A stretch of 64,000 nucleotides of DNA from Aurantiochytrium sp. KH105. Its lineage: Eukaryota > Sar > Bigyra > Thraustochytrida > Thraustochytriidae. The stretch is taken from positions 186,001 to 250,000 of the forward strand of contig BGKB01000036.1 in NCBI GenBank assembly GCA_003116975.1, given 5' to 3'. Positions 1-64,000 of the stretch are shown in pieces; position 1 is the first letter of the stretch; each line of letters opens with the position of its first letter. The notes under the pieces were generated by a model. It ran no database searches, was not told the DNA's origin, and saw only the letters and a list, made by a program, of their open reading frames with translations. The translations under genes and the position numbers were made by a program.

Positions 1-1906
1 GGGTCTCGTGACGATCTTCAATTTCTGACCAGATGGTTTCCTTGAGTTTTTTCACGTCGATCCGCTTCGCCTTGCGTGCATAGTCAACATGAATTTTTTC
101 CAGCACGTGCGCCGGCTGTACAAAGTCCTCGTCCTCGTCATCATCGTCGAAACCGGCAGGCCCTCCAGGAGCATCATCATGATAGTCGTCCTGTTCATTG
201 CCAAAGTTGTCAAAGTAGCCAGCATCTCCGTGATCGTCATCGTTGGCAAAAGAAGACGCTGCGTCGGCAGGCGATCCCAAGCCTTGGCCGGAAGACCGCC
301 TGCGTCCATTCGCGCCCCGACGCAAGACCTCGGAAATGACGACCGGTTTGAGGAAGAGCTTGCAAAGGTCTTGCACAGTGTAGTGCAGATCTTGTGGGAG
401 GTCGCTGGGTCGAGCGGCTTGCTGAGTCTTTTTCGAAAGACTAATGCTCGCGAGGCGCGTGGCTTGCTCCGGGGGCAAGACCGTCTCTTCGCTTTGATTT
501 TCCTCGGCATCATCTTGAGCGGAAAAATCGATGAAAAATGCCTTTTTCGAAGAGCGAGGTGCACGCGATCGCGCCCCTTGCGGAGCGTCGCGTTTCCGGC
601 CAAGACGCCAGTGCGAGGGTCCTGCCCAGTTTGCGTTCTGGGATGGCCCAGTCGAGGCTGTCTTGAAAAAGCTGTAGGCGTCGAATTGCGTGAAATCGAT
701 TTCATCGTGCAAGGCGCGAGGCATATTGCGGCCGTGTTCATTGACGCGGCTTGCATGACCTGCAACAGCTGCGTCGGGCCCCATCTCGCTCCCAATTTCG
801 CTGTCAGCCCCGTCGAACTCGTCAGGCATGGCATCATCTCCCATCATCCACTCGTTGTCGTAGACGAAGCCGTCGTCCTCGTCGTCGAGATCGTCAGGGT
901 TGGCGCCACGAACTTCGTCTTCCTGGGATCCGGATGAGGACGGTTCCGTGGAAGCGGCGTTTCCCTCTCCGTTTTCGCTGCCGGCAAGGTCGATCGGGCC
1001 CTCATTGGCGCCTTCATCAGCCTGCGCAGCGTGCAGATTGCGGTGAAGTAACTCAAGCGAGGGGCAGACGGGCGCCGTGTTGGCCGGGTTCATGGCGATG
1101 TCCAGGTCAATAAAGTCCTCCTCCTGGGTGGCCTCATCGTCCTCCGGGCCACTCGTGCGATCATTTTCTGCCTCGTCGTCATTGCTTCTGTCATTGTCGT
1201 TGTCTTCGTTGTTGACGTTGCTGGCGTTGGCTGGGTTTTGGTTGTCAAAGGCAACCGTCTCGCTCGTGTCGAAGATGACGCGAGGTCCACCATGTACGCG
1301 AAGGTGATTGAGGAGGAGGCCGTGGGCGCCCCCTGCGTCAAAGGTCTTGGACATTTTGCGAAAGAGCGGGTCGACCTCGTACTCGCGCTCGACAGAGCCC
1401 TTGAAGGTGATGTTGGAGAGGTTGGACTCAAGGAAGGTGGACACGCCGCCGCTGCCGCTGCCGCTGCCGTTGGCCTTGCGACGCGTCTCGCGGCTCTCCT
1501 CGGCGTCGTTGGCGGTTCCCACGCGCGTGCGATTGACGTTTTCGAGCATTTTGAAGGTGTCCTGATGCGTGGAGTCAACGCGTTTCTCGTAGATTTGCAC
1601 CGAGGCCTGGAGCGTGCGGCTTGCCGTCTGGAAGGATCCTTGGTGCTGGTCCAGGACGTCGTCGATGTGGTCGATGAGGTCGAGGCTCCACGAGTTCTTG
1701 AGGTTGACCTTGTTCGTGGAGCACATGGTCATGACGGAGCTGAAGTCATAGTTGACGCCGGGGCGCTTTCCCTTTTTCGCCGAGTTCACGCCCGCGCGCG
1801 CCAGCGACTTGCGCCTTTCCCTGCGTTCTTTGACGTCGTCGTTATTGGACACGTCCACCAGAACCGCGGCGCCTGCGCCCAGGCTCTTGCGTCTCTGCCT
1901 GCCCAT
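1..1906 (-). CDS. NCAPH: Condensin complex subunit 2 (CAP-H/Barren kleisin), 3' end cut by window edge
   Basis: This is the kleisin subunit of condensin, which bridges the SMC2 and SMC4 heads and is needed for mitotic chromosome compaction. The frame is open from the ATG at 1906 to the left edge, about 635 residues; animal CAP-H is about 740, so roughly the last 100 are missing. Seen in the translation: the N-terminal basic signature NDDVKERRERRKS (residues 22-34), then a block with NYDFSSV and LIDHIDDVL, then ASRTLQASVQIYEKRVD, all matching the Barren family N-terminus. The middle is acidic and low-complexity. Near the edge is YARKAKRIDVKKLKETIW, the hallmark that opens the C-terminal winged helix contacting SMC4. 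No intron is needed. The ATG lies just inside a CTTT microsatellite and is the only sensible start upstream of the conserved block. It is transcribed divergently from the Rieske gene. Identity is confident from family knowledge; the true stop is outside the window. Confidence 0.93.
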   Translation of the reverse strand, partial: MGRQRRKSLGAGAAVLVDVSNNDDVKERRERRKSLARAGVNSAKKGKRPGVNYDFSSVMTMCSTNKVNLKNSWSLDLIDHIDDVLDQHQGSFQTASRTLQASVQIYEKRVDSTHQDTFKMLENVNRTRVGTANDAEESRETRRKANGSGSGSGGVSTFLESNLSNITFKGSVEREYEVDPLFRKMSKTFDAGGAHGLLLNHLRVHGGPRVIFDTSETVAFDNQNPANASNVNNEDNDNDRSNDDEAENDRTSGPEDDEATQEEDFIDLDIAMNPANTAPVCPSLELLHRNLHAAQADEGANEGPIDLAGSENGEGNAASTEPSSSGSQEDEVRGANPDDLDDEDDGFVYDNEWMMGDDAMPDEFDGADSEIGSEMGPDAAVAGHASRVNEHGRNMPRALHDEIDFTQFDAYSFFKTASTGPSQNANWAGPSHWRLGRKRDAPQGARSRAPRSSKKAFFIDFSAQDDAEENQSEETVLPPEQATRLASISLSKKTQQAARPSDLPQDLHYTVQDLCKLFLKPVVISEVLRRGANGRRRSSGQGLGSPADAASSFANDDDHGDAGYFDNFGNEQDDYHDDAPGGPAGFDDDDEDEDFVQPAHVLEKIHVDYARKAKRIDVKKLKETIWSEIEDRHET

Positions 1907-1940
1907 CTTTCTCTCTTTCTTTCTTTCTTTCTTTCTTTCT
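1907..1940. repeat. (CTTT)n microsatellite
   Basis: Tetranucleotide CTTT tract directly upstream of the CAP-H start codon, in its presumed 5' leader, where it reads as a purine (AAAG) run on the transcribed sense strand. Confidence 0.95.
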
Positions 1941-2823
1941 GTGCCCGCTCGCTCCTAGCTCGGACCAAGACCGGGCCTTCTCCGTCTGCGCGACGCCGCG
2001 CTGCTCCTCTCGCGCCGGCCTCCTCCCCGCGCTCGCCGTCGCCGTCTGTCTCTGTCGGTCTGTCTCGTCTCGTTCTGTCTCTCTGCCTTGTTCTCACGGT
2101 CTGTATGCGAGTCCCGGCCCCTCCCGCCCGCCACGCGCTCCCTCTCCCGGCGGTTGCCTGCGCAACCCATTCCCCCCCCTCCCCGCAACCCCTTTCCCGC
2201 CGCCGCCCCCGCCGCGCCTCTGGAACCCCCAGCACTTCTGCCACCCCCGCCCCTCCTGCGGTCTGCACCCAGCAGCAGGCCTGCGGCGCCGCGGGGTGGG
2301 GTCGGCGCCCCGCGCGCGCGGCGGCGGAGGCGCAAGGGGGCGCGCCGAGGGCGGCGGCGGCGGCTGCGAGCAGGGGCGGGGAGGGAGGGGCGGCGGAGGG
2401 GCGCAATAGGGAGCAAGGGAGGAAAGCAAGGGCGCAAGCAAGGGCAGGCAGCAGGCAGGCAGCGCGGCTGCGCAGACTCGCTTCCTTCGCCAGGCAGCCA
2501 GGACGAGAGAGAGGTGCGTGCGCGGGCGGGGCGCGGGCGGGGCGGGCGGGCGCGGGCGGGCGGCGGCGCGCGGCCCGGGCGCGTGCGCGTGGCTGCGCGG
2601 CGCTGCGCTCGCCTGCGCGGATGGATGGATGAGCGCAGGGGATGAATGGAGGAATGAAGGAATGAAGGGAGACGACGACGACGCCGCGGCCGCGCGCGCA
2701 GGGAGCAAGGGCCGGCGGCCGCGCGCCGGCCGGGGCCCGAGGCCGGAGCAAGGGCCGGAGCAGCGCCGCGCCGCGCGGCCGGAGTTCCCGAGGCGCGCGA
2801 GCTGGCGGAGCTTCTGGCTGGCG

Positions 2824-2858
2824 TGCTGAGCTGAGCTGAGCTGTGCTGTGCTGTGCCA
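2824..2858. repeat. (GAGCT/GTGCT)n pentanucleotide tandem
   Basis: Three to four copies of GAGCT passing into copies of GTGCT, a short degenerate pentanucleotide array in the CAP-H/Rieske spacer. Confidence 0.9.
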
Positions 2859-2991
2859 TGCAGTGCTTGCTTGCCTGCTTTGGCCGTGCTGTGGCTGGCG
2901 TTGGCTCGCTCTGCGTGTATACGCCCTTGCAAAGCGCTTGCGTTGCGCCTTTCGCGGCCGGACGGGAACAGAACAGAGGAAGGGAGGGAGG

Positions 2992-3050
2992 AGAGACGAG
3001 ACGAGACGAGACGAGAAGAGAAGAGAAGAGAAGAAAAGAGAAAGAGAGGA
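2992..3050. repeat. (GACGA/GAAGA)n purine-rich tandem
   Basis: Pentanucleotide GACGA units decaying into GAAGA units, giving a nearly pure purine strand upstream of the Rieske gene. Confidence 0.9.
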
Positions 3051-3188
3051 GGGCCGCCGGAGGATCACAAGGATAATGAGGACTGACCCCATCGATGTGG
3101 CACCATTTATTTGCTGCTTTGATACTTTTTTGTCTCTCGTCTCTTTTTATGTACACAGGGTTTTCGCGGATCCGCGTCTCCACACGCT

Positions 3189-3217
3189 CCGTCCCGTCCC
3201 GTCCCGTCGTCCCGTCC
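3189..3217. repeat. (GTCCC)n tandem in Rieske 5' leader
   Basis: About five imperfect GTCCC units ending nine bases before the Rieske ATG; a pyrimidine-rich 5' leader. Confidence 0.85.
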
Positions 3218-3225
3218 AGACAAAA

Positions 3226-3882
3226 ATGATGTCGCTCCGTGCCGGCAGCGTCGCCCGCGTGGCGGCCCTGCGCAACGTGGCTGCTGGCCAGATGCGCATG
3301 AGCAGCACCAAGGTCGTCGATGACCTCGGCTCGACGGACAAGAACTTCGAGAACGCCGTCCCCAAGTCTGGTGATGCCGACCGTCGCGAGTTCACCTACC
3401 TTGCCCTCGGTGGTGCCCGCTTCATGTACGCCTCGGCTGTCCGTCTTGCGCTCATCAAGTTCGTCAGCACCATGAGCGCCTCCGCAGATGTCATGGCTCT
3501 TGCCTCGCTCGAGGTCGAGCTCGGCAAGATCCCCGAGGGCTCCAGCACCGTCGTCAAGTGGCGCGGTAAGCCCGTCTTCATCCGCAACCGCACCGCCGCC
3601 GAGATCAAGGAGGCCGAGAGCGTCAACATCAGCGAGCTCAGAGACCCAGAATCCGACGCCGACCGTGTCATTGACCCCAAGTGGCTCGTCACCCTCGGTA
3701 TCTGCACTCACCTTGGCTGCGTCCCCATCAGCAACGCCGGCGACTACCACGGCTGGTTCTGCCCCTGCCACGGTAGCCACTACGATGTGAGCGGCCGCAT
3801 CCGTAAGGGTCCTGCCCCGCTCAACCTCGAGGTGCCCCCTTACAAGTTCATTGAGGACGGCGCCAAGGTCCTCGTCGGTTAG
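3226..3882 (+). CDS. UQCRFS1: Rieske iron-sulfur subunit of mitochondrial cytochrome bc1 complex
   Basis: A 218-residue Rieske protein of respiratory complex III; it moves electrons from ubiquinol to cytochrome c1 at the inner mitochondrial membrane. The first ~25 residues are Arg/Ala/Ser-rich with no acids (mitochondrial presequence). A single membrane anchor follows around residues 55-90 (FTYLALGGARFMYASAVRLA and on). The head domain carries both cluster loops: CTHLGC with Cys160, His162 and Cys165, and CPCHGS with Cys179, Cys181 and His182. These give the 2Fe-2S ligands C160/H162/C179/H182 and the C165-C181 disulfide, with the 19-residue ligand spacing of the family. The reading frame stays open upstream to about 2848, but the ATG pair at 3226/3229 directly precedes the presequence and follows a GTCCC repeat, so it is chosen as the start. 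An ATTAAA at about 4011 may be the poly(A) signal. Confidence 0.97.
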   Translation: MMSLRAGSVARVAALRNVAAGQMRMSSTKVVDDLGSTDKNFENAVPKSGDADRREFTYLALGGARFMYASAVRLALIKFVSTMSASADVMALASLEVELGKIPEGSSTVVKWRGKPVFIRNRTAAEIKEAESVNISELRDPESDADRVIDPKWLVTLGICTHLGCVPISNAGDYHGWFCPCHGSHYDVSGRIRKGPAPLNLEVPPYKFIEDGAKVLVG

Positions 3883-4469
3883 ACAGATATCCTCTTTTGT
3901 CTGTTCCCACCGTTGCACGTTTCCGAGCCGACCAGCTGTCCGCGGGTCGCGCTTTCCGAGAACTTTTGTCTGTGTCGAGGGCAACTGCGTTGTGAATCCT
4001 GAACGCTGAAATTAAAGAGGCCTACACATCCACACAAGACCTTCAGCTGTCCACGACTTGAGCGCAAGGCCCTAACAACAGCAACACCAGCAACACCAAA
4101 AACAACAACAAGAAGATAAAGATGAAGTTGCAGATGATGACATTGATGATGCTTTTGCTTTCCCCTCTTTTTAGAACGAAAATCATCTGGCTCTAAAACT
4201 TGGCAATTTTTAACTGCAAGCAGACAATGCAAAACCAAAAATAACCAAAAGGAAATAGAAACAAGAGAAATCGTTGCAGCCCAAACAATCTACCAGCGGC
4301 GTCCCCCCGTCAATTTAGAAAAGGAATGCAATCGCATTCTTTTGACGCCAGATCTGCGAGTCACAGCATTGCGCATAAACCTGAACGAAGGCCCCAGACC
4401 CAAGAGAAGCATCATGTGCGTGAACTTGTCATATCTGTCTTTTCAATGAGATCAAAGCCGGAACATTTG

Positions 4470-4513
<44 letters not shown>

Positions 4514-4605
4514 AGAAATTGCGAAAAAAGGAAAAAAAGAGAAAGATAGAAAGAGCCTCCTTTCTTTTACTTTGCTTTTCTAACATCGGCTTCCTCTATA
4601 GTTTG
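3883..4605. other. Convergent spacer, 3' ends of Rieske and MYCBP genes
   Basis: 723 bp between two stop codons. Clearly AT-richer than the coding DNA, with CAA/CAG-rich stretches at 4076-4110 and a CT dinucleotide run at 4471-4511. It presumably holds both 3'UTRs. No coding sequence or RNA gene is recognised. Confidence 0.7.
4471..4511. repeat. (CT)n dinucleotide microsatellite
   Basis: About 20 uninterrupted CT units in the convergent Rieske/MYCBP spacer. Confidence 0.97.
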
Positions 4606-5077
4606 TTAGCCCTCGTACTCGGCGAGCTGGTCCTTGAGCTCTTGGTTGCTCTTGGCGAGCTGCTCGATAATTTTTTTCAGCTCGGCATTGTCTTCTTGAA
4701 GCTCTGTGTTCTCTTGCCGCAAGGCTTCAACATCGACGCCATGTGGAGCTCCAAAGTACCGCTTAATGTATTCAATTGCGTTTGGTGGCCTCTCAGGCTC
4801 CTCGTACAAGCCCACCAAGACTACGTTTTTTCCTCGCGAATGCCGCCTTGTTAGTTTCTTTCAAGCTTTCTTGTCTCACCGCGACATCCGAAAGACCACG
4901 TACCTTTGGTAATACCTTCTACTACGCCTGCCTTCTCCAAATACTTGCGGTACTCTTCCTTCTTCTCCTCGGGCGTCTGTGTCCCCGCGCACGCGCACGC
5001 ATCAGCAAAATCTCTCGGCGGGTTTCTCACTGACGTTTAGCAAAAGTCTTGCTCACGCGATCGTCAACGTACTGCAT
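4606..5077 (-). CDS. MYCBP: MYCBP/AMY-1 family protein (FAP174-like), three exons
   Basis: Small coiled-coil protein of the Myc-binding protein (AMY-1) family. In animals it binds c-Myc and AKAPs; in Chlamydomonas the orthologue FAP174 sits in the axonemal central pair. I reconstruct three minus-strand exons: 5077-5057 (ATG), 4976-4904 and 4820-4606 (stop TAA). The introns are 5056-4977 (GTGAGC...CACAG, 80 nt) and 4903-4821 (GTACGT...CGTAG, 83 nt). Phases join correctly and give 102 residues; human MYCBP has 103. Seen: EEYRKYLEKAGVVEGITK in exon 2, then VLVGLYEEPERPPNAIEY across the second junction, then a leucine-heptad coiled coil ending in AEYEG. Exons 2 and 3 are certain by similarity. 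Exon 1 is inferred from splice phase and length; an alternative is a longer N-terminus, since that frame stays open up to 5353. Confidence 0.88.
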
Positions 5078-5615
5078 ATCGCCTTGCTCCTGGTGCCGGG
5101 TTGCTCGCCATTGTTCAAGCACTCTTGCGCTCGTACCTTCGTACGGCTCGTGCGGCTTGTGCGCTCGTGTGCTCGAGCGAGCTCCCTGCCCGACCCGACC
5201 GCCCCGTTCTTGCGTTTGCGCGCTCGAATTTGGTCTGGGCTGCCTTGCCTTGCTTTTCTCAGTCTTTGCCGGGCCCTGAACGGTCAAATCGTCATCTCTA
5301 GTATCAATGTGGGGGCCGAAATGCGGCTTGTCGCGCGAGATGGATACATGCATGCGTAAACGTGGGAGGGAAGAGAGGAGGGAGAGGGAGAAGGCGAATC
5401 TGTTGCAAAGAACACGAAAAGAAAGAGGAGGACTCGTTCTTCGTCTCTTCTTGCGTCGAAAAAAAAATTCTGAACATTATCAACAACGAAAGCGAACGAA
5501 CAATACAAGACAGACGATGTTTCGCTCGCAAAGATTTCGATTTGTGTATCGCTAGACCAGGTAGATAATGGTGACGTTTTGGTTTTAGAAAGAAGAAAAA
5601 TATCCTAGACCCAGA
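5078..5615. other. Spacer between RPB2 3' end and MYCBP start
   Basis: 538 bp holding the RPB2 3'UTR and the MYCBP promoter (both genes on the minus strand). A purine-rich G/A tract lies at about 5360-5450. No further gene is recognised; an open frame 5027-5353 running into MYCBP exon 1 is Arg/Pro-rich and shows no conserved feature. Confidence 0.65.
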
Positions 5616-8600
5616 CTAGTCCTTGGGGTAGATACGCGCAGTGATGCTCATAGCCATGAGCTCCTGAAAGAGGAGCTTGCAAGCATAAGGGAGCTGGATG
5701 CGAGCGAACTTTGTGGTGTTGTCGCCACAGTTGGGATTGCGGCAATGAAAGGTCATGCGCTCAAGGTTAGCCTCAGCCGTGAGACCGCAAAGGCTGCAGA
5801 CATGGATGGCGTAGGGATCCGAGTTGACAAAGAGGCGATCGCGCAAAAAGTTGGCAGCACCATGGGAAATGAGGCAATCACGCTCCATCTCACCGAAACG
5901 AAGACCACCCTCGCGCGCGCGGCCTTCCATGGGCTGGCGCGTAAGCATCGTCACGGGCCCGCGCGCGCGACTGTGGATCTTGTGGGCAACCATGTGCTTG
6001 AGACGCTGGTAGTACGTGGGGCCCAAGAAAATTTGAGCCTTCATGCGGCGGCCCGTGTGCCCGTTAAACATGACCTCGTTGCCGCGACGCTGGTAGCCGA
6101 TCTTGTGCAGCGCATCAGAAATGGCCGAAAGGGTGACCTCCTCAATAAAGGGCGTGCCGTCACCCTCATCACCCGTCAAGGCCGCCACCTTACTCAGCAG
6201 ACACTCCATGAGATGGGCAATCGTCATGCGGCTGGGAATAGCGTGCGGGTTGACGATAATGTCGGGATTCACACCATCCTGCGTAAAGGGCATGTCATGC
6301 GCACCGTAGGTCATACCGCAGGTACCCTTTTGGCCGTGACGGGAAGCAAACTTGTCGCCAATTTGCGGCACCATGACAGTACGGTACTTGACCTTGACGA
6401 ACTTGAATCCCTCGGCGTTGGTCGTCACCATGACCTTGTCAATGATGCCCGACTCGGACGCCTTGAGCGCAAACGAACCGTCCTTCTTCGTGTGGTGCGT
6501 GACACCCTGGGTGCCCGCAGCACCAACGGGAATCGTCTTGCCGACAACAATGTCCTCGCCCGTGACGCGCTCACCCATACGCACGAGACCATCGTCATCG
6601 AGTTTGCCGTAGTTGCCATGCTTGAGACCCATGCAGGTCTCGCGCGTCGGCTTTTCAATGAGCTCCATGAGGCCCGTCTGTTTGTCTTCGTTCTCGCTCT
6701 CCGAGTACGAGCGGTAGTACACGGACCGGAAAAAGCCGCGATCGATCGAGTCCTGGTTCATGACCAGCGAATCCTCCTGGTTGTAGCCCGTGTACGTGGA
6801 AATCGCCACGGTGGCATTGATGCCGGCAGGGAGCTCGCGAAAGTGCATGTGTTTCATGGCGCGCGTCGTCACAAGCGGCTTTTGCGGGTAGTAAAGGACG
6901 TGCGCCAGCGTGTCCATGCGTTGGCTAAAGTTAGACGTGTAAATGCCCATGGCCTGCTTACCCATGGCGCTCTGATAAGTGTTACGCGGACTCTGGTTGT
7001 GATCCGGAAAGGGAATAATTGAGGCACAAATGCCAAGAATGACAGACGGGTGAATTTCCATGTGCGTGTAGGTCCGCGAGTACGAGTTGCTCCGCGAGAG
7101 CGAGCCGGGATCCATGGCAATCATGACCGTTTCCTCTTCCTCGACATCGACGTACTCGACGAGGCCCTCCTCGAGCAAGTTGTTCCAGCCATACGTCGGG
7201 CCGGCGAGCTGGCTCGAAACGTCGCTTGCAGTGTCCGAATGGTCCTCATCGCCCCCCGGATTCGCAGCAGATGCAGCAGCAGAGGCTTGAAGACGATCAA
7301 TGTGTTCCTTGCGGATCTTGGTACGTTGATTGTTGTCGACAATAAAAAGAGGACGGCAGCAGCGACCCGAGTCCGTGTGAATGCGCAGCTCCTTGGCATA
7401 AATGTCACGCACAATCGACACCTCAGAGTCAATGGTCACCTTGCGACGGAGCTGCAGCAAGGTGCCCATGAGCATGTCCGGATCACGGGAGATTCCGACC
7501 CAGCTGCCGTTGACAAAGACCTTGCTGGAGCGCGCAATGAGACTGGGAGAGATTTCCTCGAGATTCTCCATTGACCACTCGCCAAGAAGCTCGAGAATAG
7601 CCGACTGCTGCGAACCGACTGAAACGTAGCACATGAGCGCAATGTTCTTGACCAGACCCACGGCCTGGCCTTCGGGCACCTCTGCAGGGCACATGTAGCC
7701 CCAGTGCGTATTGTGGAGCTGGCGAGGCTTGGCGGCCTTGCCCTCTTTTGCAAGAGGTGTGTTGACACGCCGCAAATGCGAGAGTGACGAGGCAAAGGCC
7801 AGACGGTTGAGCACCTGCGAGACGCCGGCCTTGGTTGCCTCGCCCTGAAGACCCCAATTTCCGGTGGCCAGAGCATACTTGAGGCCGTTGGTAATAGTCT
7901 TCACCTTGAGCGCCTTGGTCAAGTTAAAGTCGTACGAGTTGTCCACACAGCGCTGCAGGTAGCTCATGACGTCCTTGCGCAGCTTCTTGATCAGCACGCG
8001 AAAGAGTCCCGAAAGCAAAGGTCCCGCCAGGTCGAGACGCTTGTTCGCGTAGTGATCGCGGTCGTCCTCGCCCTGTCGGTTCAACGAGCACATGAGAACG
8101 CGGTTGACGACATAACCCAAAAAGTATGCCTTCTTTCCCTCCTGGTTCGGCTCGAGGGCAACGTGAGGCAAGAGTTCCTTTTCCATGAGCTGACGCGCAT
8201 ACTCGATACGCTGAGTCCGGCTGATGCTGGTCACGCTGCCACGACGTCCAATAAAGTCAAGGGCCACACGGCGTTCCTGTACTACAAAGGCCTCCTCGAG
8301 TGATGAACGGAACTTGTCCATCATTTCCGAATCGTCAAATTGGTAGCAGATGCGCTCCAGAATCTCGCGGTCCCGCACGCAACCGAGTGCGCGAAAGAGA
8401 ACAACCACGGGGATACCTGTCCGAATGTATGGGATAACGCAGTGGATCTGGTTACCCGAGGTCGCGTCGCGCACCGAGCTACCCGCGTACATTTGCACGT
8501 ACATTGTGCTGGCGGGGCGCGCGCCCTGCTCGACATGGGAACGGACTTCAGCGGCCCAATTGAACTTGCTCGGGGGCCGTTTTTCGAAGCAAAAGACCGA

Positions 8601-9323
8601 GTTATTCGCCAGGCGCTCCTGTGCAATGAGCACCTTTTCACTTCCGTTGATGACAAAGTAGCCACCCTGATCATAGACGCACTCGGAAAGCTCTGCGAGC
8701 TCCATGTCGGTCTTGCCCTTGAGCACGCAGAACTGGGACCGAAGCATGATGGGGACCATGCCGATGAACTCGCGCTCCGTGTGGCCCTTGATCTCGGACA
8801 TGTCGGTGTCGTTGTCAAAATCCTCTCCATCGGCTTGGCGTTGTTTGTGCGTCACGTCAATGTAAAGAGGCGCTGCGTACGTCAGGTTGCGCAGACGTGC
8901 CTCGTGCGGATACAGCGTCGAGGCCGTGCCGTCACTCTCGCGGAGAATAGGCGGACACATGTAGATCTGACCAAAGTGGAGCGAGTGCATGCTGGGTTGG
9001 ATGCTTTGGCCAGGAATGTGCTGATAGTTCATGCGCACTTGGATGTCGGGCGAGTCCGCGATGAGCTCCTGCATGGAGTTATTGATGAACTCATCGAAAC
9101 TGTCGAGCTGCTGACGCACGAGGCCCTTTTCCTCAAAGTAGGTCGTCACCACGGCCCACGCCTGATCGGCTGTAATGTTTGCCTCTTCATTCTCCGGCTG
9201 AGCGCCGCCGTCCATGTCGACGTCATCGTCTTCGTGACGCACAGTCGGGTCCGCGTACGTGTCGCGCTGCTCGTTCGGGTCTACCGCGTCGTCCTCATCC
9301 CCGTACGCATTGTACACGTCCAT
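5616..9323 (-). CDS. RPB2: DNA-directed RNA polymerase II second-largest subunit RPB2
   Basis: A full-length 1,235-residue, intronless RPB2, the subunit forming one half of the Pol II active-site cleft. Pol II identity (not RPA2 or RPC2) rests on [20 protein letters not shown] and [18 protein letters not shown] near the N-terminus, [20 protein letters not shown], and the C-terminal [16 protein letters not shown]. The universal hybrid-binding motif [13 protein letters not shown] and the following [16 protein letters not shown] are intact. The C-terminal zinc ribbon has Cys1176-x2-Cys1179 and Cys1194-x4-Cys1199; the second knuckle is usually CxxC, so two residues appear inserted. The start ATG at 9321-9323 ([12 protein letters not shown]) is acidic, as in other RPB2 proteins, and a hexanucleotide repeat begins just upstream. 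Long plus-strand frames across this gene are antisense shadows. Confidence 0.98.
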
Positions 9324-9340
9324 CGCCCCGCCTCGCGCCG

Positions 9341-9367
9341 CGCAAACGCAAACGCAAACGCAAACGC
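9341..9367. repeat. (CGCAAA)n hexanucleotide tandem
   Basis: Four and a half units of CGCAAA immediately upstream of the RPB2 start codon. Confidence 0.93.
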
Positions 9368-9511
9368 AGCAGCGACAGCAGCGGCAGCGGCAGCAGCAGC
9401 GAGCACAACTCGCCGCCGCCCGTCTACGAGTCCCTACCCCTTATCTACGCCTTTCTCCTCGCGCGCGATCTAGCCAGCTCCGCCGCGAGCGGCCTCCGCG
9501 GCCCGGCCCGG

Positions 9512-9547
9512 CGGCTGCTGCGCGGCTGCTGCGCGGCTGCTGCGCGG
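9512..9547. repeat. 11-bp tandem repeat, three copies
   Basis: Three perfect tandem copies of CGGCTGCTGCG starting at 9512, 9523 and 9534, with the beginning of a fourth. Confidence 0.95.
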
Positions 9548-9694
9548 CAGCGGCGGCCTCCCGCGCACGCCTGCCTGCCTGCCTGCCTCTGCTGCCTGCG
9601 GCTCTGCCTGCCGGCGCGCGCGGACTCGGCCGGCGGGCGGTGCGAGCGCACGGCCGAAGGGAAAGGGCCTGCTCGTTGTTTGCTTGTTTGTTTG

Positions 9695-9695
<1 letters not shown>

Positions 9696-9730
<35 letters not shown>
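9696..9730. repeat. (GCTT)n microsatellite
   Basis: About nine GCTT units in the GC-rich RPB2 upstream region, flanked by degenerate GCTT/GTTT copies. Confidence 0.95.
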
Positions 9731-10011
9731 CGTGCTTGCTTGTTTGCGGCCCCCGTTGCCCGCGGCTTTTGCGACCGTGGGGGGCGCAAAGCCGCCCGCC
9801 GTTGCCTGCCTCTGGCCCTGTCTCCCGCCCTGCGCGCTCCTGCCGCGGCTCGGCCTCGCGCGGGGCTCGCGGACGCAGCGGGCGCGCGCGGCGCCGAGGC
9901 TGCTTGCTGGGGCCTGGCGCGAAAATCGAGGGCGGATGCGCGTCGCTGCTGCTGCCGGCCGAGGAGGGACTCGCGCGCTGGCTTGGCGTGTCGCCCTGCC
10001 GGATCGAGAGG

Positions 10012-10073
10012 AGAGAAAGAAGAAGAAGAAAAAGGCGGAAAAGGAAAAAAAGAAGAAAAAAGAAAAAAAAGAG
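10012..10073. repeat. Purine (GAAGAA/AAAAAG) tract
   Basis: About 60 bp almost purely A and G on the plus strand at the composition boundary of the RPB2/TBC spacer. Confidence 0.85.
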
Positions 10074-11002
10074 GATCTTGATGCTTTTGGAGCCGAGGGT
10101 GGGCGACGCAGTGATGACGAGTCTGGCGGGGTTCGATTATTGAGTGACGCTGATGTGCTGCGCACGTTGTTTCATGACGTGTTTTCACGTCAGCAAGGTG
10201 TCAGCGTGGCGATCTTACCAGCTTTTCGGTGGAAAGAGAAAAGGGAAAAAACACAATGGGAAAGGTGAAGAATTCTAAAAAATGAAAGAAAGACCCAGAG
10301 CACGTGGTTTCATTGCAAGTGTATACGTGAAAAGGTCTTGATCAAAATTGCTAGCGCAGTAAAAAGGGACAGTAGGATCTTGTCAATCCTGAACGTGGAA
10401 AAGTGAAGCAATGTCAAGAGCTCATCATTTCTATGAATCATAAAAGCGAACAGACAACGATTCGCATTTTGCGCTTGATCCCACGTATTGGGTCTCGCGT
10501 GATTTTCAAAAAAATCGAGAATCTAACCAAGAAATTATAAACAAAATCCAGCATGCCCTTTCATTTTGTTTTTGCCTGAGGTCTTGCTAAACTTGCACTT
10601 TTTGCGTGCTCGCAACAATTTTGAAGCTGGAACGCGCTGGTGTTTACAAAATTAGCTAACTCATCAGCGACCAACACAAGATGCAGCGCTGTGCTCTTAG
10701 AGCCTCACTCTGACACCCTATTTCATTGCTGTGCTCGAGCTCTTGACATTGGACTCGTCCTGGACTGCCCGATGCTGATGTCTTTCATCCTTTTGTATTC
10801 GGCATTCACCATCGCCTTGACATGATTTGCCTGACCTGGACTCGGGACGCGGCGCAAGCCCACTTGGTCTCCTCGGCCGCCCGGGCCAGTGGCACTCTAC
10901 GGCGCGAACGGACACCATACTTTCACACAGTGGCTTCGAAGCAACCGTCAAAACCCGACCTCAAAACCCTCGTCAAGACCGGTCAAAACACAAAAGTATA
11001 CC

Positions 11003-12571
11003 ATGGACGCGTGCCTGGCGAAGAGGCGCGCTCGCGCGCAGGCGACGGCGGTCGCCGCAGCGGCAGAAGCGCTGCGCAAGACAGCGCTCGCGCCTGCGAC
11101 AGGGCCTGCCGCCGCCGCCGAGCCGGAAGGTGGAGTCGAAGTTCGAGCAAGTGCGAGCAAGCCCAAAGCGGTGCTTCGCGTCGGCGTCGAGGCCAAGAAT
11201 GCTCAGGTGCGGCGGACGAGGCTGCGAACGAGACTCCGTGCGCGGGAGATGCAGAGCTTGGCGCGCTTCGAGGAAGCACAGCAGCTCTGGGACGAAAACC
11301 TGCGGCAACAGCTGCTCTCCTCACGAGGAGATCGCGATACTAGAGTCTTGTACAACTCGCGTGACCTCTTGTACAGTCTCGAATCCTTGTGCAAGTCACT
11401 CGATCGTAGCGACTCCGGATGGAGCCTCTGCCCAATGGGTCTACGCACGTGCTCTGTGCGCGAATTGCGCGAGGCATTTGCAGAGCTGGGCCTTGACCGA
11501 CGGCAAATTGGCGTCGAAGACACCTCGGACCCCTTTCTCGAAGCGCATACGACCCTGGGAAATAAGCTCATGAAACTGTCTTCAGTACAACTCGTAGAGC
11601 AGTATATGCGTCAGGGTTGTCCGGCCTCGCTACGCCCGGCAATTTATCGCGCAGTGTTGTTTCCAAGCAGAGCCAAGGCCTCGACACGTCGCCGAGTGAC
11701 GCGCCCGACTTTCAACGATGGGTCCAGCGTACCAGGTCGAGCTCGCGAGCGTGTCTCGCGCCGTCCGGAGACGACGGTGAGCGACGAGGAGTCGAGCTTG
11801 GATGACTCAAGCGACGAGGAGGAAACGGCGGAATGCTCAGGTGCATCAACTCGTCCTGCGCGTGACTCCGACGCTGCTGCCGCGTGTGCGCAGGCACTGG
11901 CGCGCCTCCACGCCCTCGATGTTGAGCTGATTCGCAACAACGACAACTACTTTGTCTTTGAGGATCTTCTGCGCGACGTTGTTCCCTCAATCTTTCGCGA
12001 GCATTTGACATGGCTACGTGCGCACGCACGTGTGGCGCCTCGCGACGCTCGGGCGCTTCCTATTGTGCCATACCGCGGTCTAGCTCTGCAAGCGGCTCCC
12101 CTTGCCTTTGTGTACAAGGACCAGTCTGAGATTGTGCTTTGCGTGCGTGAAATGTATGCTCGTTACTGGTGCCAGCTCAACACGATTCGAAATACTCCGG
12201 CGGGTGCAATAGGACTATCGCTGCTACCCAATTTGTGCGCACAGTTCGAAAGCTTAATTCAGGAACGTTGCAGCGACGTGCTGCAACACATGCTCGCGTT
12301 CGACATCCACCCACTTGAAGTTGCTTTTCCGTGGCTCCACTTGGCCTTTGCCAATGCTTTGCCGGTCGAGCAGCTTTTGTTGTTGTGGGATCGTATCATA
12401 GGCTTTGACTCGCTTATTCTGCTTCCTGTTCTGGCAGCGGCAATTTTTGATTATCGTCGACCGGTCTTGCTGGCGGCGCGCAGCACCAAGCATGTACGCG
12501 CTCTCCTCGGCGAGATGGCCAACCTCAATGTCATCGCTCTTTTGCAGGCTTTTCTCTTTGCGCCAACGTGA
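11003..12571 (+). CDS. TBC-domain protein, TBC1D19-like
   Basis: A 522-residue TBC (Rab-GAP fold) protein; length and the order of blocks resemble animal TBC1D19 (526 residues). After a basic, Ala-rich N-terminus come GCPASLRPAIYRAVL (about residue 205), a Ser/Asp/Glu-rich linker (about 255-280) interrupting the domain, YFVFEDLLRDVVPSIF (about 316), PYRGLALQAAPLAF (about 357), and the C-terminal block WDRIIGFDSLILLPVLAAAIF (about 463). The usual catalytic fingers IxxDxxR and YxQ are not visible; PYRGL stands where YxQG is expected, so GAP activity is doubtful (inference). The frame is open upstream to a GTG at 10889, but the ATG at 11003 in context ACCATGG is the convincing start. Its 3' end faces RAB11 across 291 bp, a suggestive Rab/TBC pairing but not evidence of interaction. 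Confidence 0.85.
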   Translation: MDACLAKRRARAQATAVAAAAEALRKTALAPATGPAAAAEPEGGVEVRASASKPKAVLRVGVEAKNAQVRRTRLRTRLRAREMQSLARFEEAQQLWDENLRQQLLSSRGDRDTRVLYNSRDLLYSLESLCKSLDRSDSGWSLCPMGLRTCSVRELREAFAELGLDRRQIGVEDTSDPFLEAHTTLGNKLMKLSSVQLVEQYMRQGCPASLRPAIYRAVLFPSRAKASTRRRVTRPTFNDGSSVPGRARERVSRRPETTVSDEESSLDDSSDEEETAECSGASTRPARDSDAAAACAQALARLHALDVELIRNNDNYFVFEDLLRDVVPSIFREHLTWLRAHARVAPRDARALPIVPYRGLALQAAPLAFVYKDQSEIVLCVREMYARYWCQLNTIRNTPAGAIGLSLLPNLCAQFESLIQERCSDVLQHMLAFDIHPLEVAFPWLHLAFANALPVEQLLLLWDRIIGFDSLILLPVLAAAIFDYRRPVLLAARSTKHVRALLGEMANLNVIALLQAFLFAPT

Positions 12572-12862
12572 GCTTCAAAGAGGGCCCTGAGAGACACGAT
12601 TGTTGGTTAAATTCACTTGACACCAATGTGGACAGTCCAACTCGAATTCACCGAGAAAACAAAACCTGTATGCAAAAATATAATCTTTTTTGAGGGAAAG
12701 CGCGTTGGTTTTTTCTTTGGTGGGATGGGGGCGTGAAGGGGGTGAGGGTGGGGGAGGAAGAAGCGTGCGTGAAACGGAAAAGAAGTGCGAAAAGGAGGGT
12801 CGGGGGATGTGATATTGGAGGTGGTGAGAGCGGTTGTTTACTTCGACTATAGCCACCGATCA

Positions 12863-13925
12863 TCAGCAGCAGCCACCCGAGCTCTTGGCCTCGTTCTCAA
12901 AGTTAACAGGAGCGATAGGCTCACCCTGGGTGATGCTAGCATCGGCATCCGCGCCGCCGCCGACCATGGACTTGCGGCTCATCTTTTGGTAAATTTCTGT
13001 AAGGATACGCTGAAAGGCAGTGTCGACGCCGGACGAGTCGAGCGCAGAGGTCTCGATGAAGGCGATGCCGTTCGACTCGGCGTAAGCCATGGCCTCCTCG
13101 GTAGAGACGGCGCGCAAGTGTCGCAGATCGCTCTTGTTGCCAACAAGCATGATGACGATGTTGCTGTCCGCGTGATCTCGGAGTTCCTTGAGCCAGCGCT
13201 CGACGTTGTCGAACGTGAGGTGCTTCGAAATGTCATATACAAGCAGGGCTCCCACCGCACCACGGTAGTACGCGCTCGTGATGGCGCGGTAGCGCTCCTG
13301 GCCGGCCGTGTCCCAGATCTGGGCCTTGATGGTCTTGCCGTCAGTCTTGATGCTCTTGGTAGCGAACTCGACGCCAATCGTCGACTTGGAGTCCAGGCTG
13401 AACTCGTTGCGCGTGAATCGAGACAACAGGTTCGATTTGCCGACGCCCGAGTCTCCGATCAGGACCACTGCGCGTGTCCCCAAAACAAGAAATGCCGGAA
13501 AGTAAAGGCAAGATCCCATCGGGTCATTGAGAGATAAAGTGCATGCCCACATCGCAACCGAGCGAACCACAGTCTTTGTTAGTCGAATCTGTCTTTGGTA
13601 CATATCTTTCCCGCTCCTCCCCCCGAGTCATTGAATTCCTGCAAGCGTCCACATTGATTTCACGCGGACGAGACCCACACGGCCCATAGGCAAGGCAAGG
13701 CAAGCCAAGCCAAGCCAAGGCGGCGTCGCCTTGCCCCACCCTGATCGAATCGACTCCATCCTTCCATCCTTCGTCCATCTATTCCCGCGGCTGCCTCCCA
13801 CGGCGCCGCCTCCGCCTCCGCGCCGCGCGGCCATGCGCGTCTGTCTCCGCCCGGCCCTGCGCGGCGCGGGCCCTGCGCCACTTACCCTTGAACAGGTAGT
13901 CGTACTCGTCCTCCTGCTTGAGCAT
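12863..13925 (-). CDS. RAB11: RAB11 small GTPase, two exons
   Basis: A Rab11-type GTPase controlling recycling-endosome and exocytic traffic. Exon 1 is 13925-13886 ([13 protein letters not shown]) and exon 2 is 13467-12863; the 418-nt intron 13885-13468 has GTAAGT at its start and CGCAG at its end. The splice is in phase 1 and restores [10 protein letters not shown] exactly as in Rab11. The joined protein has 214 residues (human RAB11A 216). All GTPase motifs are intact: P-loop GDSGVGKS, switch [10 protein letters not shown], switch [23 protein letters not shown] and [24 protein letters not shown] is the Rab11 subfamily signature. It ends in SSGGCC, a double-cysteine geranylgeranylation site. 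A start placed inside the intron would remove the conserved N-terminus, which is why the spliced model is preferred. Confidence 0.96.
13689..13721. repeat. (GGCAA/GCCAA)n pentanucleotide tandem in RAB11 intron
   Basis: Degenerate pentanucleotide tandem (about six units) inside the single RAB11 intron. Confidence 0.9.
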
Positions 13926-14966
13926 GGTGCCAGTCTCCTTGGCGCTGCGCTGCGCGTCCACGTCGCCCTCGCCGGGGCCGCTCTCGCGCGCTCGGCGCGC
14001 TCTCTCCCGCGCGCTCCGCCCGCTCGGCCGCGCCCGCGCCCCTCCCGCGCGCCGCTGCTCCGCCGCTGCGCTCTGCCGACGTCGCGAGGCTGCGAGGCGG
14101 CGCGAGTCGTTGCCGCTCTACATCGGCGCCTCGCCCGCGAGAAGGGAAGGTGCTTACCTAATGCAATAGGAGGGAAGGAGAGGAGAGGAAAGGAGAGGAG
14201 AGGAAAGGAAAGCAAGCAGAAGGGAGGAAGGAGAGGAGAGGAGAAAGCAGAAAGGAGAAAGGAGAGGAAGGGAAAGAAAGAAAGGGAGGAGGCCGCGGCG
14301 AGAAAGAGGAGGAGCAGGAGATCGCGAGCACGGAGCAGGAGATCGCGAGGGCCGGATCCGGGGCCTGAGACGCGAGGCTGCGGCCTCCCGGAGACGCGGG
14401 AAGGCGTGGGCCTTGCCGAGGGGAACGGGATGCGGCACCGGTGCCCGGAGGTGGAGGAGGTGCCACGATGATGATCATGACCGCCGAAGCCCGGGCCGAT
14501 CCGTCACATTCGAGGGGCTCGTCGATCGCCGGGGAAAGAGAGAAGGAGCCAGCGGCATGGCAGCCCGAGGAACTTCAAGGTGCAGTTGGTGAAGGAGGAG
14601 ACGTGAAGGGACGAACAGGCTTCTTCAGCGGCCGGCAGACAAAAAGTCCGCGCACGGACCGGGAAGGTTCTCGTCTCTTCCCTTCCCTTCGCTGGCCGTC
14701 GTCGTACAGGCCGACTTTCTCGCAGTCACTGTCAGCCGCGCATGAGCCGTGGCCCGGCGAGCGCTGCAAAAGGCCGGCCATTGCCGTCTTCATCATCGAC
14801 ATCTGCACCATCACCATGATCACCGAGGCAAGACAATGAAGATCACGATGATTTTGTTGCATGCCGACGGGAGGTCGGTCAACTCCATCACCTCTGGAAC
14901 CTGGCCGTGCAATGCTCCCTCGAATCCCCAAAAGCCGTCGCCCAAAGCACAAGTTGAAGTTGAGCC
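13926..14966. other. Divergent intergenic region RAB11 / DIS3-like gene
   Basis: 1.04 kb between divergent ATGs. GC-rich next to RAB11, then a purine-rich GGAGA/GGAAA tract at about 14165-14330, then mixed sequence. Several short open frames exist but none shows a recognisable motif or unbiased composition. Confidence 0.65.
14165..14330. repeat. Purine-rich (GGAGA/GGAAA)n tract
   Basis: About 165 bp of degenerate G/A tandem units on the plus strand in the RAB11/DIS3 divergent promoter; a candidate for triplex-forming or nucleosome-excluding DNA by composition alone. Confidence 0.8.
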
Positions 14967-17900
14967 ATGACGGGGCTGACGGTGCTGGCGGCGCCAGCAA
15001 GCGCCGCGGGCCCCAAGCGCGTGGCACGCTTCGCGCCGAGCAAAAAGGTGCGCGAGCGATACGTGCGGCCCGAACTCGGCACGCCAGCATGGCTGCGCCA
15101 GGCGCGCGGTGTTCTCGTGGTGCCCATGGCCTCCTCGCTCGACGATTTCGGGGACGTCTTCGCAGCAGCGCTGGAAAATATGCCGCGACGCAAGGCGCCG
15201 TTCATGCTCGTCGTCCTCGCCAGCGTCGTTGAGCGCCTCGTGCACCTGGGCTTCAGAAATACGCTCGAGCGCGCAAGGCTTTTTCTCGAGCGCTTTGGCG
15301 GCGTCAACGACACGGCGCATTATCTCGCCAACACCTTCATGGTCGACGACAATGACAAAGTTCTCGACACCGCCTTGGACGCACTGCAGTGGATGCGGTG
15401 GGTCCTCGACGCGCAGAACAAGGGCGCCGCCCTTGTCGTCGTCACAGAGAACCCCGAGTTCACGCGGCTCGCAGCCGCGAGACACCTCCAAGTCATGACC
15501 ACCTGTGAATTCGTCGCGCGTCAGGGCATGGACGACCTCGTTGATCTGGCTCAAGGCATTCGCGCCGCTCTCCAAGAGGCGGAAGCTGTCCAAGACACGG
15601 AAACGACTGCCAGCGGACCCGACAGTGAACCCTGGAAGCAACCCTTTTGGACTGACAAAGAAATCGAGCGCAACCTTGCTTCCAACGAAGCCTTTCGCGG
15701 CAAGTTCCAGCGAAATAAGCTCTTTGCCGATGAGGTCACCATCGTGCGTCCTGGAAATATTCCGGACATTACCTTCAAGGCGCGCTCGGTGAACCGCGCA
15801 GTACATGAAGACGACGTGGTCGTGCAAGGCCGCCGAATTGTTGCGGTAGAAAAACGCAACTGGAGGCCTTATGTCGCCACTTTGGCGCGCGCTGATGCGG
15901 AAAAGGCGGCCGCTTCTGCGGGGTCCTCGCTCTCGCTGCTTTGCGTCCCCCTCGACGTTCGTATTCCTAAGGTTCGCATCACCACGCGTCAAGGCGCGAA
16001 TCTCGTGGACCAGCGCTTCGTTGTTGCTCTTGATGATTGGCCTCAAGGTAGCAAGTATCCTCATGGTCACTACGTACGAACCCTCGGCCCCATTGGCGAA
16101 GTTCCTGCCGAGTCTTCGGCCATCATTGTTGAGACGGGACTGGCTGCTCACCTCCAGCCGTTCACACCCAAAGCCCTTGCGTGCTTGCCGCCAGAAGAAC
16201 ACCGCTGGACGCCACCTGCCGAAGAAATTAAAAAGCGTCGGGATTTGCGCGACGCCTTTATTTTTTCTGTCGATCCTCCCAGCTGTCAGGATATCGACGA
16301 CACCATGTCCTTTCAAGTTCTCGCAGACGGCGCGGTTCAGGTCGGTGTGCACATTGCTGATGTGACACATTTTTTGGCCGCTGGATCTGCTCTCGACCTC
16401 GAAGCTCAAAAGCGCGCCACCTCCGTCTACCTCAAGGACCGTAGGCTGGACATGCTCCCGCGCCTCCTCTGCGAAGATTTATGCTCGCTGCGCGCAGGAG
16501 TCGACCGCCTGGCAGTTTCGGTCGTATGGACGATCGACCACCCCACAGAGGGTGACGAAGGCCTTACTGTTCGCGATGTATGGTCAGGTCGCACGGTGAT
16601 TCGCTCAGCGCAGGCTCTCTCATACGCGCAAGCGCAGCGTCTGATCGACGGCCAGGACCCCCTGCACGAAACAGCGCCCGAATACGCCTCATCTCACACG
16701 GGCAAGCCGGTCCCCGAGAATCACGTGGAGCCTCTTCGTCAAGCTCTGCGCGGTCTGCAGTGTTGTGCACGCATCCGTGCACGCCAACGTCAACACAATG
16801 GCGCGCTCGAGCTCCAAGGCGAGGAATTCCAATTTGGGCTTGACGCCTCGCAACGCCCCGACAGCATTGTTTCCAAACGCAAGCTTGAGGTCCATGACAT
16901 TGTGGCGGAAATGATGATCCTTGCAAATGAACAGGTCGCCCGCCAAATTGTCCACACCGACCCTCGCCTTGCCCTTGTACGGAGGCACGCCAAGCCTCCA
17001 GACAAAAAGTTGGGATTCATCCTCAAGCTCGCGCATGAGGCCGGTGTAATGCTCGACACGCGCTCGAACGCAAGTCTTGCTGCCTCCATGGCTCGAGCTC
17101 GGGGCGTTGTCTCATCAGATGTCTTTGCCGTGCTCAATGACGGTCTCACCCGAGCCATGTCGGAGGCCGAGTACACCTGTGCTGGCGAGGTGGCCGACAT
17201 TTCCCATTTTGGTCTCGGTCTTGACTTTTACACTCATTTCACTTCACCAATCCGTCGCTACGCCGATGTCATTGTGCATCGACAACTTTTGCAACCAGCT
17301 ATCTCTTCTTCGTTGTCGTCGTCATCGTCGTCATCGTCTACTTCTTCCAACGTCTTGCCAGGCGAAGAAGACAAGGTCGACAATGCAACGTCACTGGGAA
17401 AGAAAGCTTTCCTAAATGACAAGCCTGCCAGCAGTCACTGGCTTGCCGCTGCAGAACGCGCATCTCGAGACGCAGAGCTTCTCTTTGGTGATTTGGACCA
17501 CCAGCCCGCAACTTCAAATCAAGGTCAAGGACGCACAGGGGGAGGAGGAAAAGCTAGTGGCGGCGGCGGCGGCGGCGGTGGCGATGATCTGCTGGGAGAT
17601 CTTCTCGACGGACTTGACGACGACAGCGGGGATGGCCCTGATCTCGATGATATACTGGGAGGGGGGTTTGGAACAACCGATGATGCCGCTCTCGACACCC
17701 TTCTTCTCGACACCACAGCGCAATCTGCCTCGGCGCAAACCCGTCAAGTAAAGGAAGGAGAACAAGGAGAAGAAAATCAGGAGGGAGTGCTCGGAAGCTT
17801 GCGAGGGATGCCCGATACGCAAATGACGCTTCAGCACCAGGCAGAGCATATCAATCGCTTGCATAGGGCCGCCAAGGAGGCTTCGTTTCGCTCCGAAGAG

Positions 17901-18881
17901 CTCTTCTTTTCGCTTTACTTCCAGCGCAACCCCCAGGTCAGTATGGCAGTTGCTGTAAAAATACGCGACTTGGGCATTCTCTGCTACGTACCAAGATTCC
18001 AAAGCAAATTGCTCTTACGTTTCGATAGTGAATGCACCCTGCATGTGGGGCGCACGGACGATGCAGGCATTGTCTCTGTTGATCTCGTGCACGACGTCGT
18101 GTTCAACTTCGAGGATGCTGATGGCGCACTTGACTCTGGAAGTCAATCATACGCTCGAGTCAATCTCTCGTCCGTGAACATCTCTGCGCTGGAACACACG
18201 AGCATTGAGGTCCTTCAAGCGTTTCCGGTCTACATCTCTTGCGATGCGCCCCAGGACAACCCAGCTCGCCGCATTCCGAAGCCCAAACTCATTCTTTATG
18301 CGCCGTCCTCCACGGAAGAGCGTCGCCGATTACTCGCAGACCCACCAGGGAAGAGCGGCACCCAGGCCGTCAAGGCCTTTGCCCAAGAGGCCTCGCCAAG
18401 TCTGGTCAAGCGCAACAATCAGAGTGTCGGTGCAGCAACACAAGACAGTGTGCATTTGAAAAATCCCAATGCCAAGAAGCGATTCACGCCCCCTTCCCTG
18501 TACAGCGCGCTGCAGGCTATCGATGTAAACGACTCGAATCCTGTATTGCCACCTCGGTCGTCACGATCAACAAATCGAGCTTCAACTCCGCAGGTCGCAT
18601 CGACACGCAAAGGTCGGGGGCGCCTGTGTTTTGGGGGCTTTGAAAGCCCCGAGTTGGCCGCGGCGCGCGCACGAGAGAGCCGCCATGCTGCCTTGGACGC
18701 GACAGCCAGCGATCAAGTGCACCACCATGGCGCTCCAGAGTCCTTTACACGCATACAGGGAGATCATCGGGCTGTGGATAATTATGTGCGAAATGTAACG
18801 AGGGATGTTACACGCAGACTTGAAGGTCTGGCCAAGGCCAAGAGGGAGACCAAGATCAAGCGACGACTGAAACAAGGCTAA
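14967..18881 (+). CDS. DIS3L: DIS3/DIS3L-family RNase II exonuclease (exosome-associated)
   Basis: A 1,304-residue RNB-family 3'-5' exoribonuclease, intronless. The N-terminal ~220 residues resemble the PIN-like region of DIS3L (ERYVRPELG, VVVTENPEFTRLA) but I do not see a clear set of PIN acidic residues. Cold-shock blocks follow (NRAVHEDDVVV). The RNB active site DPPSCQDIDD is intact with Asp436, Asp442, Asp444 and Asp445; downstream are HIADVTHF and FYTHFTSPIRRYADVIVHRQ (about 755-775). An insertion of about 180 residues (about 777-958; Ser-, Gly- and Asp-rich) splits the RNB C-terminus before HINRLHRAAKEASFRSEELF and the S1-like domain (ILCYVPRF resembles DIS3L). A ~200-residue basic tail ends in KRRLKQG. 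DIS3L is favoured over DIS3 by the N-terminus and S1 wording. It is longer than human DIS3 (958) or DIS3L (about 1,050). Confidence 0.9.
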   Translation: MTGLTVLAAPASAAGPKRVARFAPSKKVRERYVRPELGTPAWLRQARGVLVVPMASSLDDFGDVFAAALENMPRRKAPFMLVVLASVVERLVHLGFRNTLERARLFLERFGGVNDTAHYLANTFMVDDNDKVLDTALDALQWMRWVLDAQNKGAALVVVTENPEFTRLAAARHLQVMTTCEFVARQGMDDLVDLAQGIRAALQEAEAVQDTETTASGPDSEPWKQPFWTDKEIERNLASNEAFRGKFQRNKLFADEVTIVRPGNIPDITFKARSVNRAVHEDDVVVQGRRIVAVEKRNWRPYVATLARADAEKAAASAGSSLSLLCVPLDVRIPKVRITTRQGANLVDQRFVVALDDWPQGSKYPHGHYVRTLGPIGEVPAESSAIIVETGLAAHLQPFTPKALACLPPEEHRWTPPAEEIKKRRDLRDAFIFSVDPPSCQDIDDTMSFQVLADGAVQVGVHIADVTHFLAAGSALDLEAQKRATSVYLKDRRLDMLPRLLCEDLCSLRAGVDRLAVSVVWTIDHPTEGDEGLTVRDVWSGRTVIRSAQALSYAQAQRLIDGQDPLHETAPEYASSHTGKPVPENHVEPLRQALRGLQCCARIRARQRQHNGALELQGEEFQFGLDASQRPDSIVSKRKLEVHDIVAEMMILANEQVARQIVHTDPRLALVRRHAKPPDKKLGFILKLAHEAGVMLDTRSNASLAASMARARGVVSSDVFAVLNDGLTRAMSEAEYTCAGEVADISHFGLGLDFYTHFTSPIRRYADVIVHRQLLQPAISSSLSSSSSSSSTSSNVLPGEEDKVDNATSLGKKAFLNDKPASSHWLAAAERASRDAELLFGDLDHQPATSNQGQGRTGGGGKASGGGGGGGGDDLLGDLLDGLDDDSGDGPDLDDILGGGFGTTDDAALDTLLLDTTAQSASAQTRQVKEGEQGEENQEGVLGSLRGMPDTQMTLQHQAEHINRLHRAAKEASFRSEELFFSLYFQRNPQVSMAVAVKIRDLGILCYVPRFQSKLLLRFDSECTLHVGRTDDAGIVSVDLVHDVVFNFEDADGALDSGSQSYARVNLSSVNISALEHTSIEVLQAFPVYISCDAPQDNPARRIPKPKLILYAPSSTEERRRLLADPPGKSGTQAVKAFAQEASPSLVKRNNQSVGAATQDSVHLKNPNAKKRFTPPSLYSALQAIDVNDSNPVLPPRSSRSTNRASTPQVASTRKGRGRLCFGGFESPELAAARARESRHAALDATASDQVHHHGAPESFTRIQGDHRAVDNYVRNVTRDVTRRLEGLAKAKRETKIKRRLKQG

Positions 18882-19174
18882 GCCTTCTCGGATTTGTCAA
18901 AAAAGAAAGAAAAGAATAATAGAAGAATGGGGATCTTGTGCACGAATCACACTTGCACGCTACGGTCTAAATCTATACAGATTTGAGCTAAAGTCCAGGC
19001 CTCTGGCTTTGGTCTACTGCATCTCGGTCGGAGCCCAGGCTCTGGTCGCTTTGTACAATTGCGCCCGTGCAGTTTATCGTTAGGCTTATTTCTTTTGTTC
19101 TTGCAAGTCTACTTCAATCATCGTCTGGAGAGATTGAAAAGGTCTCGCTCGCTTTCACTTGTGAAAACCATTGT

Positions 19175-20662
19175 CTAGGCAATGTGAACGACGTGATGGG
19201 TTGTATCGCGCCGAATATGGGCTGGGTTGCCATGTGGATCGCGAAGAACGTCGAGGGTCGAAAGGTGCTGATGAGGGATTCGAAAGAAGCGCATGATGGA
19301 GTGCCAAAATGACGGGCGGTCGCACGGCAATGACTCGGTGGCAAACTTGGTGTAGTTGACGTACATATTCGGACGAATAGACCGACACGTGTAAGGATGC
19401 GTCGCGTCGACGTCTTTTACTTCAATTGGACCTGGGCCTGCAGAACGACTCTTCGTGAGAGGTCTCGGACGAGAATTATCGGTACGGCCATCGTTTGCCA
19501 GACGCTGTGATGTCGCGAGCGAAACGGCGCCATCTTCGGAATCTTGAGCAGGTATTTCGATTGCGTGATCCGATTTGGATCCCGACCGTGCACCGTTTCG
19601 TTGCGTCATGTTGACCTCGCGCTCGCGCATCTGTCGCCTCTCCTCCTCTTCTGTCTCCTCCTTGGCAAGGTTGAGCGTGTTGCCGTAGACGTCCCGGCTC
19701 AAATCGCGTGTGAGGCTCCGTGGCAAGTCGGCGAACTCGATTGCGTCGAGATCCGTCGCAAAGACGTGTTCCAGGTACCGAAGAGGGAGATCGTTGCATC
19801 TTCCATCAAAAGGGTTTTCCAACATCGACGCCGCTACGTTGACGCTGCAAAGCACCCAGGTCGACACGAACGCTAGCACTGCAGCCAGCGAGCCCGCCCC
19901 GGGCAGAAAGCCACCAATGATGACTGGCGTGGCGAGAAGCCAAAAGTGTACCGCCAAAACCGTAATGACAAGATAAGGGAACGGAAATGGGCTCTCGGCA
20001 ATGTTGGCGCAAATGTGAAAGTACTTGTTCGTCTCGTCAGCAAGAGAAAAGATTCGGGAGAGCAGCGGTGGCGGCGCTTCAAAGAGATCAGGGTACATGA
20101 GCACTACTTGCTCGATCCAAGACATGACGATGTCGCTTCGGTACCGCGTTGGTAGAATAACGTCAAACTCATCTGCCGTGCACAGATTGTCGTCGCCACG
20201 GCTGATGATATCTGGCAGTGTCTTTCCTAAAAAGCGCCCGATAGACACCTTGTGGTACAGTCTTATCCAGCGAAAGACTGTCTGTCTTCGGCCTAAGCGA
20301 GTGTTGCAGGGCGCCCCGTCCTCTCCCGTTGTCTTTGAAAAGCATTTGATGGCAATGGCGAGCTGCGTGAGACGCGAGGCCATAAGTCCATAATTCTGCT
20401 GTGCAATCTGAAATCGCTTCACTGCCATCTGAGACCTGTAAACCACGACGAAACCCACCAGAAAGGCAAAGGCGCCAAAGTACACGCGCGAAGATGCGAT
20501 GTGAGTCTGCAGCCATGCGTTGAACGGCTTGACCTCCGCTGCGCAGACCGCAATCGTCATGCTCAGGAGCGCAGGCACCACCGTCGAGACTTTCGTCAGC
20601 GGCGACCCCGTCCCGTGCAGGAGCGTGAGCAGCCCGCCGGCCGAGAGGTCGTACACGATCAT
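19175..20662 (-). CDS. Bestrophin-like anion channel
   Basis: A 495-residue membrane protein of the bestrophin/RFP-TM family, whose members are pentameric chloride or bicarbonate channels. It begins MIVYDLSAGGLLTLL, a typical bestrophin opening. Hydrophobic helices lie at about residues 24-44 and 59-80, the latter ending in YRSQMAVKRF, comparable to the R-x-x-x-A-x-x-R-F/W pattern of the family. A second membrane pair around ESPFPFPYLVITVLAVHFWL follows, then ENPFDGRCNDLPLRYL, the conserved NPF...ND-x-L segment after the last helix that forms the calcium clasp in animal bestrophins. The last ~170 residues are a polar, Arg/Glu/Ser-rich cytosolic tail. The frame extends upstream only with non-ATG codons, so the ATG at 20662 is used. 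Ion selectivity cannot be read from the sequence. Confidence 0.87.
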   Translation of the reverse strand: MIVYDLSAGGLLTLLHGTGSPLTKVSTVVPALLSMTIAVCAAEVKPFNAWLQTHIASSRVYFGAFAFLVGFVVVYRSQMAVKRFQIAQQNYGLMASRLTQLAIAIKCFSKTTGEDGAPCNTRLGRRQTVFRWIRLYHKVSIGRFLGKTLPDIISRGDDNLCTADEFDVILPTRYRSDIVMSWIEQVVLMYPDLFEAPPPLLSRIFSLADETNKYFHICANIAESPFPFPYLVITVLAVHFWLLATPVIIGGFLPGAGSLAAVLAFVSTWVLCSVNVAASMLENPFDGRCNDLPLRYLEHVFATDLDAIEFADLPRSLTRDLSRDVYGNTLNLAKEETEEEERRQMREREVNMTQRNGARSGSKSDHAIEIPAQDSEDGAVSLATSQRLANDGRTDNSRPRPLTKSRSAGPGPIEVKDVDATHPYTCRSIRPNMYVNYTKFATESLPCDRPSFWHSIMRFFRIPHQHLSTLDVLRDPHGNPAHIRRDTTHHVVHIA

Positions 20663-21212
20663 CGTCGCCTTCGCCGCAGTCCTTGCCGCAGCCACGGCCT
20701 TTCCCGGCTCCCGCTCTGACTGGGTCTGCCGCCCCGCGCACCAGTCCCCGTCCTCCGCGTGGCGCGTTGCCTCTCGCTCCGGCGCTGCGCCTCACGAGTT
20801 CGGGACATGGGCTTTGCGACCGTAGAGGTCCGCGAAGACCGCCTGCTTATTGCTCGCTGCATGTCCCTCTCGGCGCTCCTTTCCGGGCAGCCGACACGGA
20901 CGCCGCGAGCAGGCTCCGCGCAGAGGGCCTGGACTCGCCGCAAGGCGTTGGAGGGGTATCCCACTACCGGGCTTTTCTTTGGTTCGGGTCATCGGCCAAT
21001 GGACTCGGGGCTCTCGCCAAAACTCGATATGACTCGGACTTGGATTCGCTGAGCCCATTGCCAACGTAACGGTTCTTCATCATACATTTTGGAGTCCCTT
21101 CACGCACATCAGTCATTGATTCCCTTGTTTGCGCGAGTCCCCAGGTTGGGTCGTGGCAACATCGATTAGCCCAGACGCCGTGCAAGAACGTGCCAAAACC
21201 TTTTCAAGGACC
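20663..21212. other. Divergent intergenic region bestrophin / NHL gene
   Basis: 550 bp between two divergent ATGs, the most compact divergent promoter in the window. Mixed GC composition with no marked tandem repeat. Open frames across it are short and biased; nothing further recognised. Confidence 0.6.
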
Positions 21213-23483
21213 ATGTTCGTGCGCAAGTGGACTTCGGGGCGTGGCCGCCACGCCGTGGCGACATCGGAGAAAGGCCACGTTTACGTCAGCGAGCATGGTC
21301 TGAGCGACGTCAGAGACGAGTCGGCAAGGACTGGCCCCCGCGTGGAAAAGTTCTCCACCGCGGGCAACTTGCTCGCGACGCTGCGGAACGACAGCATGTG
21401 TTTGCCAGAGGCTATCGCAGTGCGCGCGAACAGTTCGGAGCCGGAGGCTGAAGATGTCTTTGTGCTCGACGCAAGCGAGGTTGCTGTGCTGAAGTTTCGC
21501 GTCTGCGGCGCTAAAGTGGAGCTTGTCAATCGCATTCATTGCGATGCACTCTGTACTCCAGCAGGTCTCGCTTTGCACAGAGATAGACTTGTGATCACAG
21601 ATGCAGAAACACATCAGGTACATGTACTTTCCATGGAGGGACGTCTTCATACCAGCTTCGGGTCTGAAGGTGTAGGCCCAGGGCAGTTTGCCGCTCCGTC
21701 CGGTGTGGCAGTTTGTGCATCGCGAGGCGAAATTTTCGTTTGCGATACAGGCAATGATCGCATCCAGGTTTTCCGTATGAACGGTGACTTTGTTCGGAGT
21801 TGGGGCGCAAGCGGGGAATCGAATGGTTTCTTTCGTCGACCCGTAAGCGTCGCCATCTCAGAGAGTCTCGGGGTCGTTGCCATTGCTGATCGTGATAACA
21901 ATCGTATTCAAGCCTTTGACAGTGTCACGCTTGGGCGTCTTGTTTGGGTCATTTCAGCACACATTGAAAAACCATCCGCCATTGCGTTCGATATCGATGA
22001 CGATGTTCTCGTCGCGGACGCCCATGGCGCGCAATGGTTCGCTCCACCGGGAGACGGCGATAGTAGTAGCTCTGAAGAGGAGGAAAACGTGGCTGAAAAC
22101 GATGAGGAACAGGTTTGCAGAAAAGAAAAAGCTCATGTCATGGAATCGCCAAGAGATCAAATGATCAATTTGAGAGGTAATGTGCCTGCAAAGTTACCTT
22201 TGCACGTTCCTTCTCCTGCGAGCAACGTCCATCGCCGCAAGCCTTCATCAAGTCCGCGATCGACGTCAAGTAAATATACTGCTGAGAGCTTTGATGACGA
22301 AAGCGACGAGGAAGAAGCCGAAAACCATGGCGCGAACACGAACGATGTCAAGTCTCCCAAAAGGCCTCGTCCGAACGCTACTGCGCAAAGAAAGCTTGTT
22401 GTGCGTCAAGACGCGTGGGCTTTTGCTGAGTCAAAAGCAAAGTCGCCGCTCTCTAAGATCGCACTGGACGCGCCGCCAGGGCGAAGGGTTCATCAGCAAT
22501 ATATTCGCGACGCTCTTGACCGCAAAGAGGAGGTGCTCGCGCTAAGAAGACAAGTCACAGACCTTGAAAATCACAAAGCGATTGTTTTGGAGGAGAAGTG
22601 TGCAATGGACAGACAAATTGACGCCACCCTAGACATGAGCGAGACGAGCAAGATGTTTGCTGGGATCGAGTTGCAACAATCGGGCTCACGAATGAATGCT
22701 TTGGTCACAGAGGCCGATGTTGAAGCGTGTCAAGATCCCTTGCTTCTTGAGGAACGGCTTATCGAGCTTCGTATCATCCGCAAAGACCTTGAAAGGAGCC
22801 TTCCGGACATGCGACATCAAGTTGCAGACCTCGAGCAGCTAGCATCGAAGCGAAAACGTCGGGCACAGCGACTTGAAGAAACTCTTGATGGGTCGATTGT
22901 GGACGTACCGCAACTTTCCGAGCGCTGCCAAGGTTTACGCGATCAAGTCGAGGCTTGCGAAGGAGAGATCACTCGCATGGCCGCAGAGCACAAACTTCGT
23001 CTCATCCAAATGTCGGAGGACAAGGCAAAGATTGCTGCAGCCTTGTCAAAGGCATCGATGGAGCTTGAATCTCTGCGACACCAAATTGGGCGGGCGCACT
23101 TGCGCAACAAACTCGCGGAAGAGCATGTCGAAGGCAATCGTGAAGATACAGAAGAGCTCATGAAACTTCGTCAAACCTTTGCCAGTCTCGGAGGCGAAGA
23201 GAAGCTCGTCCGACTTGCCTTTGCATCTGTGCTGGCTCAAGGCCAGCACGATCTCGATTGTGAGCAGGTGCTACACGCACTTCGCTTTTGTGCTCAATTT
23301 GTGATTGGAAAGAGCGACGCTGTGCGTTCGCTCACTCTAGGCGATGTCGAGCAGTATGTGAGTCTCGTCACACAAGCCGACACCTCTACAGACCCGCTTC
23401 GTCTCAATTTTGCAGGATTTCGCGAAGCCTTCTACGATCTTCACAAGCCTCGGACCACATTTGGAAAAGATCAACGATCGTAA
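21213..23483 (+). CDS. NHL-repeat propeller protein with long coiled coil
   Basis: 756 residues from the ATG at 21213 (the frame also extends upstream to a TTG at 21129). Residues ~1-285 form NHL/six-bladed propeller repeats: seen are PAGLALHRDRLVITDAETHQ, PSGVAVCASRGEIFVCDTGN with RIQVFRMNGDFVRSWG, and PVSVAISESLGVVAIADRDN with RIQAFD, the classic GVAV-D-GN-RIQ-F pattern. An acidic/Ser-rich linker (~290-420) follows, then a heptad-rich coiled coil (~436-655) and a ~100-residue C-terminal domain (LRQTFASLGGEEKLVRLAF). No RING or B-box is present, so it is not a TRIM-NHL protein. The function is unknown; an NHL propeller plus coiled coil suggests a scaffold. Its stop is only 88 bp from the stop of the next, much larger coiled-coil gene. 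Confidence 0.82.
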   Translation: MFVRKWTSGRGRHAVATSEKGHVYVSEHGLSDVRDESARTGPRVEKFSTAGNLLATLRNDSMCLPEAIAVRANSSEPEAEDVFVLDASEVAVLKFRVCGAKVELVNRIHCDALCTPAGLALHRDRLVITDAETHQVHVLSMEGRLHTSFGSEGVGPGQFAAPSGVAVCASRGEIFVCDTGNDRIQVFRMNGDFVRSWGASGESNGFFRRPVSVAISESLGVVAIADRDNNRIQAFDSVTLGRLVWVISAHIEKPSAIAFDIDDDVLVADAHGAQWFAPPGDGDSSSSEEEENVAENDEEQVCRKEKAHVMESPRDQMINLRGNVPAKLPLHVPSPASNVHRRKPSSSPRSTSSKYTAESFDDESDEEEAENHGANTNDVKSPKRPRPNATAQRKLVVRQDAWAFAESKAKSPLSKIALDAPPGRRVHQQYIRDALDRKEEVLALRRQVTDLENHKAIVLEEKCAMDRQIDATLDMSETSKMFAGIELQQSGSRMNALVTEADVEACQDPLLLEERLIELRIIRKDLERSLPDMRHQVADLEQLASKRKRRAQRLEETLDGSIVDVPQLSERCQGLRDQVEACEGEITRMAAEHKLRLIQMSEDKAKIAAALSKASMELESLRHQIGRAHLRNKLAEEHVEGNREDTEELMKLRQTFASLGGEEKLVRLAFASVLAQGQHDLDCEQVLHALRFCAQFVIGKSDAVRSLTLGDVEQYVSLVTQADTSTDPLRLNFAGFREAFYDLHKPRTTFGKDQRS

Positions 23484-23518
23484 CGCGCGCGATGTATCAT
23501 GAGGATAAATTCGAAAAC

Positions 23519-23573
23519 CTTGCATGCATGCATTCATTCATTCATTTTTTTTTTCATATCCATTCGTTCATTT
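23519..23573. repeat. (CATT)n / poly(T) in convergent spacer
   Basis: Degenerate CATG/CATT tetranucleotides and a run of T's fill the 88-bp gap between two convergent stop codons; both 3'UTRs must overlap or be very short. Confidence 0.85.
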
Positions 23574-26500
23574 ATACGATTTCCAACGCCTCTTGCATGT
23601 GCTCTGCCCAGCGGCTCTGCCACCAGCGTACCTGACGCTGATACTGTTCTAATTTACTTTCAAGATCGCGCTCTTCATCGTCCTTGAGACTCTCGTCATC
23701 ATCGTCATCGTCATCGTCATCATCGTCGTCATCATCGTGGGCGACAACGCCAACAATATTATCATCCTTTGCGACCCTGGAAGCACCAAAAGTACCTTCC
23801 GTTGCGTCGGTGTTGCGGATGTTGGCGCTGCTAGGATGTCTTTCCACTGATTTGTTTCGCTTCTTTTTTCGGACGCGGATGCCCAGCTTGAGCTCCACTC
23901 GTGCAATGGCCTTGAGTAACTTGTTTTGCTCATCCTCAATTTGCGATACTTTGGCACGCTGTGCCAAGGCCATGGAATCTGTTGACTTTTTCACGAGCTC
24001 GCGCAGCTCTACCTGAAGCGCGCGGTTCTCGAGACGCAAGCGATTAGCTTCCGCAAGTGCCTGAGGGCCGGGGTCGCGGGCCTGTAGAATCTCCTGGCGC
24101 GTTGCTAGCTCGCGACGAAGTACGGCAATCGCTTGCGTTGCGCGCGCGTGATACTTGCGAACTTTGCGCAATTTCTGCAAAACGAACTTGCCGCTACCAT
24201 TACCAGACTGTCCCATCTCTGCAGCGCCGCTCCCAAGTTCTTGCTGCAACTCGATCTGCAAGCGGTGCACGATACTCCAATCTGCACCATCTGAAGCACT
24301 CTGTCTGCGACGCCCGCTTCCTTCTTTTGAAGACAGCTCACCAGAGGTCTTGCGCGTAACGACGTCGCTTTCTGGACCGAGGCCAAGCTGCGCGAGCTGG
24401 TCACTGAGATCCTGCTTTTCTCTTTCCAAATTAGCAAGCTCTTCTTCTGCTCGAATCATTTCGGTGTATGCAACGCGGTGCTCTGGAGCAATTGCGTCCG
24501 GATCAAGTTGCAGCGCACGCTGGCGCTCCGACTCTTTGACGTAGTCCCATTCAAGCCGCTGCAGCTGCAGCTCTAGCTTGACGGTCTGCAACGAGCTGTC
24601 GTAAAAATTCTCTTTGGCTGTCAAGAGCTGTTGCAAGAGCATGACGTCTTCTTGGTCGAGGTCGTCAAACTCACGCTCTCTTGCTACCACTTCTCTCGAT
24701 AGCAAATGCTCTTCTGCACTTGCGCGCTCCAACTGAGCTTGCAAATCTGCCTTTTTTCCTTGCAAAAGCTCCACCTCGGCTCTAACGAGCTCAATCTCGC
24801 GAAGTCTCTGCCGGTGACCAGCGCTTTCTTCGGCTCTCTCATGACGGAGCGCACCGGTCGCGACAGCCGGCTTCCCTTCAAGTTTTGCAAAGATGGACTG
24901 CATGACCAAGGAGCCCGTGATGACCTCCTTTTCGTCTTCAGGTTTTTCGATGTCTTCTTTCAGAAGGGCGTTCGTGGATTCCATGTCTTTGTTGACGGGG
25001 TACGGATCTTGTCTGACAACGTCCATTTCGTATGAGGACTCTGCGGAGGTTTGTCTGATGGAGTGCGGATCTGATGCAAGCGTGGGCTCTGCGGAGCTGC
25101 TCCAATTAAGTTCAAGCTCAGAGAAAAAGGTGTCACGTTGACCTGCGCAGGCGCTGGCAATCGATACGACAGCCCGTGTCAGGTGCATTGCACTCGCAAG
25201 ACGTGTGAGATCTTTGTCTGACACGTGCAGGGCTTGCAGATTTTCTGTGGAAATGTCTTCAGCTTCAAGCCCATCGAGAGCGGAGAGATGGGTCTGCAGG
25301 TCGGCGAGCATACGATTGAACTCTGGCAGACTCTCATCTCGGACTTTTATTACCCACGCGTGCAGTGCCTGTAGCTCTTTGGTGCGCAAAAGTGCTGCAA
25401 AGTGAGAGTGCGGCATCTCGAGCAGGATAGAAACGACAATTTCCGAAAGCGAAAGTCCTCCGCTGACGTAGATCGTGCCAAGCTTGAGCAGGGCTGCATT
25501 TCGCCGCGCGAACAAAATACATCCTTGGGTGTGCGTGTCTCCTCCTTCGCCTTGATCTTGGGGGTGTGTGTTCGACGTCGTTGACGTGCACGCGGATTGG
25601 GCCCGTTCGATTGCTAATTTTCGGTCAGATGTTGCCTTGGCCATGAGAATGAGGTTGTTGAGGTCGCTTTGAAGTGAGTTCCGCTCAGCGTCTTCGAGAT
25701 CAGGATGAGCAAGCCGGGTTTCGAGATTGGTGATTTGCAAATTGAAGTCCATGAGCTCCTTGGATAGTTGAGCGCAAAGATCATCCTGAGGGTCCTTCGA
25801 GACGCTTTCGGCCTGTATTTCGCGTAATGCCTCCTGCGCTTGCGTAGCATCGTCGAGAGCGCGCTTCAGACCGAGATTGGGTCCATCATGAGCCGCGAGA
25901 TCGCACTGAACCAACGAGACGCGAATATTTTGTAGAAAGGGCTTGATTTTGCCTTGCGCAGGTTGCGTCAGCGTCTGGACGAGGGCTGCCGCATCCTTGA
26001 GATCGACCTCGACGGTCCCTCTGATTTGGTCGCAGATGTCTTGAATCTTTTCCACAGATGCCGGCGTGCTCTGTCCCGGCCCCTCGGCCAGGAACAGGCC
26101 CGAGGTGAAAGCTTCACCACGCACCTGAAGGTATTTTTTTTGTACGCGCGAAAATGCATCGTGCTGGTGAAGAACGAGATTGCTGTCGGGCTGTTTGTAA
26201 CTTTCAATGAGAGCGACGCTCTCCTTTTCGAGCTGGACCCAGGCGGCCTTGGATCGTGCTGCGCTGCGCTGGTTTTCTGCAAAAGCTTGGCCTAATGCGT
26301 GCTTTGCAGTCTCTGCATCGTTCTTTGCGTCAGCGAAGATCGTAGGAATGCTCTGAGAAAGCGAGGACACGCGATCCTCCAGTTTTTGGACGCTCGCGTA
26401 GGCTTCAAGAATGGTCGGTATGCTTTCTTGCCGCAACGTCTGGAGAAAATGTGTCAGACTTGCGCGCGGGCTAAGTTCTTGGAGCAAGGACGCCAAGATA

Positions 26501-28636
26501 CCTGTGAATTCGGCAAGCACGCTCACAGCTTGTAAACTGACCCGCTCTGCCGCCAGGACGGCCTCTGTCGTAAACTCAGAGAGCTTCGAGGTTGTAAGAA
26601 TTTCGTGTTCACGCTCCATGGTGAGTACCTTGAGAAGCTGTTCTGCAGTCTTAAGGCGAGCAGAAATTGCAGTTTGCTGTACCTCGTGTTCGGCTCGGAG
26701 GAGCTCTCGCGCTCGCACGAGCATGGTGGGATTAACGCTGCCCACATATTCTTGTTGCACCCTCTTGCGCTGGACTTGGTTGGTCTCGGCGGCATCGGAA
26801 GCACTCTTTTCGGCAGCGTCGAGACGGGTCCGCATGTCGTTGAGGGCCAGCCGATGTTTGGCCAAGTTGGCTTGGCTTTCCTGGATGGCGCGCTCAAGCT
26901 CCATGGACGCATATTGCTGTGTCTGAAGTCGCTGTAAGATCTGCTGCTTCATGTCTCGCGAGAATTTTTGTGCAGCATCGCTTCCTTTGCGAACCCTCTC
27001 AGACAGCAAAATGATTCGCCCGCGCAAGACGACGTCTTGGCGAAGAATCATGTAATCATTCACAAGCTCTTTTCCCTTGACCTTTGGGTCAACAAGCTCG
27101 GCAAAGTCGAGCAGCAAAGAGCGAACACTGGACAAGAGCACGCGCACATTGGCGGCTCTCGGGGTAGAGTCGACCCCGCGGGAGTTAGTGCGCGCGCTGG
27201 AATAGTCCGTAGCTGGGGCTTTCGACCACGATGCCATGGGAGAAGACGCGAGCAAGGAGTTCGCCTCGATTCCAGGAATCGCCTTTGCATTTTGACTGTT
27301 TGTGGCGAGAGAGCCCGACCCAAGTTCTTCTTGCGAGGAGGTTTGCGCGACACTTTCGTCTAAAAACGCATTTTCTGCTTCGAGGAGACGAAGTCGCTCG
27401 GTGGCGTCACGGAGCTCGTCAATGCGAGCGCGCGTCTCGTCGCGAAGAATCTTTTGCTGGGTGGTCTTGTCCTTGAGCTTGGCCTTGAGGCACAACAGGT
27501 TCGACATGAGCCCGGTTTGATGCTCGAGTTCACCGATGACATCGCCGAGAATGCCATTGCGATCTTTCATGGCGGCGTCAAACTTGCCCTCGCGAGTCGA
27601 TGTCGTTTGTTTTGCGGCTTGCAATTTCCCCCTTGTTTCACGCAGCAAGGTGTCGCGACGATGCAAGGCATTCTTGACGCGCGCAAGTTCCGTCTCACAG
27701 AAGCGGAACCTTTCTTGAAGGGTATCGACCTCGCGCTGAAGAAAGTTGATCTGAACGCTGGGATCTGCTCCCTTTGCGGACTCTTTTTCGGCGGCAGCGC
27801 GCAGGTCGGCCTCTACACGTGCCAGCTCAGCCTCCTTTTGCTGCTCTCTGCGCGTTTTGCGCAGGTGGACCTTGACTGACTTTTCAAGCGCCTCCATGTC
27901 TTTTCGCAGAGTCTCCTTTTCACCTTGAATACCTTCACAGGTTGCGCGAAGGGTCTGCAGTTTATGAGCAAGTTCTCTCTTTTCTTGGATGAGAGCTCTC
28001 TTTCTCTCTTGCCGAAGTCTGGAACGACTTTTACTCGTCGACGACGCTGGCGCGGCTTTCTTCATGTCCTTCTGTTTCCTCTTCCCCTTCTTCGTCTCTT
28101 TTGTCGCATTGATCGTTTTCTCTTGTGTGTCGGTAGCTGTTTCTGCATCATGATTGGTACTGTCGAGAGCAGGGTGTGGTATCGTTCGTTTGGAAGCTTT
28201 GATGTTTTTCGCTTGGGTGAGCTCAAGAGGTGCCTCGAGTAGCATCGCCTCCTCGAGCTTGCGGCGTTCTTGCGCGCAAAACGATTTAATATTGTCGTTG
28301 CCTGCCGTCTCAAGCGCAGACAGGAGATCTTGCACGGCTGCCTTATTCTGCCTGAGTGCGACTTTGTTGTCTGTGAGTTGTCGTTGATTTTCATTGACGA
28401 GAGCGCGAAGGGTTTCAATTTTCTTTACAGAGGCTTTGCGCGCGTCTTCGATCAGCGCTTTGAGAATTTTGTCCTTTTCTTTTGCAGGAATTGATTTGTT
28501 GCGACGGTTAAAATTTTCGAGCTGGGCCTGCTTTTCGTCGAGCTGGGACTGGAGAACGGCGAATTTGACTTCGAGCTCGTGCTTGCGGATCTGTTCTTCA
28601 GAAAGCTGAATGCCGTGACGGGCTTTTGGACGCCGG

Positions 28637-28669
<33 letters not shown>

Positions 28670-29610
28670 GCCAGAATGGCCTCCTTTTCCTGTTTACGAG
28701 CCTGAAGCATTGCTTGATGGCGTTGTTTGAGCATGCGAGCCTGCTGTTGCAGACCCGCGTAGAAGCTGTTCAGAGCGTTGAACTCATGGTACTCAACTTC
28801 GAGGACCTGGGCGTCGAGAGCATCTTTCAAGTCGACAAGATTCTGCTCATTTTCGGAGGTGAGGTCAAGTTTGGCCTCGAGCACCTTGTTTTCCTCCGCG
28901 AGGCCTCGGGAGGCGCGTGCAAGCCAATTGCCGCAGCCACGAAAGGCGGTTTGTTTGGTCATTGACGAAAACTGTGTGACGAGTTTTTCGAGAGCCATCT
29001 TGGAGTCGTTGGCCAGCACTGCGCTTTGGGATCCTGTGATATCTTTCGCGCGACCTTCGTTGAGCATTTCAAAGAGCAGTGCAAGTGCTTCGTCCGCGTC
29101 AGCCTCGCTCTTGTCGACGTCTCCAGAAGTCCGTGTCGTGAAGTCCCGCGTGGCGGTCGAGGTGCGCGTCAGACGGCGCTTTGGTTGCGACGTCCACTCG
29201 CTGGAGAGGCCTCGCAAGGTATCGATGGCGGTCACGAATCGTTGCTGAGAAGCCTGAACGAGCTCGAGATGTCCGAGAACGCTGCGCGGGCGCCGTTGGA
29301 GGGATATCGCTCCGTTCATGTCGTTGGTCGTTGCATTTGCGGCGCCCCCAAAGAGTTTGTCGTGCATATAAACCTTTTCCACGCGGGCTTTGAAGCCTGC
29401 GATGCGCTCGGCGCGCTGCGCCTTGATAAACCTTGTTTTTCGCTTGATTCTTGAAAGCAATGTAAGACGTTGCGCGAGCGTTTGCAGCGAGGTGCGGTGC
29501 TGCATTTGCATCTCTGTGCCGTCGATTTCGGGAACCTCTTCGCGGCGTTCATCTTCTCCTTTGGCCTTGTCGTCAATATCAAACCCCTCTTGTCGTTGCT
29601 GTTGTTGTTG

Positions 29611-29700
<90 letters not shown>

Positions 29701-29727
29701 AAAGGGGAGCGCGTCCCAAGTGGCCAT
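23572..29727 (-). CDS. Giant coiled-coil protein with polyglutamine N-terminus
   Basis: A 2,051-residue intronless protein that I do not recognise. It begins MATWDALPFE, then 34 consecutive Gln (residues 11-44; CAG with a few CAA codons, DNA 29596-29697). A second Gln run lies near residue 355. Nearly the whole remainder is Glu/Lys/Leu/Gln/Ala-rich heptad sequence predicted by eye as long coiled coil, with breaks around Pro-containing segments, for example FLQTLRQESIPTILEAYASV and a lysine-rich stretch near ETKKGKRKQKDMKK. The C-terminus has a run of 14 Asp before a final short helix ending MQEALEIV. There is no motor head, membrane segment or zinc finger. A structural role (cytoskeletal, centrosomal or flagellar) is inference only. 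The ATG at 29727 is the first in frame and is followed at once by the Gln tract. Confidence 0.85.
23690..23741. repeat. (ATC/GTC)n trinucleotide repeat coding poly-Asp
   Basis: GAT/GAC repeat on the minus strand (seen as ATC/GTC on plus) encoding about 14 consecutive Asp near the C-terminus of the giant coiled-coil protein. Confidence 0.93.
28637..28673. repeat. (CTG)n / CAG repeat, coding poly-Gln
   Basis: About 11-12 CTG units on plus, read as CAG on the coding minus strand, giving a run of Gln followed by HRRPKARHG in the giant coiled-coil protein. Confidence 0.95.
29596..29697. repeat. (CTG/TTG)n / CAG repeat, coding 34 Gln
   Basis: 102 bp of CTG/TTG on plus, read as 34 CAG/CAA codons directly after the tenth codon of the coiled-coil gene. 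The CAA interruptions lie at the 3' end of the tract (DNA 29596-29622); the 5' part is pure CAG. Confidence 0.97.
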
Positions 29728-30324
29728 TCTGCATTGGAAAGCCTTCGTTACCCTCGCGCCTTGGAGTTCGACGGAGGAGGTTTTTCGTCTCCCCTTGGCG
29801 CACGGACGGCGCCCACCCGCCTATCTATACTTGCTCGGTCTCTCGCCGACGGTACTTGCTCTTGCCTCTTCGCGCGCCCCCGTCTATCCACGCTAAAGAA
29901 GAGCTGGGCTTGCCGTTTGTCCGGTGAGCCCAACTCTTTACTATCTATCCACTACGAGGCTTAGGCCTCGGAGTGGGCAACAACGTCTGCCACACAGAAA
30001 GAGTGGAAAGCTTGGCCTGGTGGTGCCTGGTGCAGCGCGAGTGACACGGAACGAGGCTACTGAGCCACCAGCGAACCAAGCCGTGGCCAGAAGTTAGCTT
30101 CGTCATCTTCATTCTCCTTCCCTTTTATTTATTTATGTTCGGCATACCTTCTTGAATGTCAAGAACCAAGATGATGACAAGGTAGTATAGGTATACAACA
30201 ACAAATGATGAAGCTGAGTGAGTATTTGTGTGGTTTTGTATGTTTTGATGAAAGAAAAGAGGGTGGTAGATAGGATAGGATAGGATAGGATAGGAAAGAA
30301 AGAGTCGAAGGAGAGTGAAACAAC
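29728..30324. other. Spacer between SWIB gene 3' end and coiled-coil gene start
   Basis: 597 bp with both neighbours on the minus strand, so it holds the SWIB 3'UTR and the coiled-coil promoter. A GATAG pentanucleotide tandem lies at 30268-30295. No gene recognised. Confidence 0.65.
30268..30295. repeat. (GATAG)n pentanucleotide tandem
   Basis: Five units of GATAG in the SWIB 3' flank. Confidence 0.95.
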
Positions 30325-30845
30325 CTAAATTTGCTCGTCGATCTCGACAACGCGAGAAAGAATATGTCGTTGCACAAGCTTGTTCATCTCGAACATGCCT
30401 GTGGGTAGTATTTATTTGTTCGTTCTCTCGTTCGTCAGCGAAACTTTGCTTTTCAGGGCAAGAGCAAGAATTCTTGGTCAACGTACCGACTTTCTCTTTG
30501 CCAAAGAGTTGACGGAGCTTTGTGTCGCAGAGAATTTCCCTCCTGTTGTCGGGGTTTTGCAGCTTCTTAGCCTTGATGTAATTCCAACTGCGCGATAAAG
30601 AATGAACAAAAAGAGATGCGTCAGTGGACTAGCCGCGGATAAGGGAAACATGAACCGATGATGGTGCAAGCGGAATTCAAGTGTCCAACTTACATGCCCT
30701 TGACAACATCTGCTCGTGTTGCTGTTGCCTGCTCGATCACCTCGAAAAGCTCATAAGTTAGGTGGTACAAGGTCTTGCTGATTGGACTCAGGCGAACCTG
30801 GCCCTGAGGCGCGGCCATGGGGGCATCTTGCCGAGGAGCGTCCAT
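30325..30845 (-). CDS. SWIB/MDM2-domain microprotein, three exons
   Basis: A 108-residue stand-alone SWIB domain protein. I reconstruct exon 1 30845-30694 (ATG, MDAPRQDAPMAAPQGQVRLS), exon 2 30587-30487 and exon 3 30398-30325 (TAG). The introns are 30693-30588 (GTAAGT...CGCAG, 106 nt) and 30486-30399 (GTACGT...CCACAG, 88 nt). Phases agree and restore the domain: VVKGIWNYIKAKKLQNPDNR, then REILCDTKLRQLFGKEKV, then GMFEMNKLVQRHI across the second junction. This is the SWIB core (W-x-Y-I-K...L-Q-N-P...R-x-I-x-C-D...L-x-x-L-F-G...F-x-M-N-K-L). Short SWIB proteins act in chromatin or, in plants, in organelle nucleoids; no targeting peptide is evident here. Because the exons are short, no single open frame reveals this gene. 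Confidence 0.93.
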
Positions 30846-31411
30846 CGTTATTTATTTATTTTTACTTTGGCTGAGTTGAGCTTGATCAACGTTCTGCGCA
30901 AGCGAGGTTCAAGCTGTCAGTTAGTTATGCCATGCGATATGAAATTTGCCTCCCCATTGTATCAGCTCTGTATATTTCTCTGGGTCGAGGTCCGCAAGTT
31001 GGCTTGTGTCGCGCGACACCCGCAAGTTGGCGCCCCCGTTCACTTTTCCTGCTTGCACGTACCTGTCAGCAAGCGGGCAGGCCTTCGCTCTGGCCGGCCT
31101 CTACGAGGATCCGAGCGCGCAGACACGCAGGCAGGCACGCAGATTGGCAGACACAAGGACGCACGCGAACACGCGCAGAGACAAACAAAACAAGGCCCTG
31201 TCGGGGGTTCTTCTGATCTCCCTCCTCTCTGCGCTCTCGCGGCACAGAGGCGGAGCGCCCTCCCTCTTTCTGCCTGTGTGCCTTGCCTCGCCTTGCCCGC
31301 TTGCTCCGGCCTGCCTGCCACTGGCCTTGTCGCGCCGCGCGTCGCTCCTCTGCGCCGGGCTCTGCGCGCGCGCTGCCTGGCCTCGCGCCTCCTCCTCTCG
31401 CCTCCCTCGTT

Positions 31412-31450
31412 TGAATCGAATTTGAATTTGAATTTGAATTCGAAGTTGAA
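31412..31450. repeat. (TTGAAT)n hexanucleotide tandem
   Basis: About six degenerate TTGAAT units, an AT-rich island in the GC-rich divergent region. Confidence 0.93.
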
Positions 31451-32163
31451 TGTTTGTCTCCTCAGCCAGTCTGCCTGAGGTGAGGGCAGCAGACCTGCCT
31501 GCAGACAGTGTGAGGAGCGGCCGCTGCTTCCTTCGCCGCCCGCTTCCTTCCTTTGATGGAGGCTTTTTCGCCGCTTTTCCTCGGGCCGGGCTGGCTGTTG
31601 CTCCTGCCCCAGCTTCGCTCTGCCTGCGCTGCTACGCTGCCTGCTCTGCTCGCTCGCTCTCCTGCCCTCCTCCTCCTCCTCTTCGCCGCTGCTGGCCGGC
31701 TGCCACGGCTGGCGGGCGCGGTCTCTCTCTCTGCCTGCCTGCCGCCCAAATGGCCGCAGCCGCCAGGCCGCTGTTGGTTTGGGAATGGCCGCTCGCCCGC
31801 CCTCCCTCCTCCCTCTCTTCCTAACAATAATTCCCTCCCGCCGCCGGCCAATCTGTCTGTCTGGTTTGCGCCCTTCGATGCCCTCTTGTGCTGTGCCGCT
31901 GCGGCAGCGGCAGCGGCTGCGCTGCTGGCCGCTGCCGTTAGCGAGCAGAGCTGAGCTGTGGCGGCAGGCAGAGGCTGGCAATGGCTGGGGCGGCTGACGC
32001 TCAGCGCGGCGGAGGCGAGCCGGAATGGCAGGACAGAGAGAGAAAGGCCAGCCGCTGCCGAGGGCGAAGGTGCTCGGGGCCTGAGCGGCGGCAGCGCAGC
32101 GACCTTGGCATGAAGGAGGCCGCGGCCTGCCTCTCCTTCCCCCTCTCGTGATCTTTCTTTTTC

Positions 32164-32191
32164 CCCCCCTCCCTCCCTCCCTCCCTCCCTC
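32164..32191. repeat. (CCCT)n microsatellite
   Basis: Six to seven CCCT units followed by a short CA run. Confidence 0.95.
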
Positions 32192-32587
32192 ACACACACG
32201 AGCTCACATTTCTCCCCCTCAGCCCTTCCTCCCTCTCCCGTTCTTGCACGCGCATGCAGAGGTTGGATTTTTCCCTTGGCGGCCTCCCTCTCTCGCGGGA
32301 GGCACCGGCTGCGGGACCCGCAGCTGCGGTTCCTGCGATGGCGGGGCCCCGCGGGAAACTGCCGGCCCTTTGTCTACCCGTAGGTAGTGCCTGTCTGGGC
32401 TGGCCGTTCATTCACTGTCAATCCTTGTCAAGGCAGCTGCAGCTGCCACTGCAGCTGGCTGCTGCCACTGCTGCTCCTCCTACTCCTGCTACTGCTTGAA
32501 GCTACACTACTCATGGCGGCCAAGGAACGAGTCATGGCCGGCAGGCAGTCTGTGGTGGCTGGCACCGTGGCTGGCCGGCATGGAGGC

Positions 32588-32613
32588 GGCTGGCTGGCTG
32601 GCTGGCTGGCTGG
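32588..32613. repeat. (GGCT)n microsatellite
   Basis: Six GGCT units in the SWIB/CCNDBP1 spacer. Confidence 0.95.
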
Positions 32614-32944
32614 TCAGCAGAGGGGCCGCAATCACTGCGGGGCGCCGTGCGGGGGGGGGCGGAGGCAGGCCTGGCTGGCCGCGAGTGCGGGCTGACACGC
32701 TGCGGAAGAAGTTGCGGGGAAGGCGCGAGCCCTGCACGGGTGTGGATCGGACGCCCCCCTAGGCTGAAGTAAAGCCGCCCCCCCGCTCTTCGTCGCTCGG
32801 CAGTCACAGCCGCTGTTATTGGTCGGCCTAAGGCAGAGCTGAGGGATGGGGTGTGGGGTGCGAACCGTGCTGGGCCGTGTTAAGCAATCATGATCCTGTG
32901 CCTCTCTCCTTGCCTTGCGGTTACCGCTTCTCTCTCTCCCCAGT

Positions 32945-32974
32945 CCTCCCTCCCTTCCTCCCTCCCTCCCTCCC
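32945..32974. repeat. (CCCT)n degenerate microsatellite
   Basis: A second CCCT/TTCC tract in the same divergent region. Confidence 0.88.
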
Positions 32975-34321
32975 ACGCTCGCTCGTTCGCTCCCAGCTTT
33001 CCCTTCCTCTCTCCGGATCCCTGCAGCGGCCGGCCGTGGTCAGCCCGCCGCATGCCAGCTCCAGCGGTCAGCGGTCGGCGGGAGACCACAGCAGCCGCAG
33101 CCGCCACCGCTGCCGCGGGGGAGGCAACCCGGCTCGAACAGAATCGGAGGAGGAGAGGAGGGAGAAAGGGGGGGAAGGGGCCCGTTCACAAGGCGCGCGC
33201 GACTGCCGTCTGCGGGGCGGGGGGGAGCACTTTCGGGGCCAAACTTGCCGAAGAGTGGGGGCCGGTGGGCATTTTCTGCGGGAACTGCCTCGACTGCTCC
33301 ACTGGAAGCCCCATCCCCTCACGCGCGGAGAGAGTGTGTGCCCAGTGGAGTATAGAGAAGCGCCCGCCCAGTGGCGCCAACTTGACGTCCCACCCCGCCG
33401 CGCTGCAGGGGACGGTGGAAGAAAGTCCCCCGGCTATGAGAACAGCCGCCTTAAATTGCTCGAAAAAGGTTTAGTAGTTAATGTACAAATTAAGGTTGAA
33501 GATAGCTCGAACGGGCGGCCTCCTCTGCGAGCGGCGTCCTCTCACGTCCTCTGCGGGGCCTCGTGAGGACGGCCGCGCCGTCAATTTTTTTTCCTTGCCC
33601 TCCTCAAGGCGGCGCTTCATCCAGAGGCACCGACCCAATACGCGGCCGCTTCGGCCAGTGCCAGCGGTCGCGTGCCACTGGCCACAGCAAGGTGGGCCTG
33701 TCCGCGATGTCGCGTAGGTGCGGGGCGCCCCCTCCGCAGCCCTCTCCCATTCGCGGATCGCTCTTCTCGCGCGCGCGCCCCCCAGCCTCCCTCGCCCGGG
33801 CAGTGCGCGTCCTCTAACCAGCGGCCCACAGCCCCAGACGCGTCTCGCTAGCCCTCTCGCGGGCCGTCTCTCGCGCCTCTGCGTTCTTGACGCCTCCCGC
33901 TTCGCCTCTTCGTGGAAAAGCTGCGGCTGCACAAACGCTGCGGCGGTAGTCTACTACGTAGTATAGCTTCTTCGACTTGGCTTTCCTGCTTTTGCTCGCA
34001 GAAAGCAGTAGGCCTATAGTAGATTGGAGTGCGCGCCTGGCTGCCTGCGGTGGACGGGGAGGTCGTGAAGACGCGCAACCCAGTGGCCGGGAACAAACTT
34101 GGAACCGGCTGGAGCGATCCGCGCAATGGGGTGCATTTGTACTACGTTCGCCAGCCGCGGCGCTTCTGGAGCTGCTTTTGCTGTTGACCGTGGTGGCGAA
34201 TGCTAGTTTTTGAGCTCTGTGTTTTTGCTTTCAACTTGCATTTGGTCCTTTCCGAATCCGTCTTGCCCCCTGGTTGGCTGTTAGTCTGGCTAATAATGGG
34301 TCGTAGGTCGGCAGTCGTGAA

Positions 34322-34322
34322 A

Positions 34323-34353
<31 letters not shown>

Positions 34354-34362
34354 GATGATGGT
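34322..34362. repeat. (GAT)n trinucleotide microsatellite
   Basis: About 10 GAT units plus two after a one-base slip, some 330 bp upstream of the CCNDBP1-like ATG; not in a recognised frame. Confidence 0.95.
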
Positions 34363-34685
34363 CGTATTGTTCCTTTGAAGTTCTTTCTCCTCTTTTCTCC
34401 ATCATCCATGACGTCCAGATCTTGATCTTGATCATGATCTTGTCCTTGCGTATTTCCTTTAGAAAAAGGCTCTCTCGCGCGCGCTCCATGTTAGTGCCCG
34501 GGCTGTGCAAGGCACGAGACAGGAAAGTTCCCAAAGTGCCAACGTCCACTCACCACCCGCGTCTGCTCGACTACACCTTGCTCTGCTCTGCTGTGCTCTG
34601 CTCTGCTGCCAGAGAAAGAAACCATCCAGACAGAAGTCAAGCAAGCTCGTGCGGCGGTAGGTCTCGCGACGGAGAGGCAGAGACG

Positions 34686-35921
34686 ATGGGCGATGAAGTC
34701 TTGACACCGCAAGGCGTGCTCGCCAAGGTCCGTCAGCTGGCAGACTTTCTCGATGCGCCCTCGGCGCAAAGCGGAGCCAGCACCAACCAAGACAAGAGCG
34801 CGAGGAGCAGCAACGTGAATCGCAAGGACTACGAGACCTTCCGGGACATGATCGGGAGAGCATCGGAGCAACTCGAGAACCAGAGCAATAAAGTGGCCCT
34901 CGGATGGGCATCCCTGCGCAACGACGATGAGCGTCACGCCATTCTCCAGGCTCTCCTGCAACACACAGAACTTGTCTTCACGTGCACCTTCCTCATGGTT
35001 TCAAGCGAGGGTCTTTGCTGCGCTGCTGCACGCGATGAAATTGTCGCTGCCGCCAAGCAGGTCGCGGCCGCACTCTCCCTCATGATGGAGCTTCTGAGCA
35101 ATGCTAAAACCATGGACGCAGATGTTTTTGCTGCTGAGATTGCCCGGAAGTGCGGCGCAGTCTGGGACGCATGTAAGGGCGTGCGCATGGTCGCCAAGTC
35201 GAATCGCGCAGCGAGCAAGCGCCGCGTTCTTCTCGCAGCGCGCGCCGTCAAGGACACCCACGACGAGTTCAACCGCATGCTTCAGGACTCGCGTGCCTCG
35301 TCTTCCTCTTCGAGTGACACCCAAATGGGACAAGCAAGCGATGCGAACCAAATGATGGAAGAAACTGCTGGGTCATCCGCCGACGCGGATGCACCCGCAT
35401 CAGGACCTAAAATTGGCAGCGACGAATGGTATGCTATGATGGATGATCTTGGGGACGAGAGCGACATGGACGATGAGGACGAGGATCGTCTTGAACGCGG
35501 TCTCGCACTGATTCGCACGGCCGGCATGGTCATTCAGAACGCAGCCAAAACCATTGGCGCAACTGCTCCTCGTCAGGCGGTCGCCGCGAGCTTAGATTCT
35601 GCGTCCGTATCCGCATCCGCTTCTGCTTCTGCTTCTGCTTCTGCCCCCGCATCCGTAGTGCGGGCGCGATACGTCGCATGGCTCGATACCGTCGTGCTCG
35701 CTGCCGCACTTGCCGAAAAGACAGTCACTTCATTCGCCGTTAATCTGTATCCTCCCCACGACGAGGACCGTCTCCGCACAGCCGCAGCTCTCGTTCAGGC
35801 CAAGACGCAAGAGCTCACTCAAGCAATCACCAACGAGACCCCGAGTCTTGATGAGGGTGCTGCTGCCCACGTTCAAGCTTTGAACGACCTCCAAGCCTCT
35901 CTCGCCTCATTGGCAATATGA
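34686..35921 (+). CDS. CCNDBP1/GCIP-like protein (cyclin-D-interacting family)
   Basis: 411 residues resembling Grap2/cyclin-D1-binding protein 1. Family features seen: FTCTFLMVSSEGLC followed by alternating Ala-rich helices, AVWDACKGVRMVAKSNRAA (about 160-180) and LLAARAVKDTHDEFNRMLQD (about 185-205). An acidic linker follows (DESDMDDEDEDRLERGLALI), and the second helical half ends LNDLQASLASLAI. The family binds cyclin D and HLH proteins in animals; its role in protists is unknown. A Ser-Ala alternation (about residues 305-325) is encoded by a TCCGCA/TCTGCT hexanucleotide repeat at about 35605-35648. The frame is open upstream of the ATG at 34686 but there it is repeat-derived, so this ATG (MGDEVLTPQGVLAKV) is used. 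Human CCNDBP1 has 360 residues. Identity is by pattern, without an alignment. Confidence 0.78.
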   Translation: MGDEVLTPQGVLAKVRQLADFLDAPSAQSGASTNQDKSARSSNVNRKDYETFRDMIGRASEQLENQSNKVALGWASLRNDDERHAILQALLQHTELVFTCTFLMVSSEGLCCAAARDEIVAAAKQVAAALSLMMELLSNAKTMDADVFAAEIARKCGAVWDACKGVRMVAKSNRAASKRRVLLAARAVKDTHDEFNRMLQDSRASSSSSSDTQMGQASDANQMMEETAGSSADADAPASGPKIGSDEWYAMMDDLGDESDMDDEDEDRLERGLALIRTAGMVIQNAAKTIGATAPRQAVAASLDSASVSASASASASASAPASVVRARYVAWLDTVVLAAALAEKTVTSFAVNLYPPHDEDRLRTAAALVQAKTQELTQAITNETPSLDEGAAAHVQALNDLQASLASLAI

Positions 35922-36060
35922 TGATAGGCCTGCCTTCTCTTCTTCTGCTGGCGTCGTCCATGCGCTGCGTTGGGCCAATTCTATCGATGGACATGCCGAC
36001 GACTGACTCGCGGACATTGTCCGATGCAAGGTTGGATCATATGCGTAGGGCACTTCAATG

Positions 36061-36177
36061 AATGCCATGACGGCAAAAGAGATTGCCAGACTCTTGCGCG
36101 CTCGTCTTGCGAGACTCTTACAATGTGATTCGAGAGCGCGCAAGAGTCTGGTAAATCTCTTTCACCGTAATGGCATT
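36061..36177. repeat. 43-bp inverted repeat with 30-bp loop
   Basis: Left arm 36061-36103 and right arm 36134-36177 are reverse complements with about four mismatches and one single-base gap. The arms share AATGCCAT at the outer end and CCAGACTCTTGCGCGCTC at the inner end. The 30-base loop repeats the heptamer GACTCTT found in the left arm. Either transcript through this convergent spacer would form a long hairpin. It could be a small foldback element, a hairpin RNA precursor or a shared transcription-end structure. Confidence 0.93.
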
Positions 36178-36240
36178 GACACACATGTTTGGTCAATCCA
36201 GCCAACACAAGAAAGGAGCAGCCAGAGAAAGAAAGAAAAG

Positions 36241-36260
36241 AAAAAAAAAAAAAAAAAAAA
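36241..36260. repeat. Poly(A) run
   Basis: 20 consecutive A on plus, preceded by GAAAGAAAGAAAAG, 64 bp to the right of the inverted repeat. Confidence 0.95.
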
Positions 36261-36510
36261 GGAAGCTACCGTTGGAGCAAACCAGACGATAATCTCTTCA
36301 AGTTGTAGCTTAGCCATAGGATTTTGTTTGTGTTTTGCAATTAGTCACTCACACATGTATTTCACGCAAGTACGGACCCTCTACTTTATTTCGTTCTTTT
36401 TTGCTTGTTATTTTGCAAAGTGTTCGCTGAGTGACCTGGACCTAGGGACCTGAGCCGAGTAGGCCAAGCGATTGATTTGTTGTAGTGTTGTAATGACTCT
36501 TACTCAATAT

Positions 36511-36915
36511 TTACTTGTGCTGCTTGCGAACTCTTGTACGATTGGGGAAAAGGCAACTCGAGGCGCTCAAAGTATCCGGGAGATTCGCGACAGCAGCGCG
36601 TTCTTGGGCCACACTGCGCTGCACACGAACTGCTTCACTGAAATCGCGCCGCTGCAGTCTCGCAAGAGGTTTGACCCGAGGTGTACCGGCGCGAATCTTG
36701 ACGAAACCGGACCCTTGCATTTGCGCTCTCGCGGCGGCGGCGGCGGCGACAGTGGCGGCAGCAGCAGCAGCAGCAGCAGCATCATCCTCGACACGAGCAT
36801 CCTTGAGAACGACTTTGCGCTGTAGCGAGATCGTTACAGCAGCATCCGACATGTCCACCGGAATCATTTGCGCGGTCGACTGCGTCAAGAGCTTCTTTGA
36901 AGATCCATGCTGATG

Positions 36916-36965
<50 letters not shown>

Positions 36966-37983
36966 GCAACATTATCTGCGACGAGGACCCTGTAGTACCG
37001 CATGCTGTCGCCGGTCTCGGCATTGCAAAAACAGACTCAATCATGGACGACAAACCTTCCTGCGTCGAAGGTCTCCGCAGCTCTTCGTCACGAAGCGACG
37101 CTCTTGCCACAGCCGCCGCGTCAGGAGCGGGGCGCCGGCCCCACTTTGCTGGCGCTGTCGAGCAACGCACCGTCTCTCCATCAAGCCCACGATATGTGGG
37201 CTGAAGCGGATTCGTGGGCGGCCGCTTTGTCACCAGACCGCGCTGCAAACTGTCCGCATGCGAGCCTGCAATTTCCTCCTTGAGAATGAGCTCGCGCTGA
37301 AGGCGCTCCTTGTTGAGCGCGGATCCAGCCTGGGCGCCAGGAATGTCTTCCGTTCGCAAAGCGCGACCTGACGCCTTGCGGCTCGAAACGATAGAGCTTC
37401 GTGGCCGGGAGCGAGGGCTGTCCATGATGCGCAAGTTGTTCACAAAGTAGACGGGACGCAGAGGATCCGTGGTGCGATTGGTGCGCTTTCTCTTGCTGAC
37501 AATGTCCTGCACATCAAGAGCATATCTCGTGATCTCCCGTCTTTGCAGGCTTTTGTACGCCATAAAGGACGTCGCCTGTGTCGCGCCCGGGATATCGGTC
37601 GTGCGGAGCGCGTCCTGCTCGTGTCCCGGGCGACGACCGCCGTACGTCTTGGGTCGCGCGCCTGGCAGATCGCTCACGTCCATGCTATCACGAAGGAATC
37701 GAGGTTCCTGCATGGGTGCCAGTTTTGCTTGCGGCAGCTCATACTCGGGGTTGAGCGGATTCACCACACGCTTTGTACGGAAGACCTTAATGCGCGGTTT
37801 GGCATCGTCAATGTCAGCTGTCGAGGAGCTGTCTGGCTTGTTGTTCCTCTTGACGTGCAGCTTCTTTGGCTGTGCGCCTTCAATGTCCCGTGTCGTGAAC
37901 AGGTTCGGTTTCTCCCACCGCGTCCACCGCTGCGCAGGCGCCGCGCCCTCGATGTCTGACACGTCGTTCGTCTCCCGCGGCAT
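36511..37983 (-). CDS. Unrecognised protein with repeated D-I-x-G-A-x-P motifs
   Basis: 490 residues from the ATG at 37983 (the frame runs further upstream only through the TGCC repeat). The N-terminal half alternates two short motifs. Motif A, D-[IVL]-x-[GD]-A-x-P, is at about residues 10-16 (DIEGAAP), 33-39 (DIEGAQP), 57-63 (DIDDAKP), 105-111 (DLPGARP), 130-136 (DIPGATQ), and again as DIPGAQA further on. Motif B, N/D-P-L-x-P-x-Y, is at 75-81 (NPLNPEY), then DPLRPVY and NPLQPTY; each is preceded by a K/R-rich segment such as RTKRVV or RTNRTT. The C-terminal half is low-complexity with 16 or so Gln (CAG repeat) and Ala runs. It has no membrane or enzymatic motif. I do not recognise the family; the linear-motif layout suggests a scaffold that binds several copies of one partner. 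Confidence 0.8.
36907..36963. repeat. (CTG)n / CAG repeat, coding poly-Gln
   Basis: About 16 CTG units on plus, read as CAG on minus and giving the Gln run in the D-I-x-G-A protein. A nearby GCG/GCA tract at 36735-36780 encodes Ala runs. Confidence 0.95.
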
Positions 37984-38117
37984 GATCCTGCCCTGCTTCC
38001 TCCGCGGCGAGGGAACTCTTTCGTCGCAGTGCGCGGCCCTGCGCGCCGCCTTTGCTTGCTGGCTCGCCTGCGCCGCCCCGCCTCGCCTCTTTGCCGCGCC
38101 AGCCAGCCTGCCCGGCG

Positions 38118-38200
<83 letters not shown>

Positions 38201-39038
38201 CACTGCGGCTGCGCGCACGTGCCGCGCCTCGAGGGAGAGAGGCCTCGGCCCTGCCCTGGCCGGCGCGCGACCCCGCGCTCGCCTCGTCCCACCGCCCAGC
38301 GTTCCCGCCCCGCCCGCGCTCGCCTCGGCCGGGCGCACACCCCCCCGCGCCGCGCAGAGCCCGCGCTCGGGCGCGAGGTTTCTCTGCGTGACCCCTCGGG
38401 GCTTCTTCCCGCGGGACTGTTGCTGCCTGCAGGAGTTTACCCGAAGGAGTGCTCTAGAACTTGATGCAGCGCAAGCTGACCCCCCCCGCGCGACGCGCGC
38501 ACACCCCGCGACAGGACGAAAGACTCGGGAGAGAACCCCGCGCGGGGGCAGGGTGCGCGAGAGCGGCGACCGTTGATGAACGGATCAATCTCGCCGGCGC
38601 CGCCCCAATAGCAAGCAGCCGCGAGTCCCAACTCCCCCGCGCACGCGAGTAGACAAACAGATAGCGCGAGCTGCGCAGAAGACGCCCACGCCCACGCGCA
38701 CGCGGGCTGCGGCGTCGCCTCGGGGCGCGGACGTGTCTGCCTGCCCTTTGGCCTGCACGGGATTGAGCGCGACGGCACGCGCCAGCTCGACGGGCCAGAG
38801 CAGCGGCGGCGGTTCGTGCTGCTGGGACGCGCCCATGACGACGATGGGGCGGCGAACACAGCCGCCAAAACCACGGCCTCAACCGCGTCCTTGCGAGCAA
38901 GAGCAAGAGCGATCAGAGACGCCCGCAAGCTCCGAGGGAGGCTGCGGATGCAGACGCGCCAAGCCAGCCGCACCGCTCATGCCACAGCCTGCAATGTCGC
39001 ACGTTCAACGCCCCGAGGAGGGGCCCTGCGCAACGGCG
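37984..39038. other. Divergent intergenic region D-I-x-G-A gene / giant LamG-IPT gene
   Basis: 1.06 kb, GC-rich, with an 82-bp TGCC array next to the minus-strand gene. The frame of the giant gene stays open upstream, with in-frame ATGs at 38835, 38979 and 38994, but the sequence there is Pro/Arg/Glu-rich and not signal-like. Confidence 0.65.
38119..38200. repeat. (TGCC)n microsatellite, 82 bp
   Basis: About 20 perfect TGCC units, the longest pure tetranucleotide array in the window, 136 bp upstream of the D-I-x-G-A start codon. Confidence 0.98.
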
Positions 39039-42000
39039 ATGCCACGCGCCAAGACGTTGTCGCGACGAGGCCTGCCGCACGCACTCGCGGCCGTGCTCGT
39101 GGTCCTTCTGATGACGCTTGTCGGCGGCGGGAGCCGCGCGGTCGCCACCGCTGCTGCTGCTGCTGCTGCTGCTACTGCCACTGCTTCTGATGCCTCTGGA
39201 GCGGCTTCCAACCCAGCCAAGGCATCCGACGCTTTCGTCGTCGCCGCCAATGATCTTCTCGCGTTCCTGCCCCTCGACGACCATGACGCCGCCGAGCCCT
39301 CAACTTTGCGGAATATTGCACCCTATGCCATCGACTCAGACAGCTTCGCGCTCGATGCCACGAACTGGGGCGGAAAATCTGTCGGCACCGGGCCCCTCGG
39401 CTCGCGCGCCCTCTTCGTGAACGGAACAGGATACGCGACCGTTCCGTACGACGTGCGCTCTTGCAAGCTCTCCTCTTTTACGACTGGCGCATGGGTCCGC
39501 CTTTCGAGTCTTGCGCAATGGAACGACCCCGAAGATGCCTTCGTGTTTGCATTGACGACCCCGCATGGGAGCGGATTGCCCGTCTGGGCCCTTGTCATCA
39601 ATGCCGGAGAATGGGTCCTCCGACTCGAAGACGGCGAGACCCAGCTCCGCTCAGGCGTCCACGTTGCGCTCGAGGCCTGGACTCTTGTCACACTGTCTCT
39701 CGACGCATCTCCGGCTACAATCGCATCGGGTACACCAACTGTAAAGATTCACATCGACGGCCAGCAAGTGGCCAGTCTTGCAATTCCGGGCGTCACGTCC
39801 TGCGCCTTGACAGGTGCAGAGACGCAAGAGCTCTCTTTGGGGGGAGGGCCTGCCCTTAAAGGTATGCACGGCTCGCTGCGAGCTTTCTTTCTTTACCGGA
39901 CGAACCTATCACCGGCCGAACATGCCAAGCTCGCCGTCGCGGGCAGCATTCTCGCGCGCGTGCCACCGACGCTCGCGTCGCGCTCGGCAGGCTATGCACT
40001 GCAGCTCTCTGGCACAGAAATTTTATCGCTTGACACCTTTCCTGGGGCCGCAGGGCGACGCATTACTGCTGCGGCAATGAGCTTTTGGGCACGCCCGATG
40101 CGCGCTACTCGCGCTGCCCCCGAGGCCCTTGCAGAGGCTGTGATTGCATCTCTTCTCGGCCCACAAGGGTCCTGGTTTCAGGTCTCCTTGCGCTGGGAAC
40201 CTCAAAAGGCCACAAGCGACCTTCGCGTCACAATCGGTCGGGGCGCTGGTGCAGACCCGTTCGTGTGGAACACCTACGTCACTTTGGACATGGACGTCTG
40301 GGCACATCTGGCTCTCTCTTGGGACCAAGATCTTGTCATTCTCTATGTAGACGGCGTCGAGGTGGGGCGTTTGCAGGACCTCGCGGGCCTGCTCGCGACC
40401 ATTGAGGCCCCCGGACCCGCCAGTCGTCTCGTGCTTGGAGCGCGCAGCCTCGACGAGGCCCTTCAGGGGAAACACATGTTTCTTGGCCAAATTGATAGCT
40501 TTCACCTTTGGGAACGCGCTCTCTCCGAAGACGACGCCGCTCGTCTGGCCATTTGCAGTAGCACGGGCATGGAGCCCGGTCTCGTAACCTACCTTCCGTT
40601 TCAGGAATGGCTCTTGCTCGCGCAGACTCGTAGTTTGGTCTGGGGGCTTGATGCGTGGGCGAGCTTGGAGCTCGTGTCGCTCGAGCCGATGCTTGACGCA
40701 CAGGCTGTTGTTCCGAGCACAGCACCAAGAGTTGACGACCGTCTCGTCACAGAAGAAGATCTCGCCGTTCTCTTTTTCTTTAATGCCAGTGACGCGCGAA
40801 GTCGCCCTCTCACAGTCACCTTGCGCTCTTTACCTGCCTCGGGGTCTCTTTTCCGCGTTGCTCAGTCTCGTGAAATTATTGAGGCCGACCTACCTCTCGA
40901 ACTCGAGGCCGGCGAGCTTCTAATGTTCGTCCCCACAGCACACGTCGTAGGCGAAGACCTCGCTTCCGTGAGCTACACTGCCCATGTCACTCCAGCTCAA
41001 GCACAAGCCGCCGACGAAATTCAATCCGCAGAAATCACCACCGTGTCTATAAGTGTGCTCGCGACTCCCGACGATGAGGACCTGGTGTCCGTTCTTCCTC
41101 ATGAACATATTCAGGTATCGCTTCTCAATCTCGCAATCAACGATGTTGATGCTCTCGAGGCCTCGTCTGGCCATGAGCTTCAGGTAGAGCTAGCGCTTGG
41201 CGCTGACTCCACTGCGAGCGTCGAGCTCGCGCAGGAAAATGGACTCCGCGTACAAAGCCGGACCGCTCGCGCGCTCACTTTCTCTGGCACCTTGGCAAAT
41301 ATCAACGCCGCTCTCGCAGAGGTCACAATTGACCACACACTCGAGTACGAGGGCTACGAGGACCTCCAGCTTGATGTCAACGATCTCGGTTACTATGGCA
41401 AAGGCGGCCCGCTCACGGCATCGCAACACTTTAGGATCGGAAGCAAGCTTGCCGCCATCCCATTGCTCACGGCTGCAGTGCCACGGGAAATCACGTTAGA
41501 CACCGAATCAATTCGCATTCGTGGCGCCAATTTTATTGGCGACGCAGAGAACATTCGATGCATCTTTTCTTACATTTCAAATGACGGACAGTACGCCACT
41601 GCGGAGGAACGAAGTGCAGTTGCAAGTAAAACGGCAAGCACCGAGAACAGTTTGCTCACCTGCTCTATTCCAGATGGACTTGCGCAAGATGCAATTCAGG
41701 CGGGACAAGTCTCAGTTACCGTCGAGAACGAGTCGCGCTTGCGTGGAAGTCTGCTTCAATTGCGCGTGCGCAACCCACTTCATATCGACTCGATCAGCCC
41801 GCGCCTTGGCCCCGTGTCAGGAGGCACCTGGGTCGTCCTCGAGATCACGGGGGGCGCGAGTCCGACTCAAGAAGGTGACGTCTGGACTTGCGTGTTTGGC
41901 GCAAAGATGGTGCGCGCATTCCGACAAAGCGATACATCTGTTCGCTGCCGCGTCCCGCCTGCGCAACAAAGCGGATACAATGTCACGATCGGCCTTTCGA

Positions 42001-45000
42001 GGAACGATGCATTTTATACCAGCCAACTGCGATTCTACTACGTCGATGAGGCAATCACCCAGGCTGTCATGCCAACACAGGGCTCCGAGGCATCAGGCTT
42101 TCAAGTGCAGGTATTTGGAAGCGCATTTGTCCCCAACGAGCACCTCGTCTGCGTCTTTGCTCTCGAACCAGACTTACCACGCGCTGCCGACGCCGCAAAT
42201 CTTATTCGAGTGTCCGCGTACAATGTTTCCGAGGATGAACAAAGGTCCACATCGCAGCTCGCGTGCGAGGTTCCGCCGCGGTCCGTGCTGCTCGCCGCCA
42301 ACCCGCATCTCGATCCCGTGACGGACGGTCTCACCGTTTATCTCTTCGTCTCCAATAATGGCGTTGACCTTGGAAACTCTCCTGCGCTCCCTCTTGAGTA
42401 CAAGGTGCTCCCAGAGCTCCTCACGGTGCAACCGGCGGTACTGCCCGTGGCCGGTGCCTTCCCCTTGGTCGTGCATGTCACCGATCTTGGGCATCACAGC
42501 TCGGGTCCTGCTGTTTGTGTTTTCAATCGAACGATTGCAGTTCAGGCAAGCAGCGTCTCTTCGTCTCAAGTCATTTGCGAGTCCCCGGCATGGCCTCACG
42601 CACAAGCCGGCGTCACCCTCCATGTGGTCACCTCAGATTTTCTCGACCTTCCTCTTTCGGATGCGCAGTTCGAGTCCGCTCTCACTGTTGATTTCGTGGC
42701 TCCAATGGATGAGTCTGGCGCTTTGGACGTCAGACCCAGTGCACTCACGTCACGTTTACAAGCACTCGAGGTATTTATTTCCACCTCGCAGCAGACCAGC
42801 TGGCCCGAGGATCTTGAATGTGTGCTCGAACCAAGCGATAGGCAGGAGACACTTTACTTTGCAGATGCTGTTGCGCTTACCGCACGCACTCGTGCCTGCA
42901 AGTTCGTCGCCGCGTCGCTCGACAACTCCACATCTGCGACATTGTGCTTGCGCCCCAGACGCCACGACGCAGCATACCAAGCGTCGTCGCTCGGATGCTC
43001 TGATCTCCCCGCCTTTGCTCAAGCCACCCTGCCAGTGCTCGGCGCCACACTGTTAACCTCACTCGCGCCGAGTACCGTGTCTTCCACTGGTGGGGCACAG
43101 GTAGTTGTGCAAGGACTCATTGCAGCTAACGCCTCTTCCGCAGAAGGCGTATTTTGCAAATTCTCCAGTGCGACCACATCTCATGCGCACGTGGTCCAGG
43201 CATCCTCTGCAAACGCAACAAGCGTCATTTGCGCGACCCCAATGTTATCCAAAGGCGTCCATGCCGTCTCCATTTCGACTGACGCGGGCTACCACTTTGT
43301 CTCCGCGGAGGGTCTACCCTTGACGGTGACAGAACCCTTTGGACTCCTTGCCGTTTCTCCGCGTCGAGCAGACCCGCGCGCCACCGAGGCGGTCATCCTA
43401 TATGGCTCCCGCCTGCAGTCGCTAGATCCCGAAACAGAATGCGGTTGGCGTTTTGCAGAGAATGCAAGCCTCTTTGAACGTACTTCTATCGTCGATCGTG
43501 ATGTTGACGGTCTTTGGCTTCGATGCCAGCTTCCGCATGCTGTCATGCCGCCTGCGTCGCTCACCGTTGAGCTCATGCAACACGACCTCCCCGTAGCAAT
43601 GGGGATGGACGTCTTGCGTGTCGATCTCGTGTCGCCGCCGCGGGCCATCGCGCTCTCGCCGCAGCATGGCCCTCCTGGAACATCAGTGCGAATTGATTTG
43701 GATAAACCATTGTCGCACGTTTCTTCGCGTTCCTGGCGCTGCGTCGATCAGACGGGCCGCCTACTCGCTTCAGTGGTCTGGGTTGACGAATATCAAGCTG
43801 AATGCACACTACCAGAGGATCCCGTGATAGAGTCCATTGGTGTGAAGGATGGCGCTCGCGAGGAATTTCTCATCGAGACTTTGCCCTTTTCTACGTGGCA
43901 AATCCTCGCTGGGGGAGTGCCGACGCGGACAATCTCAAAATCCTCCACGGTCGTCCCAGATAGCACGTCCGCCACAACCGCAGTTCTGGTTCAAGGAGTA
44001 CCTGGCAATATCCGAAATCTCAAGGACTTTGTTTGCGTCTACAGCTCGTACGGGCTCTCGGGCTCTCCGTCGACCTTTACTGTTTCGCCAACGAGAATCG
44101 CCAATGACACCTTGTCGGCCAACCTTGTCGTAGAGTGCATGCTTCCCGCTCTGCTCTCGCAAGGTACCTTTCGTCTTGCGATCTTTTGGACCCCTGGATC
44201 GGTCATGCTCACGGGCGAGAACAAGCTCAGCATCATTCAGCGTCCGCAACTTGCCCGTGCTGATCCTGCTGTTCTCTCCGCGAGCCTTGGTGAGGCCCGC
44301 GTGAGCATATTGGGCAACTTTGCGCTCGAATCCTCGAACCATTCGTGGACCTGTGCCTTTACCGGCGGTCCCGCCGTGGTCCATGTCGCTGCGTCATTGG
44401 TCGATGAAACACATCTTCAGTGTGACCCCGTTGACTTTGCGGCTAATGTAGGTGTTACCGACACTTCAGTCATGCTCACAGTCGCAGCATACGTTGATGA
44501 GCGAAGCGTTGGGAGTGTGCAGATCATGATCTTGGCAAATCCACGTACCGGAGCTTCGATTTGGCCCGGATCCACCCACGTAGGCGAAGAGGAAACTCTC
44601 TATGTGTCTTTCGGAGATGCGGCGGAGGCAATCTCTATTTTGGAAAGCTTTGCATGGGTGGGCTGTGCATTCACAAAGCAAGATACTGCGAACGAGGAAA
44701 TTGCTTTGGCGGTTGGCAATCTCCGCTCGAGCTCCTTACAGTGCACTGTTCCTCGTGCGATTTCACAAGGTTCCTATCAGGTTGATGTGGTTGGCAGCTA
44801 TCAGTCGGACGCGACGAATGCGCGCCATCAAATCTACAGTAACCCCGGACTTTTTCGCGTCGTCTCGCCAGTGCCTTTGCAGAGCGTCTCGCCCGCTTCG
44901 GCTATTGCAGGAGAAACGGTAGACATTGATTTGCATTTAGCAGACACCTTCGACCAGGGTTCTGAAGCAGTCGATGGAGTCCTATGCAAGCTTGCCGGAG

Positions 45001-48000
45001 GTACTCGAGTCGAGAACGCAACATTCTATGCTAATGAGAACCTCCATGGCGCACTTCGCTGCCGATTGCATACCGATTCATTTGCTGTGGGTACCCACGC
45101 AATTTTGCTCTCATGGACGGAAGGTGCGACTTTTGTCGAGCCTAGCGGCTTCCAGCCCTTTGAGATCTTGCCCGCGCTCGAGACATGGTCAGTGCTTCCC
45201 GATGTCGGCTCTCATCAGGGCGGTACGCAACTTGTGGTACGAGGAGACAATTTTCCTCTCAACAGAACGCTGGAGTGCAAGTTTCACAATGGGCCCCGTT
45301 TGCTTATCTCGCCGGCGTCGGCAGTCTCGGCGGATACGGTCGAATGCCAATCGCCTTCGGTGGATCTTATTCCGGATGCTCGACGCGAACTCTTCTTTGT
45401 ATCAGTTGGTATCAGTGGTGAGCCCGTACCTGTTGCGCCGCATGTTGTCACTTTTACATTTGTGGAGGACCCTGCGGTGAGGACGATCTTCCCGGAAGTA
45501 GGGCCCGAGAGTGGTGGCACGGAAGTCATTCTTCAAGGCGAAAATTTTCCGCTGGAAAGTGACCTTTTTTGCCGGTTCGGTGGCTTACATGTGGCTCCTG
45601 CTGTGGTTTATAGCGCAGAACGCGCAATTTGCATAACCCCGCCTCATGCACCAACGCTAGACTCGGGCCCTGTCGCTGTCGAGGTTTCCGTGAATGGCGT
45701 TGACTATGTCAGGGGAGACTCGATCGCCTTTTCGTACGTTATGCTTACACGTGTTAGCTTTGTTGAGCCAGAGCACGCATATGTCGGCGCTCGAGTTCAG
45801 GTCTTTGGAACTGGATTTTACCCGACGGGTCAGGACCGCTCTGTTGTCTGTCGGTGGGGAGAGGTCGCCAGCATCGGTACTTGGATCTCGTCGACGCAGG
45901 TAGAGTGTGTGGTCCCAGACCTTGGCGACGACCTCGTCAGGGAGTCTCCCACCTTTGTGTCTCTCCAAGTCTCTTGCAACGACGGCCAAGATTTTACAGC
46001 CCGCGAAGATCATCTTGGCGTCTACGTGGAAACGCTAGGATCTCTTGCGAGTATTGAGCCTCGAAATGGCCCTCTTGAAGGCGGCACGGAAATGACTATA
46101 TCGATGGAGGGATCTTTTGGCCAGCGCGCGCGCGATGACTTTGTCTGCATCTTTGGTAGTCGCGACGTCGTCGAAGCTATTCCGCATCAAAAAACGGATC
46201 GGGGCCTGTTTACGTGTATCGTACCGGCGGCATCAGCTCTCGACGATGGTGTATACGTTTCACTGCATGTTTTGCCTCGCTCACTGGTTCAAGAAGACAA
46301 TCTTACGGCTTCTACGGAGGGACATCCGACCTTTTTCTTCCGCTACGATGCTGAGATTGATCTCGAGTCCGTCTGGCCAGAAATTATCCAAGAGGGCTCG
46401 GCCACGCACGTCAACGTCGTCGGAGCAGGTTTTCGAGCTGATGCAGACTTGCTGTGCAGAGTTGGCTTTGGATCTTCACCAGTATCCGCTCGCCTTCTCA
46501 CGCCTTCGCTTGTTCAATGCCCAGTGGACCTCAGTAAACTTCGACCTGGTCGTATTCAGCTCTCCATCACAGGAAACGGCCAGCAGTACTCGAATCAGGT
46601 CGATCTCACGCTCATCGCACAGTCGCAAGTGTCTTCTGTGGAGCCCGGCTCTGGCCCCGTGCATGGGGGTACATCCGTTACAGTTCGCGGGACGGGCTTC
46701 ATGGCCGGTCCAGACTTCGCATGCTACTTTGGAGGCACGAAAGCTGCTGCAGCGCACGTGATCTCCAGCACGGAAGTTCGATGCGTTGCACCGCGAACGA
46801 ATCTTGCACACACCGTCACTGTCAGTGCCTCGAACACAGGGGGGTTGGATCAAGCGGGGCTTTCCGCTGCACAGTTCGCGTTCGTGAGAGCTGCAACAGT
46901 TGCCCAGGTTTACCCAGTGCGCGCAGATATTGGAACTCGTGTTTTTCTCTCTGGTTTATTCCCATCAACGCCTTCGGACGCTCTTTTGACGACGACCCTG
47001 TGCCGCTTTGGGGTGGTAGAGACCCCTGCGCAACGCGTCAATGATACCTCAGTCTCTTGTACGGTTCCGCGACAAATGGAATCCCAGCTCGAAAACGCGC
47101 ATTCTGCATCGCTAGACCTTAGTGTGAGCTTCAATGGCGGTGCAGACTACTCTGTGTCCGCCCGATTTACTTTGGCAAGAGCCATCGAGGTCGCCAGCAT
47201 CTTTCCGACATCGGGCGCAGCTCGTGGAGGGACCGAGGTCGTGCTCAGCCTTGCGCAGGACGTAGACACCGCCCTCGTGACGGGACCTGCCCTCTGCCGA
47301 TTCGGGCAAAAGTCCCCATCACAGGGCCGCTGGCTTGATCGTCGCCGCGTAGCGTGCGTCTCACCACAGCTTACGCCTGGTGCACATATTGGAGTAGCGC
47401 TCAGCACAGACGGCCTTCATTTTAGTTCATCGCCGCGCCTCTTTTTGGCCGAGCCCGATTTCAATATTGTGGCTCTGGCACCCCAAGAAGGTACCGAGGT
47501 GGCCGGTTTGGACGTATTGATCACGACCGAAAGCGAGTTCCCTCTGCCGAATGATCGGGCGATCCTGTGCAAATTCGGCCAGGCCAATACTGCGCTGGGC
47601 CGCAGACTGAGTGATCGCACCGTGTCATGCGCTCTTCCTGCCGGTAGCAAGCCTGGCAATCTTACCATTGCGCTGTCTCTCAATCAGGGTCAGGACTTTG
47701 TGGTGAGTCCTGTAGATTTCGTAGTTCGGCCCAAAGATAGCGCAGGTCCAAGCCTTTTGTCGCGTCTCGCACCACGTTCTGGCGCGTCGGGTATTCGCAT
47801 TCTTTGGCCAGACTTTAATGTGCAGGAGGATGTTGAGTGTAGCTTCAATGCGGCCGCACGCACGCCCCTTCGCCGCGTGGCTGAGTTGGACCAGACCTTT
47901 GAATGCGATATCCCTGGCGAAACAGGTGTGGGCGCAGTTTCCGTTGCACTAGGAAAGAAGCACGGGTCTCATTTTATCACGCTCGCCAAGGTTGGCCAAA

Positions 48001-51000
48001 CCTACTTGTACAAACCATTTCAAGTCGGGCCTCTCGTCAGTACTACCATCGAGGAAGGCCAAGCATCGGTAAAGGTCTGGGCGAACCAAATGCCAAATAT
48101 TCGCAGGGCTCGGTGTCGATTTGCCAATGCGCAAGGAGCTCGCTACGCTGATGGATTCGTCATCATGCCTGATCATGGTGTTCTGGACTGCTCCATTCCT
48201 GCTGGGCTCTCTCCGGGGAGCTACATTATCGGAGTTTCTGTGGACAACGCGGGCAATGACTTTGTTGAAGCTCAAGGCGAGGCCTTGCGGGTACTTCCAT
48301 TTCTGAGTATTGATGAAATCATTCCCGCGCAAGGTCCTCCGAGCGGAGGCACCCTTGTAACTGTGCGCGCATCCATCGAGTTTGATGCAGAGTCTCTCGC
48401 CCGTGACCCAGTACTCTGCGCTTTTCAGGCTCTCGACGGGTCACAGCGCTGGAAGGAATCGCCGGCAACCTTGTCCACCACCCATCAAGGGGCCCTCTCT
48501 TGCTACACGCCTGCACAACGTGCCAGCGGCGACGCCGCCATCTCTCTGTTGCGGTATAGTTCGCAGCGGGCGGGGACGACGTCAGGTGCTCTTTCGCAAG
48601 CGTTGCTGGCGCCCCACTTCTTTTCGTACATGGACCCCCCACGTGTACTCTCGGTGAGTCCTCCTGCGGGGCCAACAACGGGAGGCTTCAGAATTGAACT
48701 CTCCACTTTCTCGCGCATCGGTGAGCTAGCGCGTCCTCTCCTGGCCCGTTTCGAGCTCCCCGATGGCAAGGTCAAGGATGTGAGATGCGCCGACGTGATC
48801 GACGTTGAGAGTGAGGCGGCGGGCGTACTCGTGTCCTGCGATGTTCCCTCGTCTCCCGAGGCGGGCTGGGCTCGACTCTCCCTCGCTTCACAGGGCACGA
48901 GCCACGCGGCATCCGCGAACTTTCTCTTTTATGCGCCCTACACCATTGAGTCAGTGAGCCCAATGGGAGCGTCTGAATTTGGTGGTCCAAGGGTTATCAT
49001 CGAGACCAGCCGTCCCGTGACGGGAGCTCTGCGAGGGCTCGTACAGTCTGGCGCTTCTTGCCGATTTGGCACATCTTCTCGCATCCCGGCGCGATGGCTC
49101 GACGCGTCCCATCTCGAATGCATTGCCCCACGACATCCGCCCGGAAAAGCCATGCTTGCCGTGTCCCTTGTTGCAGATGGCCCGCTTCTCGATTTGCGGC
49201 CAGAAAACGAATTCTTTACATTCCACGATGCAGAGACACTGAGCAGCGTGGAGCCTGCCCAAATGCGAGCGAGCTACGGGAACAGAGAGGTCGCTCTGCG
49301 CGGTACTAACTTTGCGACCGGTATGAAATGTCGTTTTGGCGACGTCGCTGTGGAAGCACGCGTGCAGAATGTGAATCTCGCATTTTGCACTGTACCACGG
49401 CCCCTTGTGGCCGGCACGCAAACGGTCGCACTTCAGGTCAATCGCTGGAATGCCTGGGATGAGACATGGGCCGAACATTTGCAGGACTTTGTGCATTTTA
49501 CATATGTTGAGGAGATGGTCGTTCTCGGCATCTCGCCGCCAACGCTGTTCCCGGGAGAGAACGTGAATGTGACGGTGCAAGGTCTCCAAGGGCAAGATGT
49601 CGCCTCCAATGCAATCTCGTGCGCTTTCGGTGCTTTCGCGTCTCAACCCGCAACTGTACTCGATGATGGTCTCTCGCTTTCTTGCACATCACCCGTATTT
49701 GACATCCCTGCAGAGAGCGCGTACGCGCTGGCGCATTTGCGAATTGTCGACGCGTTAGGGAACAGACTCGATGTGTCAGACGGGAGCGCAGGCTCAGTCG
49801 TAGAATTCCGTCGCCGTCCTCGAGTCTTTCAGGTGGAACCGCTCGTAATTGCTCAGGAAGAAGCGGACGATAGCGATGGGCTAACATTGACTTTCGGCGG
49901 TGTTGGCTTCTCATCGCGTGCTTCGCTTGTATGCATTTTCGAAGCATCCAACGAGGCGATTTCCATGACGCCAGTGACGACAGAGTCCACATCAACTGCA
50001 ACTTGCGAGCTTCCAAGAAATACTGCGGTGGGAGGGATTTACGTGGCTGTTGCATCGAGAGAGGCGGCCTTGCTTGCCACGTCCCGAGGAAAAACTAATG
50101 TGGCCGGCTTGGCCCTTGCGCCGATGGGACGTCTCCGGCTGCATGTGGTCCCCCAAGCGATGGTTCACTCACTGAGTCCCTCCAGTGTGTCCGTGACTGG
50201 TGGTATGGAGCTTCACGTGCAGGGCGAGGGTTTTTTGCGGATTCGTGATCTCGAGAATGGCAATCTATTGTGCCACTTCCGCAACGGTAAACGTACTCTT
50301 GCAAGTGTCGTCAACGATACCCACGTTCGCTGCACGGCAGCCCGCGCAAGTTCTCCAGGCGAAGATCTGGTCCATCTGTCACACTCCAAAGGCAGCAAAT
50401 ACCTCGTGCGAGGTACTGGAGCACTGACATACTATCCTTTTGCGCGCGTGCTGCACCTTTCTCCGCGCTTTGGATCTGTGCAAGGAAACACTCTTCTCAC
50501 AATTGTCGGTGACGGCCTCGAAGAGCTTGCTGCAGCACAAAAAGTCAACGGTGCGACTCTTCACTGCTGCTTCAGTAGTGCGCGGGACAATCTGAGCATG
50601 TGTACCGAAGCAGCACTCGTCGGTGGTAATACTGTGCAGTGTACAACTGCAAGTTGGCCGCGAGCTCTCGATGCAGTCGAGCGAGAGGTTGTGGCCGTGC
50701 GAGTGCTAAGCCAGGCCCAGGCACAAGAGAGTCACTATTCACAACACCAGTCCGCACTCTTTTCATATGTGCCCTCCCCAGTCGCGCTGTGCGTCTCGCC
50801 ATCGACGTTTTCTGAAGTGGGAGGTGAGCAGGTTCTCATCGAAGGTAATAACTTTCTGGCTCTTGACCCAACCTTGGAACCCGAGTGCATATTTGGGGCC
50901 GGGCTATCGATGCCAGCGCAGATTCTCTCACCCGAAACAATGGTTTGCACGACTCCGGAAAACCTTGTCCCTGGTCCAATCGCCTTGCGGGTCCGCTTCA

Positions 51001-54000
51001 ATGGTCAAGACACTACGGAAATTGAAGACTCGCTCGAAGTCTTCACGCAAGCAACTGCAACAAGTCTGGAACCAACATTGGGAAGCGCAGTCGGCGGCAC
51101 ACTAATCACTGTGCGTGGCACACAATTTGTACGATCCTCCGATCTATCATGCATCTTTCACGGAGAACCTGGTGTCCACGTCAAAGTACCTGCCCACTAT
51201 GTATCAGCTACAACCGTAACATGTGGCTCGCCGCCAATGTACCTTGGTCTGTCAAAAAATGAGGAGCCATTACACACTTTCGCCGTCGAGGTCTCTAATT
51301 CGGGAACTTTTGATCGGAATCGCACATCTCTTGCGCGCATGCCCACCTTTACACTTCACGCTCCTTTGAGCATCGCGCGAGTATCCCCAGGTACTGTTCA
51401 TGCCGAGAGCCTCGTCTCTCTCTCGCTTACCTTTGACGTTCAATCTGACGCAAATATGCTCCGATTTTGCAGATATGGGTCAATCCAAAGCGAACTTGAA
51501 GTCCGCATCGACGGAGACCAAACCCGAGCGAGCTGCACCTTTGCCGTGCCTGCAGGCAGCATTGGAGCTGCGCGTCCCGTATGGGTATCCGCCAACGGTG
51601 TGGACTGGCATGCAACAGAGAATGTCGTCACAGTCGTTCCAGATGTAGTGGTCGACACTCTTATCCCAATGAGCGGCCATCACCACGGCATGAGTCAGGT
51701 CACACTCCGAGGCCATGGCTTCTCCTCCTTCGGTGCGCTTGCGTGTCGCTTCGGTGGCGGACCTTCGACAAGAGCTGTTTGGATCTCTGCTCAAGAAATT
51801 CAGTGCACATTTTCCCAGGCAGCAAAGGATGCTCACGCCGTGGGAGAAGTCCTTTCCGTTGCCATCGCAGCCGATGGAGTGCACTTTCAGGAAACGGGAA
51901 AATTTTTCACGCTACTTCCGATGACGCAAATCTACGAGTTGCAGCCGCGTCGTGCCGCATCTGATCAGCCCGTCACGATCAACATTGTCGGCGCAAACAT
52001 GAACGTCATCGATCCTGAGCGCGCCTCGTGTCTGGTGCGACGCCAAGGAAGTTCCTTGGGCGATTGGCATCATCACGTTCCTGCCGAGATCATTTCAGCG
52101 ACGCAAGCGCAATGTCAGAGTATGTCCCTCGCAGCCGGAACATACGAGATTGACTTGCTCACGAATGGGGTTGATCCTGCCTTTTCGACGTCGCCGCAGA
52201 TTTATACAACTGTGCGACCTCCTGTCGTTTCTCACATGTGGCCGCGACAGGGATCGGCTGCAGGGGGCACTCAAATTACGTTGTTTGGTTCTGGATTCTC
52301 AAAGAGCGAGCTCATGATGTGTACTTTCGGAGCAAACCAGCAAAATCCAGCTCGCTTTGTCTCTGGCGAAGCACTCACCTGCACCGTGCCTCCGGTGCCC
52401 ACTTCAGCGGTCGGATCGGTGCAGATTAGTCTCTCGACGGTAGATGGCGCGGTGCGAGCCAAAGGAGCTTTTACGTTTCGGTACCTGGCCGTACCGATCT
52501 CTGAGAATGCCATTCCAGCTGCAATTTTTGCAGACGCTAACGTGTCGTCCCTGGTCATTGTCGGGAGGGACTTTGTCGATACCAACGAGGGAACCTGCAC
52601 TTGGTATCTTGGGACAAGCGAAGAAACACTCACGGTGCCAAGGACCTATTTGGATCCGTCGCGTGTCGCCTGCGATGTACCAATGATTTCGCGGCCAGGC
52701 GTTGTGCGCGTCATGCCTACAAATGACGGGCACACAGGTCTATTACCTGTCGCTGTCAAAATCTTGGCAGTGCCGCGATGCGCCACATTCGAGCCCGCGA
52801 CTCTTTTGCGAAGTCAGCCTGCGACGACTCTTCGCGTCATTTTTGCAGAGAGTCTTCAGGTCACCGATGTAAGTGATATCAGGGGCGAGTTCTCTTGCCA
52901 GCTCTGGAACGAGGATTCTCTGCGCACATTTTCCGCACAACTGTCCTACGATCTTCAAAGTCTTGATTGTCACGACGTGTCTCTTGAAACAGACGGTGAG
53001 TACTCAATCGACATTTTGGTGAGCGGTGTGAAAATCCCGCAGACATGTGGCAGTAACAGAATCCATGTCGTTAGCACAGCCAGCATTGCTCCGGACCAGA
53101 ATTGGTCCCTTTCGATGGCAGGAGGCTTTGATGTGCCTCTTCGCGGGTCTGGCCTTGAGTTCATTCACGGGCCAGTGCGCTGCCTCTTTGGGGATGCCAC
53201 TGCCGGTTTTGCGCGAAAGCATTCTAGCGATGAAATTCTTTGCGTGTCGCCCCAAATGGTGGATTCCGGTCGTGTAGAGGTTCGTCTTGTCGATGCTCAT
53301 GACACCATTTTAGATACGAATGTGCACGTCAACTTTGTCGAACCCATTACCATCGAACATGTGCACCCTACTCTGCTTCCAGAGGCTGGAGGCACTGAGG
53401 TTCACGTGCAGGTGAAGGGCGATTTCCATGGTCGAGACGTACGATGTCAATTCGGAAGCGCCATGGTGGATGCCAAGGTCGATGCAAGCGGATATACTGT
53501 TACTTGCAAAGCCCCGCGGGTGGTTCCGAGTCAAGTTTCGTTCGCAATTGTGGTTGGTCAACAGGAGGTAGTCGCAGCCACTGACCCGGTCACATTCATT
53601 CCGCAAGTGTCTGTGTCTGAAATCAGTCCTGGGGCAGGTCTTGTTGTCGGCAGGGCACCCGTCACGATTCGCGGCACGGGCTTTGCCAACCTGGGACAGC
53701 TGCATTGCTCATTCGATACATTTGGCTCTGAGCCAGCAGTCTTGATCGATGCAGAGACATTGGTCTGTGTGACGCCCGCTCTTCCCGCCGATCTGCACAA
53801 TGCCGAGCTCCACACAACGCTCTTTATCTATGGTGGCGAAGACGGCCTAGTTGAGGTGGCCCGTCTCGAGAATGCATACGTGTTTTATCCAACGCCTCGG
53901 GTCGAAGATGTTTTCCCAACACTCATTTCTGCACCATCGCTTGTCGCGTCAGCTATTGGCTCTCAGGCACTCATTTCCGTGTATGGCCAGGCGTTCCCCA

Positions 54001-57000
54001 GGATCCAGGGTTCAAGCTGTCGTATTCTACAGCATGCCAGTGATGGGGTCGTTGCGAGCCATGTAAGCCCTCGTCCGCTTACGTGGCGATCTCGGGAACA
54101 GGTTGATTGCGTTTTGGACGCATCGCAGCTTGAGATCGGGGATGTTCGCCTAGAAATAAGCTTCGATGGAGCTAACTTTATCGCAGCCGGCCGTCTTAGT
54201 GTTCGAGGACCTGTTCAGGTGCATGGCGTGGAACCACGGAGACTCGATGCTCTCGGAGGGACGCCCCTGTTGGTTCGTGGCGAGGGATTTATCCGTTCTG
54301 CAAACCTTCAGTGTAAAATTGGACCAAGCACTATCGTACCCGCAGACCTTGTGGACTCCGCAACGTTGCGCTGCGTCGCGCCGGCCCAACATCCCGGTCC
54401 AGCTGTGCTCTCTGTCTCTGTCAACGGCCGCGACTTCTCGGAGCCCAGCTGGTCTGCATCTGTGGAATATGCCCCATCCTTCGCAGTTGCCTCGGTCTCG
54501 CCAGCATCGGGTTCTCGCATGGGCGGCACCACGCTCACTATCACTGGAACAAATTTTGAGCTCGGCGCACCCATGTACTGTCGTTTCAAGGACGTGGATA
54601 GTGGCGACGAGGTTCGTGTTCCGGCGCAAACTGTGTCCGCTTCTCAGTTGCGCTGTATGAGTCCGGCATGGCATGGCTTGAAGACGGCGATTCTTGACAT
54701 TGTTCACGCCAATGACATCTTTACGGAATCTCTCGATCGCACTACCCTTCACTTTACGTACCATGCAGACGCGCTCCCAGAGCATATCGTTCCTGCTTTC
54801 GGCCCCGCAAGTGGTGGCTCCGAAGTACATATTTTCGGTCGTGACTTTATGTCAACCCCAAGCCTCCAGTGCATCTTCGATGGAACGACAAAGACACCCG
54901 CGACCTTTGTCTCAACGAATGAGCTACTGTGCATTACACCACCTGTACCAGAAAGGCTTCATATGCCAGTCACAGTGAGGATCCAGGTGACGAATGATGG
55001 AAACTCTGTGTCGTCTTCGCTCCAATACACATATGTGCCCCGTCTTCAAGTTAGCCGGGTCTTTCCTTCGTTTGTGGCGGCTGGGGTTGCCGGGGCCATT
55101 ACGATCGTCGGTCAAGGGTTTCGTGACTCTACACTTCTCAGCTGTCGCGTTGGGGGTCTTTCTGATGCATTTTTCACAGCAGAGTATCTGAGTGACGAAC
55201 GCATGCGGTGTTCATGGTCTCGGCTTGCGGTGCCACCTGGAGCATACGAAGTTCATGTGTCGAACAATGGACATGATTATGAGGCGACCTCTTTTGTGGT
55301 AGAGGCCGCCGCCGAGCAACCCCAGCAAGATCGCGCCCGCATACCTATGACAGGTGGACATCGGATCCGCGTGGGGCCTTTTGCAACGAGGCGTTTGCAC
55401 GCCGCTTCTGGAATCGTCTGCGAGTTCAACAATGCTGGCTCTGCCGCCGTTCTTGACGAAGAAAACGACAACTATGTCCTTTGCTCGTCGCCCGTATTCG
55501 CTACGCCTGGGCAAATTTCGCTAAGCATTCTTGCATTGCAAGACGACGAGGCTGCCGATGAAGAGATTCTTTGGCATGCCCAAGAAAGTCTCACTGTGCA
55601 TGAGCCTTTTCTTATTACCAATGTTCTGCCACGATCTTTCAGTATGGCGCACTCAACTCGGGCCCAGCTCACCTTGCTTCATGAGGTGCCGGAAGGTTCT
55701 TCCCATGACATTGAAGTGGAACTCTCGTACCCAAGTGGTGCGGTGGTATTGGTCCCTGCGACCATCGTTGGCGAACGTGAAGTAGAAGTTGACATTCCAG
55801 CAGTCCCTCTGGACGAGGCAGGAGGGGAGAACTCTCTACCCGTGAGCTTACGGCTCCGGCTCGAAGGCCATCCGGATCCGTCTCAGACTCCAGCGCGCGC
55901 GGTGCACCGTGCGGAGCCTGTCCTGATCGCAATGAGTCCGCATATTGTCACTGCTGGTTCTTTGGTGATGCCGATCGTGTTGACGCTGGACGCCGCAGTA
56001 TCCATGCACGACGATGCACGCGTCTTGTGCCGCTTTGGAGCAACCACAGTCAGTGGAACCAGACTGGGCCCGCTGCAGGCTGTGTGCGATGCTCCACCGA
56101 TGGCGGCCGGCGAAACTTCAAGTGTCGAGATCTCCTTGGATGGAGAGAGATTTACGGAGAGCGGCTTTGAACTTTCCTACATTAGCAGCCTTGAGGCCTT
56201 CCACGTGTCTCCTGATCGTGTCGAAGATCGTGGAGGCAGTGAACTCGTCATTCATGGCCAGGAGTACCCTGCTGAGCTCTCTTCCATGATGCGATGCCGA
56301 TTTAGGTCCGAGAGTCAGAATCTATTGGCCGCGGCTGTCACCACGAGGGCAACTTGGATCAACGAGAATGAGATTCACTGCATTGCTCCCTCGCGCGAAG
56401 AGGCACAAGCGTTGGAGTCCTCCTTCATCGTCATCAGCTTGGTCCTGCCAACGGCTTTGCCAGGAACTTTTGTGGAGCTAACGCGAGACAATGACGAGCT
56501 TATGTTCACCTATGTTCCCACAGCAGAAGTGGTCGGCATTTGGCCTCGCAGGGGTCCCGCGCGAGGAGGGACGCTTGTTCAGGTGCACGGAACTGGGTTC
56601 TCGGATCTGTTAGAACTCGCTTGCGTTTTCTCCCTCGAAGATGATGAAGACGCAGTCGCCGTCCATGTCCCTGCAGAATTCGTGTCGAGCAGCGAAGTGC
56701 GATGCGAGTCCCCTTCGCGAGCGTTACTTTTGTCTCATGCACTCGAAGCTTCGTCAAGCTCGCGTGCGGCAGTCCGTGTGTCACCGAATGGTGCCGATCT
56801 CTCTGCTTCTCATGCCGCTTTTGTCTTCGAGATCATTGCCAAGGTTCACAAAGTTTACCCAGAGTCTGGGCCGGCACAGGCTGGCTCCACGGTGACCCTT
56901 TTTGGAGCTCACTTTGCCGACACATCCGCGTTATCGTGTCGCTTTGGCATGAGCTCACCTTCTGCCGCAGTCTACATTTCCGACAGTGAAATTCGCTGTC

Positions 57001-60000
57001 AAACTCCTCTTCCACCTCACAATGGGCCGGTTGTGGTGGAAGTGACTACGAATGGAATCGACTACTCTTCGGACCTCGTCATGTATACCTTCACGGAACA
57101 ACCTTTGGTGTTTGGGATTTCGCCTCTCAGCGGACCTCAAATCGGTGGAACGCAGGTCACCGTGACTGGAGCCAATTTTCGAGAGGGTGTAACATGTCGC
57201 TTTGGAACGACAAATGTCGAAGTCACTCGAATCGTGAGCAGCACGGAGCTTGTTTGCATTACCCCATCGGTAACGATCGACAATATGGGTGCCACGCGCA
57301 AGGTCCAAGTCGACGTCTTCGATCAAGGCTCTCTGAATCAGAGCGAGACTGGCCTTGCACCTTCGCAGGCTACTTTTTTCCTGTATGTGCCGGAAGTGAC
57401 GCTCGACAGTCTGTTCCCGCCGCATGGTCCATGCTCGGGCGGCACGCTACTGACAATCTACGGAGCTGGCATGTATCAGGACGAAAGCTTGCCACTGCCG
57501 CTCTGCAAATTTACCGTCGTGGACACCTCCCCTTTTCAAATGTACGAGGTGCCAGCCCAAGTCTTCTCAGACACGAGTATCGCGTGCGTCACGCCAAGCA
57601 TTGATTCCGGGTCATGTGGCTCGCGCTCTCACGTGCTCGTCTCTGTGAGCTTTAACGGCCATGACTATGCAAGCCCTGCTCTTTCATATGTGTTTGTCCC
57701 CGATCCAATTCCTCATCGGCTCTCCACGGCAAGAGGTCCTGCTCAAGGCGGCTCCGTAGTACGCGTATTTGGAGAAAACTTTGTTCGTTCTCCCCTCACG
57801 TCGTGTCGCATTGGTGACGATGTTATCCAGGCCAACTACATTTCTCCTTCTGGCGAGTTCATCGACTGCACGACTCCAGCAGACAGGCAGGAGGTGAATG
57901 AGGTCCAAGAAATTTTTGTGACGACCACAAGCGAGCCCAATGCGACGACCTATGGGATTTTTCTCTCGTCCTTGCCGGCTCAGGAGGAGATTCAGCGTTT
58001 CGCTCTCCATGCTTGGGGTGAAGACTCCGTTTCTGGAGCAGTAGCAGAGGTTCAGGTTGTTCATGTGCGCGGTGGCGGGCCTATCCAGGGTACCTTTACT
58101 CTCTCCTTTCGTGGCGAGACGACAGTTGCGCTTCCCTACGACGCGTCTGCCGAGGGCGTGACGGACGCTCTTAACGCACTTGAGGAGATTGAAGGAGTCA
58201 TTGTTGAGCGAAGCGCCAATGCAAATTATTTTGCATGGACAGTGACGTTTGAAGGGAATGCAGGCGACCTGGAACCTATTCTTACAGACAGCTCTGGGCT
58301 CTCAGGTCTCGCCAATGATGACACTGTCATGGAAGTCACGGAGCTTCGCGCGGGGACTTCTGCCGCAATTAGCTCGGGCACTTTTGCACTCGGCCTTAAC
58401 GGTAGCGTGCAGACGTTGCCATTCGATGCCAGCGCCACTGATTTCCAGCAAGCACTGGAGACTCTTCATGGAGTGGCCGACATCACAGTGGCACGCTCCG
58501 CAGCGCCAGACCGCAACGGCGCGTACACATGGGAGGCCACGTTTCCAGGCACTCTCGCTTATGAACTTGCAAGTGTCGATGTTACAGGGCTCGCTCCGGC
58601 CACGGCCGTTGCCTGTGCGTACGAGCGCGAGCAAATGGGTAGTACGCCAGGGGGGAGCTTCGTACTGTCTTTTGCTGGAAATGAAACGCGGACACTTGAT
58701 GTCACGTCAACGTCAAGCGAAATCGAAGTCGCCCTCCGCGAGGATGTCGAGCTCAATGCCACAGTCAGCGAGACAGTAATCGCAAACTCTTCGCTCTGGG
58801 AGAAGCGCATCATCCTCACTTTCGACGATCTCGAGGGCGTCCCGCTCGAGCTCGGTGTTGACATCACGGGTGTCACCGGCACAGAGTCTGCCTTTCGCGT
58901 GATAGATATGGCTCGAGGCGCCCAGCGCCTCGGGGGAACCTTTCGAGTCGGATATGAAGGTGCGTGGTCTCCCCAGCTTTCGTTTTCGACATTGACTGCG
59001 TCTGACCTGGCCACAACACTGCAAAGTTTGCCAACGGTCGGTACCGTCCGTGTGTCTGAAATACTTCGCGAGGAGGACGCGTTCGCTCGTTGGAGAATTA
59101 CATTTACGTCCCGAGGATCTCCGGCAAACATCGGTCCCTTGCCGCTGCTGGACGTCGAGTCTGACTTTGGCGTTGGGACCAACTTTTATTTGCGCGCCAA
59201 CAGAATTCAAGCCGGTTGCTGTTCATTGTCTGTCACGATTGATGGACAGCAATTTTCAGACACCCTTGCCTATCGCTATGATTGGCATCCTCAGGTGGCT
59301 TCTCTCTCGCCGCAGTATGGGTCTCCTCACGGCAAAACACTCTTGTCGATCCATGGTTCAGGCTTTTATGAGGCTCAAGCTATTTCCTGCGTCTTTGACG
59401 GGACGCTTGAGTCGCTGGCGAGATTTGTGAATGAGTCGATGCTTGCTTGCGTGACGCCTCCTTTATCCGCTCTTCAAGATGCAAACCCTACGCTTGCGGG
59501 CCAGCGCGACGTGCACGTCACCGTACGTTATCCGCTTGACCATGCCGAAACGCACGAGTCGCAGACCTTTGCAACGTTCAAGTTTTCATTGCCACTTCAT
59601 ATCCAGACCATCCAACCACCTCGGGGAAGTCTTCGCGGCGGTGTCGTTTTACGCGTGACTCTCGAACACGATATTACGCTCGATGAAGTCGATCATGCCG
59701 CTTGCGTTTTCGAGACAAATCCTCTTGAGACTGTGGCGGCGACGCGAGAAAGCGCAAGGTCTCTTGCGTGCTTGGTCCCTTCGCATGCCCCAGGTCTCGT
59801 GGCTGTTCGGGTCACGCTGAATGGTCACGATCTTTCAAAAAATGCGGCATTCTTTCAGTATGAGGAGGCTGTTCGTGTTCACAGTCTGAGCGTGACAAGC
59901 GGATCCCGCGCAGGAGGAACATTGATACACGTCTATGGCTCTAACATTCCTCGTTCCGAGGAGCTGTCATGTGACTTTGGGGACCGCGGTATGGCTCCTG

Positions 60001-63000
60001 CGATGTGGCATGCCTCGAGTCAAGCCTCGTGTGTGCTTCCGGGTCCTTCGGGTATCGATCTCTCTACGAATGATCGCGTACTCGTGCGCACGACGAGCCG
60101 AGTCGAAGATCTCAGTTTCGGGCAACAAACCTTTTCCATGTACTCTGCCGTTTCCGAAGTGGAAGCAGCCACGGGATGTGCGACATTCGATGTCAACCGC
60201 ACGTACTACAACGGCACTGAGATGTCGTGGCTGGCGGAGACAAGCTGTGCCGCGGCTCTTGTTGCTAGCGCTAGCTCTACCCTTGGCGTTGAGGTCCTCG
60301 CGAGCGACACTGTTCTGGTAGCTCTCACGTCGAACGGTGTTGAATTTTCGAACCCGATGGAGTTCACAGTCTTTGATGCGCCGACAGTGACAAACGTGGA
60401 ACCAATCTCTGCACCGCTACAAGGTGGCACGGTAGTGACCCTCTCCTTGGATATTGATGGCTCGCAACTAGATATCTCTTGCTGGTTTGGCGATCGAAGG
60501 GTCCTCGGCGTGATTGTAAACGGTGGAACTGCTGTGGAGTGCGTTGCGCCATTGATGGAGCGCGTTCAGGATGTGACGCTTCGTTTGTCCGCAAATGGAG
60601 GTGTTGACTTTCTCGCTGGTGCCACCGTCTTCACCTACGAGAACACCGTTCCGGCCACGATTTTCGCTGTCGAACCTCTCTCCGGTCCTGCCTCCGGAGG
60701 CACTCGAGTGGTTTTGAGCGGACAAGGAATCGCTCATCTTGGTCTTGGAGGTCAGGTTACATATTGCCTTTTCTCAAGTGGAAACGAGGTGGTCACTACA
60801 GAAGCTGTTGCGAGTGGGTCGGATGGGCTGGCATTAGAGTGCCAAAGCCCTCGTCGCAGTGAGTTTTCGTCCATGCCAAGATTTGTCTCACTTGACGTTG
60901 GCGTCGGCGAGCAGCGGCAAATTCTTACTGCTTCGCACATGAAGTTCGTGTATGACGACGACGTGGTGATCCAAGCGATCAATCCGCCGCAGGGTATGCG
61001 CTTAGGCGGCTCTGATATTCTCGTGCGGGCTGGACCCATTCCAGAGGCAAGGAGGGGCATGGACGGACAGTTGCTTTGTCGCATCGGATCCGAAACTGTT
61101 AATGCCGAGCTTGTTGAACCTGGAGATATTGCTACATTGCGCTGTGCAATCCCTGAGAGAAGTTCCGATCCTCATGTGGAATCGGTTTGGTTTGACGGCC
61201 CTCGGCCTCGCCACCGCGTCGAGCGCATCGAGATTCGAGCACCTGCTCCCAGTGCCGAAGAAGGCATCATCACTCTTGAAGGCAACGTGGTGGAGTCAGA
61301 CATCCAAGTCGTCACCATGGCTGGACCGGATACGCCTGGGACGTTCAAGCTGTCAACAACCCTTGAGGCTGCGGATCGCACAAAAGTCATTGCCGTAGAA
61401 ACGTCTGCGAGCGCCGTGTATCCTGAAGCCCACCTGCTAGCAGTGGAAGCAAACATTGAAACACAGCAAACAGTTGCGACGATGGCGTTTCATGTAGTCC
61501 CCGAGGCTGTGGTGTTCGAGGTGCAGACACTGACGATTGCTGCGACCTCGGGTCTCACCGGTATTTTCACACTGGCTTGGAATGGAACAAGCTCAATGGC
61601 TACCCTCGCGGCTGAGTGCTCGGCCGAAGATGTTCGAGCCGCACTGGCGGCGGTAGCGGGGCTTGAGAATGTGCAAGTGAGTCTCAATATGCTGTCGAGC
61701 GTCGCAGGCTTTCGCCGCGACTGGGCCATCACGTTTCCTCTCATCACCTTGTCCTCTCCAGTTCCGCTCATTACAGTTGAAGACGGTCTGCTGGAGGGCG
61801 TCGGTCTGATGACTCGTGTCGAGCGTTTTGTTGCCCAAGCAGCGAATGAGTTGCAACTTCTCCGCATTAGCCGCGTGGCCGATGACGTAACAGTATCCCT
61901 TAGCGAGAGCACTTCAACTCTCCGCCTCGCAAACGCGGACCTGACGGATGTAAACAAGGTGCTAGCGTGGTTGGAAAGTGTACCGGCCTTTGGGTCTGGG
62001 CAGGTGAGCATTGTGGCGTCTGCGGCAGCCTCGGATGGAAACTTTGCAGCATACGAGGTAAGCTTTGATGGGGTGAATGGCGACTTTCCGCCCTTGAAAC
62101 TTTCCGATGCAGTTTCAGAGGTGGAAGAACTTCGCAACGGGACGAGCGAGATTCTCGGCGGGCTGGTTGAAGTTGAGGTAACCACCAACGCTGGTTTCTC
62201 GAATCTCGTTTCAATCAACTTGGACGTCTACCGGGCGGATGAGCTGAGCCAAGAACTCGCAGACGCTTTTCCAGAGTACAGCTCAGATCTCTTTTCAATC
62301 TCAGTGGACCGTAGCTCGTCTGGCATGGGTAGAAACGGGGCTCGAATCCTGACCATCCGTCTCCCCCCATACTTTGATTTCGCACTTGCATCCACAGAGG
62401 CCATGCATGGAACAGGTGTCACGATTTCAACAACAGTGGAAACGGGCCTCGCCGCAGATTCGGGCACATTTCAGTTCCGTATCGTGTGGCCAGCAAACCT
62501 TGGATTCTCATCATTCTCAGGGACGCTAGCAGTCGACGCTTCAGCAGCAGATGTGACAGCAGAAATTCTTGCGTTAGAACCTAGCTTCCCGCTCGGCCAA
62601 GTTGTAGAGGTGGATACAGGCCCGTTCCGGTACGCTTGGCGAATCGAGCTTGATACGCCTGACATGGCATATTCCAGCACGGATCCGCACCACTTTGAGA
62701 TTGACGATAGTGGTCTCATTGGGTTTTCTGCTTCCGCGATTCTCGAACGCAGCGCCAAATTCAACGAGGTGCAGGAAATTGCCACTGATACGGCGTCCGT
62801 CAATGGGCGTCTCTCTGGTGTCTTTGCTCTCACGCTGGGCGAAGCATATGGGAGGGTACGTGGACTTGCATACGATGCCAGTGCCGCTGAGGTACAGGAT
62901 GCCATCCACACGCAAGCGCCGCTCATGGGGGCCGTGTCAGTGTCACGTACAGATCTGACCCGGACGCGCTATGCGTGGACGGTCACCTTTTTAGAGCTTG

Positions 63001-64000
63001 CGGGGACACTGCCCAGATTCCAAGTCGACACATCCTCTCTGCACTCCAGTATACCTGGCGACGAGGCACTTGTCACCGTGCGGAAAGTTCAGCGAGGCGA
63101 AGGAGAACCTCTCTATGGCGCATTTACGCTCCGCTGTCTGCACTGCGCTCCTGGCGTTCAGGAAACGTTCATCCCGTTTGATGCGAGCGCGGCGGAGTTC
63201 CGCGATGGTGCAAACGAGTTGCTGTCTCGAGGCGGGTCGCTTTCGTCCATCAGCGAAGTTTCTGTAAGCAGCCCTGACCTGAATGGAGCTCGCGCATGGA
63301 TGGTGACCTTCGCAGCCGGCAAGGACGATGCTCTACCTCCCGATCTCGAAGTACGTCTTGGGTCGTTGGGCGGTTCAGGAGCAAACGTTGACCTCCGTGT
63401 CGAAACCGCCGCAAGTGTCGCCGAGGTTCAGTCGATCAGTGTCCCGTTGACCTTGTCGGGCTCAGCAAGCTGTCTGGCAAATGGCGGGTCTTTCAGCTTT
63501 GCTTTTGCAACGAGCCCGGGCGACATGGCCTCTCTGATCGCTGACGCTCTCGGAACCGACGAGACAGTGAGCGTGAGTCGCGCGGATGGCGCCAGCGAGC
63601 GGATCTGGCGTGTGACATTTCAAGACCGCGTCGGAGATGTGCCTGATACGCTCCTCGCCTGTTCAAACCCAAGTTTTAATGTCGCCACGCAGGTGCAGGG
63701 AACAGGCACTCCTTTGGGCGGCACATTCTATCTTCGGCACGATGGCATGGTCTCTAGCGACCTTGCCTTTGATGCAAGCGCTGCTGAGGTCGAAGCCGCT
63801 CTAGGTGAGCTGGGAATTGACGTTCTCGCTGTGGCACGATCGACTAGTGCTGACTTCAATGGTGGGCTGGCATGGGAAGTTACTCTGGGTCGTAACGTGG
63901 CTCCTGAGCCCGTTTACGCGGGAAGTCTAACCGGAACAAACGCACGAGCATATTGGGCTGCGGTCGAACCTTTTCTCGAGCCTCGCAACGAGACCTTTTC
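39039..64000 (+). CDS. Giant secreted LamG / IPT-TIG repeat protein, open at window end
   Basis: One frame runs from the ATG at 39039 to the right edge, at least 8,320 residues; I checked phase at 41520, 50451, 57060, 58137, 62871 and 63957 and it never shifts. MPRAKTLSRRG followed by LPHALAAVLVVLLMTLVGGG is a good signal peptide, then an Ala tract (GCT repeat 39150-39173). Then come two LamG-like domains (~residues 70-510), a Tandem-95/cadherin-like segment (~560-807), a long IPT/TIG array (~815-6305), a block of DASA repeats (~6330-6730), more IPT (~6750-7400) and a second DASA block (~7470 to the edge). IPT units carry the usual P-x-x-G-x-x-x-G-G-T-x-V-x-V-x-G-x-x-F opening and two Cys. 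It is presumably a cell-surface or matrix adhesion protein; any membrane anchor lies beyond the window. In-frame ATGs upstream (38835, 38979, 38994) are possible but would bury the signal peptide. It is not an obvious fibrocystin (no G8 or PbH1 seen). Confidence 0.92.
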   Translation, partial: MPRAKTLSRRGLPHALAAVLVVLLMTLVGGGSRAVATAAAAAAAATATASDASGAASNPAKASDAFVVAANDLLAFLPLDDHDAAEPSTLRNIAPYAIDSDSFALDATNWGGKSVGTGPLGSRALFVNGTGYATVPYDVRSCKLSSFTTGAWVRLSSLAQWNDPEDAFVFALTTPHGSGLPVWALVINAGEWVLRLEDGETQLRSGVHVALEAWTLVTLSLDASPATIASGTPTVKIHIDGQQVASLAIPGVTSCALTGAETQELSLGGGPALKGMHGSLRAFFLYRTNLSPAEHAKLAVAGSILARVPPTLASRSAGYALQLSGTEILSLDTFPGAAGRRITAAAMSFWARPMRATRAAPEALAEAVIASLLGPQGSWFQVSLRWEPQKATSDLRVTIGRGAGADPFVWNTYVTLDMDVWAHLALSWDQDLVILYVDGVEVGRLQDLAGLLATIEAPGPASRLVLGARSLDEALQGKHMFLGQIDSFHLWERALSEDDAARLAICSSTGMEPGLVTYLPFQEWLLLAQTRSLVWGLDAWASLELVSLEPMLDAQAVVPSTAPRVDDRLVTEEDLAVLFFFNASDARSRPLTVTLRSLPASGSLFRVAQSREIIEADLPLELEAGELLMFVPTAHVVGEDLASVSYTAHVTPAQAQAADEIQSAEITTVSISVLATPDDEDLVSVLPHEHIQVSLLNLAINDVDALEASSGHELQVELALGADSTASVELAQENGLRVQSRTARALTFSGTLANINAALAEVTIDHTLEYEGYEDLQLDVNDLGYYGKGGPLTASQHFRIGSKLAAIPLLTAAVPREITLDTESIRIRGANFIGDAENIRCIFSYISNDGQYATAEERSAVASKTASTENSLLTCSIPDGLAQDAIQAGQVSVTVENESRLRGSLLQLRVRNPLHIDSISPRLGPVSGGTWVVLEITGGASPTQEGDVWTCVFGAKMVRAFRQSDTSVRCRVPPAQQSGYNVTIGLSRNDAFYTSQLRFYYVDEAITQAVMPTQGSEASGFQVQVFGSAFVPNEHLVCVFALEPDLPRAADAANLIRVSAYNVSEDEQRSTSQLACEVPPRSVLLAANPHLDPVTDGLTVYLFVSNNGVDLGNSPALPLEYKVLPELLTVQPAVLPVAGAFPLVVHVTDLGHHSSGPAVCVFNRTIAVQASSVSSSQVICESPAWPHAQAGVTLHVVTSDFLDLPLSDAQFESALTVDFVAPMDESGALDVRPSALTSRLQALEVFISTSQQTSWPEDLECVLEPSDRQETLYFADAVALTARTRACKFVAASLDNSTSATLCLRPRRHDAAYQASSLGCSDLPAFAQATLPVLGATLLTSLAPSTVSSTGGAQVVVQGLIAANASSAEGVFCKFSSATTSHAHVVQASSANATSVICATPMLSKGVHAVSISTDAGYHFVSAEGLPLTVTEPFGLLAVSPRRADPRATEAVILYGSRLQSLDPETECGWRFAENASLFERTSIVDRDVDGLWLRCQLPHAVMPPASLTVELMQHDLPVAMGMDVLRVDLVSPPRAIALSPQHGPPGTSVRIDLDKPLSHVSSRSWRCVDQTGRLLASVVWVDEYQAECTLPEDPVIESIGVKDGAREEFLIETLPFSTWQILAGGVPTRTISKSSTVVPDSTSATTAVLVQGVPGNIRNLKDFVCVYSSYGLSGSPSTFTVSPTRIANDTLSANLVVECMLPALLSQGTFRLAIFWTPGSVMLTGENKLSIIQRPQLARADPAVLSASLGEARVSILGNFALESSNHSWTCAFTGGPAVVHVAASLVDETHLQCDPVDFAANVGVTDTSVMLTVAAYVDERSVGSVQIMILANPRTGASIWPGSTHVGEEETLYVSFGDAAEAISILESFAWVGCAFTKQDTANEEIALAVGNLRSSSLQCTVPRAISQGSYQVDVVGSYQSDATNARHQIYSNPGLFRVVSPVPLQSVSPASAIAGETVDIDLHLADTFDQGSEAVDGVLCKLAGGTRVENATFYANENLHGALRCRLHTDSFAVGTHAILLSWTEGATFVEPSGFQPFEILPALETWSVLPDVGSHQGGTQLVVRGDNFPLNRTLECKFHNGPRLLISPASAVSADTVECQSPSVDLIPDARRELFFVSVGISGEPVPVAPHVVTFTFVEDPAVRTIFPEVGPESGGTEVILQGENFPLESDLFCRFGGLHVAPAVVYSAERAICITPPHAPTLDSGPVAVEVSVNGVDYVRGDSIAFSYVMLTRVSFVEPEHAYVGARVQVFGTGFYPTGQDRSVVCRWGEVASIGTWISSTQVECVVPDLGDDLVRESPTFVSLQVSCNDGQDFTAREDHLGVYVETLGSLASIEPRNGPLEGGTEMTISMEGSFGQRARDDFVCIFGSRDVVEAIPHQKTDRGLFTCIVPAASALDDGVYVSLHVLPRSLVQEDNLTASTEGHPTFFFRYDAEIDLESVWPEIIQEGSATHVNVVGAGFRADADLLCRVGFGSSPVSARLLTPSLVQCPVDLSKLRPGRIQLSITGNGQQYSNQVDLTLIAQSQVSSVEPGSGPVHGGTSVTVRGTGFMAGPDFACYFGGTKAAAAHVISSTEVRCVAPRTNLAHTVTVSASNTGGLDQAGLSAAQFAFVRAATVAQVYPVRADIGTRVFLSGLFPSTPSDALLTTTLCRFGVVETPAQRVNDTSVSCTVPRQMESQLENAHSASLDLSVSFNGGADYSVSARFTLARAIEVASIFPTSGAARGGTEVVLSLAQDVDTALVTGPALCRFGQKSPSQGRWLDRRRVACVSPQLTPGAHIGVALSTDGLHFSSSPRLFLAEPDFNIVALAPQEGTEVAGLDVLITTESEFPLPNDRAILCKFGQANTALGRRLSDRTVSCALPAGSKPGNLTIALSLNQGQDFVVSPVDFVVRPKDSAGPSLLSRLAPRSGASGIRILWPDFNVQEDVECSFNAAARTPLRRVAELDQTFECDIPGETGVGAVSVALGKKHGSHFITLAKVGQTYLYKPFQVGPLVSTTIEEGQASVKVWANQMPNIRRARCRFANAQGARYADGFVIMPDHGVLDCSIPAGLSPGSYIIGVSVDNAGNDFVEAQGEALRVLPFLSIDEIIPAQGPPSGGTLVTVRASIEFDAESLARDPVLCAFQALDGSQRWKESPATLSTTHQGALSCYTPAQRASGDAAISLLRYSSQRAGTTSGALSQALLAPHFFSYMDPPRVLSVSPPAGPTTGGFRIELSTFSRIGELARPLLARFELPDGKVKDVRCADVIDVESEAAGVLVSCDVPSSPEAGWARLSLASQGTSHAASANFLFYAPYTIESVSPMGASEFGGPRVIIETSRPVTGALRGLVQSGASCRFGTSSRIPARWLDASHLECIAPRHPPGKAMLAVSLVADGPLLDLRPENEFFTFHDAETLSSVEPAQMRASYGNREVALRGTNFATGMKCRFGDVAVEARVQNVNLAFCTVPRPLVAGTQTVALQVNRWNAWDETWAEHLQDFVHFTYVEEMVVLGISPPTLFPGENVNVTVQGLQGQDVASNAISCAFGAFASQPATVLDDGLSLSCTSPVFDIPAESAYALAHLRIVDALGNRLDVSDGSAGSVVEFRRRPRVFQVEPLVIAQEEADDSDGLTLTFGGVGFSSRASLVCIFEASNEAISMTPVTTESTSTATCELPRNTAVGGIYVAVASREAALLATSRGKTNVAGLALAPMGRLRLHVVPQAMVHSLSPSSVSVTGGMELHVQGEGFLRIRDLENGNLLCHFRNGKRTLASVVNDTHVRCTAARASSPGEDLVHLSHSKGSKYLVRGTGALTYYPFARVLHLSPRFGSVQGNTLLTIVGDGLEELAAAQKVNGATLHCCFSSARDNLSMCTEAALVGGNTVQCTTASWPRALDAVEREVVAVRVLSQAQAQESHYSQHQSALFSYVPSPVALCVSPSTFSEVGGEQVLIEGNNFLALDPTLEPECIFGAGLSMPAQILSPETMVCTTPENLVPGPIALRVRFNGQDTTEIEDSLEVFTQATATSLEPTLGSAVGGTLITVRGTQFVRSSDLSCIFHGEPGVHVKVPAHYVSATTVTCGSPPMYLGLSKNEEPLHTFAVEVSNSGTFDRNRTSLARMPTFTLHAPLSIARVSPGTVHAESLVSLSLTFDVQSDANMLRFCRYGSIQSELEVRIDGDQTRASCTFAVPAGSIGAARPVWVSANGVDWHATENVVTVVPDVVVDTLIPMSGHHHGMSQVTLRGHGFSSFGALACRFGGGPSTRAVWISAQEIQCTFSQAAKDAHAVGEVLSVAIAADGVHFQETGKFFTLLPMTQIYELQPRRAASDQPVTINIVGANMNVIDPERASCLVRRQGSSLGDWHHHVPAEIISATQAQCQSMSLAAGTYEIDLLTNGVDPAFSTSPQIYTTVRPPVVSHMWPRQGSAAGGTQITLFGSGFSKSELMMCTFGANQQNPARFVSGEALTCTVPPVPTSAVGSVQISLSTVDGAVRAKGAFTFRYLAVPISENAIPAAIFADANVSSLVIVGRDFVDTNEGTCTWYLGTSEETLTVPRTYLDPSRVACDVPMISRPGVVRVMPTNDGHTGLLPVAVKILAVPRCATFEPATLLRSQPATTLRVIFAESLQVTDVSDIRGEFSCQLWNEDSLRTFSAQLSYDLQSLDCHDVSLETDGEYSIDILVSGVKIPQTCGSNRIHVVSTASIAPDQNWSLSMAGGFDVPLRGSGLEFIHGPVRCLFGDATAGFARKHSSDEILCVSPQMVDSGRVEVRLVDAHDTILDTNVHVNFVEPITIEHVHPTLLPEAGGTEVHVQVKGDFHGRDVRCQFGSAMVDAKVDASGYTVTCKAPRVVPSQVSFAIVVGQQEVVAATDPVTFIPQVSVSEISPGAGLVVGRAPVTIRGTGFANLGQLHCSFDTFGSEPAVLIDAETLVCVTPALPADLHNAELHTTLFIYGGEDGLVEVARLENAYVFYPTPRVEDVFPTLISAPSLVASAIGSQALISVYGQAFPRIQGSSCRILQHASDGVVASHVSPRPLTWRSREQVDCVLDASQLEIGDVRLEISFDGANFIAAGRLSVRGPVQVHGVEPRRLDALGGTPLLVRGEGFIRSANLQCKIGPSTIVPADLVDSATLRCVAPAQHPGPAVLSVSVNGRDFSEPSWSASVEYAPSFAVASVSPASGSRMGGTTLTITGTNFELGAPMYCRFKDVDSGDEVRVPAQTVSASQLRCMSPAWHGLKTAILDIVHANDIFTESLDRTTLHFTYHADALPEHIVPAFGPASGGSEVHIFGRDFMSTPSLQCIFDGTTKTPATFVSTNELLCITPPVPERLHMPVTVRIQVTNDGNSVSSSLQYTYVPRLQVSRVFPSFVAAGVAGAITIVGQGFRDSTLLSCRVGGLSDAFFTAEYLSDERMRCSWSRLAVPPGAYEVHVSNNGHDYEATSFVVEAAAEQPQQDRARIPMTGGHRIRVGPFATRRLHAASGIVCEFNNAGSAAVLDEENDNYVLCSSPVFATPGQISLSILALQDDEAADEEILWHAQESLTVHEPFLITNVLPRSFSMAHSTRAQLTLLHEVPEGSSHDIEVELSYPSGAVVLVPATIVGEREVEVDIPAVPLDEAGGENSLPVSLRLRLEGHPDPSQTPARAVHRAEPVLIAMSPHIVTAGSLVMPIVLTLDAAVSMHDDARVLCRFGATTVSGTRLGPLQAVCDAPPMAAGETSSVEISLDGERFTESGFELSYISSLEAFHVSPDRVEDRGGSELVIHGQEYPAELSSMMRCRFRSESQNLLAAAVTTRATWINENEIHCIAPSREEAQALESSFIVISLVLPTALPGTFVELTRDNDELMFTYVPTAEVVGIWPRRGPARGGTLVQVHGTGFSDLLELACVFSLEDDEDAVAVHVPAEFVSSSEVRCESPSRALLLSHALEASSSSRAAVRVSPNGADLSASHAAFVFEIIAKVHKVYPESGPAQAGSTVTLFGAHFADTSALSCRFGMSSPSAAVYISDSEIRCQTPLPPHNGPVVVEVTTNGIDYSSDLVMYTFTEQPLVFGISPLSGPQIGGTQVTVTGANFREGVTCRFGTTNVEVTRIVSSTELVCITPSVTIDNMGATRKVQVDVFDQGSLNQSETGLAPSQATFFLYVPEVTLDSLFPPHGPCSGGTLLTIYGAGMYQDESLPLPLCKFTVVDTSPFQMYEVPAQVFSDTSIACVTPSIDSGSCGSRSHVLVSVSFNGHDYASPALSYVFVPDPIPHRLSTARGPAQGGSVVRVFGENFVRSPLTSCRIGDDVIQANYISPSGEFIDCTTPADRQEVNEVQEIFVTTTSEPNATTYGIFLSSLPAQEEIQRFALHAWGEDSVSGAVAEVQVVHVRGGGPIQGTFTLSFRGETTVALPYDASAEGVTDALNALEEIEGVIVERSANANYFAWTVTFEGNAGDLEPILTDSSGLSGLANDDTVMEVTELRAGTSAAISSGTFALGLNGSVQTLPFDASATDFQQALETLHGVADITVARSAAPDRNGAYTWEATFPGTLAYELASVDVTGLAPATAVACAYEREQMGSTPGGSFVLSFAGNETRTLDVTSTSSEIEVALREDVELNATVSETVIANSSLWEKRIILTFDDLEGVPLELGVDITGVTGTESAFRVIDMARGAQRLGGTFRVGYEGAWSPQLSFSTLTASDLATTLQSLPTVGTVRVSEILREEDAFARWRITFTSRGSPANIGPLPLLDVESDFGVGTNFYLRANRIQAGCCSLSVTIDGQQFSDTLAYRYDWHPQVASLSPQYGSPHGKTLLSIHGSGFYEAQAISCVFDGTLESLARFVNESMLACVTPPLSALQDANPTLAGQRDVHVTVRYPLDHAETHESQTFATFKFSLPLHIQTIQPPRGSLRGGVVLRVTLEHDITLDEVDHAACVFETNPLETVAATRESARSLACLVPSHAPGLVAVRVTLNGHDLSKNAAFFQYEEAVRVHSLSVTSGSRAGGTLIHVYGSNIPRSEELSCDFGDRGMAPAMWHASSQASCVLPGPSGIDLSTNDRVLVRTTSRVEDLSFGQQTFSMYSAVSEVEAATGCATFDVNRTYYNGTEMSWLAETSCAAALVASASSTLGVEVLASDTVLVALTSNGVEFSNPMEFTVFDAPTVTNVEPISAPLQGGTVVTLSLDIDGSQLDISCWFGDRRVLGVIVNGGTAVECVAPLMERVQDVTLRLSANGGVDFLAGATVFTYENTVPATIFAVEPLSGPASGGTRVVLSGQGIAHLGLGGQVTYCLFSSGNEVVTTEAVASGSDGLALECQSPRRSEFSSMPRFVSLDVGVGEQRQILTASHMKFVYDDDVVIQAINPPQGMRLGGSDILVRAGPIPEARRGMDGQLLCRIGSETVNAELVEPGDIATLRCAIPERSSDPHVESVWFDGPRPRHRVERIEIRAPAPSAEEGIITLEGNVVESDIQVVTMAGPDTPGTFKLSTTLEAADRTKVIAVETSASAVYPEAHLLAVEANIETQQTVATMAFHVVPEAVVFEVQTLTIAATSGLTGIFTLAWNGTSSMATLAAECSAEDVRAALAAVAGLENVQVSLNMLSSVAGFRRDWAITFPLITLSSPVPLITVEDGLLEGVGLMTRVERFVAQAANELQLLRISRVADDVTVSLSESTSTLRLANADLTDVNKVLAWLESVPAFGSGQVSIVASAAASDGNFAAYEVSFDGVNGDFPPLKLSDAVSEVEELRNGTSEILGGLVEVEVTTNAGFSNLVSINLDVYRADELSQELADAFPEYSSDLFSISVDRSSSGMGRNGARILTIRLPPYFDFALASTEAMHGTGVTISTTVETGLAADSGTFQFRIVWPANLGFSSFSGTLAVDASAADVTAEILALEPSFPLGQVVEVDTGPFRYAWRIELDTPDMAYSSTDPHHFEIDDSGLIGFSASAILERSAKFNEVQEIATDTASVNGRLSGVFALTLGEAYGRVRGLAYDASAAEVQDAIHTQAPLMGAVSVSRTDLTRTRYAWTVTFLELAGTLPRFQVDTSSLHSSIPGDEALVTVRKVQRGEGEPLYGAFTLRCLHCAPGVQETFIPFDASAAEFRDGANELLSRGGSLSSISEVSVSSPDLNGARAWMVTFAAGKDDALPPDLEVRLGSLGGSGANVDLRVETAASVAEVQSISVPLTLSGSASCLANGGSFSFAFATSPGDMASLIADALGTDETVSVSRADGASERIWRVTFQDRVGDVPDTLLACSNPSFNVATQVQGTGTPLGGTFYLRHDGMVSSDLAFDASAAEVEAALGELGIDVLAVARSTSADFNGGLAWEVTLGRNVAPEPVYAGSLTGTNARAYWAAVEPFLEPRNETF
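39150..39173. repeat. (GCT)n coding poly-Ala after signal peptide
   Basis: Eight GCT codons giving an Ala run just after the predicted signal peptide of the giant protein. Confidence 0.95.
39249..40580 (+). other. Two LamG/concanavalin-like domains of the giant protein
   Basis: First domain: LAFLPLDDHD, then SRALFVNGTGYATVPY, FTTGAWVRLS and LVTLSLDAS with a buried WVL strand, the LamG3 pattern. Second domain: AGYALQLSGTE, MSFWARP, VWAHLALSWDQDLVILYVDG and FLGQIDSFHLWERALSEDD, the typical closing strand of LamG3 domains. Such domains bind glycans or proteins; specificity is unknown. Confidence 0.85.
40710..41460 (+). other. Tandem-95 / cadherin-like segment of the giant protein
   Basis: Contains FSGTLANINAALAEVTIDHT and LQLDVNDLGYYGKGG, the pattern (G-T-x-x-x-I-N-A-A-L ... 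L-x-L-x-V-x-D-L-G) seen in Tandem-95/cadherin-like repeats of adhesion proteins. One clear unit, possibly a second degenerate one before it (TVTLRSLPASGSLF). Confidence 0.7.
41480..57960 (+). repeat. Main IPT/TIG repeat array (about 55 units)
   Basis: Protein-level tandem array with a unit of about 85-105 residues (260-320 bp). Clear unit openings include those near 41.8, 45.2, 45.5, 46.1, 46.7, 47.2, 48.3, 51.1, 52.3, 53.4, 54.2, 54.5, 54.8, 56.2, 56.6, 57.1, 57.4 and 57.7 kb, e.g. ISPLSGPQIGGTQVTVTGAN followed by CRFG, and VEPGSGPVHGGTSVTVRGTG. Most units hold one Cys in C-[RKVI]-F and a second in V-x-C-x-x-P. Divergence between units is high, so this is an old array with no recent amplification visible by eye. 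Confidence 0.88.
58030..59230 (+). repeat. DASA repeat block 1 (four units)
   Basis: A different repeat from IPT, unit about 95 residues: G-T-F-x-L-x-F-x-G, then [YF]-D-A-S-A-x-x-[VF]-x-x-A-L-x-x-L-x-x-[VI], then V-x-R-S...Y-x-W-x-[VA]-T-F. Units open near 58.07, 58.36, 58.64 and 58.93 kb; YDASA is encoded at 58137 and FDASA at 58422. Almost no cysteine, unlike IPT. I do not recognise a named family. Confidence 0.8.
59290..61240 (+). repeat. Second IPT/TIG block (about six units)
   Basis: IPT units resume: LSPQYGSPHGKTLLSIHGSG (about 59.3 kb), then units opening near 59.6, 59.9 (SGSRAGGTLIHVYGSN), 60.4, 60.67 (VEPLSGPASGGTRVVLSGQG) and 60.98 kb (INPPQGMRLGGSDILVRAG). Confidence 0.85.
61450..64000 (+). 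repeat. DASA repeat block 2 (about eight units, continues past window)
   Basis: DASA-type units open near 61.53, 61.85, 62.13, 62.46, 62.81, 63.11, 63.45 and 63.71 kb. The hallmark is encoded at 62532 (VDASAA), 62871 (YDASAAE), 63177 (FDASAAE) and 63768 (FDASAAE). W-x-V-T-F or a variant closes most units. Confidence 0.8.

Follow-up and report, generated by a model that had tools for sequence, protein, structure and literature searches.

We asked what is encoded by a single reading frame so long that it leaves the stretch of DNA in which it was noticed. This stretch, called the window here, comprises 64,000 nucleotides of Aurantiochytrium sp. KH105 (C36:186001-250000, GC content 50-68%) within an unannotated genome of 76 Mb in 367 contigs; if the assembly holds both haplotypes, the haploid size is about 38 Mb. 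Such a size lies within the 30-60 Mb given for thraustochytrids (PMC12258536), and the GC content of the window is above the 45% stated there for the Aurantiochytrium genome. PfaA-like matches of 930 and 456 bits, on separate contigs, are consistent with a thraustochytrid origin as well, although both are below the whole-protein cut-off and the same search gives matches in 11 of 14 control genomes. The initial annotation described an uninterrupted frame of at least 8,320 residues from 39039 to the window edge, and allowed for an overlooked in-frame stop. We found the frame to be open throughout and onward to a TAA at C36:261603-261605, about 11.6 kb outside the window (equivalent to window position 75605). 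There is no in-frame stop and no N, and each of the other five frames contains 207-465 stops from residue 154 on. The features located in the window are as follows; residue 1 is the codon that follows the upstream stop.

38580..64000, continuing to C36:261605, plus strand: open frame of 12,341 codons stop to stop, beginning directly after the upstream stop
38835..39041, plus strand: candidate start codons M86 (38835), M89, M134, M139 and M154 (39039)
39069..39125, plus strand: hydrophobic segment, residues 164-182, predicted signal peptide or signal anchor (hydropathy only)
40071..40535, plus strand: LamG domain, best stretch of the Pfam match Laminin_G_3, residues 498-652
41478..61169, plus strand: IPT/TIG array of 59 domains, residues 967-7530 (iterated profile; 58 above the best decoy)
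58089..59183, plus strand: first block of an unnamed repeat, residues 6504-6868
61338..64000 and beyond the window, plus strand: second block of this repeat, residues 7587-8985

The frame had been called exceptional for being both long and intronless. Its length is indeed unusual, and 37-kb single frames are rare in eukaryotes; single-frame genes as such, on the other hand, are ordinary in this genome. For example, RPB2, with 1,235 codons and seven domains, occupies one frame within the window, and so do a Dis3-like RNB protein and most of a condensin subunit; meckelin does the same elsewhere in the genome. The window also holds a 2,051-codon frame on the minus strand (23572-29727) for which Pfam gives nothing at E<=0.001.

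A second copy of the giant gene is found on contig C17, where the frame has 12,336 codons and is likewise open. The two regions are collinear: the main block has 95.9% DNA identity over 41,674 columns, the flanks align as well, and 11,886 of the 12,327 aligned residues are identical (96.4%). Most likely the copies are two haplotypes; that the region was duplicated long ago is the alternative that we favour less. About 7 kb of C36 downstream of the giant frame, outside the window, are absent from the C17 copy.

Since dN/dS between the two copies is 0.18 over the whole frame (dN 0.017, dS 0.093), we conclude that the frame is coding. A value under 0.6 is seen in 157 of the 161 windows of 150 codons, overlapping and taken from residue 154 onward, and the other four, at 0.61-0.76, are indistinguishable from neutral; over the whole stretch the deficit of nonsynonymous change has a binomial log10 p of about -189. 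A chance or artefactual frame is ruled out by the second copy, the synteny and dN/dS. Potentially, hidden in-frame introns or internal promoters could still divide the frame into several genes or a spliced gene. In favour of this there are ten stretches of 81-314 residues without a named domain (e.g. 653-966 and 7745-7961), the four near-neutral windows, and a weak codon model that learned from three neighbouring genes and gives scores below zero in 63 of 245 windows. On the other hand, the same model still ranks the giant frame first in 231 of the 245 windows (two of the 14 exceptions end by residue 150), dN/dS is 0.17-0.47 in nine of the ten stretches and 0.71 on 8 changes in the tenth, which lies beside the leader, and the two copies differ by just 23 gap residues. 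A long neutral insert is unlikely, because dN/dS is low across both the windows and the stretches without a named domain. Short in-frame introns are possible, and we consider a split or spliced gene highly improbable. In what follows we assume that the giant frame would yield one transcript and one polypeptide.

The start proposed at 39039 is not conserved, as M154 is replaced by Arg in the C17 copy; counted from there, the protein would have 12,188 residues, about 8,320 of them inside the window. Residues 1-85 diverge between the copies far more than the following part, and residues 86-190 have 7 nonsynonymous against 2 synonymous changes. Residues 86-190 thus show no purifying selection either, and the start codon probably lies in the range M86 to M139.

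What does the outer part of the protein look like? The signal peptide of the initial annotation corresponds to the hydrophobic leader at residues 164-182, which we see by hydropathy only. Its LamG domain is borne out by a Laminin_G_3 match of 90.1 bits (cut-off 27.6) in two stretches, the second placed by eye at about residues 225-440; residues 571-670 also give a weak PDB match to neuronal pentraxin-1 (E 0.0025). We were not able to confirm the Tandem-95-like repeats: no NCBIfam family matched at E<=0.1 in residues 1-1020, the part searched, in a library that may not include this model. The corresponding N-terminal part of a paralogue (see below) matches Cadherin_4 at 20.2 bits, under the cut-off of 25.1.

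More than 50 IPT repeats had been claimed, and this number was exceeded. With an iterated profile built from the giant proteins we counted 64 IPT/TIG domains at residues 967-9429, of which 62 score above every decoy; 58 of the 62 are inside the window and four clear ones outside it, at residues 9025-9429. Of the six decoy hits, the best at 10.6 bits, five fell on the 2 reversed sequences, one on the 8 shuffled ones and none on the 2 C-terminal ones. Matches to PF01833 (IPT/TIG) pass the curated cut-off in the giant protein, and a genome scan with the stock Pfam models finds at least 26 IPT places in the frame. The overlapping Ig-like families TIG_plexin, Anth_Ig and CoaZ_rpt_PGGG are above their cut-offs in places, and the IPT part has a weak PDB match to plexin. 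The array is interrupted by the first block of the unnamed repeat and by some unnamed stretches. It looks old, since the six best-scoring pairs within one protein share just 37-44% identity; a recent tandem expansion is disfavoured for the same reason. N-glycosylation sequons are not enriched (58, against 34-65 in shuffles with a mean of 50.7).

The unnamed repeat is about 100 residues long, follows the pattern GTFxLxF...DASAxdVxxAL...WxVTF and occurs in 13 clear and 4 doubtful copies, with zero decoy hits. We did not find it in the paralogue, and in the pieces searched nothing in Pfam or NCBIfam exceeded the cut-off; sub-cut-off matches to HMA, DUF5060 and two NCBIfam families in the repeat block were taken as chance. 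None of 39 pattern matches in genome_contigs and none of 75 in viral_contigs was confirmed as a relative of the repeat, in scans with two short peptide patterns that may miss distant relatives.

Beyond the window, the IPT rod is followed by CPxGxYC repeats, a membrane-proximal region, hydrophobic segments and a tail. We counted 14 C[PA]xGx[YFHV]C motifs at residues 9435-10226; Ephrin_rec_like matches the window protein at 15.8 bits, under the cut-off of 23.1. The C-terminal anchor expected past 64000 exists, not as a single span but as 11 hydrophobic segments (residues 11176-11688, a rough count by hydropathy) and a tail of about 650 residues (11690-12341). In the tail, which is probably cytosolic, we noted acidic stretches (SSDEED), a pair of LSxxS-type motifs, a basic end and, by eye, a coiled coil. 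A sub-cut-off match to BLI1 in the tail was taken as chance.

Furthermore, the genome contains a paralogue of the same plan, with copies of 10,224 codons on C53 and 10,212 on C179. It has 62 IPT domains, 59 of them above the best decoy. In its Cys-rich part, Ephrin_rec_like slightly exceeds the cut-off twice, in a search that covered the frame except for a 1-kb piece. Base and tail are the same as in the window giant; the bases align with 25% identity over 1,410 columns (E 2.5e-115). The count of membrane segments is rough, as hydropathy gives 11 in the window giant and 9 in the paralogue, the same cut-off also flags 6 segments inside the rod of the window protein, and the leader of the paralogue, with values of 1.52 and 1.64 in its two copies, is missed once at the cut-off of 1.6.

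We wanted to know whether the base belongs to any described family. Against Pfam at E<=5 there was no match to it, except for EPV_E5 in the paralogue (E 0.1), which is below the cut-off and was taken as chance. Neither a phmmer search with residues 9975-11806 nor a profile of the two-giant alignment found anything in the PDB at E<=1. Within its own genome the base occurs, among the best candidates scored, only in the two giant genes with two copies each. None of 64 pattern matches in viral_contigs and none of 103 in genome_contigs was confirmed, again with two short peptide patterns that may miss distant relatives. The search took in the genome itself and viral and prokaryotic collections, and homologues of the base may well exist in other stramenopiles.

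The two parts of the protein evolve at different speeds. Between the two copies of the window gene, dN/dS comes to 0.22 over residues 154-9433 but to 0.03 over residues 9434-12341, where there are 18 nonsynonymous and 171 synonymous changes. Between the C53 and C179 copies of the paralogue it is 0.22 (residues 80-7800) and 0.044 (residues 7801-10224). The base thus has a rate about seven-fold lower than the rod in the window gene and five-fold lower in the paralogue. The ratio drops from 0.15 to 0.04 where the Cys-rich neck begins, near residue 9434, and the paralogue has its step at the corresponding position. The strongest constraint is on the Cys-rich neck, the membrane base and the tail, and this pattern is found twice.

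This bears on what the protein does. One reading is a structural adhesin or coat, in which the rod does all the work (between cells, on the substrate, or as a coat of the wall or ectoplasmic net) and the membrane part would only be an anchor. Adhesion proteins often carry LamG domains and arrays of IPT domains, both are present here, and the paralogue has a similar rod. However, the presumed anchor is the slowest-evolving part in both genes, and it is hard to see why a plain anchor should have 9-11 segments and a tail of such length. We regard this reading as rather unlikely. Another one is a precursor that is cut after synthesis, so that the ectodomain would be shed into the wall or matrix and the membrane module would act as a separate functional protein. 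The rate step fits such a cut, particularly as it recurs in the paralogue, but it is also compatible with an uncut receptor, and the autoproteolytic GPS domain is absent among the Pfam matches listed. We consider a cut precursor improbable.

That the protein is, as initially annotated, a cell-surface protein of giant size is probable from the hydrophobic leader, the LamG domains and the more than 50 IPT domains; the role suggested there in wall, ectoplasmic net or attachment is possible. Beyond this, we give an even chance to the proposal that the frame is one gene for a multipass cell-surface receptor of about 12,200 residues (about 1.3 MDa) with an adhesion or mechanosensory role. It builds on the single open frame, the domain order, the two syntenic copies, the paralogue of the same plan and the two-speed evolution; mainly because the last is found in both genes, we prefer a receptor over a passive adhesin. 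Eleven hydrophobic segments after a leader fit a rod outside and a tail inside the cell. In such a receptor, the N-terminal LamG domains would form the outermost tip and recognise a ligand, most probably a matrix protein or a glycan. About 60 Ig-like IPT domains together with the second repeat would form a rod, perhaps a few hundred nanometres long, and the CPxGxYC repeats would form a disulphide-rich neck. The module of 9-11 membrane segments and the membrane-proximal region would hold the rod and relay tension or binding inward, and the tail, with its acidic and LSxxS-type motifs, putative coiled coil and basic end, might couple to the cytoskeleton or to signalling partners. On the other hand, the strong constraint on the base might reflect a role in transport, secretion or assembly instead of sensing. 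The rough segment count, the sub-cut-off Ephrin_rec_like match in the window protein and the lack of sequon enrichment also count against the proposal.

Several known systems resemble the proposed receptor in part. In polycystin-1, a very long ectodomain of Ig-like repeats is combined with about 11 membrane segments and a coiled-coil tail. The giants share the long Ig-like-repeat ectodomain and have 11 (window giant) and 9 (paralogue) hydrophobic segments by rough hydropathy, and the window giant has a putative coiled coil in its tail, but PKD_channel is found in neither, though 45 places elsewhere in the genome match it (both haplotypes counted), and PLAT and GPS are absent from them among the Pfam matches listed. 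Fibrocystin and PKHD1L1 are surface proteins with IPT/TIG arrays and one membrane span; the arrays are similar, whereas the giants have several hydrophobic segments and lack G8, which occurs at 12 places in the genome. Meckelin (TMEM67) has a Cys-rich part and then several membrane segments, an order that recurs in the giants. However, the meckelin of this genome, matched at 2 places, is a separate frame of 1,227 codons on C20 and C131, and Meckelin (PF09773) is not among the matches listed at E<=5 for the base of either giant. An identity with meckelin, polycystin or fibrocystin is unsupported by the family searches (PF09773, PKD_channel, G8). Giant bacterial adhesins also have a long Ig-like rod on the cell surface, for example that of Mobiluncus, reported to have 7,651 residues and 51 Ig-like repeats (PMC10619420); here, in contrast, the gene is eukaryotic, with a multipass base and a probable cytosolic tail.

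Giant length alone is not new, since more than 41,000 proteins in UniProtKB exceed 5,000 residues, according to a published report (PMC11573180). The unusual point is that a 37-kb single frame encodes both an IPT rod and a strongly conserved multipass base without a family match. Among the literature matches listed, in a search with most of the subscription literature outside its scope, no publication was titled on such a protein. A more tentative extension, which we hold to be doubtful, is that the base, with its membrane-proximal region, 9-11 membrane segments and tail, is an undescribed receptor module to which this lineage would have added IPT rods to make giant mechanosensory or recognition receptors. 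These would be similar in plan to polycystin-1 while having arisen separately, and might rank among the largest such receptors. Thraustochytrids have a unique attachment organelle whose proteins are described as largely uncharacterised in one report, which names 18 candidate genes, none of them given as tested (PMC12221091). If the receptor reading is true, the conserved base would offer a compact target, both for deleting the gene and for tracing relatives in other stramenopiles, and the protein would represent a second way in which giant multipass adhesion receptors can arise.

Other long single frames that encode IPT domains occur in the genome, on C71/C25 (4,716/4,717 codons), C49/C90 (4,458/4,402), C128/C134 (4,432/4,427) and C47/C33 (4,568/4,527). 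They are apparently haplotype pairs and are not among the matches listed for the base search. Single frames of 5,708 and 5,831 codons are also seen on C27 and C56, where the PfaA model gives several ketosynthase-like matches; judging from these matches, they may perhaps encode a giant polyketide synthase.
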